A stretch of 64,000 nt of DNA from Adenophora triphylla var. japonica (lineage: Eukaryota; Streptophyta; Magnoliopsida; Asterales; Campanulaceae): assembly GCA_022495995.1 (NCBI GenBank), contig JAFEMH010002574.1:248001-312000 (forward strand). The letters are read 5' to 3'. Below, piece after piece: positions 1 through 64,000 of this stretch. Both the position numbers and the translations under genes were made by a program. The number at the start of each line of letters is the position of its first letter. Positions within the stretch are counted from its first letter, which is position 1. The notes under the pieces were generated by a model that did not search any database, was not told the DNA's origin, and was given only the letters and a program-made list of their open reading frames with translations.

Positions 1-808
1 AGATCTCCTTCATCGATTGAAGGGACTCTAGGCTAATCCTTTTGATGGGATTACACCACTCTAAAAGCCAATAGAGAGAGATTGAGAAGAAGAGAGTAAA
101 AGTATAGGAATTTACCTAGGGTTTAGGGAGTATTTGATATAGAACGTGGTTCTAAGATGTCTTCTCGATCGAGAAGCGATTTGGGCAGAGTTTTGACTCA
201 ATATGAGAGTCAAATCATGATGCGGACAGAGCTTCGCCTCAATCCTTGATTCGGGCTTTGATGTTTGTTGATCAACGAGGTTGATAAACAAATTTTAGGT
301 GATTTTAGGGTGATTTTGTAGGAATCTTTCAGAGAGAGAAACCAACAAAATGTGTGTGTTATGTGTTTTTGATCGTGGATCAGGGACCCTTCAATCTAAA
401 ACTGTTAGGCTGAAATACTGAAAGTCATCAGGTATTTATAGGTGTTGGAGAGGTGTTAAGGATGAGATCAAACACCTTGTGAAGGTTCCAGAACTCAAAT
501 ATGATTGGAGAACCGGATGGGATAAGATTTTATCAAGAAAAGAGTTTGAAACGAAGAAGGATTGTGATTCTGCACATCCTGTCGAGGGGTTGTCTCGCGC
601 GAGACACGCTTTTCAGCGCGAGATAACTAGTCATTTGACTATTTTATCCTCTTAAGTTTATTCCATTAGTTAGTTAGGTCCAAAACTAACGATGTTAGTT
701 AGAAACTTAACGAAACATGACGAAACTGATATGATTTCATCAAAACATAAAAGAGAGACGAAGAGTAGTGTAATCATGTAATTATTGGTTCAGAATGGGG
801 TGTCTACA
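1..808 (-). repeat. E1 3' LTR (partial)
   Basis: Base 1 aligns with base 6505 of the other LTR, and the two run nearly identical to the shared end GGGGTGTCTACA. About 263 bp of this copy lie outside the window. On the minus strand it contains a TATA box (complement of TATTTATA at 433-440) and, 5' of it, a perfect 16-bp palindrome at 591-606. Confidence 0.93.
433..606 (-). promoter_or_regulatory. E1 LTR core promoter with CGCG palindrome
   Basis: On the minus strand the TATA box CTATAAATACC lies at about 431-441. About 150 bp 5' of it is the perfect palindrome TGTCTCGCGCGAGACA (591-606), followed by a half site GCGCGAGATAA at 616-626. The same layout is in the other LTR. Confidence 0.7.
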
Positions 809-822
809 GAGCCCCTCGGCGA
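809..822 (-). other. E1 polypurine tract
   Basis: Read on the minus strand, CGCCGAGGGGCTC directly precedes the TGTAGACA start of the 3' LTR. It matches the tract CGAGGGGCTTC found before the 3' LTR of E4. Confidence 0.6.
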
Positions 823-1134
823 CAAGACTTATGGAAGAAGTCATGTCGTCGATAGAAAAGACATCATTCTGAATATTGGGATGGTCGTGCCGCACGGCTG
901 CCTACGTATCTCTAAGAGAGAATCAGACCAAATGTAGTTCGACTCCAAAACACTAAAAAGGCTATTTTAGGTATTTTGAAAAGCATTTTTTTTTGAAAAT
1001 CGAAGAGGTATTTTTTTTTTTGAAAAGCTAAAATTCTACTGAGGAATCAAAAGACTTGACCCAATCCTGATGATACCCGGTTTGTTGATGAAGTTACTGA
1101 AGTGTGCCGCCCGAGGTTACTGACGTTGCCATTG

Positions 1135-1525
1135 TTGCCGAGGTCATGGACTTTGTTGTCATTGACGAGGTCATGGACTTTGAAGTTTACTGCGGTCGCA
1201 GACTTTGTTGATGTTGCCGAGGTCACGGACTTTGAAGTTTGCTGCCGTCACAGACTTTGAAGTTGTTGCCGAGGTCACGAACTTGAAGGTTGCTGCCATC
1301 ACAGACTTTGTTGGTGTTACCGAGGTCACGGACTTGAAGTTGCTGCCATCACAGACTTTTTTTGATATTGCCGAGGTCACGGACTTGAAGTTTGCTGCCA
1401 TCACAGACTTTGTAGTTGTTGCCGAGGTCACGGACTTGAAGTTTGTTGCCATCACATACTTTGTTGATGCTCCACTCGAGGTCACAAGTGTCATTGTTGT
1501 TGCCAAGGTCATGGACTTGAAGCTG
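1135..1525. repeat. Tandem repeat, about 51 bp period
   Basis: The segment GAGGTCACGGACTTGAAG recurs at about 1219, 1271, 1322, 1373, 1424 and 1478, with less regular copies on both sides. Spacing is 51-54 bp. Both strands are open in some frames only because the repeat lacks stops; I see no gene here. It lies in the 3' non-coding part of E1. Confidence 0.85.
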
Positions 1526-3386
1526 TTGGTTGAGATGGAGGTTCTGTCGGGCCCTGTAATGTAAGGATATATGTATGCTGGTCTCGGATGGACCCTCATG
1601 ATTCTTACCCTTCTGTACCTGTCAGCACATAAAGATTCCAAGTAGATTTTTCCAGATTTTAGTTGTTTAACTGGACTTACGTGGTGGTGCTCACGTCTGT
1701 TTGTGCAAATGGCCGATCGGACATTTTGGTGGTGAGTTTATGTATGAGTATATGGTATATGGAAATGTAGGGACATTTGTATGGATGTATATTTGAGATG
1801 GGTGAATTTTATGAGTGAACTTGTGTTTGACAAGTTGGGACCAAATCAGGTTTTGCAGAATCTGTTGCTAGTCAGCAAGGCTGAATTTCAATGAGTACAT
1901 CTAGGCCTGTTGAGAATCTTCATTCTTACTTCTCCTTTGAATCGTGTCTCTAGGAGGCAAACGACTACAAATCTGTCGACTGTCGTAATGGCTCTATGTC
2001 CAAGGCCCTTTGGTGTCTCAAGCTCCAAGATGCTTGCAAGTGGCAGATGACTTTGTGAACAGGCTTGTGAGTCTGCTCTCTTGATTTGAAGATGATCGAA
2101 GAAGACTCTCCTTGTTGATTTGATTTGAAGAAGATCGAATGATGTCCGATGAAGAAGGTTGAAGAATACTCTCCCTTTGTCCTTTGTTTTTTTTCCTTAG
2201 TGACGCACCCTGGTTTTTGCCTAGACCGCCCTTTCGGGTTTTCAATCTAGCGGGCATCTCTTTTGCGTCTCTCTTTTTTTTTCATTTTTTTAACATAGTT
2301 TGTGTACTCAAAGAGAACTCAGAGGAGAGAATCCTATTGGAGAGAGAGAGATGAGATCTCAAGTTAGTTGAGGAGAGACAGACTCTTTTTTTTGAAGGTG
2401 ATCCAAGCATTGATTCTTTGGAGAAGTGTATTTTCTAATGATGAGAGTGAGAAGCCAATAGGAAAGCTCCTAATGCAGATTTGATTATTTTGAAGAGTTG
2501 AAGTAGAGATTGACTGGGGAAGGAAAGGTTAGGAATCCCCAGTTTTGATGCTTGGATTTCAAGAGTGTGTATGAGAGTGGCTAACAGGAAGCCCCTGAAC
2601 TCAACAAGAAATGCTACTTGGCTCAAGGATCTAGAAAAGTTATTCTACCTTTTAATGAACCGTGCATCATCTAGAAATTTCTAAATAAGTTTGAGAAGAA
2701 ATCCAATCATTAGTATGACTTAAGGGTAAACATTTTTCTTGATACTGAAAGTCTTCTTCACTTGACGTAGGAGGATATTGAGGAATCCTCTTTTCTTTTG
2801 TTGGTATCACTTGACTCCTCTTTTTCGTAGGAGAGTCCTTCATGCATTTGAATTTTCACCTTTGTTGTGGGGGTGATGAAAGCTTGAGAGTTTTTTTTTT
2901 TTTTGTACTCTCAAAGCTTTGAATTGAGTAGCCCCACTCTTCTGGGGATTAACGTTGACAGCAGCACCTTTGGCTTTCTTCGTTTGTTAATCTCTTGACT
3001 TTCAGTAGGGGTAATGTTTAGTCGTTAAGCTTCCTAAGGATAACTTTCTTCTTAAACTCGCTTAGAAGTCTCTATTTTTGCGATGATTTAGGGAATGGGG
3101 GGTCCATTATTTTGTATGATATTTATGAGGTAGAACAACTTAGGGAAAGTGTTTAGGAAAAGAAAATTACTTTGATTTATTGAAGAAATTGAAACAGACT
3201 CGATAGTTTAGATGACACAAACTAGAGGAGGTGAGAAGTACTAGAAAGACAGAATGACTCTTCGAGTTCATACTTGGAAATTTAAAACCTAATCTACTTC
3301 TATCAAAGTAGAAAGGGAGAGGATAGTTGTAGCCCCAAAGTGGTAAGTGCAGCTTTCTTCTCGGATCTTCATCTTCTTCATGGAGT
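1526..3386. other. Non-coding internal part of E1 after gag
   Basis: No reading frame with recognisable domains was seen on either strand. The stretch is rich in GA and T runs. It occupies the place where pol would be in a complete element, so it is probably degenerated or replaced sequence. Confidence 0.5.
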
Positions 3387-4742
3387 TCAAGGGAGAGGAT
3401 TGGTGATGACGTTGGGACGTTCTAGATCTCCATTGTCAAAGAGGTCTTGGATGATGTCCTTCAAGTGGTGGCAAGAGTTGGTGTCGTGGCCGGTGAAGTT
3501 GTGATACTTGCAGAATAAGTGATGAGCATGATTCGGGCCCATATCCTTAGGAGGACCACCTTATCTTGGTTTGATCTTTTCATTCTTGACAAGCACATCG
3601 AAGAGTTCTTCTTGAGTGATTCCTTCAATTTTGTCGTAGTGCCTCTTTCTCTTTTCCGGAGGAGGAACAGCAGAATACTTGCCGGTGTTGGGGCGGTTGA
3701 ATGCAATAGCATTGAATGAAGCATCCTTACTTGTCGCCGGTTTGTTGTAGCGGAAGTTACTTTCCCTCTTTTTACTTTTGAGGAAGTCGTCAATCCTAAT
3801 TCCGGACTCGTGGAGTTCATTGAAACTAGGAAAGTAATTGCCGGTGAGCTTTTCTTGAAATTCATCACGGAGGCATTGGAGGAAGATGTGGATTTGCTCT
3901 TTGAGAGTAGGCCTTTCGAAAATTTCGGTAAGTTTGAGTCTCCATCTTCTAGCAAATTTAGCAAAGGACTCATTGGCATGTTGCTTGGTTTGTTCAAGAT
4001 CCCTCCTAGTAGGGCGGTAGGTGGAGTTATCTTCAAACTGCCTTTGGAAGACTAAACATGCGGATGACCAATCAAGCCTTGTAGTCATAGGAAGAGACAT
4101 GTACCAATCCCTTGCAGCACCCTCTAAGGTTTGAGGAAAGCATTGGGCCAAGATTGTGTTGTCAACGCCCATTGAAAGCATGGCCCAAGTGTAGGTTTCA
4201 ACATGAGCTCGAGGACAAGTAGTACCATTGAACTTGGCAATGTCGGGTGTCTTGTATTTGCGAGGAAACTTGGCGATGGATTGTTGAAGAGCATCGGGAT
4301 CAAATGGAACGAATGACCCTTTTGAAGTGTCAAGGGTTGCAAGTTTCTTCTCGAGGTAGTTCTTGGTAACTTGGTCACCAAGTTTAGTAGTTTCATCGCT
4401 ACCTTCCTTCTTAGTCTTAGTACCCTTAGAGGTATGCTTCTCATCATCGGAGGAGGATGAGGATGAGGAAGAATCGGATTCTTCCTTTTTCTTGCTTGAC
4501 TTCTTGGTTTTTCTATTCATTTTAGTGTAGGATTCCTCTTCATCGGAGGAGGATTCTACTTTCTGCTTTTGCTTTCTGCCCTTCTTGGCTTTCAAATCGT
4601 TGAGTTCTTTCATGAGGGCGGCCATTTGGGCATTCTGCTCAGCCATTTGCTTACTTTGTTCATCCAACCTAAGCATGGCTTCGATGAGTTGGGCCTTAGC
4701 ATCGTTGAAATCGGTCTCGGTGGTAGAAGGAGAAGCAGACAT
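3387..4742 (-). pseudogene. gag: E1 gag polyprotein with one in-frame stop
   Basis: This is the capsid/nucleocapsid protein of a Tat-type gypsy element. I take the start at 4742 (MSASPSTTETDF), because the open frame further 5' to 4925 covers leader sequence with palindromes. In order: a coiled-coil-like N-terminal segment, a Lys/Ser-rich linker, the retrotransposon gag core (CPRAHVETYTWAML ... GAARDWYMSLP ... ESFAKFARRWRLKL), then a His/Cys knuckle CKYHNFTGHDTNSC coded at about 3470-3520. A single TAA at 3558-3560 separates the core from the knuckle; the frame is open again to 3387. No pol follows. The frame is otherwise well kept, so the stop may be recent. Confidence 0.85.
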
Positions 4743-5858
4743 CGTGTCGAGCTTTGGCGAAGAACCTAGACGTGTAGCAACCGTGTTAAACCATGATCGA
4801 GTCCCAACAAGTCGGCTGAATAGGGTGAATGAAGGCTTGAAGGTTTGAAGGTTTTGGCCAAAAACACGAAAAGACCGAACACTTATCTCGCACGGGACAA
4901 GCAGTCTCGCGCGAGACAACGCCACGGAAAGTCACATTTTTCTGATTTTAATCCTAATTTTGGTCGGACGAAAGATCCGTTTTGGGGGTTTCTAACATTC
5001 AAAATCTAAACCTAAGGACCTTGGGTTCGGAGTAATCTCAAGTAACATCAAGTTTTGTGCAATAATTTTGGTGAGAAATTTTTCTCTTTTTAGGGGCAAA
5101 TCCGAAGGGACAATCATAGGAACATTTCCGAAGCGACAATTTTTTTTGATTTCTTTTCCATAGATTATTGCACAAAACGATCTTCACAAGGGATTACGAG
5201 GACTCCAAGATCAAACCGACCGGTCACGGAGTGTCTTAAAAAGTCAATCTACATGATATGTGGCGATGCAGGGCTGGAAGGCTAGGCTCCCCGCGATATG
5301 ACAATCTAGGTGGATTGAATACGAGGAGTGGGATGATCCAACTTCGGAGAGACCAGCGACTAGGTGGTTACCGTCATCCGTCCTTAGTGTGGGTCCCGGG
5401 TTTATATAGGGTATGAAGTGCAATGACAGTTATAATATGAGTGCGCGTGTGTGAGAGTTAATCTAGGTGATAGAGTAATATAGAGATTTTTTTTTTGAAA
5501 ACAAAAGAAAACAGATAGTGGCCGCACCAAGTGGTTGCCTACGTTTCTCCCAAATTAGGAAGACTCAGGCCGTCGTAGTTCCACTTAAAGAGAAAGAGAG
5601 AGATAAATAAATAAATTAATTTAAATTACAACTCCCGAATCCTCCGTGGACCGGACTTTAAATCAAAAATCAATCGCACGCAGATATATAGTTCAAGTAA
5701 TAAATTAATTATTCTACCCTGCAAAATAAAGTTAATACAAAAAATAGAAATAATAATTTTTGATTTTTCTGGATTTATTTTGAAAGTTTCAGTTACTGTT
5801 TTGATTTTTTTTTTTGAACCTTGACAAAAAGAAGTCAATTGACGTGACCCTTTCATTT

Positions 5859-5861
<3 letters not shown>

Positions 5862-5942
<81 letters not shown>
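5862..5942. repeat. (TA)n microsatellite, about 80 bp
   Basis: Uninterrupted alternating TA. It is self-complementary and so can extrude a hairpin. A short open frame through it is an artefact. Confidence 0.95.
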
Positions 5943-5944
<2 letters not shown>

Positions 5945-6044
5945 TTTTAATGTTTGGTCAAAGGAAGAGTCACTGCCAAGGTTTTTTTTTTCTTCTATTC
6001 TGATGCCGCCGCCAGTGGAAGCAACAATTTTGTTTTTAAAACCG

Positions 6045-6072
6045 TATACTAATCTCGCACGAGATTAGTATA
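6045..6072. repeat. 28-bp inverted repeat in E1 leader
   Basis: Two perfect 13-nt arms (TATACTAATCTCG and its complement) surround a central CA. The inner part ATCTCGCACGAGAT resembles the LTR palindrome of the same element. A further CGCGC half site follows at about 6076. Confidence 0.8.
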
Positions 6073-6220
6073 TCCCGCGCAGGACAAGTATTCAGACATT
6101 AATTTTTTTTTGAAAATAGTGCCGAAAAATTTCAAAAAATCCAGAAAAATCACATTTTTACAGAAAAATAATAGGATTGATAATACTCAATTGTGCGCAA
6201 GTCTAACCCTCTTAATTAAT

Positions 6221-6240
6221 TGTCCCCAGCGGAGTCGCCA
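6221..6240 (-). other. E1 primer binding site
   Basis: On the minus strand TGGCGACTCCGCTGGGGACA starts one base after the LTR end. This is the primer-site type of Ogre/Tat elements (I recall tRNA-Arg; not checked). Confidence 0.75.
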
Positions 6241-6241
6241 C

Positions 6242-7313
6242 TGTAGCAATGCGTGAATTTTCACATCTTTGAGTCGCCACTTATTATTTATTTAGGAAAA
6301 CAATAAGAAAAACCTTTTTGATTTTAAAAGAGATTTGAGGGTTCGGGGGTTAAGTTATGGAATGGGAAGGTCGAGGAGCACCCATTCCACCCAATCTGGA
6401 GATCGGTCTTGCCAATTGAATATTATCAATCTTTTTAATTAATAAATAAGAACAAGCAAACCCTAATCAATTTCTTGATTAGGAATGTCGGATTGCATGC
6501 TTCGAGATCTCCTTCATCGATTGAAGGGACTCTAGGCTAATCCTTTTGATGGGATTACACCACTCTAAAAGCCAATAGAGAGAGATTGAGAAGAAGAGAG
6601 TAAAAGTATAGGAATTTACCTAGGGTTTAGGGAGTATTTGATATAGAACGTGGTTCTAAGATTTCTTCTCGATCGAGAAGCGATTCGGGCAGAGTTTCGG
6701 CTCAATATGAGAGTCAAATCTTGATGCGGACAGAGCTTCGCCTCAATCCTTGATTCGGGCTTTGATGTTTGTTGATCAACAAAGTTGATAAACAAACTTT
6801 AGGTGATTTTAGGGTGATTTTGCAGAAATCTTTCAGGAAGAGAAACCAACAAAATGTGTGTGTTGTGTGCTTTTTGATCGTGGATCGGGGACCCTTCAAT
6901 CTAGAACTGTTAGGCTGAAATACTGAAAGTCATCAGGTATTTATAGGTGTTGGAGAGGTGTTAAGAATGAGATCAAACACCTTGGGAAGGTTCTAGAACT
7001 CAAATATGATTGGAGAACCGGATGGGATAAGATTTTATCAAGAAAAGAATTTGAAACGGAGAAGGATTGTGATTCTGCACATCCTGTCGAGGGGTTGTCT
7101 CGCGCGAGACACGCTATTCCACTCGAGATAACTAGTCATTTGACTATTTTGTCCTCTTCAGTTTATTCCGTTAGTTAGTTAGGTCCAAAACTAACGAGGT
7201 TAGTTAGAAACTTAACGAAACATGACAAAACTAATATGCTTTCGTCAAAATATAAAAGAGAGACGAAGAGTAGTGTAATCATGTAATTATTGGTTCAGAA
7301 TGGGGTGTCTACA
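6242..7313 (-). repeat. E1 5' LTR, 1072 bp
   Basis: Complete LTR with TG...CA ends (minus strand TGTAGACACC ... GCTACA). It differs from the left copy by scattered substitutions only. The TATA box complement is at 6938-6945 and the perfect palindrome TGTCTCGCGCGAGACA at 7096-7111. Confidence 0.93.
6938..7111 (-). promoter_or_regulatory. E1 5' LTR TATA box and palindrome
   Basis: The order is the same as in the other LTR: palindrome 5' of TATA by about 150 bp on the minus strand. In this copy the second half site has decayed (CACTCGAGATAA). Confidence 0.7.
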
Positions 7314-8258
7314 ATGACAGCTCAATGAATGTAATTAGAGATGGTCCTATCATTCCTATCAAAGTCAATACAATGCCAAGAGCCCCCAAAACTCCTCTCA
7401 TGGATCATGCCGATAGATCATCAAAACAAGAGTTTGAAGTTTATGAAACTATTGTTCCAACACTCATGAAGAATGGACTGAATAGGATAAGATATGTGTA
7501 GCCCTCGACAATATGGCCATGCACATTCTGACCTCTAGTCTAGATGATAGGCTACGCAAACAAGTACAAAATTATTAGAATGCTCAGCAAGTATGGAAAA
7601 GTATCCAAACATACTTTGAAGGAGATCAAGTGGCAAAGGACAACCGGATGTACAAAATTATAACCAAGTTTGAATCCTTCAAAAAGAACCCAAGTGAGTC
7701 CCTCAGAGAAATGTACGATCGATTTTGTGAGTTAAGCAACTCTTTTGCATCTTTATGTAGAATATATTTAATGAAAGATCTTAACATGCGTTTCTTAATT
7801 CTCATGGAGACCTATGGCATGTTAAGGTAGCTATTCTAAAAGAATGCAGAGACTTAGATAAGACTTACATTCAGAATATTATATCCACTTTATTTCTGTA
7901 TGAGGAAGACCTCAACATGCTTGGTGGAGTCCAAAAATAATTTAAAAGTCTCTCTCTGCCAGCTCAAACTGAGATCTTCCCATGCTCTTCTTTATTCAAT
8001 AACCTATCTGCCAACAACTCCCCTTCAACCTCTCAGTCTCAACCAACCCTAATCAATGTCAACTTCAACAAACCTTCTGAGTAAGATTAATTTGCTACCT
8101 TTGCTAGAAACAATAGAAAGTTCAAGAACTTTAAAAAGTCCCAACAACATAGCAACAAATCCTTCCACTCCAAACCTTCATCCTTTCAAAGATCTGGAAA
8201 ATTTCCAAAGATCTTGCCAAACCTCAACTGACGGCGAAAATGCCCAAGGTGAGTTTGT
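7314..8258 (+). pseudogene. gag: E2 gag, N-terminal part (UBN2-type copia gag)
   Basis: Fragments in shifting frames give a copia gag: a segment around 7510-7620 (MAMHILTSSLDDRL, then VWKSIQTYFEGDQ), then MYKIITKFESFKKNPSESLREMYDRFCELS coded from about 7648. The protein is normally the capsid of the virus-like particle. Several frameshifts and stops break it. A Ser/Pro-rich linker follows (about 7960-8240). Confidence 0.7.
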
Positions 8259-9850
8259 TTGCTACAATGTAGGAAACCTGGCCACTTTGCTTCTAAATGC
8301 CCTCAACCTAAGTATGAATTTATTAAGAAGAAATCATTTAGGAAAAATCCTAGTTCTAAGAGCCTAGTAGCCGAGGAAGGAACAGAAAAGACTACACCTG
8401 TTTGGTTTGAAACTGATTCAGAGGATGAGAATGCTGACTCAGATGAAGATGCTGATGTTAGTTTTGTGGCTCTTGATGGAACAGAAGTTGGACCCACTCC
8501 TTTACAGTCACCCATCTATAATAATTCTATTGACCAGTCAAGCACATACAATGACACTACCACACCTATGAGATCTCCCTTGTCTTATTATGATGAACCT
8601 ATACCTAGGGCTGAGAATTCCTACAACTTCAAAATCCAGAGTATAGGTAGAGCTCTCTATGGTCAAAGCAAAACCCCTCCTACTCTCAAGCCATTGATGC
8701 AACCAATGCAATCGACCTATCAAACTCAGGCCCAACCGATGACATTCAAAACCCAACCTGTGTTTGAACCTCGACCGATCCAATTCCAAAAGACCTTAGC
8801 CGACATAAGCTCTCAACCGACATCATCCTTACCTAATTTTGATCCCAACTTTGAACCATTATCCTCAACCTTTCAGCCAACCATTGACCCAATGCCCAAC
8901 CTTTCCAAGTCTGATATGGCAGAGGTGATAAATGAACTATTTTCTAATTTTGAAAAACTAAATGATGTTCACAAAGTTATGGCTGCTGATTTTAAAAGAA
9001 TCTCAACTGAAAATGACTCGTTTAAATCAGAAATAAAAGTTTTAAAAGAAAACAAGAATGAGTCAGACCAATTGAGAAAATAAAATCAAGATCTCAAGGA
9101 TAGACTAAACATATGTCTTAGTCAGATTGCTGATTTAGTTTCAAGAAACAATTCTCTCACTAAGACTATTGATTTTTACTCTAAATCAAAGACTGTTGTT
9201 GAGACAATCCTACAAGACCAAATGTGTTATAATGATCAATCTGGTTTGGGATTTAACTCCAGCAATAGTGACATCAAAGGAAAGTCATTTATTAAGTCTG
9301 TTACTGAGAACTTGGTAGACAAGTTTGATGATAGTCCATCTGACATGCTAAAGAAAAGTACTGCTCGTACTTTTGGTTCTATTTCTCTCACTTACCCAAA
9401 AGTGAAGGAACAAATCAAGATCAAGAAAGTTGACAAGAACAGATCTAAGTGGACTAAGGTAGCTGATCCCAAGCTGGGACCCTATATCCCACTTGGTGAT
9501 GGTGACAACAAAGTTGGTATTCACATTGCTGGTCAGGGTACATTTTTGGAAACCTCAACTGGTAATAAAGCAGCTATAATCGGTCAAGGAATAGCAACCG
9601 GTTAGGCAACTAGCAAAGCTGTCCTAACCGATAAAGCTGCCTCAACCGGTAAAGGCATCTCCAAAAATCTGCAACCTACCAACAATGGAAACACCAACAC
9701 CTTTGTGCCCAAGGTATTTGTTCATGCTCAAACTTCAAAACCTTTTGAAGTAGTGATCAAATTGGATATCAACTCACCAACCTCCTCACAACCCATTTCA
9801 ATCAAGTGTGTAAATTATGGAGATTTCGGTCATAAGGCTTATTAATACCT
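8259..9850 (+). pseudogene. gag: E2 gag, nucleocapsid and coiled-coil part
   Basis: One frame runs through with a TAA at 9081-9083 and a TAG at 9603-9605. It starts with a zinc knuckle (QCRKPGHFASKC; the first Cys is out of frame because one base is missing near 8268). Then come an acidic stretch, a long Pro/Gln-rich linker, a coiled coil rich in Lys/Asn/Leu (about 8930-9220), and a second, decayed knuckle (CVNYGDFGHKAY) near 9810. The linker near 9550-9650 holds several copies of CAACCGGT-like DNA. Long gags with coiled coils are typical of SIRE-like elements (family knowledge). Confidence 0.65.
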
Positions 9851-9904
9851 CTTGAAGCACCTAACTGGACCCACTGAGTCTCAAAGCTCAAGTGGTGGCC
9901 AGGT

Positions 9905-10430
9905 ATGGTTATCCAAGAAGAACTAACTCTTTATACCCAAAAGAATAAGGGGGACCATAAGCTTAATTTTTTATTTCAAGTATGCTTTATGGCCACAATC
10001 GATGCAAGTAAGGACATTTGGATCTTGGACAATGGATGTTCAAGGCATATGACTGGCCATGCAGATATCCTTACTGATATTGAAGAAGCATCAGGTCCTC
10101 CAGTTATCTTTGGTGACAATGCTAAGGGTAAAATTGTAGGTCGTGGATCAATCGTAAGAGGTACAGTTACTATACAGAAGGTATCTTTGTTGGACGGTAT
10201 TAAGCATAAACTTCTCTCCATATCACAATTTTGTGATAAAGGTATGCATTGTTTATTTACTTCTTCCAAATGCTATGTGAAAAACATTGCTACCGGAGAA
10301 ACCCTTCTCACTGGACAAAGAAAAGGTAACATATATGCTATAGATTTAAATGCTATTTCTAGTGTTACTAATGTTTGTTTTGTAGCTAAGAACATCACTG
10401 AGAACTCATGCACTTGAACTTCAAATACCT
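9905..10430 (+). pseudogene. E2 protease and start of pre-integrase domain
   Basis: The copia aspartic protease motif is visible as WILDNGCSRHMTG; the usual DSG is DNG here, which may be inactive. The following segment (ISQFCDKGMHCLFTSSKCYV ... ETLLTGQRKGNIYAIDL) is the normal bridge to the pre-integrase zinc domain. The frame is cut at 10430 by E3 and resumes at 18483 with the pre-integrase segment LSKLANANLVTGLP. Confidence 0.8.
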
Positions 10431-11790
10431 TGTTGGGTTTTACGGGTCCATGCGCAGCGGAATTAAGCATAAAATAACATAAAACCCAAGAAGCCCTAGG
10501 ATCCGTTCTATATAATTAACTTGAAAACTATGAGATAGATGTAACCAACCTTGAACGCTTTCCGTTCTTGAGCTATCGAACGATTTGATTATGTGATTTC
10601 AAATCACAAACTTCGTTCTTCAACTTGCTTGAACTCTAGGTCTTGATCGATGAACGAGCGAAGACCCTCTTTCGGTATCCACACCTTTGAATGAATTCAA
10701 GAACAATTTCTTGAAGATTGCTAGATCCTATAAACCCTTGGAATAATATTGAGAATATGTTTGTGAATTTCTATTGAGAATTTCGGCTAGCTTTTTAGGG
10801 TTGACAGACGTTCATATTTATAGTACATTAGTATAGAATATGAATCCTAATCAAATTAGGAAAGGATTCTGTCAAACCGTCTGAGTGGCTTGTTGTGTCG
10901 CACGACCAGACACAGCACATGGCCTGTTCTGTCGCACGGCCTAACAAGCCCAGTGAGGAGTTTTCTCAATCATTCTTCCAATGGTTTAATCAATTCATTC
11001 TAGTTGTGTGTGACCCAATAGGATTACATTATGTTGGCAATGAGTTCGATCATATCGACTCTTATAAGACATAAGCAGACTCTAGCAAGCCATTATGTCT
11101 ACCCAAATAATGTAGCGTAAGAGTTCACGTTTCCAACGGTGCACTTCCATTTCTCCCTTTGTCTCGCGATGTTATATTGAACACAAGTCATGGTCCTTGT
11201 CAACTTGTCTTTGTTCAATGCTTTCTCGATTCTTGAGTATAATGATAATTCCAATCATATTGGGGTAAGGCCATACACTTTCATCATTATCACTCATCGA
11301 GGGGCCCAAGCAAAACGTCTCTCTTTTGAGGGACAAATTCCATCTTGACTTATCATCCTTCCCATCATGAATCCGATCATGCCAAAGATAGCCTTTATAG
11401 ATATCGTGTTAAGATATCGTTTGACTAAAATCAAACATGACTTTCATCATATGTAAGGTCATGATAATCTCAGGTCTAGGGACTAAATGAAGTGACCTTA
11501 TGAGATTTAATTATGACATTTGACCATGACATAAATCTCATACGGGTCAAGTCCAGTCACTTGTTCTCTAACAAGTACCCATAATTTCAATGTGCATCTC
11601 TATGCATATAATCATTGTATGATTATCCATTGACAATTATACTAATTATTCTCTTAATAATTAGGGACGGAGATTATTATTAAACAAATATACAAAACAT
11701 ATAATAATCAAATGATAAACATCTCATATAATAATAAATAATGTCAACACATAAGTCTATCAATCATAGGCCTAGGGCATAACACTAACA
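10431..11790 (-). repeat. E3 3' LTR, 1360 bp
   Basis: On the minus strand it starts TGTTAGTGTTATGCCCTAGG and ends CCCAACA. Its match is the LTR starting at 17116. The TATA box complement TATTTATA is at 10815-10822. Confidence 0.95.
10815..10940 (-). promoter_or_regulatory. E3 LTR TATA box with paired GTCGCACGAC sites
   Basis: On the minus strand the TATA box CTATAAATATG lies 3' of two near-palindromes: GTCGCACGAC at 10897-10906 and the imperfect GTCGCACGGC at 10931-10940. The same pair occurs in the other LTR near 17586 and 17620. Confidence 0.65.
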
Positions 11791-11804
11791 GTATCCCACT
11801 TGTA
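11791..11804 (-). other. E3 polypurine tract
   Basis: On the minus strand ACAAGTGGGATAC directly precedes the LTR start TGTTAGTG. Confidence 0.6.
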
Positions 11805-13379
11805 CTAGGCCCAATCATCCATGTATCGAATACCCATGGATCTAACATGACCATCATGTTTAGCTTGCGGAAGAGCCTTAGTTAATGGGTCCGCCACGTT
11901 GTCATCAGTGTCTACTCTGCATATCTTTACGTCTTCCCTTTCACATATCTCTCGGATAATGTGGAAACGTCGAAGTATGTGTTTGGATCTCTGGTGTGAC
12001 CTTGGTTCCTTTGCTTGTGCAATGGCACCATTGTTGTCACAGTAAAGTTCAATAGGATCTCTGATGCTTGGAACGACTTCCAAATCACTAATGAACTTCT
12101 TGATCCAAACTGGTTCCTTAGCTGCATCGAATGCTGTTATGTACTCAACTTCGGTTGTAGAATCAGCGACGGTACTTTGCTTGGAACTTTTCCAACTCAC
12201 AGTGCCTCCATTAAGCGTAAACAAAAATCCAGACTGCGATCTGAAATCATCTTTGTCGGTTTGGAAGCTAGCATCTGTGTAGCCTTTAACTACAAGATCT
12301 TCTTCCATTCCTCCAAAGACCAAGAATACATCCTTAGTTCTTCGTAAGTACTTAAGGATATTCTTGACTGCTATCCAATGTGGTTCGCCGGGATCCGATT
12401 GGTACCTACTCGTCATGCTTAGAGCACACGAGACATCGGGTCTAGTACATAACATAGCATACATGATGGACCCAATTGCCGAAGCATATGGAATACCATT
12501 CATTCTCTTTCGCTCATCATTAATCTTAGGACTTTGATTCTTGCTAAGAGATATACCATGTAACATTAGCAAGTTTCCTCTTTTAGAATTTTCCATTTGG
12601 AATCTTCTAAGGACCTTGTCAATGTAAGTACTTTGACTTAAACCAATTATCCTCTTGGATCTATCTCTATAGATCTTGATACCAAGGATATATGCGGCTT
12701 CGCCCATATCTTTCATTGAAAAGCACTTTCCTAATCAAGACTTGACAGTCTGTAGTGCAGGAATGTCATTTCCAATGAGTAAGATATCGTCGACATACAA
12801 CACCAAAAATAATGCTACGCTCCCACTAATTTTCTTGTATACACAAGGTTCATCTTCGTTTTTGATAAATCCAAACTCCTTGATTGCTTCATCAAAACGT
12901 AGATTCCAACTCCTAGAAGCTTGCTTCAATCAATAAATGGATTTCTGCAACTTACACACCTTGTTAGAATTTTCTGGACTGACAAAACCTTCAGGTCGTA
13001 TCATGTATACATCCTCAAGTAACTTCCCATTAAGGAAAGCTGTTTTGACATCCATTTGCCATATCTCATAGTCATAATATGTGGCTATGGCAATTAAAAT
13101 TCTAATAGACTTAAGCATAGCTACAGGCGAAAAGGTTTCATCATAGCCGATGCCATGAATCTGCCTATATCCCTTAGCTACAAGCCTAGCCTTATAGGTG
13201 TGCACCTTCCCATCCATGTCGGTCTTCTTCTTGAAGACCCATTTGCACCCTATGGTTTTTACACCTTCGGGAGGATCAATCAAGTTCCAAACTTGATTAT
13301 CAGCCATGGATTGGATTGTAATTCGGACTTCATGGCCTCTTGCCATTTTTCCGAATCAGGAGCGGACATCGCTTCTTGA
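11805..13379 (-). pseudogene. E3 reverse transcriptase and RNase H
   Basis: From 13379 downwards: GCKWVFKKKTDMDGKVHTYK, RLVAKGY, YEIWQMDVKTAFLNG (catalytic Asp), LYVDDILLIGND (the YVDD box), then the connection and RNase H (GYTDASFQTDKDDFRSQSG, STVADSTTEVEYI, CDNNGAIAQAKEP, SKHI) and the tail DPLTKALPQ ending at 11805. It would copy element RNA to DNA in the particle. Breaks: a frameshift near 13345, TGA at about 12930 replacing the Gly of the YGLKQ motif, and TGA near 12734. Apart from these the domains are complete. Confidence 0.9.
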
Positions 13380-14455
13380 TAGCAAGTAGGTTCATCGTTT
13401 TCGATTAACTCCACTTCATCACTTTCCGTAACCAGAAATCCATATCTCTCGGGTTCGGATCGTGACCTACCACTTCGGCGAAGAACTTGTGCATCTTGAA
13501 CCGGTTCCACAACTCTTTGTGAACTTGGTTCAGTCTCTACCATTGGTTCAATGTTGTTTTCGGGTTCTCGAATTTCTTCGAGATCTATTTTACTCCCACT
13601 GGTTCCTTTGCGAAGAAACTCCTTTTCTAAGAAAGTACCATTTCGAGCAACAAACACTTTGTTCTTGTTTCGGTTGTAGAAATAGTATCCTTTGGTTTCC
13701 TTAGGATAACCCACGAAAACACATTTATCAGATTTAGGTGCTAGCTTGTCAGAAGTTAACTTCTTGACATATGTATCGCAACCCCAAATCTTCATGAAAG
13801 ACAAACTAGGTTTTCTTCCATGCCACATCTCATATGGGGTCTTTTGAACTGATTTGGTAGGAACTCTGTTTATAGTGAAAGCAGCAGTTTCTAGTGCATG
13901 TCCCCAAAAGGATAAAGGAAGCTCAACTTGACTCATCATAGAACGAACCATGTCCAACAAAGTTCTATTCCTCCTCTCAGACACACCATTCCATTGTGGT
14001 GTTTCGGGTGGAGAGAGTTCTTAAACGATTCCACAATTCTTAAGATGACTGTCAAATTCTTGGCTCAAATATTCACCACCTCGATCAGAACGAAGTACCT
14101 TAATAGTTTTGCCAAGTTGATTTTGCACCTCATTTTGAAATATTCGAAATATCTCAAACGATTCACTTTTATGTTTCATTAGATAAACATATCCAAATCT
14201 ACTATAATCATCAGTGAATGTTATGAAGTACCGAAATCCTCCCCTAGCATCGCTACTCATAGGCCCACATACATCGGTATGTATGAGTCCTAATAAGTCG
14301 CCCGCCCTTTCACCGGTTTTGGTAAATGGGTCCTTGGTCATCTTGCCAAGTAAACAAGATTCGCATGTCTCATAAGATTCATAATCATGTGAGTCTAAAA
14401 ATCCATCTTTGTGGATTTTAGAAATGCGTTTCTCATTTATATGGCTAAGACGACA
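13340..14455 (-). pseudogene. E3 pre-integrase zinc domain and integrase
   Basis: The HHCC-type pre-integrase segment (WHCRLSHINEKRI ... CESCLLGKMT) is coded at about 14455-14330, out of frame with gag-protease. The catalytic core follows: HTDVCGPM with FTDDYSRFGYVYL, RSDRGGEY, then after a TAA at about 14020 the segment ETPQWNGVSERRNRTLLDM containing the catalytic Glu. The C-terminal part (CVFVGYPKETKGYYFYN) is well kept, followed by an acidic linker to RT. The TAA stands where a Gln codon is expected. Confidence 0.88.
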
Positions 14456-15774
14456 ATGCCATAAGTGTGATTTACATCATTGGGTTTAGATCTCTTGTTA
14501 ATGTTATAGACATCATTATCGCGATTTTCAACATCATGAATATAAAGGCCATTGAATGAAACAGCAGTACAATAATGCATATCACTCTTGTAAATAGAAA
14601 ATTTCTTATCACATATAAGAAAATTAAAACCTTCATTATCCAAACATGAAATCGAAATAATATTCCTACTTAAAGCTGGAACGTAATAACAATTGTTCAA
14701 AACAAGTATTAGTCCACTAGGTAAAGTAACTTCATAAGTTCCTACGGCTAATGCAGCAACTCTTGCTCCATTCCCCACATGTAGGTCCACTTCACCTTCC
14801 TTAAGCATCCTTCTGTTCTTTAGACCCTGCACATTTAAACAAATGTGAGTTCCACATCCGGTATCCAATACCCAAGAACTAGAAGTAGATAGGAATATAT
14901 CTATAACAAAGACACCTGAAGTCGAAGCAACTCCTTTGCTCTTCTTCAGTGCTTCCTTGTATTTTGCGCAGTTTCTCCTCCAATGTCCAATCTCATTGCA
15001 ATGGAAGCAGACTGCGTCCTCTTGGGACTTGGGCTTAGCCTCTTTAGGCTTGGAAGCCTCTTTGGGTTTGGCAACTTTTGCCTTAGGATTAGCAACCTTT
15101 GCCTTTCCTTTACCCTTGAAACCCTTTCCCTTGTTAACCATCAGCACTTGGTCGGTTTTCTTCTCGACAATATTGGTTTCCGCAGTGTTCAACATTTGAA
15201 CTAACTCGGAAAGGTTTTTATTCATTCCACCCATGTTATAGTGCATTATGAAATTACTAAAACTTTTGGGTAATGAATTCAATATTATGTCGATAGCCAA
15301 CTCTTGGCTAATTGGAAAACCGAGCCTTTCAAGATGCTCAATATGGCCCTTCAACGTAAGAGTATGGGGACCAACAGCTTTTCCTTCACTCATCTTGCAT
15401 GAGGTCAAGACCGTAACTGTGTTGTACCTTTCTTGCCTAGCTTGTACTTGGAACATTTCCATCAGTCGATTGTTTAAGTCAACTGTCTCCAAGTGCTCAA
15501 GATCCTTCTTAAGGTTCTTGCACATGGCGGAGAGCATAAGGCAACCAACATCTGTAGAGTCACGCTTGTGCTTCAGATATTGATCCCTTATTGCCCTAGT
15601 AGCATTGGCAGCAGGTTCAGGTGGAATAGGTTCCTCGAGAACGTACAGTTTTTCTTCTTGCTTGAGAACAATTCTCAAACTACGGATCCAATCCATATAG
15701 TTTGTACCATTCTCTTCCAACATTTCCTTCTCAAGGACAGATCGCAGTGAAAAGTGATTATTGTTTGATGCCAT
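14437..15774 (-). pseudogene. gag: E3 gag and protease (intact 445-codon frame)
   Basis: The start MASNNNHFSLRSVLEKE is the usual copia gag opening. The UBN2-type gag domain covers about residues 20-210 (NYMDWIRSLRIVLKQEEKL ... LSELVQMLNTAE). A Lys/Ala/Pro repeat region (KAKVANPKAKVAKPKEASK), a zinc knuckle CFHCNEIGHWRRNC near residue 257 and the protease motif WVLDTGCGTHICLN near residue 304 follow. The frame runs off after the protease because of a frameshift near 14450. It is the best-preserved frame of E3. Confidence 0.9.
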
Positions 15775-17101
15775 TTATTCTACAAAAAGATACACATAAA
15801 ATATGAACACATATATGGAAACATATCATATGAGAAGCATAACGTATTTATATAAAATGCTCCCACTAAATTATACACCTTCAAATGCAAATAAGCATAA
15901 TATACATTTAATGGGCTAAGATCCAACTTTAATTTAATTTCAAGTTTGCTATGGCAAACCGCTCAAAATTAAATTAATTAGGTAGAAAACATCAATCATA
16001 TCACATATATGACTCTTAGATCTTTTATGAGATTTATTCAAGACATCATATGTCTAGGTATATTTTAGTCTCATCTTATGCCTTGGGTCCAAAAACCATT
16101 TTGATAACCCAATTAAGTTCATTCACTTTAAACGTATAGGAACCACCATTTCCTTATCTTGCTCGCATTCGAATAGAATCAAAGCACCTTTCTATGGCAA
16201 GCCCACCCAAAACTATCCGAATGGTCTCAAGTGTTTTAATCATGAATTGGCATAAAGAACTTAAAAGTTAAATGAAGGTTCTTTAAGGTAGATTATAAGC
16301 ATATCAGCAAAGATAGTCATAATCGTGCACCAGGTAAGTTCCCAGGAAGATAGGTGAGCCACAAGGACTACTTAAGTACCAACTCTTCCTTAGACAGAAC
16401 TCTCCTAGACATGCACAATCAGAAATCAGCTCTGATTTGGCAACATAATCACTACCTTTTATAAACAATCAGTTTCCTTTTAAATTTCGCGTAATTATGA
16501 CTTGTTTCCATAAACAATCATAAAATCCAAAATTTTAATGTCTAAATCTAAACATAATAGGAAACTATAATGCAATGTTTCAACTAAACATAAAATTTCT
16601 TAGCACGTAAGAACAAGTAAAACATGCATCGCAATAATTATTAAAATCATATTTTAATCAACTAAGCATGCATAAATAATGAATTAATCTAGCATAGCCC
16701 TATAAACTTAATTTTATAGCATCCAGATTAACACATAAACATATCAGATTGCAAACACATTCATAGATTAACCAAATTGTTCATCAACCTGATACTGCCC
16801 AGATTGGGCTAGAAGTGTCGCGTGACAGAAGCAAGTTCTGTCGCATGACAGAAGCTAGTTATGTCGCGTGACACAGGATGACTATTTTTCAGATTTCCAG
16901 AATTCAATCAATTCTAAATCATAGAGCAATTAAATCATGCAAAAGATTTTTAACAGATTTAATTCAATATCATTAGAACACGAATTAAGCATATTGTTTC
17001 AAAAACAATTAATCTATCGCATACAAAACATGCAAAAGAACATATAAACGATTTTATATTACTTTTCTAGCATGTTAATTCAAACTTAATCATACGAACG
17101 G
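15775..17101 (-). other. E3 5' leader
   Basis: About 1.3 kb, AT-rich, with no reading frame of note. It carries three evenly spaced near-palindromes at 16816-16873. Confidence 0.7.
16816..16873. repeat. Three TGTCGCGTGACA sites at 23-bp steps
   Basis: TGTCGCGTGACA at 16816, TGTCGCATGACA at 16839 and TGTCGCGTGACA at 16862. All keep the arms TGTC and GACA, and the start-to-start distance is exactly 23 bp. The LTR of the same element has related GTCGCACGAC sites. Confidence 0.85.
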
Positions 17102-17114
17102 GGCTCTGATACCA
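17102..17114 (-). other. E3 primer binding site, initiator tRNA-Met type
   Basis: On the minus strand TGGTATCAGAGCC begins one base after the LTR end CCCAACA. This is the common plant copia primer site complementary to the 3' end of initiator tRNA-Met. Confidence 0.93.
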
Positions 17115-17115
17115 C

Positions 17116-18477
17116 TGTTGGGTTTTACGGGTCCATGCGCAGCGGAATTAAGCATAAAATAACATAAAACCCAAGAAGCCCTAGGATCCGTTCTATATAA
17201 TTAACTTGAAAAACTATGAGATAGATGTAACCAACCTTGAACGCTTTTCGTTCTTGAGCTATCGAACGATTTGATTATGTGATTTCAAATCACAAACTTC
17301 GTTCTTCAACTTGCTTGAACTCTAGGTCTTGATCGATGAATGAGCGAAGACCCTCTTTCGGTATCCACACCTTTGAATGAATTCAAGAACAATTTCTTGA
17401 AGATTGCTAGATCCTATAAACCCTTGGAATAATATTGAGAATATGTTTGTGAATTTCTATTGAGAATTTCGGCTAGCTTTTTAGGGTTGACAGACGTTCA
17501 TATTTATATTACATTAGTATAGAATATGAATCCTAATCAAATTAGGAAAAGATTACATCCAAACCGCCTCAGTGGCTTGTTGTGTCGCACGACCAGACAT
17601 AGCACATGGCCTGTTCTGTCGCACGGCCTAACAAGCCCAGTGAGGAGTTTTCTCAATCATTCTTCCAATGGTTTAATCAATTCATTCTAGTTGTGTGTGA
17701 CCCAATAGGATTACATTATGTTGGCAATGAGTTCGATCATATCGACTCTCATAAGACATAAGCGGACTCTAGCAAGCCATTATGTCTACCCAAATAATGT
17801 AACGTAAGAGTTCACGTTTCCAACGGTGCATTTCCATTTCTCCCTTTGTCTCACGATGTTATATTGAACACAAGTCATGGTCCTTGTCAACTTGTCTTTG
17901 TTCAATGCTTTCTCGATTCTTGAGTATAATGATAATTCCAATCATATTGGGGTACGGCCATACACTTTCATCATTATCACTCATCGAGGGACCCAAGCAA
18001 AACGTCTCTCTTCCGAGGGACAAATTCCATCTTGACTTATCATCCTTCCCATCATGAATCCGATCATGCCAAAGATAGCCTTTATAGATATCGTGTTAAG
18101 ATATCGTTTGACTAAAATCAAACATGACTTTCATCATATGTAAGGTCATGATAATCTCAGGTCTAGGGACTAAATGAAGTGACCTTATGAGATTTAATTA
18201 TGACATTTGACCATGACATAAATCTCATACGGGTCAAGTCCAGTCACTTGTTCTCTAACAAGTACCCATAATTTCAATGTGCATCTCTATGCATATAATC
18301 ATTGTATGATTATCCATTGACAATTATACTAATTATTCTCTTAATAATTAGGGACGGAGATTATTATTAAACAAATATACAAAACATATAATAATCAAAT
18401 GATAAACATCTCATATATTAATAAATAATGTCAACGCATAAGTCTATCAATCATAGGCCTAGGGCATAACACTAACA
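17116..18477 (-). repeat. E3 5' LTR, 1362 bp
   Basis: Near-identical to 10431-11790. The differences are mostly single transitions plus one short block (GATTACATCCAAACC against GATTCTGTCAAACC). Confidence 0.95.
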
Positions 18478-18482
18478 TACCT

Positions 18483-19516
18483 ATCCAAGCTAGCCAATGC
18501 AAATTTGGTCACCGGCTTACCTCAAGTGTCTGCTGATCATGGAAGGAAGTGTAGAGCATGCCAGCTAGGAAAGTAATAAAAAACATCATTCCAACGCAAG
18601 ACTTGCATGTCCACATCTAAGTGCCTCCAATTGCTATATATGGATATGTTTGGCCCCACAAAAACTGCCAGTTTAGGGGAAAGCAGATATGCCTTAGTTG
18701 TTGTAGATGACTATTCAAGACATAATTGGGTACTTTCAGCTCCAAAGATGACACTTATGGAGTTGCCACCAAGCTTTTCCGTCTACTTCAAACTCAAAAG
18801 GAAAGTGACATCATCAGTATGAGATCCGACAATGGAACGGAGTTCAAGAACAATGACATTGCTCAGTACTGTGATGATCACGGAATTGATCACAATTTCT
18901 CAACTGCTGGAACACCACAACAAAATGGTGTTGTTGAGAGAAAGAACAGAACCTTGATCGAGGTGGGCAAGACTATGATATCTGAAGCAAGGCTACCTAA
19001 ATACTTTTGGGCTGAAGCTATCAACACATCATGCTTCACTCAGAATCGGTCATTGGACAACAAGTTTCACAACAAGACTCCTTACGAGCTTTGGCGTGGC
19101 AGAATTCCCAACATCAGTTTCTTCAAAATATTCGGCTGCAAATGTTATGTTCTTTACAACAGTAAATAATATCGAGGTAAATTTGATAAAAAGGCCGATA
19201 AAGGCATCTTTGTTGGTTATGCCAAACACATTAAGGCTTTTAGAATAATCAATAAACGTCTGTTGAAAATTGTTGAATATGTTCATGTTACATTTGATAA
19301 ATTTGATTTGCTAGAGTATGACAAAACTCCAAATAGTACTAATTACTCTGGTGTTTTTGAGACAGGTGAACCCATCAACTATAACTCCAATCAAAATACC
19401 AGTAATAATGCAAATCATCCTCCAGCTCAGAATTCAGGCATATCAAGTGGTGTAACCGATAGAGCCCTAGTTGATAATTCATTTTTCCCTCAATCAGTTA
19501 GAAGATAACCCATCTC
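18483..19516 (+). pseudogene. E2 pre-integrase and integrase core
   Basis: It resumes directly after the E3 TSD with LSKLANANLVTGLP and CRACQLGK, the second half of the zinc domain. The catalytic core is coded from about 18607: MDMFGPTKTASLGE, VVVDDYSRHNWVL, MRSDNGTEFKNN (frameshifted near 18740), then GTPQQNGVVERKNRTLIEVG with the catalytic Glu. The C-terminal part KGIFVGYAKHIKAFRI follows after a TAA at 19167-19169. Integrase would insert the element DNA. The linker after it is cut at 19516 by E4, and the same frame continues at 50086. Confidence 0.88.
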
Positions 19517-20751
19517 TGTAAGTACCCCAATCTGGATCACTCCCCATCCGACACACGGGAAATACCTCAAACTCACACAAACATGATCTCGAACACCCGT
19601 AGCCTTCAAAAACCCCAAAAACCACCAACTAAGCAAAGGGGGGCTTTCTGGGATAAAAAAGTACAAAAGGACTTTTTAGGAATTTTGGAAAATTTGGAAA
19701 AGCAGGATTGGTCCGTACGGACCACTTTCCATTTCAGACATAATTATGACAAAATCCTCTTAAAGTCCACATTATTCTCCTAAATCCAGGAAAACCAAAA
19801 AATGGGTAATGGCTGCCAGTGTCGTGCGACATAGTTAGCCAGAATCTGGACCCTATAAATAGAGGGCTCCCCCCCCCTAATATTTTTCACACCTCCTCTC
19901 TTCTCTCTCTCCCTCTAGCCTTCAGGCACCCCTCTAAGACCCTTCGAGGCAATCCCGGTCCCTTTTGATTCCCTCCGGGGCATTTTGAGGCCCCTCGTGG
20001 TACTCCGAAGCCCTACCGAGTACCTAGCGCTCCAGAGATGCTCCCGAGCTGCCCCGAGGCACTCCCGAGGCATCCTGAAGCCTGCCAATCCATCCCGAAG
20101 CCTTACCGGTCCATCCCGAGGCATTCCGGTCCATCCCGAGTTATCCCGGCCCATTCTGAGCACAACCAACAATCCCAACGCACGCCGAACCTCTGTCCGA
20201 GCGCAACCGACGATCCCAATGCACGTCAAAACTCTGCTCGAGTACACACCTGACAATCCCGAGGCACGTCGAAGATCTATCCGCAGACACCGGTACATCC
20301 CGAAGCAATCCCGATCTGTCCCGGAACACTATTCAACACGCAAACACTATTCCCAAGCGGAAGACAGACACGAACCAACATTGGTAAGGCTTCCTTCCCT
20401 TACTATTTCAATACATAGTACACAATTTAGACATCATATACAACATGCATTTTTAAAAGCACATACACACACACACACACAACAGTTAAAGAAAAAGGGG
20501 TACCGAAAGACTCGTTTTTACAAGGCGACTCGGGTGAGCTCTGCTATTCTCTTCCCGAGGCATAACCTAACCTCCGAACTCAAAAATCTCATCACACAAC
20601 AACAGTTTTTTTTAAACTAAGCCTTTTTTCAATGTTTTGGGCTAAATCAAAATGCTGTGGCGAATCTACAAACAAAAACGCAGCGAGATACCTCCTCGAC
20701 CAACGTGCGAGATAACAAGGCCCACGCGCGAGCCGGATCCGGGTAATTTCA
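19517..20751 (+). repeat. E4 5' LTR, 1235 bp
   Basis: It pairs with 48858-50080. After the TATA box it contains a GC-rich array of short units such as TCCCGAGGCA, TCCCGAAGC and CCGGTCCATCCCGAG (about 19930-20310), and an AC microsatellite near 20462. Open frames inside the LTR are not genes. Confidence 0.95.
19709..19862 (+). promoter_or_regulatory. E4 LTR promoter: two palindromes and TATA
   Basis: A perfect 16-bp palindrome TGGTCCGTACGGACCA (19709-19724) is followed by CACTTTCC. A second near-palindrome TGTCGTGCGACA lies at 19820-19831, about 20 bp before the TATA box CTATAAATAG (19853-19862). The first dyad recurs 5' of both antisense genes of this element. Confidence 0.75.
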
Positions 20752-20752
20752 G

Positions 20753-20771
20753 TTGGCGACTCTGCTGGGAA
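20753..20771 (+). other. E4 primer binding site
   Basis: TTGGCGACTCTGCTGGGAA begins one base after the LTR end. It is the Ogre/Tat type, with a C-to-T change relative to the E5 site. Confidence 0.8.
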
Positions 20772-22049
20772 AGTTTTGTTTTAAAAACTTTTATACAAAA
20801 AAAAAGATTTTTAAAACAATGATGAGGGGCAAACTTTCATTTTACCCCCTTCTTTAACTGTTGTGTGTGTGTGCATGTGCTTTACTTTTTATTTACAAAA
20901 AAAAATAAAAATACAAAAAAATGCATCATAATACATCTGTGTACATACATTTAAAAATTCTGCAAAACTTTCTGTTTTACTCAGAAAAAGAATTTTAGCG
21001 ACCGCACAATACTCGCACTGCTGCCTCGGTACACCGCACGCTACCGCACTTGCTGCCTCGGTACACTGCACACTACAACCCTCAACCCGGAGAGGCCTCA
21101 GTTGCAGTCCGATTGGTCTTCCTGACGCCTTTCAGATGCGCAAGGGATCATTCCAAACATCCCATCCTAGCCAGTGTCAACCATGCACGCTTGCATCACA
21201 CTCTATCCAGACTCGATTGGTTTTTACCCAGTCCGTGTCTTACAGCCTGGATACATATCCCATGACGGCCATTTTCTGAGTCGAAGCACGGAACTCAAGA
21301 TCCCTTGCGCAAGCACAGCGATGAAAGGTCATGCTAAAATCTTGAGCCGATCTTGATTTCCAAAGCTACACCCAGACGATGTTCCGTCCCGGATATACAT
21401 CCATGCCCACATGACACCATGTCATCAAGCCTTTAATACGTCGGCCATGACAATATGACCTAGCCAATGCCTAACGTCACAGATCCCTTGCGCAAGCAAG
21501 GTAAAGAGAGGTCATGCCAAACTCTCGACTCGATCTTGACTCAGGTGTCGGCTCGGCTTACTATTCACATGGATAACGCATTAAAACGAACATGACAGGC
21601 TCGGTCCTTAGGTTCGATTTCTCTCTTAGGCCGGTGGAAACCGCTTGCCCTATAGGACCCTCGTACGGGGCTGTCCACCTTGGGATGTCGAAATACAGGT
21701 ACAAAACGAAGGGCTTATGGCCGCACAGATGGTCTCCACTGACCCAGGATCTAGCATAGTTGTGAAAAAGAAGAACAATCTTTTCCAACCAACTTAGGAT
21801 TCTGAGAAAACACGTTTTAAGTAAATTAAAACAATAAAAAAACATAAATAAATAAAAAATGGAAACTGCATGTTACATTAGCTTACCCCCTTTATCCAAA
21901 AGGTCCTTCCCATGTCTAAACCTTACCCATCACCCCCTCCAGCGAACCGAGAGTGATTGAGAGTACCCGGGAACTGTTCTTCCAGTGTCAAAGCCGCAAG
22001 GTCCCACATCCTTCCGAGTACAACCACCAGGGCAGTCCATCAACTCCCC
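20772..22049 (+). other. E4 5' leader
   Basis: Non-coding. It shares blocks with the leaders of E5 and E8: the doubled GCTGCCTCGGTACAC at about 21017-21070, CTTGCGCAAG palindromes near 21304 and 21487, and a polypurine-like CGAAGGGCTTATGG near 21706. Sharing across LTR families suggests function, for example packaging or translation control (inference). Confidence 0.6.
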
Positions 22050-24416
22050 ATGGCTAGGTCGGCAGACAACAATGAAGAAAACGGAATCTTACCCCCGAGA
22101 AATTTCCCGACAATGGAGGAAGTTTGGTAAGCTGTCATGGCCCTCGAAAAATGCCAAGGCAAGCAACAGGCCTGGATCGAAGGTGCCATGCATCATTTTG
22201 AAACATTAGCCACTCCCCAACCACCTGGGGCTCCCAAGGACGTACCCGCTCCAGCAGCTCATAACATCTCTCATTGTCTCCCGGAATTCAACCTTTTGCC
22301 CTCGTATGAGCCCTGCAGCTATGACATAAAGCCACAAGACCCCCTGGGGAAAGACGTACCCGGTCAATGTCCGGAAGTCCCAATACCACCTCAAAATGAT
22401 GAACACTTCTGGTGAGACATCTGTGATTGCACCACTTGTCTGGAAAAGGATTTCCAAGATGAAATAAACGAGGATCGCCCTCCAAGAAAAAAGAAACTCT
22501 CTTCTCAACAAAAATTGAAAAAGAGATACGAAGCCGGTGACCCCACAGTCGGAACCCTTGGAGAATCGTCAGGAAAGTTTGACTACTACGTCATCTACTC
22601 CAGCAAATCTCCTCAGCCTAGCTCTACGCAAGACCACGGCAACTTCTGCTCCATGATTAGCTGGGACGAAATCCGCACAGCCACCAACGGCCCAAGAGTC
22701 CTAATGCCCCAACCCCTATCTTGGGAAGACATCAAAGCCACCGTTGACACTTCAAAAGCAATAACGGTGAACGAGCTAAAATGCGAAGCATGGCCCTACG
22801 CCAAACAAGGCCCTCCCATGACAGAAATGGGAGAAACAAGCAAAGCAGTAAAGCCAGAGGTGAACGTATTGACGCGTTTCGGTCAAATCCAGGTGAATCC
22901 TCCAAGAACAAATAAAAGGCCAGCCGTGCCTGAACCTCGAATCGAAAAGGGCCCCTACGCCAAAGAAGCTGAAGCACTTGACCCAAAGGCTGAAGATCCA
23001 ATCTTAACTCAGCTCAAGCGCACTCAGGCCAACATATCCCTCTGGTCCCTACTCACTTCCTCTTACCCGCACAAACTCAAGCTGGAGCAAAGCTTGGCTC
23101 AGACCATGGTACCTATCAACGTGACATCAGATGAAGCGGTCCAAATGATTGGCAACGTCCACTACAGCAACATCATCACTTTCACAGAGCTCGACCTCCC
23201 ATAATTTAGGGCTGACCACAACGAGCCTCTCTACATAATAGTCCAACTGGATGAGCGCCGCCTCCCTCGAGTCTTGGTAGATGGGGGATCAGCCAAGAAT
23301 GTCCTCCCATCCAAAATGATGGATTTGCTAGGGATCAAGCCAACTGATCTAAAACCCTCAACTTAGACGATCAAAGCATACGACTCAACGTCTTGCTCAG
23401 TCTTAGGGATAGCCACTCTGAACCTGTGGTTCGGAAAACAGATGATCCCGACGGACTTCCAGGTCATCGACATCCCGATCATATTCACTGCCATCTTGGG
23501 ATGCCCTTGGCTACACCAGATCAATGGGGTGGCATCCACCCTACACCAATCTGTAAAGTTCGTCTAAGGAGCGGATCTCACCATCATATATGGGGACAGC
23601 ATAACTACTGAAGGGACCAACACAAACGGCGTCCCAGTCTTGGAAATCAAACACGACAACGACGGCATGATGCTGACAGGGTTCACAGTCGAAAGCCCAA
23701 AAGCCCAGGTATGCCACATAGACCTGCCCTTGACTTGGGATCGGATCCCTCCTACCATGAAGATGATGAAGCTCATGAACTACATCCCGGGGCTTGGTTT
23801 GGGGAAACACCATCAAGGTACCCAACAAATCATCGAGGTCAAGGAATAAAATACCCGCCATGGCCTAGGATACATTCTCACTCCCAAAGACGCTGCAGAA
23901 AACAGAAAAGCTGCACGAAAATGCTTCGCTACTGACAAAAGAGGCTTGCACGAAATCTCCGACCTCCGCCCTTACAGCTTTGACATGGCCCGGTACTTCA
24001 CAAAGAAAGCCAGCAGTTTGAATGAAGACACAGAGAAGGGGACAGAGCTGATTAACGCCAAACAAAACTGGTCGACATCAATGGACAAGCTCCAATAAAG
24101 CCTGGAAAGGTTCAGAGGCCTCGAGCCAAACCTAGTCAGAAGAGCATTTCTCGACGCACCAACTCTACTGGGACCCACTACCACTGCCATTCACAATGAA
24201 TTCTGGTTCGGGAAAACCTCCTCTTTGGCGGAAGAACTCGAGAAGCTCTTTGTCAGCACCCCCGCCACACACAAGCGGGATGAGTCAGCATTCGAACTAG
24301 CAATGCCCAAGACAAGAACGGAAGACTACGCAGAGAATGCCTGGAATGAGCCATTGCTCCACCAACTCTTCAGTGAAGAAATCGAGGTGCCAGACCTAAT
24401 CGATTTTGCTTTCTGA
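22050..24416 (+). pseudogene. E4 shortened gag and protease frame
   Basis: One frame with several stops (TAA about 22128, TGA about 22413, TAA about 23202, TAG about 23365, TAA about 23566 and others). It starts MARSADNNEENG, keeps the gag N-terminal coil (EKCQGKQQAWIEGAMHHFE), then jumps directly to the post-gag linker (DICDCTTCLEKDFQDEI, KKRYEAGDPTVGTLGE). The gag core and knuckle are missing. The aspartic protease follows: LYIIVQLDERRLPRVLVDGG and SAKNVLPSKMMDLLGI, with the active site as D-G-G rather than D-S/T-G, then ILGCPWLHQINGVASTLHQ. After it comes a linker ending DLIDFAF. Confidence 0.8.
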
Positions 24417-25118
24417 TAACTCCATGGTAGCCATGATTGGGAACAGCAGCGCGAAGCCTTTCGGCCCTCACCTCCCTTCAAGCTCATCAACATTGCCACT
24501 CAAAAACTGGGCCACCTTCTCTGGACCTGCCACCAGCTAGAAGGAAATAATCGAACAACTTGGTCTAACCCCTCGCATCCTAGAATCCAGAGTCAAAACA
24601 CATTCTGAGTCCATTTTCTTTGAATTTGAGTCTCTCGATTCATCTGATGGCCTTACGCCAGAAGATTACGAACTCATGGCTAATAATGTATTCCCATATG
24701 CTCTTAATGAAAGTTTCGACCTTTTCAAGTATCCTCTCTTTGCATCTTTAACAACTGATAAATTAACTAACACACAAACAATTAATAACGATTCACTTGA
24801 TAAAGAAGCAGACACATTAAACGAACAATACATTAAACACATCTTTAAGCATGTTGTTAAACGAGAGAAAAACCGGGCCCAAGCTCCGAGGAGGTTTTAA
24901 CCAAAGTGAATTTGGGGACTGCTGAAGAGCCAAAAGAGACGCAAATCGGAAGCTTCTTCACCGGCACTGAGCAAAATACATTGACTGCAATGCTCAAAGA
25001 ATTCGTAGACGTGTTCGCTTGGTCTTACCAAGACATGCCCGGCCTAGATCCAGCCATAGTGGAACATCGGATTCCCCTGAATCCCGAGGCTAAGCCCATC
25101 AAGTAAAAGTTACTTCGA
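24417..25118 (+). pseudogene. E4 linker and N-terminal edge of RT, cut by E5
   Basis: Frameshifted pieces of the pol linker, then ETQIGSFFTGTEQ, LKEFVDVFAWSYQDMPGLD and HRIPLNPEAKPIK, the usual lead-in to gypsy RT. A TAA follows where Gln is expected, then KLLR. E5 enters here, and the sequence continues IKPEWSLQVKEEIEK at 38700. Confidence 0.85.
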
Positions 25119-25521
25119 TGTAAGTACCCAAATACGGATCATCAAAATCCGTTAGAAGTTAACCGAAATCCGTTAACTGGCCCTTTCCAAGTTAACCGGA
25201 ACCCGTTAAACTCCCCGTTCTCAAGCCAACGAGACGTCCCGAGACTGCCCCGTGCATCCCAACGTCAAAGCGTACTCAACACACGTTATCACACGTAAAA
25301 GTACAGCTTTTCCCGAAAAACACACTTTCCGGCACTTTCCGGAGGCATTTCGGATATTTTCCGGACAGTTATTTAAAAAATAGATAAAATCGGGAATAAC
25401 GAGACGAAAACCCTAGCCTAGGTGAGTCACAGGGGCACGTGGCATGCATGCCAATGCCCTCCAATCAACATCAATCAAATTCCAAGGTGAAAAGACCAAA
25501 ATACCCCTGAGATTGAATGAC

Positions 25522-25654
25522 TGTCCGGCCGAACTGTTTTACCTGAAAAACCAGAATTGCCAACAAGTCCCCCAATTTTCCAATATACCAAAAAACCTCC
25601 CCAAATTGAAGAAGAGTCCGTCCGAACTGTTTTGCAAATTCACCCTATGAATAC
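25522..25654 (+). promoter_or_regulatory. E5 LTR dyads and TATA
   Basis: TGTCCGGCCGAAC at 25522-25534 and AGTCCGTCCGAACT at 25615-25628 are weakened versions of the E8 palindromes AGTCCGGCCGGACT and AGTCCGTCCGGACT. The TATA box is CTATGAATAC (25645-25654) here and CTATAAATAC in the 3' LTR. Confidence 0.6.
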
Positions 25655-26015
25655 AAGGGCTGTCAAACATTTCAAAAAAAAAAGAAAAACATGATCCCTC
25701 TTCACAAAACCCCACGGTCCAAACCAGTTCTAACCCTTCCTGAGCCCCATTTTGTCTTGATTTGCGTGAAAACCTCATTTTTCGACCAAACATGAACCAA
25801 ACAAACTCAAAACACCCTTTCAAATACCAAACCATATCCCATATACGTCAAACGAGCCAAAGGGTCAACCCTTATCCATAGGTAACACTCTCTCTCTCTC
25901 TAAACACTCGTTTTGCCTCGATTTACCCCAAGATCATCTTCTCTCCCGTAAGAGAAGTAATCTCGGGTTAAAACGGCATTCCGTCCCCGTTCTTTACGTT
26001 TATGTTATTTACAGT

Positions 26016-26640
26016 CTAGATCGTATGATCCGTTGATTCGCAACTTTACAGTCCGAACCGTTTGGTTCGTGATAGTCATTTAAAAAAAAATTCGGATCGT
26101 TTGATCCGTCAATATTGTCATTTAAATTATGCACCTTTACAAGTCCGAGTCGTTTGGCTCGTCGATCGCATCTTTAATGTCCGGATCGTTTGATTCCGTC
26201 GATACCGTATTTTAAATACTGTCATTTACAAGTCCGAGCCGTTTGGCTTGTGATAGTATTTATTTATCAAAGTTCGAGTCGCAAAACGACTCGTTGATCG
26301 CATCTCATTTAATGCCTTTTTTCATAAAATCACTAACAATGCAATGCCCGGTTCAAAACCGGAGTTCGTCATTCGAGCTCCTTTTCAAAACGCGCAAAAG
26401 TGACGTTTGGCATCCAAAAGATCATTTTTAAAACTCAAAACCCGACGTTTGACATTCAAAGGCTCTTTTCTTAAAAGTCAACGTTTGACACTCAAGCTAA
26501 AGACTCAAATTCGTAACTCGTACCTTTTTCCTAAAAAACCCCAAAACCAACGTTTGTCATTCAAACGCTCGCTTTTTCCAGAAATCATAAAATCAACGTT
26601 TGACATTCAAACCAAGATTAAGCTTGTCATTCAAGCCCCC
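26016..26640 (+). repeat. Array of short hairpins in E5 LTR
   Basis: At least six units have arms of 5-7 bp around a GTTT-type loop, for example CGAACCGTTTGGTTCG (26054-26069), CGGATCGTTTGATCCG (26093-26108), CGAGTCGTTTGGCTCG (26146-26161), at 26182-26198 and 26235-26250; one at 26275-26293 has CAAAA in the loop. They are followed by hairpins with a five-base loop such as CGTTTGTCATTCAAACG. Spacers are about 30-50 bp. The array lies downstream of the TATA box, so it should be in the transcript. Confidence 0.75.
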
Positions 26641-26787
26641 CTTTTCAAAAAATACAACACACACGCACACAATTTCGAGAAAGGTAGAAAGACTCGTCAT
26701 ACGAGGCATTTCGAGTGATCTCAACATACTCTTCCCGAAACGTAACGTGACCTCTGAACCTAACAATCTCTGGTCCTAAAAAGCCAT

Positions 26788-26960
26788 TTCCAAAGTTGGG
26801 CTCAAAATACAAAACGACACATTTTCAAAGCCATTTCCAATGTTTGGGCTCAAAATACAAAACGACACATTTTCAAAGCCATTTCCAAAGTTTGGGCTCA
26901 TAATACAAAACGATACATTTTTCAAAGCCATTCTCAACGTTTGGGCTCAAAATACAAAAC
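26788..26960 (+). repeat. 48-bp tandem repeat near E5 LTR end
   Basis: About four copies of a unit containing AAAGCCATTTCCAAAGTTTG and GGCTCAAAATACAAAACGA. The 3' LTR has the same array at 38429-38612. Confidence 0.85.
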
Positions 26961-27061
26961 CGCGTGGCGACTCCTCTCCTTCCCGAAATCGAGGTTCCAA
27001 ACCCGCGAAAGAAAACCGCTCACCGCGCCTTCCCGCACGCGCGCGATCCCGGGTAATTTCA

Positions 27062-27081
27062 CTTGGCGACTCCGCTGGGGA
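27062..27081 (+). other. E5 primer binding site
   Basis: CTTGGCGACTCCGCTGGGGA directly follows the LTR. It is the best match in the window to the Ogre/Tat primer site. Confidence 0.85.
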
Positions 27082-28368
27082 CAAGGATACTTTTTCAAAA
27101 CTGCCGTCGTTTCAAAAAGCATTCTGTGGGTCAAACTTTCGTTTACCCTTCCTCGTTTTTGTGAGTGTGTGTTGTTCAAAACATCGAATGGTTTTTTTTG
27201 AAGCAAGAAAAAATGTGTTGCATTTTCATCCAAAATCATAACATATTCATGCATTCCCGTTCATACTTGATTTTCATGCCATATTTTGAACTGCGCATAA
27301 ATTCTTTAAAACACATCTTGAAAATCTCTATTTTACTCAGAAAAGAATTTAGTGACCTCACACTACTTGCACTGCTGCCTCGGTACACCGCATGCTACGC
27401 GCACTTGCTGCCTCGGTACACTGCACACTACGACCCGTAACCCAGGATGACCGTTCAGTTGCAGCTCGATTGGTCTGTCAGACACCTTTCGAGCACGTAC
27501 GGGGTCGTCCCAAATAGCCCATCCTAGTCCATGTAAGTCATGCACTCTTTGTGTCACACTTCGTCCAAGACCCCGATTGGTTTTTAGCTTAGTACGTGTC
27601 ATAAAGCCTAAGTGTATGTTTTTTACGCCGGTTTCCCTCACAAGTCAAACTTAAAAGTTAAGACCGAAGGTCGTTCCCGACCCGAAGTCTTTAGCTTTTC
27701 AGCCTTGACTTTGACGCGGAGCCATGCCAAAAAACATACCCGAAGGTTCAAAGTGACACCGTGTCACTAAACCCTCAACATATGCACCATACCAGCCACA
27801 GCTTGGCCAACGCCAAAAGCTAAGGCCCCTCGCGCAAGCGAGTCAAGAGAGGTCATGCCGAAATTTCAGCACGATTTCTGCCTTAACTTAAGAACGTTGA
27901 CTTCGCTCGTGGCCCACGTGTCACATACGTTGTAAGTTTGCGTGACCAGCTAGCCTTAAGTTCACTTTTTTCCTTTGTCGGTGGAACTCACTTGCCTTAT
28001 AAGACCCTCGCTCGGGATTGTCCATCCCGGGAAGACGATTTACAGGTGAAAAACGAGGGGCTTATTAACGTAGTGACGAGATCCATTGATTAGAGCCTTA
28101 GGTTAGTTGCAAAAAAGAAGACACGATCTTTTCCAACCAATTAGGACTCTGAGAAAATACGTTTTAAGTAAACATTAATCGGTAACTGCACATTGCACTA
28201 GCCCAAAACCCTGAGCCAAATACCCTTTCCGAAGCCTAAACCCTGCCTTTCATTCCCTCCAGCGAGTAGAAAGTGGTTCAGAATTTCGGGCCGCCGCCGC
28301 AGTCACAGCATAACAAAGATCGCGACAGGTTCTTCGGTTCCCTCGGTTCCTTCGACGGACTCTCCGAT
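27082..28368 (+). other. E5 5' leader
   Basis: No gene. It shares with E4 and E8 the doubled GCTGCCTCGGTACAC block (27374-27425), a hairpin CTCGCGCAAGCGAG near 27828, and a polypurine-like CGAGGGGCTTAT near 28054. Confidence 0.65.
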
Positions 28369-29341
28369 ATGTCAAGCTCACCGAGAAATCGTGACGGAAC
28401 GGAACCCCACCACCGTAATGTATATGACATTGGAAGAAGCCATCCGGGCCTGTGAGGTTCACAAAAGGCAGAAAGAAGATCAGCAGAATTTCGTGGTACA
28501 GCTTCTGAATGAGCGAGGTATAGCAGCTATCCCCCAGCCAGACGGTACCTTTGTCCTGATCGAGGACGATGAGCCTTCCCGATCAATTCCTCAAACCTTC
28601 AACCAGGTTCCTCCCCCGCCAACTTACGGATTCCTTCGAACCAAGGAAACAGCCGACCCAGGCTTCATGTTGCCACCTCTCAAGGCACCCCTATCATATA
28701 CGGCCAAGCCAGTACTACTCCCATCACTCAGTATAACCAGTGCACCGCTGGACCATCTCAAACAGATGTCAATATCCTCCAATACCCTCTCAGGATCAAC
28801 CCATTGCCTATACACGAACCTCAAAACACCGGGGACAAACCCCGATACAGTCCAGAAAAGGTCCCCATATATCCACATATATCAAGCCTCCCACCTCCAA
28901 TTACTGCCGCTCATATGGCAGCACCCGGCATCGAGCCTCAAAGTCCACCACTGGACCCAGCCCTAGCCTAGATGGTCGAATAGATGAAAGACTTGAAGGC
29001 CAGTATAAGCTGCTCAAAGCAAGAAACACTCAGATCCACAGATCCGGGAATGGTCACGCCTCTCCCTGCCAAGTTCAGAATGCCGGAAATGGATCGATTC
29101 GACGGTACCGAATGTCCACAGACACATGTTGACACCTACGTTCTCGGCATGAGAGCGAAAGGAGCAACCCTTCAGCAAATGGCCGATCACTTCCAGCATA
29201 CGCTCAAGAGTTCAGCGTTACGATGGTTCCTAAGGGTCAAGCCTACAGATCGCCATACCTGGGATCAGATCAGCAATATCTTCCTAGAGCGGTATAGATC
29301 CAACCTAGAGTGGGAAACAAGTCGTGAGGACTTAATCACCA
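28369..29341 (+). pseudogene. gag: E5 gag, N-terminal part and core start
   Basis: The start MSSSPRNRDG matches the E8 gag start. A frameshift near 28405 leads to MTLEEAIRACEVHKRQKE, a coil like that of E8. A Pro-rich linker, another frameshift near 28960, then the gag core: PLPAKFRMPEMDRFDGTEC, THVDTYVLGMRAKGATLQQM, SSALRWFLRVKP, WDQISNIFLERYRSN. It stops at 29341, inside the segment SREDLIT, where S1 is inserted. Confidence 0.85.
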
Positions 29342-30955
29342 TGTTGAGGTCGAAACCTAACGGTTTATTTAATATTCGCAAGCGCACGGGCTATTGCAAT
29401 ATAGCGGATGCAAGTACGGGTCGACCCCACAGAGACAGGGTTTACTTAGGAATTATTTTTGTCTTTATTAAAATTATAGAATAGATTGGGGGAGATAAAG
29501 ATTGGTTTTTGGAAATAGAAAGAAACATATACAGAAAATACTTTAATTAAAACTTTATAAAATGAAGCATTCTCGGGATTGGAAATCATGCACATAATTT
29601 GTTCATCAAATAGTCATTGTCTTAGGAAATAAAGGTTTTCATAAAAATCAAGGATGGTATGTTAGGCCGACACTACTTCTGGTTAAGACAGTAGTGTTTG
29701 TATTCTTCACTAATTATGTCCTAACTGTTTGAGATTTCCGTTTATGGTACTCCCGCCCTGTCACAAACGGGCATTCCGACTTATCTCTAGCTGACCATAA
29801 TTAGTAAGAATCCATTAAGAACGAGAGTCAACATACTTTCCATTAAAGGAACATCCCTAGGCCGTTGAACTACTTTCGTGATCAATGAAACCCAGTTTCT
29901 TTATATGGTTCCGTCAATCGAGATTCTCCGCTAGGTCCTTCTCTCAATTGACTGAATCATACAAGTTGGACATCTCCAAAATGTAAGACATTTAGAGATT
30001 GATATAAAGAAATTGTTTAGATGAAGATAGAAGACAAGACTTTCACATTTTAAGATGATGAACAGTTATGCTTTGAGTTTCCAACCCCAAGAATAAGGGG
30101 GATTACTCACTAGCCATGTAAAACAGATAAGCAATTATAATAAGAATAGAGTAAGAGAAACTTATGAGAGATGAATGGCTGGAAATAATGCTTCACTTTA
30201 TTGCTTCTTGTCCAAAGGAACTTCAAGAACAAAATAGACTTGAATCTTCAAAGGATCTTTGGAAAGTAATGTAATAAGTACTTGTATCTAATTTCTAACA
30301 ATATCTGATGAAAATACTATAAAAATTCAGTATATAAGACTGAGTACAAGAGGTCTTTTTATAATGGGGAGGGAACTCTTCAAGAAGGTGCCTCCAAAAG
30401 GTGCCTTTTAAATCTGCAGACGCGACTTGCACGGCCGAGTCAAGGATTTTGCACGGCCGTGCTCCCTTGGCGCCAATTTTGGATTTTTTAAAAGGCCAAG
30501 TGCACGGCCGCTCCACTTCTGCTGCACGGTCGCTCTGAAGGCTAACACAGCCGACCACTTCTGAAGGCTAACACGGTCGCTCTGAAGGCTAACACGGCCG
30601 ATCACTTTTCAAGACACGGCCACTCTGCGCATTGGGGCCAAAAATGGCCTAAAAATGGCCAAGTGCATGGCCGCTCCATCTTGGCTGCACGGCTGCTCTG
30701 TCTGAATTTTGGCTTGTGTGTTTGTTTTGTTTGTTGCTCCTCCATGCCTTTGCATCAAAGTGTCCAAGCATCTTTTTTATCATAAAATAGACTCCAAAAC
30801 TTGTCTAAAATGCATAGTGTATACCAAAAAGCATAAAATCTAATAAATATGAAAAAGGAACTAAAATATACTAAAAATGAGATGAAAATGATAATTTAAC
30901 TAAGTAAAAGTATATATAAACTTAGGATAAATGACTATATAATAGTCACTTATCA
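29342..30955 (-). mobile_element. S1: Athila-like solo LTR
   Basis: On the minus strand it starts TGATAAGTGACTATTATATA and ends CTCAACA. TSD CACCA is present at 29337-29341 and 30956-30960. There is no internal region, primer site or second LTR, so it is a solo LTR left by recombination. The ending, with TCGACCCGTACTTGCATC and AGCCCGTGCGCTTGC, is of a type I associate with Athila-like LTRs. The E5 gag frame rejoins exactly when it is removed (DLIT + TEQKTDESVGEFYKRW). Confidence 0.85.
30354..30690 (-). promoter_or_regulatory. S1 TATA box and CACGGCCG cluster
   Basis: On the minus strand the TATA box TATAAAAAGA lies at about 30354-30363. 5' of it is a cluster of eight or so CACGGCCG-type sites between 30429 and 30690, including the perfect palindrome GCACGGCCGTGC at 30451-30462. 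Most of the others are half sites or decayed. Confidence 0.65.
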
Positions 30956-30960
30956 CACCA

Positions 30961-31360
30961 CCGAGCAGAAAACAGATGAAAGCGTCGGAGAATTCTACAA
31001 GAGGTGGAGTTGAAAACTCTCCGAAATTATGGAACCACTCTCTAAAGATGAACAGATGCGGATTTTCAAGTCCTGCTTGAGGTCGTCCATCAGAACGCTC
31101 ATCAGCCATCACTTCTTCCCAGATCTCCGAGCCATGGTCAATGCCGGCCACAGTTCGAAAAAGGATCTCAAGGAAAAAGCGCCGCGGTGCGCCGTGCATA
31201 CTGAATCGGCCAGCCTACATTCAATCCCGCACCGGCCCCCGACAAAGGGAAAGATACGGCTGTCAACTACATCCATCAGGGACAGCAGTCGGGCAGTAGA
31301 AACTCAGCCCCGCAGAGCAACAACTCCTCCACGAAGCAGCCTTCCGTACACTTCGACAAG
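30961..31360 (+). pseudogene. gag: E5 gag core, C-terminal half
   Basis: It continues the core after S1: TEQKTDESVGEFYKRW, a TGA, then KLSEIMEPLSKDEQMRIFKS and SHHFFPDL. The Gln/Ser-rich linker is frameshifted near 31190 and 31360. It lines up with the matching part of the E1 gag (NESFAKFARRWRLKLTEIF). Confidence 0.85.
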
Positions 31361-32743
31361 TTGGATATGCCTCTGAGTAAGATGCTGAAAGGACTAATCA
31401 AGGAAGGCCTCCTCAAGCCTGTTGAAAACTACAAACCCAGGAATCCCGTAATCAACGCTGATAAAAGCAAATACTGTGCCTTCCACCAGTATCATGGGCA
31501 CACAACTGACAACTGCGTGGGGTTACAGTACGAGATCCAGAATTTGATAGAGGAAGGAAAATTGAAGCATCCCCGTGGACCTAATACAGTCAGAAACCCT
31601 TTTCCGAACAACAACAGTGTGAACTCCATCGAGTGGGTGCCAAAGAAGATTGCCACAGAGCCAGTTCCTCTGCCTCTTCCAGCCAGGTCCTCATCAAACA
31701 TCCACATCAGTTACGATGTATGTGACTGCTCTGAATGCCTTGAGTACGAGTTCCAAGACATGATCAGGGGTGATTCTCCTAGAAAGCAGAAGAAAAATTC
31801 TTCTCAGCAGAAACTGAAAGAAAGATATGAAGCTGGAGACACCAGTGTGGGTACACTCGGAGAGCCATTCGGGAAGTTCGATTACTATGTACTCTACTCC
31901 AGCCAGTCCTCCCTTCCTTCAAGCCATGCAGCTTTAGAGCAGACAGGGGTGGGAAAGCCAAAAAATCCTGCTGACACCGAAGTTCAGGGCTCAGGACACT
32001 GGAATGCCTCAAATTTTGGCAACCTTACCGCCAGCCAGAAGCCTAATCCCCCGCGGTATCAGCCAAGGTACAATTTGCCCAACTTCAGAGCATGGGCCGG
32101 CAAAGGAAAGTCAAAGTCAACTTGGCACTCGCACTCAATCAACGTGCTGACCAAGGGTGGCCACCGCCATAAGCTACCTCGACACAATCTCGAGGCACCA
32201 CCAAAAGCTTTGCCTCTTAAGAGAAAGACAGGAAACGGATGGCTCGATGACTCTCCCTCTCCAGAAAGAGATCAGATCTACGATTCCCGACTGTATGGCA
32301 GCATGCTCACCTTCTGTGATGAAGACCTGCTGAAAGGGGCCTCGAGGCACAACGAAGCTTTGTACATCACTCTCCAGCTCAACACTATCTCCCTCCCTGG
32401 GGTATTGGTAGACAATGGATCAGCAGTCAATGTCCTCCCTCTCAGCATGATGCAAGCCCTACGCATCAATGAAGGCCACATGATCCCATCTGCCCGAACT
32501 ATCAAAGCCTATGACAAAACGTCTCGTCCCATCCTGGGAACGGTGACTCTGGAGCTCTGGTTCGAAACCCAAATGGTGCCAGCAGAATTCCACGTGATGG
32601 ACATCCCGTCCGAATTTACAGCTCTGCTGGGACGCCCATGGCTACACCACATGAAAGCCATAGCCTCCACTCTCCATCAGTGCATCCAGTTCATCAACTG
32701 GCAAGGAGATCTCGAAGTCATCAGAGGGGACAGTTTCTCATAG
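31361..32743 (+). CDS. E5 gag knuckle, linker and protease 1 (open frame fragment)
   Basis: A 460-codon frame without stops; its first Met is internal to the original polyprotein. It has LSKMLKGLIKEGLLKP, a knuckle CAFHQYHGHTTDNC (about residue 50), the linker CDCSECLEYEFQDMIRGD and KERYEAGDTSVGTLGE (shared with E4), then an aspartic protease domain in the last 140 residues: LYITLQLNTISLPGVLVDNG, SAVNVLPLSMMQAL, ALLGRPWLHHMKAIASTLHQ. The active site reads D-N-G-S, the form usual in Tat proteases. E4 lacks this protease. Confidence 0.85.
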   Translation: MDMPLSKMLKGLIKEGLLKPVENYKPRNPVINADKSKYCAFHQYHGHTTDNCVGLQYEIQNLIEEGKLKHPRGPNTVRNPFPNNNSVNSIEWVPKKIATEPVPLPLPARSSSNIHISYDVCDCSECLEYEFQDMIRGDSPRKQKKNSSQQKLKERYEAGDTSVGTLGEPFGKFDYYVLYSSQSSLPSSHAALEQTGVGKPKNPADTEVQGSGHWNASNFGNLTASQKPNPPRYQPRYNLPNFRAWAGKGKSKSTWHSHSINVLTKGGHRHKLPRHNLEAPPKALPLKRKTGNGWLDDSPSPERDQIYDSRLYGSMLTFCDEDLLKGASRHNEALYITLQLNTISLPGVLVDNGSAVNVLPLSMMQALRINEGHMIPSARTIKAYDKTSRPILGTVTLELWFETQMVPAEFHVMDIPSEFTALLGRPWLHHMKAIASTLHQCIQFINWQGDLEVIRGDSFS

Positions 32744-32756
32744 GGAATGAAGCCGA

Positions 32757-34180
32757 AATGCCGATCAAGCGTGCCCGCAGCCAGGCACCTGGGTTACCTC
32801 CTGCAAGCCGACCAAGGGACTATCGGGGAAAATCTCATCAGAATCCCTCAGAGTCCGGAGGTGCTAACTCTGCCAACGTCCTCGAACAGGCAGATCCTGA
32901 AGCAGTCAGATTCATCAAGTTCAACTGCCGTTTCCGAAACTTGGATGCAGACTGGAAAGAAACCCTGAGCATCGCGATGGTACGGGCACACAAACCCCCT
33001 GTCTCCAATCAAAGATTTGTCAGCATCCTTCAAGCCAACTCTCTGGCCCCACCAGGCGAAGAAATCTTCGTTATAAAGGTCAACAAGCATCGTCACACTC
33101 GTGATGAATATATGGCAGTCATCTGGGATGTCCTACACGAGGAATTTCCCATCGAGCCACTCTTCTCAAGCGAAGGGCATGATGTTTTTGTAGCAGCTCC
33201 AGCTTCACAGCAGGATGCGAGACGTCCTTACATCTGGGTTGAGCCGTCAGTCGACAACGAATCAGGACTCTCTGGAGTCGAAGACGCGGCAGATTCGCAG
33301 GAAGATCCTTACATACATATGCTCAGTTTCGAGGACGGCACCAGTTCCGACGAGGTCACCTACGATGAGGGCTCCAATACTATGGAAATTGTCAAGCTCA
33401 ACGTCTAGTATAGGCAGTTATTCGGCAAGTGGAAACAACTGGTTGACACGACAAAGAACCCTTCTGACCGTGTAACTAACGACGACTTCGTCAACATTAT
33501 CTTTTCCAGATATCCCGATGATACCAAGGATCCGGTCCTTATTATCAGATTCTACAATGCCAAAGTTACCCTCGACGATTGCCTGCTCATGGTAAACGAG
33601 GCTCTGGCCAAGCGAGCTCAAAGCTCATCATCACTTCCAATTACCAGCCCCAGTGGCAACCGGCCCGTGCCGTCAGTCAAACTTACAGCCAAGAGCGTCG
33701 TCAAGGCCAAAAGCATCAACGAAGGAGACATAACTCCCTAACTTGCTACAAATCAGATCAACCTCGAGAACACTTCCAGCAGCCACCCTGAGAACATATG
33801 TGAGATTCTTCCCCGCAAGACAAATCAAGCTTCCGAAGAAAGGAATGATCACCTCAGCATCAACATGCTCAAGTTCGACCCTGCTCCCAGCCATCACGGC
33901 CACGGATTCAGGCATCCCGCCAGCAAACTGCTAGCTCTAATAGACTTGGCTATCCAGCGAGATCACGAGACCATCAACATCGCAGAATTCAATACCCCCG
34001 TGGGTTTAATCAAACAGATATGGGCAAACTTCTTGGTAACTGAGATCAAGGAAGGCCGCATGGAATGTCCCAGCACGACTTCCTTCGTCAATATAATCTA
34101 AGTGTTTCCGCCATTCGGGGATTTGGATGTGATTATAGTTCTAGACACCAGTCAGACGCGCGCGCACCTATGGAGATTGT
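32757..34180 (+). pseudogene. E5 unrecognised coding region between the two proteases
   Basis: One frame runs almost throughout with only a few stops (TAG about 33406, TAA about 33739, TAA about 34099). Composition is acidic, with segments such as FIKFNCRFRNLDADWKETL, EEIFVIKVNKHRHTRDEY and YIHMLSFEDGTSSDEVTYDE. A downstream part reads FGKWKQLVDTTKNPSDRV and LLALIDLAIQRDHETIN. I do not recognise a family. The long open frame shows it was coding. It lies in a block absent from E4. Confidence 0.55.
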
Positions 34181-35501
34181 TTAGCTCTCGCAAGGAAAGT
34201 CCTCCTGGAACTAGCTGCTCAAGAGAACTGCCTCTGGGATGAGAACCAAGCTCAGAAGACTCACAGGGACCAAGCCCTTAAAACGTCACAAGCAGCTTCA
34301 GACAGAAAGCTAGAGGCTACTCTAGACCAATTCGACCTCAAAGGTTTTGCCCACGGCAACTTCCTGGACTACCATCGCTTCTCATCAAACCCCCTCTGGC
34401 AAGGGAGGGCGGTCAATGGTCCCGACAACCTAGGAGATGGAATGGCACAGCACAAGGAATACCTAGCCAAACAGCATGAAGAATAAAAGCAGTTATCTCC
34501 CTGAGAAAAGCAAGTCCTCTGTGAAAGCGACGACAAAGACGATGAAATCATTCTCTTCCAAGCCGGTCGTGAAGTCAACAAAATCGGAATCCCAAAGGTC
34601 CTGGGAGGGTGGGAGCGGATCATTTCCGCTCTCAAGTTAAAAGGCCAACTGAAGGAGGAATGTCTATTCAAAAAGAAAAGAAAAATGGAAATACATCTCC
34701 AGCAACTACTCAAGGAGATTCCACAGACTACGGCATTCGTTTACAGAAACGATCAGCTGGGACAGCAGCCAGTTACATGGGCAGACGTTCAGGAAGCCGT
34801 GTACTCACCTTCCGACATACCCGCCACTCAGTTAAAGCAGAAGAGAAAGCTCTCCCCAATGGAAGTTTATCTAGACTGCCGCATACAGTTCAAGGAAGCA
34901 CTGGCTATTCTCACGTGGGAAGAAACGCAAGCACTAACTCTCGATGTAGGCTCTACTGCAAGAGAGCTAATTTGGGATAAAAGTGGAGGAAAATTAGCAA
35001 ACCATGACTATCGCCTAACCCAACTCCAGAATGCCCTGAGCATGCTTAGCAAGAAGGAAAGAAGTGCGGTATACCGTGAAGAGATCAAAGAGACCGTTCG
35101 CTTGAACCAAGAACTCTCTAACCTCCCCAGAGGGTCAGCAATGCACAGTTCAGTCTTGGCAACCACTGTTGCACACTGACATTCGAACAGCTGCGGCAAA
35201 CCATAGACTCCCTCCCCGCGAAGGCACCCAAACCAGTATCCTGGGACAGAATCCGAAAAGCTGTCGAAGCCCCCGGGAATACATCTACAGTCAACGAATT
35301 GAGAGAGGACATATGGCCCTATGCTTCGAGAAATCCTCCTCTGACTATGGCTCGGCTCGTCGCGCGAATTGCTCGTAAGGTACCAAGCCTGATGTCAGCG
35401 TCCTGACCCGATCGGGTCAAATCCATATATTACCACCCAAGGCCACCAAAAAGCCAACGGAGCCAGAACCGCAACCCGGCCTGCCCAAAGACACAAGTTC
35501 C
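34181..35501 (+). pseudogene. E5 unrecognised coding region, second part
   Basis: Shorter pieces in several frames; the longest open part is 34685-35179 (VTWADVQEAVYS, TWEETQALTLD, SKKERSAVYREEIKETVRLN; helical, charged). Near 35215 comes PVSWDRIRKAVEAPGNTSTVN with WPYASRNPPLT, which matches SWDEIRTATNG and WPYAKQGPPMT of E4 at about 22660-22820. The segment PV(S/T)W..(I/V)..AV therefore occurs twice in E5. Function unknown. Confidence 0.5.
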
Positions 35502-36350
35502 GTGAAGGAGGACCCGATCCTCACTCAGCTCAAGCAGACCCAGGCGAACATTTCCCTTTGGTCCCTGCTCACATCTTCATACCCTCACAAGCTCAAGCTA
35601 GAGGAAAGTTTGGCCCGCACCATAGTCCCCGTGGACGCAACTCCAGACGAAGTAATTCAGATGATCAGCAACATCCACTACGTCAATATCATCACCTTCA
35701 CAGATTTGGACCTGCCAAAATTTGGGGCTGATCACAATGAGCCGCTCTACATCACAGTTCAGCTGGACGAGCGTCGCCTTCCCCGTGTATTGGTAGACGG
35801 AGATTCCGAAATGAATGTCTTGCCCGCCAAGATGATGGACCTGCTTGACATCAAACCCACAAATTTGAAGCCTTCAGTCCACACTGTCAAGGCCTATGAC
35901 TCCACTTCCCGCACAGTTCTCGGGGTTGCTACTCTAAATATCTGGTTCGGCAAGCGGATGATCCCCACCGAATTCCAAGTGTTGGACATTCCTATCACTT
36001 TCACATCCATCCTGGGGCGACGCTGGTTGCATCAAATGAATGGCGTGGCATCCACCCTTCATCAGTGTATCAAGTTCATGCAAGGCAACGAGCTAACAAC
36101 AGTCTATGGCGACAGCGTCACCACCGAGGGGACCAACACCAACGGCATTCCAGTGTTAGAGATCAAGCATTATGATGATATGGCATTAACCGGATTCACC
36201 TTGGAGACCTCCAAGATCCAAATATGTAGCGTGGACCTTCCACTGTTTTGGGACAAAATCCCTCTCGTCATGAAGATGATGAAACTCATGAACTTCATCC
36301 CAGATTTGGGGCTCGAAGGTTGCAAGGCTAACACCAATTCATCGAAGTCA
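35502..36350 (+). CDS. E5 protease 2 (open frame fragment)
   Basis: It reads DPILTQLKQTQANISLWSLL, then LYITVQLDERRLPRVLVDGD with SEMNVLPAKMMDLL, then SILGRRWLHQMNGVASTLHQ. This is a second aspartic-protease fold in the same element, close to the E4 protease. Its active site is D-G-D instead of D-S/T-G, so catalysis is doubtful. The frame stays open to 36668, but the true continuation shifts near 36350. Confidence 0.85.
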
Positions 36351-36730
36351 AGGACCACACTACAGTCCAGGGGCTCGGTTATGTGCCAACACCAGCTGAT
36401 ATCAAAGAAAATAAAAGGCTCGCCAGCACCAAGGCAGCAGCCCGCAAAAGGGGAACCTCCAACGGCACACCGAACCTCCAACCTTACAGTTTCGACCTCG
36501 CTCAATACTTCATCAAGGGAACCGACAGCAGAACTGAGGGAACCGACAGCAGAACTGAGAGAACCGACAAGGAAACCGATAGCAGCACTGAGGGAATCGA
36601 CAGCAGAACTGAGGGGACCGAATGTGAAACTGATGAAGATGAGAAAGAAGCAGGGAAAGTCAGCTTAGAGACTACAGAAAGGATGGGAAATCTAGCACAG
36701 GACTTCAAGCATTTCAGAGGACTCAAAGCT
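36351..36730 (+). pseudogene. E5 pol linker with 21-bp repeat, ends at deletion
   Basis: In the shifted frame: TPADIKENKRLASTKAAARK, YSFDLAQYFIKG, then repeated GTDSRTE units, then LAQDFKHFRGLKA. E4 has the matching YSFDMARYF and ERFRGLEPNL, after which it continues to RT. In E5 the sequence jumps into the LTR at 36731. Confidence 0.8.
36519..36625 (+). repeat. 21-bp minisatellite in pol linker
   Basis: About five units of GAACCGACAGCAGAACTGAGG, coding repeated GTDSRTE. It is absent at the same place in E4, so it expanded after the two diverged. Confidence 0.85.
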
Positions 36731-38695
36731 AATCCGTTAACTGGCCCTTTCCAGGTTAACCGGAACCCGTTAAACTCCTCGTTCTCAAGTCAACGAGACG
36801 TCCCGGGACTGCCCCGTGCATCCCAATGTCAAAGTGTACTCAACACACATTATCACACGTAAAAGTACAGCTTTTCCCGAAAAATGCACTTTCCGGCACT
36901 TTCCGAGGGCGTTTCGGACATTTTCCGGACAGTTATTTAAAAAAGGGACAAAATCGGGAATAACGGTAGAAAACCCTAGCCTAGGTGAGTCACAGGGGCA
37001 CGTGGCACGCATGACAATGCCCTCCAATCAACATCAATCAAATTCCAAGGTGAAAAGACCAAAATACCCCTGAGATTGAATGATTGTCCGACCGGATTGT
37101 TTTGTCTGAAAAACCAGAATTGCCAACAAGTCACCCAATTTTCCAAAATACCAAAAAACCTCCCCAAATTGAAGAAGAGTTTGTTCGTACTGTTTTGCAT
37201 ATTCACCCTATAAATACAAGGGTTGTCAAACATTTCAAAAAAAAAAGAAAAACATAATCCCTCTTCATAAAACCCCACGGTCCAAACCAGTTCTAACCCT
37301 TCCCAAGCCCCGTTTTGTCTCGATTTGCATGAAAACCTCGTTTTCCGACCAAACACGAACCAAACAAACTCAAAACACCCTTTCAAATACCAAACCGTAT
37401 CCCATATATGTCAAACGAGTCAAAGAGTCAACCCCTAGCCATAGGTAACACTCACTCTATCTCTCTCTAAACACTCGTTTTGCCTCAATTTACGCGTCAA
37501 ACACTATAATCGTTCCGGTCAAAATCATTGAAATGTAGACGTAACGCCGTCTACGGGGTCCGATACATTTTACCCCAAGATCATCTTATCTCCCGTAAGA
37601 GAAGTAATCTCGAGTTAAAACGACGTTCCGGCCCCATTCTTTACGTTTATGTTATTAACAGTCCGGATCGTTTGATCCATTGATTCGCAACTTTACAGTC
37701 CGAACCGTTTGGTTCGTGATAGTCATTTACAAAAATCCGGATCGTTTGATCCGTCGATATTGTCATTTAAATTACGCATCTTTACAAGTCCGAGCCATTT
37801 GGCTCGTCGATCGCATCTTTAATGTCCGGATTGTTTGATTTCGTCGATACCGCATTTTAAATACTGTCATTTACAAGTCCGAGCCGTTTGGCTTGTGATA
37901 GTATTTATTTATCGAAGTCCGAGTTGCAAAACGACTCGTTGATTGCATCTCATTTAATGCCTTTTTTCATAAAATCGCTAACAATGTAATGCCCGGTTCA
38001 AAATCGGAGTTCGTCATTCGAGCTCCTTTTCAAAACGCGCAAAAGTGACGTTTGGCATCCAAACGATCATTTTTAAAACTCAAAACCCGATGTTTGACAT
38101 TCAAACGCTCTTTTCTTAAAAGTCAACGTTTGACACTCAAGCTAAAGACTCAAATTCGTAACTCGCACCTTTTTCCTATAAAACCCCAAAATTGACGTTT
38201 GTCATTCAAACGCTCGCTTTTTCCAGAATCATAAAATCAACGTTTGACATTCAAACCAAATTAAGCTTGTCATTCAAGCCCCTCTTTTCAAAAAATGCAA
38301 CACACACACACACGCACACAATTTTGAGAAAGGTAGAAAGACTCGTCATATGAGGCGTTTCGGGTGATCTCAACATACTCTTCCCGAAACGTAACGTGAC
38401 CTCCGAACCTAACAATCTCTGGTCCTAAAAAGCCATTTCCAAAGTTTGGGCTCAAAATACAAAACGACACATTTTCAAAGCCATTTCCAAAGTTTGGGCT
38501 CAAAATACAAAACGACACATTTTCAAAGCCATTTCCAAAGTTTGGGCTCATAATACAAAACGATACATTTTTCAAAGCCATTCTCAACGTTTGGGCTCAA
38601 AATACAAAACCGTGTGGCGACTCCTCTCCTTCCCAAAAGCGAGGTCCCAAACCCGCGAAAGAAAACCGATTGCCGCGCGATCCCGGGTAATTTCA
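36731..38695 (+). repeat. E5 3' LTR, 5' end missing
   Basis: It starts at the base matching 25167 of the 5' LTR, so the first 48 bp including the TG terminus are lost. Compared with the 5' LTR it also has about 70 bp extra near 37500-37570 (a segment also present in E8). TATA is at 37208-37217. Confidence 0.92.
37661..38285 (+). repeat. Hairpin array in E5 3' LTR
   Basis: The same array as in the 5' LTR. Some arms that are broken there are intact here (GGATCGTTTGATCC near 37665) and the reverse. Confidence 0.75.
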
Positions 38696-39860
38696 GTCGA
38701 ATCAAGCCAGAATGGTCTTTACAAGTCAAGGAAGAGATTGAAAAGATGCTCCGCGTCGGATTCATAAGGGTGATCGAATACCCGACATGGCTATCCAACA
38801 TAGTCACGGTCACCAAGGCCAGCGGAAAAGTACGCTGTTGCGTGGACTTCCGAGACCTCAACAAAGCAAGTCCCAAGGACGACTTTCCACTACCAAACAT
38901 AGACATGTTGGTAGACACTATGGCCAATTTCGAGGTTAAGTCCTTCGTGGACGGGTTCGTCGGCTACAATCAAATCAAGATGGCTGAAGAAGACCAAGAA
39001 AAAATAGCCTTCACAACCCCCTGGGGAACCTACTGCTACACAGTGATGTCGTTCAGACTAAAGAACGCTGGGGCTACCTACCAACGGGCAGCAACCGCCC
39101 TATTCCACGACATGATCCACAAAGATATCGAAGTGTATGTCGATGATATGATTATCCACTCAAAGGGATCAGATGGACAACACCTCATTGACTTGAGAAA
39201 GTTCTTCAATCGACTCTGGAAACACTCAATGAGGTTAAACCCTGACAAATGCACATTTGGAGTCATCCGAGGCAAAGTCTTAGGATATATGGTCACCGAG
39301 AGAGGCATCGAAGTTGATCCCTAAAAGATCAAGGCCATAATCGAAATGAGACCACCGCAAACCCAAACAGAGGTAAAAAGCTTCATGGGCCGCCTGCAGT
39401 ACATCAGCCGCTTCGTCAATCAGTTGACCTCCATGTGCGAGCCAATCTTCAGACTAATGAACAAAAATGCAGACATCGAATGGAACCCGAAATGCCAAGA
39501 TGCCTTTGAAAAGATAAAGGCATACCTTATGAGTCCTTCGATCCTCTGTCCTCTCCACGAGGAAAAGCCACTTTTGTTATACCTAACTGTGACTGAGACC
39601 GCAGTTGGAGCCATGCTCTGTCAAGAAAAGAAAGAGTCACGAGTTGAGAACATCATCTACTTCGTCAGTCGAAAGTTTCAAGGCAGGAACTCAACTACTC
39701 AGCCCTCGAGAAAACCTGTGCAGCTCTAGTATGGGTTGTCGGAAAACTACGACACTACATGCAGTCGCACACAGTGCACTTGGTCTCTAGAATGGACCCA
39801 GTCAAATACCTCTTCTACAAACCATCTCTGTCAATGAGGCTGCCAAATGGTCTTTCTTCC
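38696..39860 (+). pseudogene. E4 reverse transcriptase and RNase H
   Basis: RT resumes after E5: IKPEWSLQVKEEIEKMLRVG, CCVDFRDLNKASPKDDFPLP, SFVDGFVGYNQIKM (catalytic Asp), VMSFRLKNAGATYQ, EVYVDDMIIHSK (YVDD box), LGYMVTERGIEVDP, a TAA at 39322, then the connection (SFMGRLQYISRFV) and RNase H (LLLYLTVTETAVGAML, a decayed form of the usual LYLAVSE.A..). A frameshift near 39685 is followed by ELNYSALEKTCAALVW, and another occurs near 39848. One stop and two frameshifts break an otherwise complete domain set. Confidence 0.92.
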
Positions 39861-41770
39861 TAGCGGAGTTTGACATCAAGTACGTGAACCAGAAGTCAAT
39901 CAAGGGACGGGTAATGGCCGAGCAACTGGCCGACTTCCCAACCGATGAGGCCCAAGGTCCCGAGCCACAATTTCCAGACGAAGGAATCTTCACACTTGAA
40001 GGCAAAAACCGATGGCAACTGTTCTTCGACAGAGCAACCAACAAAAGAGGAAACGGCATTGGTATGCTCTTGGTCGACCCAAAGGACGAGCACACCCCAA
40101 TCGCCATAAAGATGAATTTCTAGGTAACCAATAATGCCGCCGAATACGAAGCTTGCGCCACCGGACTAGAGGCCGTACTTGAAAGGAACGTCCAGAAACT
40201 CGAAGCCTACAGGGCCTCAACCCTAATCATCAATCAAGTTTCCAACAAGTGGAAAACAATAGACCCAGGCTTGCAAAAGTACCACGCCTGCATGGAAGAC
40301 CTCATCACGCAATTCAATGAGGTCACTTTCCACTACTTGCCAAGAGACCGGAACCGGTTTGTAGAAGCCCTAGCCACCTTGGCTTCACTTGTGGAAATCC
40401 CCGAGGGGAAGGCAATCAAGCCTTTCAAAGTCGAAAGGAAGGAAATCCCTGCCTACTGCTGGGAGATCGAACCAGAACCTGAGCCCATCAATGAGCCGTG
40501 GTACAACCAGATCTTCCAATACCTTAAGAACGGGGAAACCGCCTTCATGAACGAGGAAGGCCAACGCAAAGAAGGAATCAAAGCCAAGAGCATCAAGGCC
40601 CTAAAACGCCTTGCCTCTCACTTTGTCATCATTGGAGACATGTTATACAAAAAATGCTACCAAGGACCGCTCCTACGCTGCATCAGCCAGGAAAAAGCAA
40701 ACGAGCTCATGAACGAAGTCCACAATGGGGCTTGCGGCCCCCACATGAACGCCAGAGCCCTGAAGCAGATCATTCTTCGAATGGGCTACTACTGGATCTC
40801 CATGGAGGCAGACTGCATCCACTTTGTCCAAAGCTGCGACAAGTGCCAAAGATTCTCCAACCTCAATCATCTACCTCCTCACGATCTCTGCTGTATGAAT
40901 ACTCCCTGGCCCTTCGCCACTTGGGGAATCAACGTCATCGGGAAAATCGCTCCACCCGGAAGCAACGACCATGAATTCGTCTTGGTAGTCATCGACTACT
41001 TCACAAAATGGGTCGAAGCCAAGTCCTACAAGGTGCTAACTTCCAGGAAGGTCGCACATTTCCTCAAGGAAAACATCATATGCCGATATGGCATCCTGAA
41101 CGAGGTCATATCAGACAACGGGTCCCACTTCGAAGGAGAATGCGACAGACTGCTGGCCGAATTCAAGATCACACGCCACAAGTCTTCTCCCTACAGGCCA
41201 CAAAAAAACGGCGCAGTAGAAGCAGCAAACAAGACCCTCGAAAGGATCATCCAAAAAATGACCACAAGAGGGCGAGATTGGCCTGAGAAGCTGCACCTTA
41301 CAATTTGGGGCTACCGAACATCAGTCAGAACAGCCACAGGAGAAACTCCATTCGCCCTAACATATGGGATGGAAGCAGTACTGCCCATTGAGTTGGAAAT
41401 TCCCTCACTCCGAGTGTTGTTGGAAAACGAGATCAACGAAGTCGAATGGCTCTGAAGCCGACACGACGAACTGGCTCTGCTAGACGAGCGCCGACTAAAG
41501 TCCATGGAGCACATCCGAGCCTACCAAAGCAGAATGGCTAGAGCCTTCGACAAGAAAGTCAAGTCCCGAGATATCAGGGAAGGCGATCTGGTACTCAAAG
41601 AAAAGCCTCCCACTCGAACCAACCCACTGGGAAAATGGGAACCAACATGGATCGGCCCTTTTGTGGTTCAAAAGATCTTCTCCGGAGGTGCCATAAAGCT
41701 GACAGAACTAGACGGCAATCCCTTCATGAATCCAGTCAACGGAAGCAAACTTCACAGATACTTCGCCTAA
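39861..41770 (+). pseudogene. E4 second RNase H (archaeal type) and integrase
   Basis: One frame with two stops (TAG at 40121, TGA at 41453). The second RNase H shows LFFDRATNKRGNGIGMLLVD and NNAAEYEACATGLEAVLERN. The integrase has the HHCC finger (HNGACGPHMNARALKQ ... CDKCQRF), the catalytic core (WGINVIGKIAPP, VVIDYFTKWVEA with Asp, SDNGSHFEGE with Asp, PYRPQKNGAVEAANKTLERI with Glu) and a C-terminal domain (REGDLVLKEKP, GKWEPTWIGPFVV) ending KLHRYFA. No chromodomain is seen, as expected for Tat. Both stops fit a C-to-T change in a Gln or Arg codon. Confidence 0.93.
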
Positions 41771-42560
41771 AGAAGATCAACTGTGCATCTCTTGGCACTC
41801 CTTGTAGTGTCGAACTACGCAAACCTGAGCCCTCCAGTCCGGGGGGAACGTAGGCAACCTTAATTGGTCCGGTCTAAAAACACACAAAAAACAAAAAAGT
41901 TTGAATGTCAACCAAGACCTCCATCAAACTATACACTTTCCAAAACATGCCCCCACCATCACCTTGACCAAGTCAAACGACGGCGGCAAACATCAAAGGA
42001 CATCAAAAGGTCACTCAGCATCAAAAGACTGACCCATGTCAACTCCAAGCTAGGGGCTTGCCTTCGCCCTCACGCGCTTCATAAAAAAAAGAGCTCAAGC
42101 AGAAGCTTTCAAAAAAAAAAGAGCTCAAGCAGAAGCTTTCAAAAAAAAAAAAAAGCTCAAGCAGAAGCTACAAAAAATGAGGTCAAGGACCCAGCAATGA
42201 CAAACAAGAAGCAAGGAAGTCACGGAAAAGACCGTCAAAAAATGACTTGTCAAGGAAACATCCAACCTTCCCATCCATACATAAAATCCAAACAAGAAGG
42301 GATGTTGTCAAGGCTTTGACTGCTTCAGTCCACAAATGCAACAGAAAGGTCCAAAGTTGGACGCCGCCAAGGCTCACAAAAGAAGCAAAAATCGAACAAG
42401 AGATCTTGCGTCTCGACAAAGATTTAAAAGTAAATCACAAATCACTAACGGTTACAACATTTCTTGATGAGTTGAAGCACGGTATACTCTCAAGTTCACA
42501 ACATGCTAAAAGACAGCTTAATACATTTAACAAATAATGTGCCTGCAATGCATTGAATGG
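41771..42560. other. E4 spacer between integrase and antisense gene B
   Basis: Non-coding. It contains three tandem copies of an A-rich unit with GAGCTCAAGCAGAAGC (about 42080-42175). It is the shared 3' side of pol (+) and gene B (-), so terminators for both strands are expected here, but I cannot point to one. Confidence 0.5.
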
Positions 42561-42564
42561 ATAC

Positions 42565-43981
42565 TTAGGAGGTCATTCCACACCACCCGCGCTTGTCCCC
42601 TCGCCATTCTTCCCTTTCTTCCCTCTTCCCCCGGCGAGTCTTCTTTCGCTCCACGTGAGCCAACTCTGTCTCTCTCATTCCGAGATTTGGGGTCCTCCCC
42701 GTAGAGTCAAACAATCCAGCAGCTCGCAGAGCTTCATTCGTCCGTGCCTTGGCCCGAATCTCCTCCCTACAAGTTTGCAAAAGAGGACCTCTCTCCGTCA
42801 GTCGGTCAACTCGAGTCTCGTAGTCAAATAAGGCGTCTCCTATCACATCTTCGGCACTTCTAAGGCTATAGCTGGGACGGTAACCTTGCCCCAGAATTGC
42901 TTCACGCATGCTTCCCAAAATCACTTGGGACTGCCTGACATGCTGCTCGTACCAATCCAGGTACTCGGTGGTCAACACAACACTCTCCCGACATCGAAGG
43001 AGCACCACAGGAGGGAAAGCGGAATACTTCCACACCCTCAGAAAATACAGAAGAGCACCTGAAGCGACGGAATATAGAAGGAGGACCAAGACAAACCTGG
43101 AACTCTGACGACATAGGAACCTTCCTAAAAGGCCCTCCTAGTCTCAATCCCCCAGTGCGGAACCCACCAGCAAATCTGATGCGTACTAAGTTGTGCCATC
43201 CATCTCTCCCAGGCGGACTGGTCCATATCCAATACAAGAGGTCGCCAAGCAAACGTCCACGGGCTAAAAGACGTCGGAGACTCAAGCATGGCTTAAAGCC
43301 TCTCTCGCAACCACAAGGTGAGCAAAACGGGGCTTCCCCCTCTCATGAACCTATCCCCGGTCGCCAGGCGATCAATGCCATGTAGTGTTTCTCCCAGCAC
43401 CAATGGAGCAATATCCTCCCTGACTCGGCAGTGCCCTACTACATCTAGCAAAGCGCCGTCACATACCCCAAGGGAGTTAGCCATGAAAAGCGTCGCTATC
43501 ACGCATAAAGCAAAGGCATCCCACGAGACGTCACTCTCGTCATCACTCATAAACCGCGCGCAGAAATGTCAATGTGACCAGAATCAAATGTCATACCCTG
43601 CACTTCTTCCAATGAAGTCCGAAGAAAGCATGCGAGCTTCACGCTAATAGCTGCAGCGCCAATCAAAGGAAGCGAAATGGCCTCCATCTCCGATCCTCCA
43701 GTCAAAGCCCGAAAATCCTCAAAGGTGGGCATCACTTCATTGTAGGAGAAGCTATACATGTGCCTCCTAACATCCCAAAACTTCGCAGCAGCCCGCAACA
43801 ATTCCCAATCAGGAACTAACTCCCTAAGGGACCAAACCGAGCAGAGTCGAAATCTCACCCCGAAAGCTTGCTTGTTGTGCCTCATATGGTGCCTTATCCA
43901 CGTATTGAGCCACTCAAGGAAGTATGCTCGCCTCTCCTTCGAAAGCCTCGGCAAAACTCTTGAAACAAATGAAAAATCCAT
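42565..43981 (-). pseudogene. E4 antisense gene B: plant-mobile-domain-like protein
   Basis: Start at 43981 (MDFSFVSRVLPRLSKERRAY), the Met nearest 3' of the promoter dyads; an upstream Met at 44173 lies beyond them. The first 145 codons are open: WSLRELVPDWELLRAAAKFW, MYSFSYNEVMPTFEDFRALT (the PMD-type pattern W..(8-10)F.F..GE..PT..D...L.G). After a frameshift at about 43550: DGALLDVVGHCRVREDIAPL, then RWMAQLSTHQICWW and SWSSFYIPSLQVL. A last frame to 42565 gives WLDWYEQHVRQ-like and KKTRRGKREEREEW, a basic tail. Family by pattern only; role unknown, perhaps DNA-associated. Confidence 0.65.
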
Positions 43982-44096
43982 GGCAAATGTGGAGGTTTCT
44001 AGAGAAAATGGGGAAGAAAGCTCGAACGGACTGCAATGGGAAGTGGGGGAAATCCAGACTTTCTGTAAACTCTTATTTCCTTCCCAAAAGCAAGGT

Positions 44097-44143
44097 GAAT
44101 CCGCACGGACCACTTTGCATGCTAGATGGGTCCGTTCGGACCA
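44097..44143 (-). promoter_or_regulatory. Dyad pair 5' of antisense gene B
   Basis: Two copies in the same orientation: ATCCGCACGGACCACTTTGC (44098-44117) and GGTCCGTTCGGACCACTTTGC from about 44129. They lie 115-160 bp before the gene B start and are the same motif as GGTCCGTACGGACCACTTTCC in the LTR. The pair is also repeated before gene A. Confidence 0.75.
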
Positions 44144-44638
44144 CTTTGCAACATGGCCCCACATTTTTAGCAAATTGCAAAACAGCTATTGCTCTCAGCG
44201 GGACCCTACCTCCAACTACTCAAAAGCCTGGCCAAAGTCATTTTTGGCCACCCTACGCTAACCACAAATGCATTCCCAGCTCATGCGATATGCACAAAAA
44301 ATAATAAACTAGCAACAATTCCTAGGTCAATCCCGAGAATCACAAATACATCATTACATCTCAAATAAAATAGTTTGATGTACAAATACAAGTGTTTTAT
44401 TACAGGTACAAAATATCTGTGGCAAAACAAAAAAAAACGGAAAGAGGGAAAGCAAAAGAGCCCTAATCCGACTCATCATCATCCTCCAGAAACGAGAAAT
44501 ATGGCATCTCGACAAACTCGCCAGTCACACCCTCATCATCGGAATACTGGACCCCCTCATTATGCGAGTACTCAAGTACTCCGAAGGATCAAACCCAGTA
44601 AAAGGATTAAAGAAGGGATGTGCAGACGAACCCTCTCC
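44144..44638. other. Spacer between antisense genes A and B
   Basis: No domain seen. It should hold the 3' UTR of gene A and the distal promoter of gene B. There is a run with TCATCATCCTCCAG near 44475, which may be an eroded acidic coding tail of gene A beyond its stop. Confidence 0.4.
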
Positions 44639-47249
44639 CTATACATCCGGCGGAGGAAATAACTGATGAAGGGTCTGCGGCCTCTGAGCCCCCGAAGACG
44701 TACCTGCATCAAAACTCTGCCGCTCCTGAACCGGCACCTCAGGTTGTGGCCCTGGCTCAGCCCTCAATGAAGGAGTATCCACAGACCTCCTCGAAGGCAT
44801 TGGCTCGAACGCTGCCGCGCGCCGCGAAGACCTGCAAGACAGCTTCCCCGCGAGCTTCTTTGCAAAAGACCTCATCCCCACAAACCGATGGGTCAGCGTA
44901 TCAAAGGATATCCTCGAGACCTGCGTAAGCAAACAACCAAAGAAATGCTCAGCTAAGGAGATACAATCATACTCGACAAAAGAAAAAAAAATACAGAAAA
45001 GATGCCAAGATGGAGAAGAGTAAGCACACTCACCGGAGCATTCGGGTCAACCCGATAAGCAGCAGGAGCCTGCTCTGGGATGGGCACCGACACCCTCCTC
45101 GAAGAGTCCCCGCGGACATACGTGAAGTTCGGCCCAGGCACCGAAACATCTGGGGGACGTGGTGGGCCATCCTGCCTCTCCCTCACCAACACCTATGGCG
45201 TCCTCGTATTTAGCCTAACAAAGGCCCTATACTCCTCGCCATACAGGATGAACTCCTCGGCACTCACACCGCCCAGGTACCTCTCGTACTCCAGCACGTC
45301 CATGTCACAAGAATTCATCATACCGAAGGGCGGATCCCTCGGAGCCATAGGGGGTTCGCCTGTGCCATGCTACCAGAAGACCCTCTCCCCCAGATACATG
45401 ACATCACAAGTAAGGCCCCGCAGCATCTTCCTCTGCCGTGTCACCGCAGGAGCACCCTCAAAATGCTAGACTATCCCTCTCCAGGTACTCCTGCACGTCC
45501 CTGTAGGCGACAGTGACCTTTCCCCTAGCAGTCCTCCTCCTCCTCAACGGGCGAGCCCAGCACAGCATGGCGGGATAGGCCACCGTGGCCACATCTGCCC
45601 AGTCCCACGGCTGGCATCGAAAGATCTCATAGCACCACACCTGCAACAAAAAACCAGAGAGTGCTCAGAACAAAAAAGAAGACGGAGAAATGGCAAAGTG
45701 CTAAACTACAACAGCAATAAACTCATACCTCCAGTGCAAAATTGAAGCATCCCAGGGAACTGGCCGTGCCCCGGCTAATCCTGTCCATAGCAAAATAAAG
45801 CTCGGCCAAGCTTGCCTCGCCCCAAGCAATCTCACAAACCCTCTCCTAGTCCTCCAAACTCTCTAGCAGAGGGAAAAGAGCGGTAGAGGCATGATTCGAG
45901 AACAAAGTCTCGAAAAGAGCAAACCACAGGAAGGAGCGCGCCAGCTGCTCAGCCGTCACTACTCCAGTGCCCCCGCGATAAGCCCCGATATTATCCGTAA
46001 GATGTGCCTCCACATCGCTGTACAACATGCCCAAGCCCTTACGAGGATAGGGCGCAAATCCCAGCAACTCAGCCAGCACCCCATCCGACATCCCATCCCG
46101 CCATCTCACCGGTCCCCCTTTGAAGGAAAGCCCGGTGATCGCCGCAAAATCGGTAGGGGTCATCGTCACCTCTCCCCAGCTAAAATGGAAGGTATACGTG
46201 GTGTCCCACCATTACTCAGACAGAGCCAAGAAGACGCCCTTGTTCTTCTGCGTCTCCGCTATCCAGGCCAAGTTCTCCACGAGCACACCCAAACCAGAAT
46301 CGAAGACCAACCTCTTAGGACTTGGTCTACCCTCACGGGAGTTCTCCGGCAGGTTCTACCACAACTCAACTACGTCCTCAAGCGACCCCTGAGACTTCAT
46401 CTTTTTTGCCTTCCCGGACGAAGTCACCTCATCCTGCACTTAAACACAGCAAAGGTATGTCAATAACAGAACTTAAGCAAATATACAAAACATAAAAGAC
46501 CGTCCCAACACAGCAAAAGCATAAAAGGCCTGTCACAAAAACACGGCACGCACTACATGACACATTCTCAACGAGAACCCGTTCACAACAACACGACACC
46601 CATGTCCCATTTTCAAACAAAAGACCGTTTACAAAAACACGGCACACATTGCACATAAATTTTCCCACACAATGTCTGTCCCTACACGGCACACACTTTC
46701 ACACAAAGTCCATCCCTACACGGCACACACTTTCAGACAAAATCTGTCACAAAAACACGGCACATGTCACACTTTTCATACAAATTCCGTCCCTACACGG
46801 CAATTTTTTCACAAAGTACATACGGAAATAGCATAAGGTACAAATCACCAAAGCATGCATTTCAAAAGAGATGCACTTTATTTTTACAAATAAGAGCTAA
46901 TCTCCACTTTTTTTCACAAAAATCACATACCCACAATTCTTACATGCTCAATTTCAACAATTCAACATAAATTTCACAAAATGAGCATGACAACAACAAA
47001 AGCCCCAAATTGCGAAAACTAAGACCTAGTTCTAGCATACAACATTTCAAGCAAGAATCAAAGCAAAATTTAATTTCTTACCTCCCTTACAGTCCTCCCC
47101 CGCAAGTTATGCACCTCAAAATCTGGATACAACACATCCGGATTCTTTGTTGAAGGAACAAAGGAAGAGCGATTCCTTTGAAGCTCCAATCTCCTATCCA
47201 TGGCCTCTTGGCCCCTTTGACGACGACCTCGTCTAATTCTTTCCACCAT
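44639..47249 (-). pseudogene. E4 antisense gene A: spliced plant-mobile-domain gene, four exons
   Basis: Exon 1 47249-47082 (MVERIRRGRRQRGQEAMDRR, 56 codons), exon 2 46433-45729 (235 codons), exon 3 45640-45034, exon 4 44920-44639. Introns start GTAAGA, GTATGA and GTGAGT and end GCAG; exons 1, 2 and 4 are whole codons, and exon 3 has one extra base near 45467. Exon 2 shows WWDTTYTFHFSWGEVTMTPT with DFAAITGL, the PMD signature, and VTAEQLARSFLWFALF; exon 3 starts VWCYEIFRCQPWDW; exon 4 is Arg/Ser/Pro-rich. About 586 residues. Stops at 46356, 46212, 45846, 45370 and 45193. PMD proteins include MAIN/MAIL1, linked to silencing control in plants; an element role is inferred. Confidence 0.7.
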
Positions 47250-47306
47250 TATAGCAATTCAAGCAACCGGAAAGAATTCCCTCAAGAAATTTTTGAACAA
47301 AATCAA

Positions 47307-47311
<5 letters not shown>

Positions 47312-47346
<35 letters not shown>

Positions 47347-47480
47347 GTTCGACAGAAGGTGGAATGGTGAGGAATGACGTTGCTGAAGCCAGGTTTGGAT
47401 TTTGGGAAAATCAAATCCCCACAACAATCCGCACGGACCACTTTGCAAGGCAAGTGGATCCGTGCGGACCACTTTGCATT
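47312..47480 (-). promoter_or_regulatory. Promoter region of antisense gene A
   Basis: On the minus strand: two dyads, complement of ATCCGCACGGACCACTTTGC (47428-47447) and GGATCCGTGCGGACCACTTTGC (from 47456), then a GA microsatellite (complement of CT at 47312-47344) in the probable 5' UTR, then the ATG at 47249. The dyads are about 180-220 bp before the start. Confidence 0.7.
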
Positions 47481-47940
47481 TCAAGGCAAGATTACCCTTT
47501 TGCCCTTATAATCTTTGCCCCTGGCTGTCCAAAGGCCATTTTCAGCAGATTCAATGCAATTTGGTCCTTCACCCAAAAAAACAAACACTGGCCATCATCG
47601 TAAGCCCAAATGTTGCCCACTAAACGGCAAAATAAACACAAAATGCACAAAATGCCTTCAAGCACAATTCTCAAGGCACAAAACGCCTCCAAAACACAAA
47701 ACACGAAACAAACCACGGCCATCAAAGTAAGTCCGTACAAAAGTACATATCCCCAACAGCCATTTCCCCGGCAGTCATCGTAAGTCCAACCTTTCCCCAG
47801 CGGACAAAACACAAGGCAATCATGCCTCAAAAAAACAAAACACAAGGCAATCACGCCTCTCAAAATCAAGCACAAAGCAAGCACGCCTCACAAAAGGCCT
47901 CGCCAGGTTCATGCTCATGAACCAAAGAACAAACACTTTC

Positions 47941-48140
47941 ATCCTCAGTCAGAGGACAAGTCACATCCTCACGCACGACACAAAATCAGTCAGAGGACAA
48001 GTCACTTCCTCACGCATAACACAAACTCAGTCAGAGGACAAGTCACGTCCTCACGCACGACACAAACTCAGTCAGAGGACAAGTCACATCCTCACTCACG
48101 GCACAACCTCAGTTAGAGGACATAACACGTCCTCATCATC
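47941..48140 (+). repeat. 42-bp tandem repeat, five copies
   Basis: Unit containing TCAGTCAGAGGACAAGTCAC and TCCTCACGCACGACACAAA. Copies differ by a few bases; a sixth lone copy lies near 48540. It is not a CRISPR array, because there are no distinct spacers. Confidence 0.85.
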
Positions 48141-48330
48141 ACCCGTAGCGCGGAAGGCTTTAAATTACTCGGTCTGAAATACCGTATAAACCTCCCAAAT
48201 CATTATCCGTAGCCCGAAAGGCTTTAAATTACTCGGTCCAGAAGACCGTATAAACCTCCCAAATCATTATTCGTAGCCCAGAAGGCTTTAAATTACTCGG
48301 TCCGAAAGACTGCATAAATGTCCCAAACAC
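48141..48330 (+). repeat. 56-bp tandem repeat, about three copies
   Basis: Unit with CGTAGCCCGAAAGGCTTTAA, ATTACTCGGTC and CCGTATAAACCTCCCAAATC. The part CGAAAGGCTTT is followed in each unit by a small dyad GGTC..GACC. Confidence 0.8.
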
Positions 48331-48845
48331 ATCACCTTAGGACACCACCACGTCCTCACAGTCGACCTCAGCAAACACATCACCTCAGGGCACCACCACG
48401 CCCATATACACTCACGATTACACGACCTTCGAACTACGATCAGGCTTGATTCCCACTAAGGATACGTAGGAATCCTACCAAAGGGTCCAGCCAACCGACC
48501 TAAACTCACCCACATGATACTGACACGTCCACACACAGAGTCTCAATCAGAGGATAAGTCACGTCCTTATGCACGATAACACTCACCCCACACACGAACT
48601 ACGATCAGGCTTGGTTCCCGCTAGGGATACGTAGGAATCCTATCAAAGGGTCCAGTCAACCGACCTAAACGGTCACACAGTCGGACACCACCACATCCTC
48701 ACAGCCGACCTTAGTGGTCACATCACAACAGGACACTGCCACGTCCTCACAAACCGGCCTACACGGTCACATCCTCTCCCAGCACGCGATCCAGATCAGG
48801 ACCCATATCTTATCGAAGACCCCACTTCCTCCATAAGTGACATGA
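48331..48845. other. E4 3' non-coding end
   Basis: No gene. A block with CGAACTACGATCAGGCTTG and GATACGTAGGAATCCTA occurs twice (about 48428 and 48596). CACCACGTCCTCACAG units recur. Confidence 0.6.
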
Positions 48846-48857
48846 TCGAGGGGCTTC
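48846..48857 (+). other. E4 polypurine tract
   Basis: TCGAGGGGCTTC directly before the 3' LTR start TGTAAG. Confidence 0.8.
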
Positions 48858-50080
48858 TGTAAGTACCCCAATATAGATCACTCCCCATCCGACACACGAG
48901 AATCATCTCAGACTCACACAAACGTGATCTCGAACACCTGTAGCCTTCAAAAACCCCAAAAAAACACCAACCAAGCCAAGGGGGCTTTATGGGATAAAAA
49001 GTACAAAAGGACTTTTTAGGAATTTTGGAAAATTTGGAAAAGCAGGATTGGTCTGTATGGACCACTTTGCATTTCAGACATAATTATTACAAAATCCTGT
49101 TAAAGTCCACATTATTCCCCTAAATCCAGGAAAACCAAAAAACTTGTAATGGCTGCCAGTGCCATGCGACATAGTTAGCCAGAATCTGTACCCTATAAAT
49201 AGAGGGCTCCCCCCTCATATTTTTAACACTCCTCTCTTCTCTCTCTCTCCCCCCAGCCTTCACGCACCCCTCTAAGACCCTTCGGGGCAATCCCGGTCCC
49301 TTTCAGTTCCCTCCGGGGCATTCTGAGGCCCCTTGTGGTACTCCGAAGCCCTGTCGAGCGCTCTCGAGATGCTCTCGAGCTGCCCAGAGGCACTCCCGAG
49401 GCATCCCAAAGCCCTGCCAATCTATCCTGAAGCCTTGCCGGTCCATCCCGAGGCATTTTGGTCCATCCCGAGTTGTCCTGGCCCATTTCGAGCACAACCA
49501 ACGATCCCAATGCACGCCGAACCTCTGCCTGAGCACAACCGATGATCCCAACGCACGCTGAAACTCTGCCCGAGTACACACCTGACAATCTCGAGGCATG
49601 CCAAATCTCTGTCTGCAGACACCGGTACATCCCGAAGCAATCCCGGTTCGTCCCAAAATACTATTCAACACTCAAACACTATTCCCAAGCGGAAGACAGA
49701 CACGAACCAACATTGGTAAGGCTTCCTTCCCTTACTATTTCAATACATTTCAATACATAGTACACAATGTACACATCATATACAGCATGCATTTTTAAAA
49801 GCACATACACACACACACACAACAGTTAAAGAAAAAGGGGTACCGAAAGACTAATTTTTATGAGGTGACTTGGGTGAGCTCTGTTATTCCCTTCTCGAGG
49901 CGTAACCTGACCTCCGAACTCAAAAATCTCATCACACAATAACAGTTTTTTTAAACTAATCCTTTTTTCAATGTATTGGGCTAAATCAAAACGGTGTGGC
50001 ATGAAAACGCAACGAGACACCTCCTCGACCAACGTGCGAGATGCTGGGGCCCGCGCGTGAGCTGGATCTGGGTAATTTCA
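48858..50080 (+). repeat. E4 3' LTR, 1223 bp
   Basis: It pairs with 19517-20751. The main palindrome has decayed to TGGTCTGTATGGACCA (49049-49064), two CG-to-TG/CA changes as expected from methylated cytosine. TATA CTATAAATAG is kept near 49193. Confidence 0.95.
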
Positions 50081-50085
50081 ATCTC

Positions 50086-51995
50086 TCAAAATCCCTTAAC
50101 TGATTCTTTACCAACTAGTCCCTCTACCAATGTTCCTATTACACCACCTGAACCTGAACCAATTTCCAATATTAATATACCATTTCCTTCACCTCAACCT
50201 AATCTTGATCTTCTATCCATCTCACCATCCCCTAACCAATCCTTACCTCAACCGGTCACACCTCCCTCAACTAATTCTACTCCTCCACTAGAAATCTTAA
50301 GACAAGAATCAATCAGGCAAAATATTCCAAGGGAAGTGAGACCAGCTAGAGGACACCCTATTGAAAATGTGATTGTTGATATCTTTGGTCCCAGAATGAC
50401 TAGAGGCCAAAGGATAAATATGGAATATCAACACAGTCTATTTTCCTTTGCTATGGTCTCAAACACGGAACCAAAGAAGACAGAAAAAGCACTCAATGAT
50501 ACCAGCTAGGTAAAAGCTATGAAAGAAGAACTTAATCAATTTGACAGATGCAAAGTATGAGAATTAGTGCCTCGTCCAAATGATCAGACAGTGATAGGAA
50601 CAAAATGGGTCTTTAGAAATAAATTGAATGAGTCTGGGAAAATAACAAGTAACAAAGCAAGACTTGTAGCAAAAGGGTACAGACAAGAAGAAGGAATTGA
50701 TTATGATGAGACTTTTACTCATGTTGCTAGACTAGAATCCATTAGGTTGTTTCTTGCCTATGCTGCCTACAAAGAGTTTAAATTATATCAAATGGATGTG
50801 AAAAGTGCATTCATCAATGGAGAACTTCAAGAGCTAGTATATGTTGATCAACCTCTGGGGTTTTAAGACTCGAAGAAGCCTAATCATGTCTATAGGTTAA
50901 ACAAATCCTTGTATGGCCTCAAGCAAGCACCAAGAGCATGGTATGAAACTCTCTCCAAATTCTTACTTAGTGAGAATTTCAAAAGAGGTCAAATCGATAC
51001 AACCTTATTCATTGCTAAGCATAATGGTTACTCTTTGTTAGTTCAAATATATGTAGATGATATTATATTTGGGTCTACTAACGAAAACCTATGCAAAAGA
51101 TTTGAGAAACTTATGCAAAGCAAGTTTGAAATTAGCATGATGGGAGAATTAACCTTCTTCCTTGTACTTCAAGTTAAACAAACTCAAGAAGGAATCTTCA
51201 TCAATCAAGCCAAATATACAAATTGTCTTATCAAGAAATATGGCCTTCACTTTGCTCATCCTCAAAGCACTCCAATAGCTACTAATGTACATCTTGATAA
51301 AGATGAGTCTGGTAAAAAAGTAGATATGACACTTTACCGAGGTATGATAGAATCTCGACTTTACTTAACTGCTAGTAGACAGATATCATGTTTGTCGTAT
51401 GTGTGTGTGCTAGGTTTCAAGCTGATCCTAGAGAATATCACCTTCAAGATGTCAAAATAATCATAAGATATCTTGTGGGAACTATTCACTTAGGTTTATG
51501 GTATCCTATAGACTCATCTTTTACACTAATTAGCTATTCAGATGTTGATTTTGCAGCTTGTAGGGTCACAAGGAAAAGTACTAGTGGGACTTATCAACTT
51601 CTAGGTCACCGATTGGTTTCCTGGTCTTGTAAGAAGCAAGCTTCAATTTCCACTTCTACAACTGAGGCTGAGTACATAGCTGCTGGAAGTTGCTGCTCAC
51701 AAATCATTTGGATGAAGCAACAACTGGTGGACTATAAAATTCCAACAGAAGTTTGTCCTATCTATTGTGCAACTCCTCAACCATCTCAGTCTCCAACAAT
51801 CATGTGATGCATTCCAAGATAAAGTACATAGACATCAAATACCACTTCCTCAAGTACCATGTTAAAAAGGGTAATGTTGTTCTTTTAAAAGTTCATACTG
51901 ATTATCAGTTAACTGATATATTAACAAAGCCCTTAGACACTAAACATTTTGAATTCCTTAGAGTTGAACTAGGCATGATTGATATACGTGGATAA
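50086..51995 (+). pseudogene. E2 integrase linker, reverse transcriptase and RNase H
   Basis: It continues the frame cut at 19516: a Pro/Ser-rich linker, the PRMTRGQRINMEYQ segment, then [48 protein letters not shown] (catalytic Asp), SLYGLKQAPRAWYE, IYVDDIIFGST (YVDD), then RNase H (YSDVDFAACRVTRKSTSG, STTEAEYIAAGSCC, TDILTKPLD) ending at 51995. Stops at 50507, 50558 and 50866, and frameshifts near 51420 and 51770. Two of the stops stand where Trp is expected (TGG to TAG and TGA). Confidence 0.92.
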
Positions 51996-52590
51996 ACTGT
52001 GCTAACTTTGCTACTTTTTTAAGCTAAGCTCAATTGATCAAACGGTGGTATTCCCTTTTTACCCTCAACCTATCATTGCTCCTCAACCTTAACTGGTTGC
52101 AACAAGCTCTCAACTGGTCATATCCCTTGATCGATCATAGTCTCAACTGGTCATACCCATTGACCGATCAAGCCTTCAAGCGGCTGCTCTCAACCGGTCA
52201 CTCCATGTTCCACTGGTCAATCAAACGCCTAATCGACAATGAACTGCGGTCGAACCAATTAGTTTTAACCGGGGCGTCTGACACCCTGCTGTCCTTTCAA
52301 GTCTTTTCAGCCGCTTGACTGACTAAACAGTGAGCTGTTTACCAACCTTCATAGGTAGATCAAAATTTTGTTTTGATCAAAAAGATAATCTCTGTATCAT
52401 TCTTAATTATCTAAAAGGTTATCTTTTTGTTCATTATTATGTTTAAAATTTAAATTGTTGCACACACATTCCTAATATTAAGCTTCATATTTACATTAAG
52501 TTCTTGTTTCATTATCCCTATTTATAATCATCAGTTAAAATGTTTTAAACAAAATTTTGCTCTTCCCAATTAAAAACCCCTTCATCTCCT

Positions 52591-52593
<3 letters not shown>
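51996..52593 (+). other. E2 spacer after pol with CAACCGGTC repeats
   Basis: Non-coding. At 52050-52270 TCAACTGGTC/TCAACCGGTC and GACCGATCAA-type sites recur every 20-40 bp. The polypurine tract and LTR are not here because the 3' gene follows. Confidence 0.6.
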
Positions 52594-52640
<47 letters not shown>

Positions 52641-52909
52641 ATATAAGGAAATCAAAAGAAAACTTTTTAGGTTTTCGAAATCCCCATTCTCTTTCAAACT
52701 CTCTAAACCTCTCAAGCTTTCGTCTCTCAACCGGCGGCCAAGATCTTCAACTTCTTCTTCTTAGTTCTTCAAATATTCAAACTTCTCTTCATCTCTCATC
52801 AATCATTCTGGTAACACTTAGAAATATTTCAAAGTGATGAATATTTTTTTGTGTATCTAATAAAATGTTCTAACTTAAAATGTTATGTTTTGATGTTTGA
52901 TGTTTACAG
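52594..52909 (+). promoter_or_regulatory. Promoter, 5' UTR and UTR intron of E2 3' gene
   Basis: A CT microsatellite (about 52594-52637) abuts the TATA box CTATATAAGG (52639-52648). The UTR follows, with a likely intron from GTAACA at 52811 to TTTACAG at 52909, immediately before the ATG. This suggests a separately transcribed gene rather than a part of the gag-pol transcript (inference). Confidence 0.65.
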
Positions 52910-55900
52910 ATGGCTCCCAAACTAACTTCCAAGAAAGACATATATGGATGTTACATTCTATCTTCATTATTCGAGTATGAGCAGGGTAAGCTTTTGAAAG
53001 CTATCCTAATTGGAGCTAGTGTTCTACCATTCCTCTTGCCTGAAGGGTCTGAAGACATTTACTATGAGTTAGTAAATAAGTTATTTGATAATGGGTCTCT
53101 GGATGAGAATGTCAAGGCTGGAGAAGTGCCATCAATTTTGTCAATCGTTGCTGGTGTACCTGTTACCTTCTCCCCAGCCTCTATTGCTGAAGCCTTTCCA
53201 ACCCTAGCCTCAACTAGTCCATCAACTGTTTCAATGAAGAACATGAAGTTGGCATGGGCTCAAATCATAGGAGAAGAGCCTTTCGTAACTGGTGAAGGCA
53301 ACAAGAAGGCTAATCTTGATCCTCTTAATTGTACACTAGCTGAGATAGTTGACCGATGCATTATTTGCCGGTCTGGATCACAATAATCCATTTTGAAGCC
53401 ATGGCTTCCATTCTCCTTTAAAAGGAATTCAATTGGTGTACGTTCATCTACAATATAATTATTATTGCAGTCAAGAAATTTCAAAAGGAGAAGCCTCTTG
53501 CCAGAGCTAACAAAGTAAGGCTATGCCATTATCTTTTGGTTAGCAGAGTGTTGAGGAAGAAACCTGCAATCCTTGCTGCTTCAGCCGGTCAACCCAGCGA
53601 CCCTCAGCCATGGGTGAAAACCTTTGACAAATATGACTGGGAAAGAATTTCTAAAGAGGCAACAACCTCAACAGGTGAAGCCTCAACCGGTGAATCCTCA
53701 ACTACGGCTCAACCGGTTGAGAAGAACAAGAAGGTTTACAAGCCTAAGGTAAAGGAATCTGTTGAGCCTGAGTCCTCTCAACCAGCTCCCAATCTACCAG
53801 TTTAGAGAAAGGCAACCGATCCATCGGTCAGCTCAGCCAAGCCAACATCCTCCCCTCAACCGATTGCTCCTTCTACATCCCCATCATTCAGACCTAAAAA
53901 GACAGATAGAAAACAAGTTGTCCTACCCCAAGTCCAAAAATTTCTAACTCCTTCTACCTCATCCTCCTTGCCAAAATCCAAACCAATCCAAAAATCCACC
54001 TCTCAGCTAGCCAAAGAAAATGCTGAGAGGAGAAAACTGATTGAAGCTGACATTTCCAATTTTATTCCTTTCATCCCTAGTTGTTTTCTCACAATTTCCT
54101 TACTGGTGAGGTCCCCATAATCGATCAAGGCTCAAACCCATCGGTTAGGAAGTGTCAACCGATTAGAAACCATACCTTCCACATCTTCTACAATAACCCT
54201 TAGGTTGTCCAAGATAAGCTTACTCCTTCTTCTAAATGGGTTTATCCAATTGATCATCTACCCCCATTCCTCAGGAAACTTCTCCAATTCCATGAGCTAC
54301 ATAAAGACTCAGTTCCTGATGCTGACTTTGAGAATACTCACGAAGAAAAGGGCATCTACTTCAGCAAATATTGCCAACTGAGTGAGTATGATGCCTCCTT
54401 ATCCAAGCAGGACCTTTTGATGCTCTACAACCGATATTGTGACTTCCTTCCCAATCTTTGGAATGCTATCTACCTTGCCCAAGATCGATTGTGTTAGGAC
54501 ATGATGGTTCATGCAGTGTGGACTGATTTTGCCATGCTATATGAAGTACAAGACACTTTGAAAGAATTCGACCCCTATCAGTTGGGTAGATATGAACATA
54601 TTGATGATCTACTTCCTCTATTTGATTCTGAACCAATCTCTTTGGGTTCACGAAGAAACCAGCTGATCAAAAATGTCATAGATCTGATTGAGAATATGAT
54701 GGAAGTAGATAGAGAGATGCAGGCTATGTGGAATGTAAATCTTGCTGACTTCTTCTCTTTGGTTCACTGCAATAAAAATAAGTAGACTTACAAAACTGAT
54801 GAAGAGATAGAAGAATTTTTAAAGGATGGTGGTGATAATGATGAATATTTTGATGATGTGAGAGATGATAGTGAGAATTCTAGCTACAGTTACTATTCAA
54901 GTGGCCCTAATGAGGAAAAGATGGATTTTGTTACTCCTCAACCGATGGCACCTGTTAAGAGATTAGGAGGAGGCTTAACTGATACATCACCGATTACAAG
55001 TCTAGGAGGAGGAGAAAATATTGTGACTGCTGCCTCACCGGTTGTTCAACCTGTTGAGATGCCCTCAACCGATGCATCTGCTGAACCGGTTGAGGAGGAG
55101 AAGCTTGTTACTGCAGCTGCTGCTGAGGATATTGAGCTACAAACAGCTATTGCCAAGAGCTTGTTTAAAAGTGAATTAGACCTACAATGGTTATCTGCAG
55201 AAGAGTTAGCTACTCAAGCTGCTATTCAAGCAAGCCTTTTGGTCAGTCAAGCAAGTACCCAGAAAGATTTCTCTGTGGACCAGAAAGATTTGATGTCCAC
55301 CAAGAATTACTACACTTCCAGAGCTTCAATTCCCCGATTATCAAACGGGATATTTTTATTTGATATTCATGAGAAGGTGAACAGTCACAGTAGTTTTCAA
55401 CCGATCCCAATGCCTCCTTTCATAGCCGATAAGCTTCAATGCAAAAGGAGGCAGGACAGATTGCAAACATTTATGGATGTGGTTCAGACAATGAAAGTAG
55501 GTGCTCCTCCTACTGATGCTCCTCCTCACCAAACCAGCACCAAGGAACCAGGTGAGACCAGCCTAAGATTTCAAACTCCTAAAATCTTAAGGTTAAAGAA
55601 AAGAGTTGCTCCCCCTAGAAATGCCAAGCTTATTCCAAGCAAGGCTAAGCAATAACTGGTCCTGGATTTCCCAGTCAAACGGTTGCCATATATATCTTCT
55701 CAATAAGGTCGGTCAAGCTGCATAAAGATTGCTGGTCAGGTGGTTCAACGGCTACCTCGACAGGTTAAATCTTCCCTTCAGACTGACAACCTCTTCATCC
55801 GTTATTTGGCTCTCAACAGTTGTATGACCAATGAGTTGGAGTTAAAGATTTTTTCTTGGAGTTTTGAGGTGACTAAAATGGTGGGATTCATGCCTCAAGT

Positions 55901-56060
55901 GCCTCAACTGTTTGTTAGAAGAGAGGATGGGAGTGTGAAGCCACAAAGAAATATTAGATATGCCTCCCAACTAATCTACTTATTGAGGATGGCTCATCTG
56001 ATAAGGTTGAGGCAGCAAGCCATCCCTTTTGCTTCACAGGCTGCTGATATGATTGTCTTG
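52910..56060 (+). pseudogene. E2 3' extra gene, large protein with UIM-like motif
   Basis: First open part MAPKLTSKKDIYGCYILSSL ... DRCIICRSGSQ, 158 codons, faintly like the plant transposon protein family that accompanies some retroelements (weak). After frameshifts, 53536-54119 is a Ser/Thr/Pro-rich linker. One frame 54109-55655 with a few stops (54180s, about 54496, 54783) is a helical domain (YCQLSEYDASLSKQDLLMLY, HAVWTDFAMLYEVQDTLKEF), an acidic stretch (DGGDNDEYFDDVRDDSENS) and at 55126-55170 EDIELQTAIAKSLFKSE, which fits the ubiquitin-interacting motif (acidic-L..A...S...E), with a weaker second copy. The last part, 55740-56060, is cut by E6. Function unknown. Confidence 0.6.
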
Positions 56061-57507
56061 TGATATGACATAATTTATACTATATATTTCCTATGTTTCC
56101 GTCCCTATAATTCTTTATTTTCATGTATTTAGTATAGGTTTGATGTAATTTGAGTGAAATATGTATTGAGAGGATTTAGTGAGATTTTATTATAATCCGA
56201 GGGTTCTTGAGTTGTTTTATTTCATATTCGGATGTAATATTCTCAAGAAGCAAAAGTCAAGCAAAAAGGGGATCAAGATTGTGAAGATGAAGACTGTTTT
56301 GTAGAAATTTGAGTAATCCAGGGACCAAACTGCAATTATGAAAAATTGGGGAGTAAACTAGAAATATAAAGTTCAGGGGCAAAATTGCAAATCTGGAAAT
56401 TTGAGAGACTAAACTACAAAGCTGGAAAGTGTAGTGACCAAAGTGAAAAGATGAAATTTGGATTGACAACAAAGGGCACGAATGGTGCTGAGAATCACGA
56501 GTAGTGCTCTTTCTCAGCACGATTGAATTTATTTGCACGAGTCGTGAAACGAATCCATTCCTCGGTTGACTTTGAAGACTTTCTTTATTTTCCTTTTTCA
56601 ATTCCTGGCATGTTTGGGAAAGCCTTTTCCTATTTATTTATTTTCTTTTTCTTTTCCTTTTATGTTTATGTTTTTAGGGTGGAAGTATATATACTTCCTT
56701 TTAGAAAATATTTGGGGTTCCAACTTTTATTTTTCCTTGGGAGATTTATTATTGTTCATGGAGAACTAAACCTTTTTGCTTTGGATTTAATTATTGGAAC
56801 CGTTCTTGAATTCAATTGAGGTTAATTTCTTTTCATCTATTTTATCCTATTTATATTTTCTTCTGTTCTTGATTGATTGAATTGATTTCTAGGGTTTTAC
56901 AATTAGGCCAATTGTTGAATCTTGGTTATTGATTTATTGCTAGAATCCCCTAAGATTGTGTCAATTTAGGGTTTCACAAGTAGCAACTTTATAGTCCATG
57001 CATGTGTCATGGTGGATTGTGAAGTAGAAGAAAATAAACAATTATCTAATTGAAATAACATTAGAAAGTGTTCTCGATCTTAATCTCTTAAATCGGTAAT
57101 CAATTGGTATTGTAAATCTAGACTGTGTCAGTTAGGTTTAAATATTGATTAGGATTATTAGTGAGTGTGTCACTGCTATTAACTAATATCAAAGAAAGAG
57201 ATAGATGTTGGAATACATCTCGTGATCGAGTGAATAGGGTAAAATTGAAAAGAGTTGATCGATGATATTTGAATGATAGACGGGGAAAATAATTGAACCA
57301 AATTGTTTTTCCTTAATTGTTCACAACCTAGTTTTTATTCCCGTCTTAGGAATTAATCAAAATCAAGCTTAGACCCCCAAACTGGTTTGTGACTATTACT
57401 TAAACAAATAACCGTTCTTCAGTGGATCGACCCTGAACTTGTCCTTGCTGCAGTTTTGTAGCCGAGTCTTGGTAAGTAATTTGTAGGCGTGCGACTTTAG
57501 CCTATCA
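56061..57507 (+). repeat. E6 5' LTR, about 1447 bp
   Basis: It starts TGATATGACATAATTTATAC and ends GCCTATCA, five bases before the primer site. The start resembles that of S1 (TGATAAGTGACT). The second LTR is not in the window, so the left border rests on the break in the E2 gene. Confidence 0.75.
56476..56698 (+). promoter_or_regulatory. E6 LTR dyads and palindromic TATA
   Basis: GCACGAATGGTGC, CACGAGTAGTGC and CACGAGTCGTG (perfect, odd length, near 56536) occur within 75 bp. About 145 bp later the TATA box lies inside the perfect 18-bp palindrome GGAAGTATATATACTTCC (56681-56698). Confidence 0.65.
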
Positions 57508-57512
57508 AATTT

Positions 57513-57530
57513 TGGCGCCGTTGCCGGGGA
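57513..57530 (+). other. E6 primer binding site, tRNA-Asp type
   Basis: TGGCGCCGTTGCCGGGGA, the classic site of Athila and other plant gypsy elements that use tRNA-Asp. Confidence 0.93.
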
Positions 57531-57643
57531 ACGGTGTTTATTTGTTTGCACTCGTATTCTTTTTCTTAATCTATTTCTTTTTCTTTTTCTTGTTTCCTTT
57601 TCATTGAGCTTTATTATTGTCATCTTGTGGCGTGGAACCTTTT

Positions 57644-58746
57644 ATGGTCCATACCCGTTCTGCTAATAAACTTGCTAGTCCCTTTGTTCGAGAAATTGAA
57701 AGATATTTCAGGTGCAGGAGAAATGAAAGCAAAGAAGTTAGGAGAAGTTTGCAGCTGGAAGAGATGGATAATAATAACGGTAGGGGTGATCATGAGCCAG
57801 ATGTTGTGGATAATGGCGATAATGGAAGAGGTAATAATAACCCACCTGCCCCACTTCGGACATTGAGGTAGAGGATTGCTCCGGACTGGAATGAGCAACC
57901 ACAAGTAGTCCAGTTCCCTGATTTGCCTACTGGAGTCACATTCAAATTGAAGCCAGGATTATGGAATCAGCTGCCTCATTTTCATGGCCTGTCGGGCGAG
58001 AATCCGAATCAGCACATTTCTCAGTTTGTGCAAATCTGCCAAAGTATGAAGCTGGCATCACTCCCAATTGAGCAGCTTTTATTGAGAGCATTCTCTTTCA
58101 CCTTGAAAGATAATGCTAACACATGGTATTATCACTTGCCACCAAATAGTATCACTACATGGCAATAGATGAAGGAGATGTTTCTTGAAGAGTTCTTTCC
58201 ACCTGACCAAATTAATTTGATGAAGCGCGATATTAGTAATATGGAACAGAGAGAAGATGAATCTTTATGTGAGTATTACAACAGGTTCCATATGCTTTGT
58301 AGGAGCTGCCCATATCATGGCTTTTCTGGGGAGCAGTTGGTAGTGTAGTTATATGATGGTTTGACTGTTTTGGATAAGAGGCTAGTAGATTCTTGTTGCG
58401 GAGGCAATATCTTGAATAAGACAACTGAAGAGGCACAGAAACTGCTAGAAGATTTGGCGAAGAGCACTAGAACACAGGGCAAGAGGTCTAGTATTAGACA
58501 GGTCAGTGCAGCAAATTCTAGCAGGGGTTCTCTAAATAAGCTTGAGACGGATGTGCAGGAAATGAAAGACATGGTGAAGGCTATGGTGTTGAGCAAACTT
58601 CCTAGGCAGTGTGGTATTTGTTATAATATCTCTCATGCGGTTGATGCCTGCCCTTCGTTGCAAATTGGAGAGGTTGAAAAAGTTAAGACAGCAGGATTTG
58701 GACAACCTCAAGCATGGGGGAATTCTCAGGGTTCTAAGTGGGGTAC
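57644..58746 (+). pseudogene. gag: E6 gag, Athila type
   Basis: Start MVHTRSANKLASPF. One frame with stops at 57869, 58166 and 58346. The gag core shows FKLKPGLWNQLPHFHGLSGE, FSFTLKDNANTWYYHLPPNS, FFPPDQINLMKRDISNMEQ, SLCEYYNRFHMLCRSCPYHG, then VDSCCGGNILNKTTEEAQKL, which is the Athila pattern. A knuckle remnant CGICYNISHAVDAC follows. It is cut by E7 at 58746. Confidence 0.88.
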
Positions 58747-59621
58747 TGTAAGTACCCAAATCCGGATCGTCCAAATCCGTCAGAAAGTTAACCGAAATCC
58801 GTTAACTGGCCCGCTCCAGGTTAACCGGAACTCGTTAAAACTCCCCATTGCCGTGCCAACGAGACGTCCCGGGACTGCCCCGTGCATTCCGACGTCGAAC
58901 CGTACTTAACACGTGTCATCACATGTAAAAGTACGTCTTTCCCGGAAAAACGCACTTTCCGGCACTTTCCGGGGGCATTTCGGATATTTTCCAGACTGTT
59001 ATTTTAAAAAACGGACAAAACCGGGACCGGGGAACAAACTCCCACATGGCTGGTGACTCAGAGGGCACGTGGCAGCCATGCCACCTCCCTCTAGTCACTC
59101 TTCAATCACAAATCAAGGCCAAAAGACCAAAATACCCCTGATTTGCAAGCCAAGTCCGGCCGGACTCCCTGTGCACATTTTCTAAAATTGCCAGCAAGTC
59201 CTTCAAATTCTCAAAATACCACAAAACCCCCTGGATTCAGGCAAAGTCCGTCCGGACTCCTACTGCATTTTTCACCTATAAATAGAAATGGCTGTCAAAG
59301 CCAAAAGAAGAGAATTTTTACCCCAAAAATTCACCACCCCCACGGCCCAAACTGGTTTACACCCCTTCCGAGCTCCCGTTCTGTCTCGATTCGCGTGAAA
59401 CCTTCGTATTTCGATCAAATACGCCCCTTACTACTTCGAAACAACCTTTCGAACCACTTTCCGTGTCCCGTACACACCTTCCGAGCCAAAGGAGTTGACC
59501 CTAGCCATAGGTATAACTCCCTCTCTCTAAATCTCTCGTTCCGTCTCGATTTACGCGCCAGTCGCTACAACCGTTTCGAACAACATTATCAAAATGTAGA
59601 CGCCTCCGTCTAACGGGGTCC
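58747..59621 (+). mobile_element. E7: first 875 bp of a Tat-type LTR
   Basis: It starts TGTAAGTACCCAAATCCGG and runs to CTAACGGGGTCC, where a new LTR of the same family starts. The sequence is nearly the same as the first 875 bp of the next LTR. Either it is an older element into whose LTR E8 inserted, or it is a tandem duplication inside one LTR. It contains AGTCCGGCCGGACT (59153-59166), AGTCCGTCCGGACT (59245-59258) and TATA at 59276. Confidence 0.8.
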
Positions 59622-60026
59622 TGTAAGTACCCAAATCCGGATCGTCCAAATCCGTCAGAAAGTTAACCGAAATCCGTTAACTGGCCCGCTCCAGGTTAAC
59701 CGGAACTCGTTAAACTCCCCATTGCCATGCCAACGAGATGTCCCGGGACTGCCCCGTGCATCCCGATGTTGAACCGTACTTAACACGTGTCATCTCACGT
59801 AAAAGTATGGCTTTCCCTGAAAAACGCATTTTCCGGCACTTTCCGGGGGCATTTCGGACATTTTCCGGACTGTTATTTTAAAAAACGGACAAAACCGGGA
59901 CCCGGGGACAAAATCCCACATGGCTGGTGACTCACAGGGACACTTGGCACGCATGCCACCTCCCTCTAGTCACCCTTCAATCAAATTCAAAGGGAAAAGA
60001 CTAAAATACCCCTGGTATACAGTCAA

Positions 60027-60159
60027 AGTCCGGCCGGACTCCCTGTGCACTTTCCCTGAAATTGCCAGCAAGTCTCCCAGATTTCCAAAATACCCAAAAA
60101 CCCCCTGGATTCAGGCAAAGTCCGTCCGGACTCCTACTGCATTTTTCACCTATAAATAG
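60027..60159 (+). promoter_or_regulatory. E8 LTR palindrome pair and TATA
   Basis: AGTCCGGCCGGACT (60027-60040, perfect), AGTCCGTCCGGACT (60119-60132, one central mismatch) and CTATAAATAG (60150-60159), 17 bp after the second site. Each palindrome is followed by CC and a CTGTGC/TACTGC segment. Confidence 0.75.
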
Positions 60160-60599
60160 AAATGGCTGTCAAAGCCAAAAGGAGAACTTTTTTACACCAA
60201 AAAATCACCACACCCCACGGCCCAACTGGTTTCCACCCCTTCCGAGCTTCCGTTCTGTCTCGATTCGCGTGAAACCTTCGTATTTCGATCAAATACGCAC
60301 CTTACTACTTCGAAACAACCTTTCGAATCACTTTTCGTGTCCCGTACACACCTCCCGAGCCAAAGGAGTCGACCCTAGCCATAGGTATAACTCCCTCTCT
60401 CTAAATCTCTCGTTCCGTCTCGGTTTACGCGCCAGTCGCTACAACCGTTTCGAACGTCGTTATCGAAATGTAGACGCCTCCGTCTAACGGGGTCCGATAC
60501 GTTTTAGCCCCTCGATCCTCTTCTCTTTCCGTAAGAGAAGTAATCACGGGTTAAAACGGCGTTCCGACCCCGTTCCGTTTACTTTTATTGTCATTTACC

Positions 60600-61320
60600 A
60601 ATTCCGGATCGATCGATCCGTTGATCGTCATTTTAATTTCTGTCATTTACAAATCCGAGCCGTTTGGCCTCGTTGATCGTCATTTACAAATCCGAGCCGA
60701 TTGGCCTCGTTGATCGTCATTTACGAATCCGGATCGTTTGATTCCGTTGATACCGCACTTTAAATACTGTCATTTACAAGTCCGACCCGTTTGGATCGTG
60801 ATAGTATTTACTTTTCAAAGTCCGAGTCGCAACCCGATTCGTTGATCGCATATCATTTAATACGCATTTTTCCCGTAAAAATCGTTAACAATGTAATGCC
60901 CGGTTCAAAACCGGAGTTCGTCCGTCGAACTCTCTTTCAAAACGCGCGACATGACGTTTGGCCTCCAAACGCTCATCTTCAAACTAAAAGCCGCCATTTG
61001 ACACTTAAAATCATTTAAAACGCATTTTTCCCGTAAAAATCGTTAACAATGACATTCCCGGTTCAAAAAACCGGAGTTCGACCTTCGAACTCCTTTTCAA
61101 CTCAAAGTCGACGTTTGCCACGCAAACGCTCATTTCAAACTCAAAATCGACGTTTGCCACGCAAACGCTCATTTTTCAAACTCAAAATCGACGTTTGCCA
61201 CGCAAACGCTCATTTCAACTCAAAACCGACGTTTGTCATTCAAACGCTCGTCTTTTCAAACAAAGTCACCTAATCAACGTTTGACATTCAAACCAAGATT
61301 AAGCTTGTCATTCAAGCCCC
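60600..61320 (+). repeat. Hairpin array in E8 LTR
   Basis: Units such as GGATCGATCGATCC, CGAGCCGTTTGGCCTCG and GGATCGTTTGATTCC, then CCGGTTCAAAACCGG, then three copies of CGTTTGCCACGCAAACG at about 50-bp steps. Same design as E5, but the individual units differ. Confidence 0.75.
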
Positions 61321-61458
61321 CATTTCAAAAGACACACACACACACGATTTCGAGAAAGGTAGAAAGACTCGTCATGCGAGGCGTTTCGGGCGATCTCGTA
61401 ATACTCTACCCGAAACGTAACTTGACCTCCGAACCTAACAATCTCTGGTACAAAAAAA

Positions 61459-61600
61459 GCTTTTTACTCGTTTTTGCTACCAATAAAAATGATCCCCGTT
61501 TTCAAAGCTTTTTACTCGTTTTTGCTACCAATAAAAATGATCCCCGTTTTCAAAGCCTTTTCCTAAGTTTTTGCTACCAATAAAAACGACACCATTTTCA
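61459..61600 (+). repeat. 49-bp tandem repeat near E8 LTR end
   Basis: Three copies with GTTTTTGCTACCAATAAAAA. It stands where the E5 LTR has a different 48-bp repeat, so the place rather than the sequence is kept. Confidence 0.85.
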
Positions 61601-61756
61601 ATAGCCGTTTCTCAACGTTTGGGCTCAAAATACAAAAACCGCGTGGAGACTCCTCATTTTTTCCTTCCCATGAAGCGAGGTCTCAGACACCAACCCCCCG
61701 CGAAAGACAACCGCGTTTCGCGCCCCCCGCCCGCGCGAAATCTCGGATAATTTCAG

Positions 61757-61774
61757 TTGGCGACTCTGCTGGAG
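61757..61774 (+). other. E8 primer binding site
   Basis: TTGGCGACTCTGCTGGAG, Ogre/Tat type with changes near the 3' end. Confidence 0.8.
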
Positions 61775-63062
61775 AAAAGCATACTTTTTTCAAAACTACC
61801 GTTGTTTTCTAAAAAGCCTTCCGTGGGTCAAACTTTCGTTTACCCTTCCTCGTTTTCGTGTGCGTGTGTTACTTTAAACCTCGAACGGTTTTTGTTTCAA
61901 AAGGCATTACATTGTCAACTTTTCAAAATCATACCATGTTTGTGCATCCCCATTCATGTTTGATTTTCATGCTGTCTTTTGAATTGTGCATCATAAATTC
62001 TTTAAGGCACATTCTGAAAAAATCTCTGTTTTACTCAGAAAAAGAATTTTAGTGACCGCACACTACGCGCACTTGCTGCCTCGGAACACCGCACTTCACG
62101 TGCACTTGCTGCCTCGGTACACTGCACACTACAACCCCTAACCCGGGATGGCCTTATCGGTTGCACTCAGATTGGTGCCGGACACCTTTCGGGCGCGCGG
62201 GGTCGTCCCAAACATCCCATCCTAGCCCGTGTAAGCCATGCACTCTTTGTGTCACACTTTGTCCAAGACCCGGTTGGTTTTGGCTTAGCTCGTGTCATAA
62301 AGCCTAAGTGTATGTTTTTACGCCGGGCCCCGCTCCGAGTCAAGCTCGAGAGTTTGAGACCGAGGTCGTTCCCGACCCGAAGTCTTGAGCTTTTCGGCCT
62401 TGACTTTGACGCGGAGCTCTGTAGAAAAATATGCAGAAGGTTCAATGTGACGCCGTGTCACCAAACCTCGCCGTATGTATCGTGCCGGCCACAACTTGGC
62501 CAACGCTAAAAAGCTAAGGTCTCTCGCACAAGCGAGTCGGGAGAGGTCATGCCCAAATTTTGGCACGATCCCGCCTTAACTTAAGGACGTTGACTTCGAC
62601 GTGGCCCGTACGTCACACACGTTGAAAGTTTGCGTGATCGGCTAACCTTAAGTTCACTTTTTCCTTTGTCGGTGGAACTCGCTTGCCTTATCGGACCTCG
62701 CTCGGGATAGTCCGTCCTGAGAAAGATGATCTACAATGGAAACGAGGGGCTTATAAGCGTAGTGACGAGATCCACGATTAGAGCTCTAGGATTAGTTGCG
62801 AAAAAGAAGACCCGCTCTTTTCCAACCGATTAGGACTACGAGAAAACGCGCTTTAAGTAAACATTAATCGGTAAGCGCACATTGCACAAGCCCGAAACCT
62901 TGAGCCAAATCCCTTTTCCGAAGCCTAAACCCTTCCTTTCGTTCCCTGCGGCGAGCGAGAAAGTGGTTCAATTTCCGGGTCGGCGCCTTGCCGGGATCAC
63001 GGTAGCGGCGGCGTCGAGACGGTTCTTCGGTTCCCTCGGTTCCCTCGGCCCGAATTTCCGAC
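61775..63062 (+). other. E8 5' leader
   Basis: Co-linear with the E5 leader: the doubled CTGCCTCGG block at about 62076-62130, CGCACAAGCGAG near 62525, CGAGGGGCTTATAA near 62743 and ACTACGAGAAAACGCGC near 62837. No gene. Confidence 0.7.
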
Positions 63063-64000
63063 ATGTCTAGCTCACTGAGAAATCGTGACGGGGACGGACC
63101 CCCACCACCGGTAACATATATGACATTGGAAGAAGCCATCTGGGCTTTTGAGGTTCACAAGAGGCAGAAAGAAAATCAGCAGAATTTCGTGGTACGGCTT
63201 ACGAATGAGCGTGGTATAGCGGCTATCCCCGGTCGAGACGGTACTTTTGTCACAGTCGAGGATGACGATTCCCGAAACCGATTCACCAAACCTTCAACCG
63301 GGTTCCTCCCCGCCAACTTACGGGATGCCTTCCAACCAAGGAAACGGCCGACCTAGGCTCCATGTTGCCACCTCTCGGGGCAACCCTGTCATTTTGGTCG
63401 GCCCGGTGCTACTCCTATCACTCAATACCACCGGCGCACCTGGACCATCTCAGGATGCCAATATCCCTCAATACCCTCCCGGGTTCGTCCCGTTGCCTAT
63501 ACACGAATCCCTAAACACCGGGGACAAACCCCGATACGGTTCGAAAAGGCCCCGTATATTCTCATATACCAAGCCTTCCACCTCCAATCACTACCGCTCA
63601 CGTGGTAGCACCGTGCCGAGCCTCAAAGTCCACCACTGGACCTGACCTTAGCCTGGATGGTCGAGCGGATGAAAGACACGAAAGCCACCATGAGCGGCTC
63701 AAAGCGAGGAAACGCTCAAATCCACGAGATCCGGGAATGGTCACGCCTCTCCCTGCCAAGTTCGGAATGCGGAGATGGACCGATTCGACGGAACCGAATG
63801 TCCTCAAACGCACGTCGACACCTACGTTCTCGGCATGAGAGCAAAAGGAGCAACCCTCCGGCAAATGGCCGACCACTTCCGGCATACGCTCAAAAGTTCG
63901 GCGTTACGATGGTTTACGAGGGTCAAGCTGCGGATCGCCACACTGGGAGCAGTTAGTAACATCTTCACAGGGCAGTACGAGATCCAACTTAGAGTGGGAA
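63063..64000 (+). pseudogene. gag: E8 gag, 5' part
   Basis: Start MSSSLRNRDGDGPPPPVTYM, then the coil TLEEAIWAFEVHKRQKEN and a Pro-rich linker with a TAG at 63354 and frameshifts. The gag core starts near 63772 (EMDRFDGTECPQTHVDTY, VLGMRAKGATLRQMADHF, SSALRWFTRVKLR) and is truncated at the window end. Confidence 0.85.

Follow-up and report, generated by a model that had tools for sequence, protein, structure and literature searches.

What controls transcription from the LTRs and from the two antisense genes of a long retrotransposon in Adenophora triphylla var. japonica? The element, E4, lies in a window of 64,000 nucleotides, the whole stretch of DNA analysed here. The initial annotation of this window described a dyad shared by one LTR and both antisense genes. 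It proposed that a common factor could control sense and antisense transcription, and that a PMD product might bind the dyad in the manner of VANC proteins. VANC proteins belong to the VANDALs of Arabidopsis, which are DNA transposons of the Mutator group. The cited passages note that antisense genes have been on record in plant retrotransposons for years with no known function (PMC11963269, PMC7264820), and PMD function is called unknown (PMC9289625).

Results

Structure of E4 and its antisense genes

The main features of the window are as follows.

19512-19516 and 50081-50085: target-site repeat ATCTC of E4
19517..20751, + strand: E4 5' LTR, TGTAAGTACCC...GGGTAATTTCA, 87.9% identical to the 3' LTR
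25119..38695, + strand: element E5, nested within E4; a related dyad of the GTCCGNCCGRACTGTTTTGCA type is present in decayed form in its LTRs
38614..41770, + strand: E4 pol, with reverse transcriptase, RVT_3-type RNase H (weak) and integrase
42565..43981, - strand: antisense gene B, with a weak DUF7745/PMD-like match; frame broken in this copy
44463..47247, - strand: antisense gene A, which stops interrupt in this copy; the PMD (PF10536) exon piece lies at 45849-46211
44463-44588, - strand: acidic/aromatic C-terminal tail of gene A
48858..50080, + strand: E4 3' LTR, paired with the 5' LTR
59153..59258, + strand: LTR dyad pair of the related element E6, AGTCCGGCCGGACT (59153) and AGTCCGTCCGGACT (59245)

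Paired LTRs and the ATCTC target-site repeat identify E4 as an LTR retrotransposon. Its pol follows the nested insert and precedes the antisense genes. Pfam matches were RVT_1 (7e-21) and RVT_3 (0.0036), the latter immediately preceding H2C2 and rve; the scores of RVT_3 and rve were below their cut-offs. Ogre/Retand-type elements are reported to carry both reverse transcriptase and an extra RNase H ahead of integrase, and PMD is present in 57% of Ogre elements (PMC6317226). The antisense PMD reading frame of E4, which matches PF10536, is an extra frame of the Ogre type. E4 is best read as a long Ty3/gypsy LTR retrotransposon, probably of the Tat clade (Ogre/Retand type), whose two antisense genes follow pol and precede the 3' LTR. 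Three open frames of E5 were tested, and none gave a Pfam match. The E6 dyad pair recurs at 60027 and 60119.

The initial annotation spoke of PMD products. This holds for gene A, whose PF10536 match (2.3e-10 in the window) exceeds the cut-off and reaches 3e-18 in the relative L044. The sole match of gene B in the window is DUF7745, below its cut-off (0.0089). An open PMD exon was found in other copies of the family in the host genome. No recognised DNA-binding domain was identified in the gene A or gene B protein. The gene A tail is strongly acidic, with a net charge of -14 to -18 and 7-11 aromatic residues in full 50-residue tails. It is present in 22 of 27 copies, and also in the distant subfamily member L032.

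Six copies of a shared site

The shared site is RRTCCG-NN-CGGACC followed by ACTTTGCA. E4 contains six copies.

19710..19731, + strand: 5' LTR site GGTCCGTACGGACCACTTTCCA, perfect dyad, ~140 bp ahead of the TATA box at 19854
44098..44119, + strand: site B1 AATCCGCACGGACCACTTTGCA, gene B upstream region
44129..44150, + strand: site B2 GGTCCGTTCGGACCACTTTGCA, 31 bp from B1
47426..47447, + strand: site A1 AATCCGCACGGACCACTTTGCA, gene A upstream region
47457..47478, + strand: site A2 GATCCGTGCGGACCACTTTGCA, 31 bp from A1
49050..49071, + strand: 3' LTR site GGTCTGTATGGACCACTTTGCA (GGTCTGTATGGACC), dyad decayed at two CpG

All six are on the + strand and both genes on the - strand, in agreement with the reverse orientation described earlier. 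There is one site per LTR and, before each antisense gene, a pair 31 bp apart (44098/44129 and 47426/47457). The earlier inventory had the LTR site and two sites per antisense gene; it omitted the 3' LTR copy at 49050 and the equal spacing. Its pattern as typed, GGTCCNNCGGACC, lacks one G and has no match in the window. Pattern and matrix scans nevertheless bore out the places of the sites and the sharing of the motif including its flank. With GGTCCGNNCGGACC and up to two mismatches, 10 matches were obtained in the window versus 0.95 +/- 0.95 in 100 shuffles (largest 3). CGGACCACTTT occurs exactly at 19718, 44106, 44137, 47434 and 47465, and with one mismatch at 49058. On a 24-column matrix the six sites scored 35.8-38.3 bits and the best position elsewhere in the window 16.6 (site A2 on the reverse strand); maxima in 30 mononucleotide shuffles averaged 9.6 (largest 14.8).

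The constant part is TCCG-NN-CGGACC with the one-sided flank ACTTTGCA; the 5' LTR has the flank ACTTTCCA, and the 3' LTR reads TCTG-NN-TGGACC. A perfect 14-bp palindrome is found in just two of the six sites (19710 and 44129). The gene-proximal site of both antisense pairs is AATCCGCACGGACC. The A and B pairs are alike over 53 bp (87% identical). The match between A2 and the LTR of E4 extends a few bases past the site; otherwise similarity does not reach past the pair or site. A TATA-like word lies ~30 bp before A2 on the antisense strand. It would place A1 and A2 at or after the transcription start, which suits a repressor and an activator alike.

Retention of the site in the host genome

The host genome (2.48 Gb) was searched with a PMD piece. 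From 40,738 candidates, 150 were scored and 30 loci fetched, one of them the window itself. The gene A promoter could be aligned in 15 of the 30 loci; each of these 15 retains the two sites, in some cases in decayed form. One further locus keeps A1 and ends before A2, two end before the sites, and four lose alignment earlier. In the remaining eight the A sites are deleted, six times together with the gene A start. In the other two (L050 and L052) the sites are lost, yet the start region is retained and an open PMD exon is present. Copies with intact antisense genes lacking the dyad had been named as evidence against the proposal, and on this point the survey is mixed.

The gene B pair is retained in 12 of 13 fetched relatives, and 11 of 12 retrieved LTRs have the site with at most one mismatch. 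One element, L059, has no site in its LTR and an unrelated stretch in place of the gene B promoter. Pairwise identity in the site columns versus the 60-bp flanks was 0.90 versus 0.78 for A and 0.90 versus 0.80 for B. In E4-clade LTRs conservation of the site does not exceed that of its neighbours (0.84 versus 0.86), and promoter A has two further blocks conserved equally well.

Exact matches were also counted genome-wide against a reversed-pattern control: 525 versus 0 for GGTCCGNNCGGACCACTTTGC, 1,145 versus 0 for GTCCGNNCGGACCACTTTGCA, 21,942 versus 0 for GTCCGNNCGGACCTCTTTGCA (the TCTTTG variant, the commonest), and 14,415 versus 8 for AGTCCGNNCGGACT (the third variant).

Co-variation between LTR and antisense promoters

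One element (L055/L074/L088) carries CGGACCTCTTTG (CGGTCCTCTTTG at A1), the TCTTTG type, in two LTR, two A and two B sites. Its PMD region is 95.3% identical to that of L054 and 95.0% to that of L046, both of ACTTTG type. These two have A at the switched position in all eight retrieved sites (five from L054; three from L046, for which the gene B promoter was not included). In 18 of 19 200-column windows along gene A, the switched element is nearer to L054 than to the other T-type clade, and the flanks of its A sites are still of own-clade type. Its B pair and the bases between the two sites resemble the other T-type clade and may represent a short exchanged tract. Its gene B is 89-90% identical to both groups and does not tell which protein would follow the switch. 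The full reading of this coordinated switch within the E4 clade comes from a single element.

In a set of 16 elements, the proportion of T sites in the LTR correlates with that in the promoters (r 0.915, permutation p 0.002), as does the spacer TA (r 0.60, p 0.02); both p values are too small since the elements are related. E4 itself breaks the spacer correlation, with TA in the LTR and CA, TG, CA and TT in the promoters. Subfamily L032/L037 has a mixture of ACTTTG, TCTTTG, TTATTG and TTCTTG sites, and one LTR (L002) has one T site and one A site.

Many copies of the commonest variant are arranged LTR-B-A-LTR, so that whole elements are visible from positions alone. One example has LTR sites at 0/137, B at 10,968, A at 14,490/14,520 and LTR sites at 17,304/17,441. 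Ten places with a marker word of gene A were checked, and in 7 of them this variant lies at the distance of A or B. For a gene B marker word it occurred at 437-441 bp in 7 of 14 places (chance expectation ~0.009). For two variants, the LTR, A and B sites were read within the same elements, although exceptions occur; the third was read by position only.

The co-variation that the initial annotation asked for is thus present, with exceptions, and so are family-specific motif differences of the VANC kind. A common sequence-specific factor behind the LTR and antisense-promoter sites is well supported by this pattern. The sites tend to change in step from one subfamily to another, which suggests a regulator produced by the element itself.

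Discussion

We consider it a little better than an even bet that the 22-bp candidate site is the target of one trans-acting, most likely element-encoded regulator that activates the LTR, gene A and gene B promoters. The predicted binding site consists of the palindromic core GTCCG-NN-CGGAC and a one-sided TTTGCA arm. One regulator would serve three promoters, the sense LTR and those of antisense genes A and B. A PMD-type protein of the element itself is the probable regulator, and the gene A PMD protein leads the candidates, either by itself or together with the PMD-like gene B protein. The regulator would bind the dyad in dimeric form; the paired sites before the antisense genes are 31 bp (~three helical turns) apart. 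By activating the LTR and its own production it would set up positive feedback, with the acidic/aromatic C-terminal tail as putative activation domain. Site and regulator would evolve together, so that each family answers mainly to its own regulator; in keeping with this, subfamilies have different site versions at all three promoters at once. The sites, their spacing, their conservation and their coordinated change are observed; we infer from sequence the binding itself, gene A and/or gene B as the binder, and activation rather than repression.

An unlikely alternative is docking of a host transcription factor at all three promoters, with a class II (CIN-type) TCP as the foremost candidate. 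LTRs driven by host factors are the usual case, and GGACCAC is present in all six E4 sites. TCP4 is reported to select gGGaCCAC in vitro (PMC2553836), and class II TCPs to bind GTGGNCCC, which geminivirus promoters use (PMC11288445). However, the GGACCAC/GTGGNCCC core is missing from the TCTTTGC and AGTCCG...CGGACT variants: the commonest variant, GGACCTC (21,942 copies), and the GGACTNN variant (14,415 copies) both keep the palindrome without GGACCAC. A fixed factor also leaves the joint switch of LTR, A and B sites in one lineage unexplained.

The element's own regulator could instead be a repressor, serving copy-number control or silencing of sense transcription by negative feedback or like a retroviral antisense protein. 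With the TATA-like word upstream of A2, the pair may cover the transcription start, and the host PMD proteins MAIN and MAIL1 are reported to take part in silencing (PMC7156037). We think repression rather improbable: the conserved tail of gene A resembles an activation domain, and the LTR site precedes the TATA box by ~140 bp, a usual position for an activator.

It is very unlikely that descent or gene conversion explains the sharing without any regulator, the antisense promoters being derived from a piece of LTR or the sites homogenised. The A and B pairs may derive from one duplicated pair, the A2-LTR match of E4 overruns the site, and the B pair of the switched element with its few intervening bases is what an exchanged tract would give. 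Similarity is otherwise confined to the pair or site, though, the switched A sites remain in own-clade flanks, and the A and B site columns are better kept than their flanks despite their CpG content. A role of the palindrome in RNA, as dimer linkage or packaging hairpin, would fit a self-complementary core presumably present several times in the genomic RNA, but it is highly improbable, since packaging needs neither the retained TTTGCA arm, nor the 31-bp spacing kept before both antisense genes, nor copies upstream of three coding regions.

Against these alternatives we prefer an activating, element-encoded regulator. Its nearest functional parallel appears to be foamy virus Tas, which is encoded in sense, rather than VANC. 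Self-encoded Tas binds and activates both the LTR and an internal promoter (PMC4929722). As in foamy virus, reverse transcription is combined in E4 with a second promoter inside the element, and the same site stands in the LTR and in the gene A and B promoters; gene A or B would take the part of Tas. E4 differs in its pair of antisense genes, each apparently with a promoter of its own, the PMD-type proteins, the predicted nature of the binding and the subfamilies with matching variants.

VANC proteins are reported to recognise short motifs in non-coding parts of their own family, e.g. YAGTATTAY in tandem repeats, with loss of DNA methylation as the effect; the motifs differ between related families and evolve with the protein (PMC5735166, PMC10398659). 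The analogy drawn earlier thus applies to own-family motifs that vary between related families, and to a site and factor that would evolve together. It does not extend to family membership: E4 is not a VANDAL but an LTR element with reverse transcriptase and integrase. Its site is moreover a palindrome with an arm, present in few copies at three promoters, and its proteins are of PMD type.

Retand TRP28 and Grande gene23 are antisense extra genes located after pol and before the 3' LTR; gene23 possesses a promoter of its own, and a regulatory role has been proposed for Tat-clade extra genes (PMC11963269, PMC7264820, PMC6317226, PMC9289625). The antisense genes of E4 have the same place and direction, and PMD is shared with Ogre. 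The passages cited for Retand, Grande and Ogre make no mention of a site shared by LTR and antisense promoters, or of co-variation (PMC11963269, PMC7264820, PMC6317226, PMC9289625). Retroviral antisense genes such as HTLV-1 HBZ have a role in the life cycle and are driven from within the 3' LTR (PMC10186651). Like HBZ, those of E4 are antisense protein genes in an LTR element; unlike HBZ, each apparently has its own internal promoter.

A wider reading can be offered tentatively, at somewhat less than even confidence. In plant Tat-clade retrotransposons, an antisense PMD-type regulator would control the sense LTR promoter and its own two promoters by way of one short site. Site and regulator may have co-diversified in specificity (ACTTTGC, TCTTTGC and AGTCCG...CGGACT types), splitting the elements of this genome into self-answering families, with elements that have the LTR site only, such as E5, riding on it.

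We know of no earlier molecular function for a transposon PMD or for plant retrotransposon antisense genes; if true, the proposed circuit would be the first for both. A defined site common to the LTR and both antisense promoters, and switching in concert, turns a vague regulatory idea into a directly testable one, for which the site variants are ready-made swap controls. If the binder is the PMD protein, it may also inform the role of host MAIN and MAIL1 in silencing.

A shared site at the LTRs and antisense promoters of E4

The window was placed at G000:C2574:248001-312000 of the 2.48-Gb host genome; its PMD genes and Tat-like elements suggest a flowering plant. In the LTR retrotransposon E4, pol matches RVT_1, a weak RVT_3-type RNase H and integrase. 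Two antisense genes, A and B, are located between pol and the 3' LTR.

Features of E4 in the window
19517-20751 and 48858-50080: LTRs of E4 (87.9% identical; target-site repeat ATCTC)
25119-38695: E5, an element nested within E4
42565-43981, antisense: gene B (weak DUF7745 match in the window copy)
44463-47247, antisense: gene A (plant mobile domain, PMD; PF10536, 2.3e-10)
19710 and 49050, + strand: 22-bp sites in the LTRs
44098 and 44129, + strand: 22-bp sites before gene B (pair B1/B2)
47426 and 47457, + strand: 22-bp sites before gene A (pair A1/A2)

The E4 copies of genes A and B are both broken, and an open PMD exon is present in relatives. Gene B in the relative L097 matched DUF7745 (1.3e-4) and PMD (0.0057), both below the cut-offs.

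The initial annotation described a dyad common to the LTR and both antisense promoters. The shared site is real, but its pattern had been mistyped: GGTCCNNCGGACC has no match in the window. The corrected pattern, GGTCCGNNCGGACC, has ten matches in the window with up to 2 mismatches. A further correction is that the perfect 14-bp dyad is restricted to 19710 and 44129. The six E4 sites score 35.8-38.3 bits, compared with 16.6 for the next-best place in the window. Their constant part is TCCG-NN-CGGACC plus ACTTTGCA, with slight deviations in both LTR copies. Within each antisense pair the spacing is 31 bp, which places the sites three helical turns apart. In the LTR the one-sided flank faces the sense transcription start; at the antisense genes it faces away from the start of the coding sequence. 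Each of the ten TCCGNNCGGA words of the window falls within an LTR or an antisense promoter of this group of related elements.

Compared with the 5' dyad, the 3' LTR dyad (49050-49063) carries two CpG-type transitions, as expected of methylated, ageing LTRs. The stretch separating gene A from the 3' LTR contains short tandem repeats (47940-48330), and relatives vary in how far the A sites lie from the LTR.

The LTR of E6, a related element at about 59-60 kb, carries AGTCCGNNCGGACT pairs, and decayed forms occur at corresponding positions in the LTRs of E5. The start of the E6 LTR is tandemly repeated (58740-60495; ~880 bp, 92% identical), which produces four consecutive AGTCCGNNCGGACT dyads. 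The three E5 frames tested matched no Pfam family, though the E5 LTRs retain decayed dyads; E5 may be a non-autonomous element that relies on the regulator of other elements. Two LTR-like repeat pairs were also seen in the window (1-808/6505-7313, 95.8%; 10431-11790/17116-18477, 98.3%), and among the matches listed there was no dyad in either (1-7313 and 10431-18477).

Conservation and loss of the sites

From 40,738 candidates, 150 were scored, and 30 PMD loci were chosen by their PMD piece irrespective of the site. The result for copies without the dyad is mixed. Both A sites are kept, some with decayed bases, in all 15 loci (the window itself included) that align over promoter A, but they are deleted in 8 of the 30 (L042, L050, L051, L052, L057, L062, L063 and L067). 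L047 still has A1 but breaks off ahead of A2, L041 and L043 stop short of the A sites, and in L040, L044, L053 and L056 the alignment is lost earlier (within A1 in L056). In six of the eight loci with a deletion, the start of gene A is deleted as well. L050 and L052 retain this start region; therefore, some copies have gene A but lack its sites. The eight loci may be degraded copies or a lineage that has given up the antisense promoter. Several of these deletions share a right end near 47563-47583, and one pair near 47485.

At gene B, the site pair is kept in 12 of 13 promoters fetched, and the remaining one, L096, has unrelated sequence. Fifteen 3' LTR stretches were fetched, of which 12 contain LTR (L069, L076 and L083 have none or too little). 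Of these 12, 11 carry a site with no more than one mismatch; the twelfth, L077, belongs to the same element as L096 and has no site. Site columns are better conserved than their 60-bp flanks at promoter A (0.90 vs 0.78, 15 sequences) and promoter B (0.90 vs 0.80, 13 sequences), but not in the LTR (0.84 vs 0.86, 13 sequences). A block upstream of the A sites (47489-47552, TTTTGCCCTTATAATCTTTGCCCCTGGCTGTCCAAAGGCC) is conserved as well as the sites, in the distant subfamily too.

Distribution of the sites in the host genome and elsewhere

Exact genome matches on both strands and reversed-pattern controls (decayed sites escape exact matching)
GGTCCGNNCGGACCACTTTGC: 525; control 0
GTCCGNNCGGACCACTTTGCA: 1,145; control 0
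GTCCGNNCGGACCTCTTTGCA, TCTTTGC variant: 21,942; control 0
AGTCCGNNCGGACT, third variant (AGTCCG...CGGACT): 14,415; control 8 (palindrome, one count per place)
GTCCGNNCGGACTGTTTTGCA, E5-type variant: 115; control 0
Splice-site word of gene A: 2,978 places; control 0
Word of gene B: 2,950 places; control 0

Nineteen of the first 20 GGTCCGNNCGGACCACTTTGC loci align to E4-like LTRs (~66-85% identity) and one to a gene B promoter. The 100 TCTTTGC matches listed fall into 16 clusters of at least three, 7 pairs and 12 singles. Many clusters among these matches share one layout, for example LTR 0/137, B 10,968, A 14,490/14,520 and LTR 17,304/17,441. On C1-C7, 7 of 10 occurrences of the gene A word are accompanied by a TCTTTGC site at either the A or the B distance. 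For the gene B word on C1-C8, compared with the 100 TCTTTGC matches listed, 7 of 14 occurrences have a site 437-441 bp away (~0.009 expected; 437 in E4) and 11 of 14 have one anywhere at element distance.

Judged by position only, the third variant occurs as LTR pairs with a spacing of 91-93 bp and as lone sites whose distances resemble those of A and B. An example on C1 has sites at 202570 and 205763 ahead of the LTR pair 207776/207868, and neither the gene A nor the gene B marker word matches at this element. The first 100 of the 115 E5-type matches include two pairs 13-15 kb apart and no clusters resembling the A/B arrangement. At L030 (G000:C9:920900-930800), ~4.8 kb with an LTR and the A promoter is in tandem duplicate, sites included.

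The site has no match in the viral contig collection, and the paired site pattern matches 7 viral contigs. Two IMG/VR contigs, L022 and L024, each contain two CGGACCACTT pairs 162 bp apart, which are probably unrelated repeats. No integrase relatives were found in the collections outside the host genome. The single site match in the genome contig collection, in an Acidobacteriales MAG, was taken as chance, because by our own estimate 18 fixed bases should match ~7 times in 257 Gb.

Co-variation of LTR and antisense sites

Co-variation between the LTR and the antisense promoters, raised by the initial annotation, was found, with exceptions, along two lines, in a subfamily and in a single switched element. 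The subfamily L032/L037 is ~78% identical to the E4 clade in the PMD region. Its spacer is TA at every LTR, A and B site scored, and its flanks at all three are mostly TCTTTG or TTxTTG, with ACTTTG at two sites.

The switched element belongs to the E4 clade (L055, L074 and L088 are its A, LTR and B pieces). T replaces A at the same position in 6 of its 6 sites. In the PMD region it shares 95.3% identity with L054 and 95.0% with L046, and all retrieved sites of these two have A. Gene A of L055 is nearer to L054 than to the other T-type (TCTTTG-flanked) clade in 18 of 19 alignment windows, the exception being at 46665 (85 vs 86%). It has 23 of 294 clade-diagnostic bases from that other clade, with one cluster at the sites. 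Scattered diagnostic bases mean little, because gene A of E4 also has 19 of 304.

Over 16 elements, LTR and promoters correlate in the share of T (r 0.915, permutation p 0.002) and in spacer TA (r 0.60, permutation p 0.02), with p values that flatter the case because the elements are related. A motif-like stretch overlapping an inserted LTR start in L049 was excluded by rule, and a second LTR stretch in L060 with the flank TGTGAA was retained as "T". E4 itself breaks the spacer correlation, and the LTR of L002 carries one T and one A site.

A candidate regulator

The site is partly palindromic, well kept at three promoters, paired at two, and changes in concert; judged from sequence, it is best explained by one putative sequence-specific regulator. 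The common factor proposed by the initial annotation is thus well supported. A self-encoded PMD protein, its suggested binder by analogy with VANC, would be a plausible regulator. Gene A is the leading candidate, because many of its copies have an open PMD exon and its product has a conserved acidic and aromatic tail (22 of 27 copies; net charge -14 to -18 and 7-11 aromatics in full 50-residue tails). Gene B of the switched element favored neither A nor B as the putative binder.

An acidic and aromatic make-up is typical of acidic activation domains. Because the gene A tail has this make-up, we favor a version in which the candidate regulator would activate, with positive feedback on its own production. 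It may instead repress, because the antisense strand carries a TATA-like word (47505-47510, within the TTTTGCCCTTATAATCTTTGCCCCTGGCTGTCCAAAGGCC block) ~30 bp upstream of A2; this word is present in 10 of the 11 rows shown. A host TCP factor as the sole explanation is weakened: under a fixed host factor three separate promoters would not switch together, whereas under a co-inherited regulator they would. Derivation of the antisense promoters from reversed LTR pieces is likewise weakened, as the similarity stops at the site or a few bases beyond. Chance origin of the site is ruled out by the window matches and scores and by the genome counts against reversed-pattern controls.

Retand, Grande and related elements are already known to carry antisense genes, for which a regulatory role has been suggested (PMC11963269, PMC7264820, PMC6317226). 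The literature searched, mostly outside subscription journals, mentions neither a site common to LTR and antisense promoters nor co-variation of such a site. E4 does not belong to the VANDALs, but VANC (passages of PMC5735166) offers the nearest precedent for a factor that diverges along with its sites. A putative single regulator of E4 would work most like foamy-virus Tas, which, according to the portion of PMC4929722 consulted, binds both the LTR and an internal promoter.
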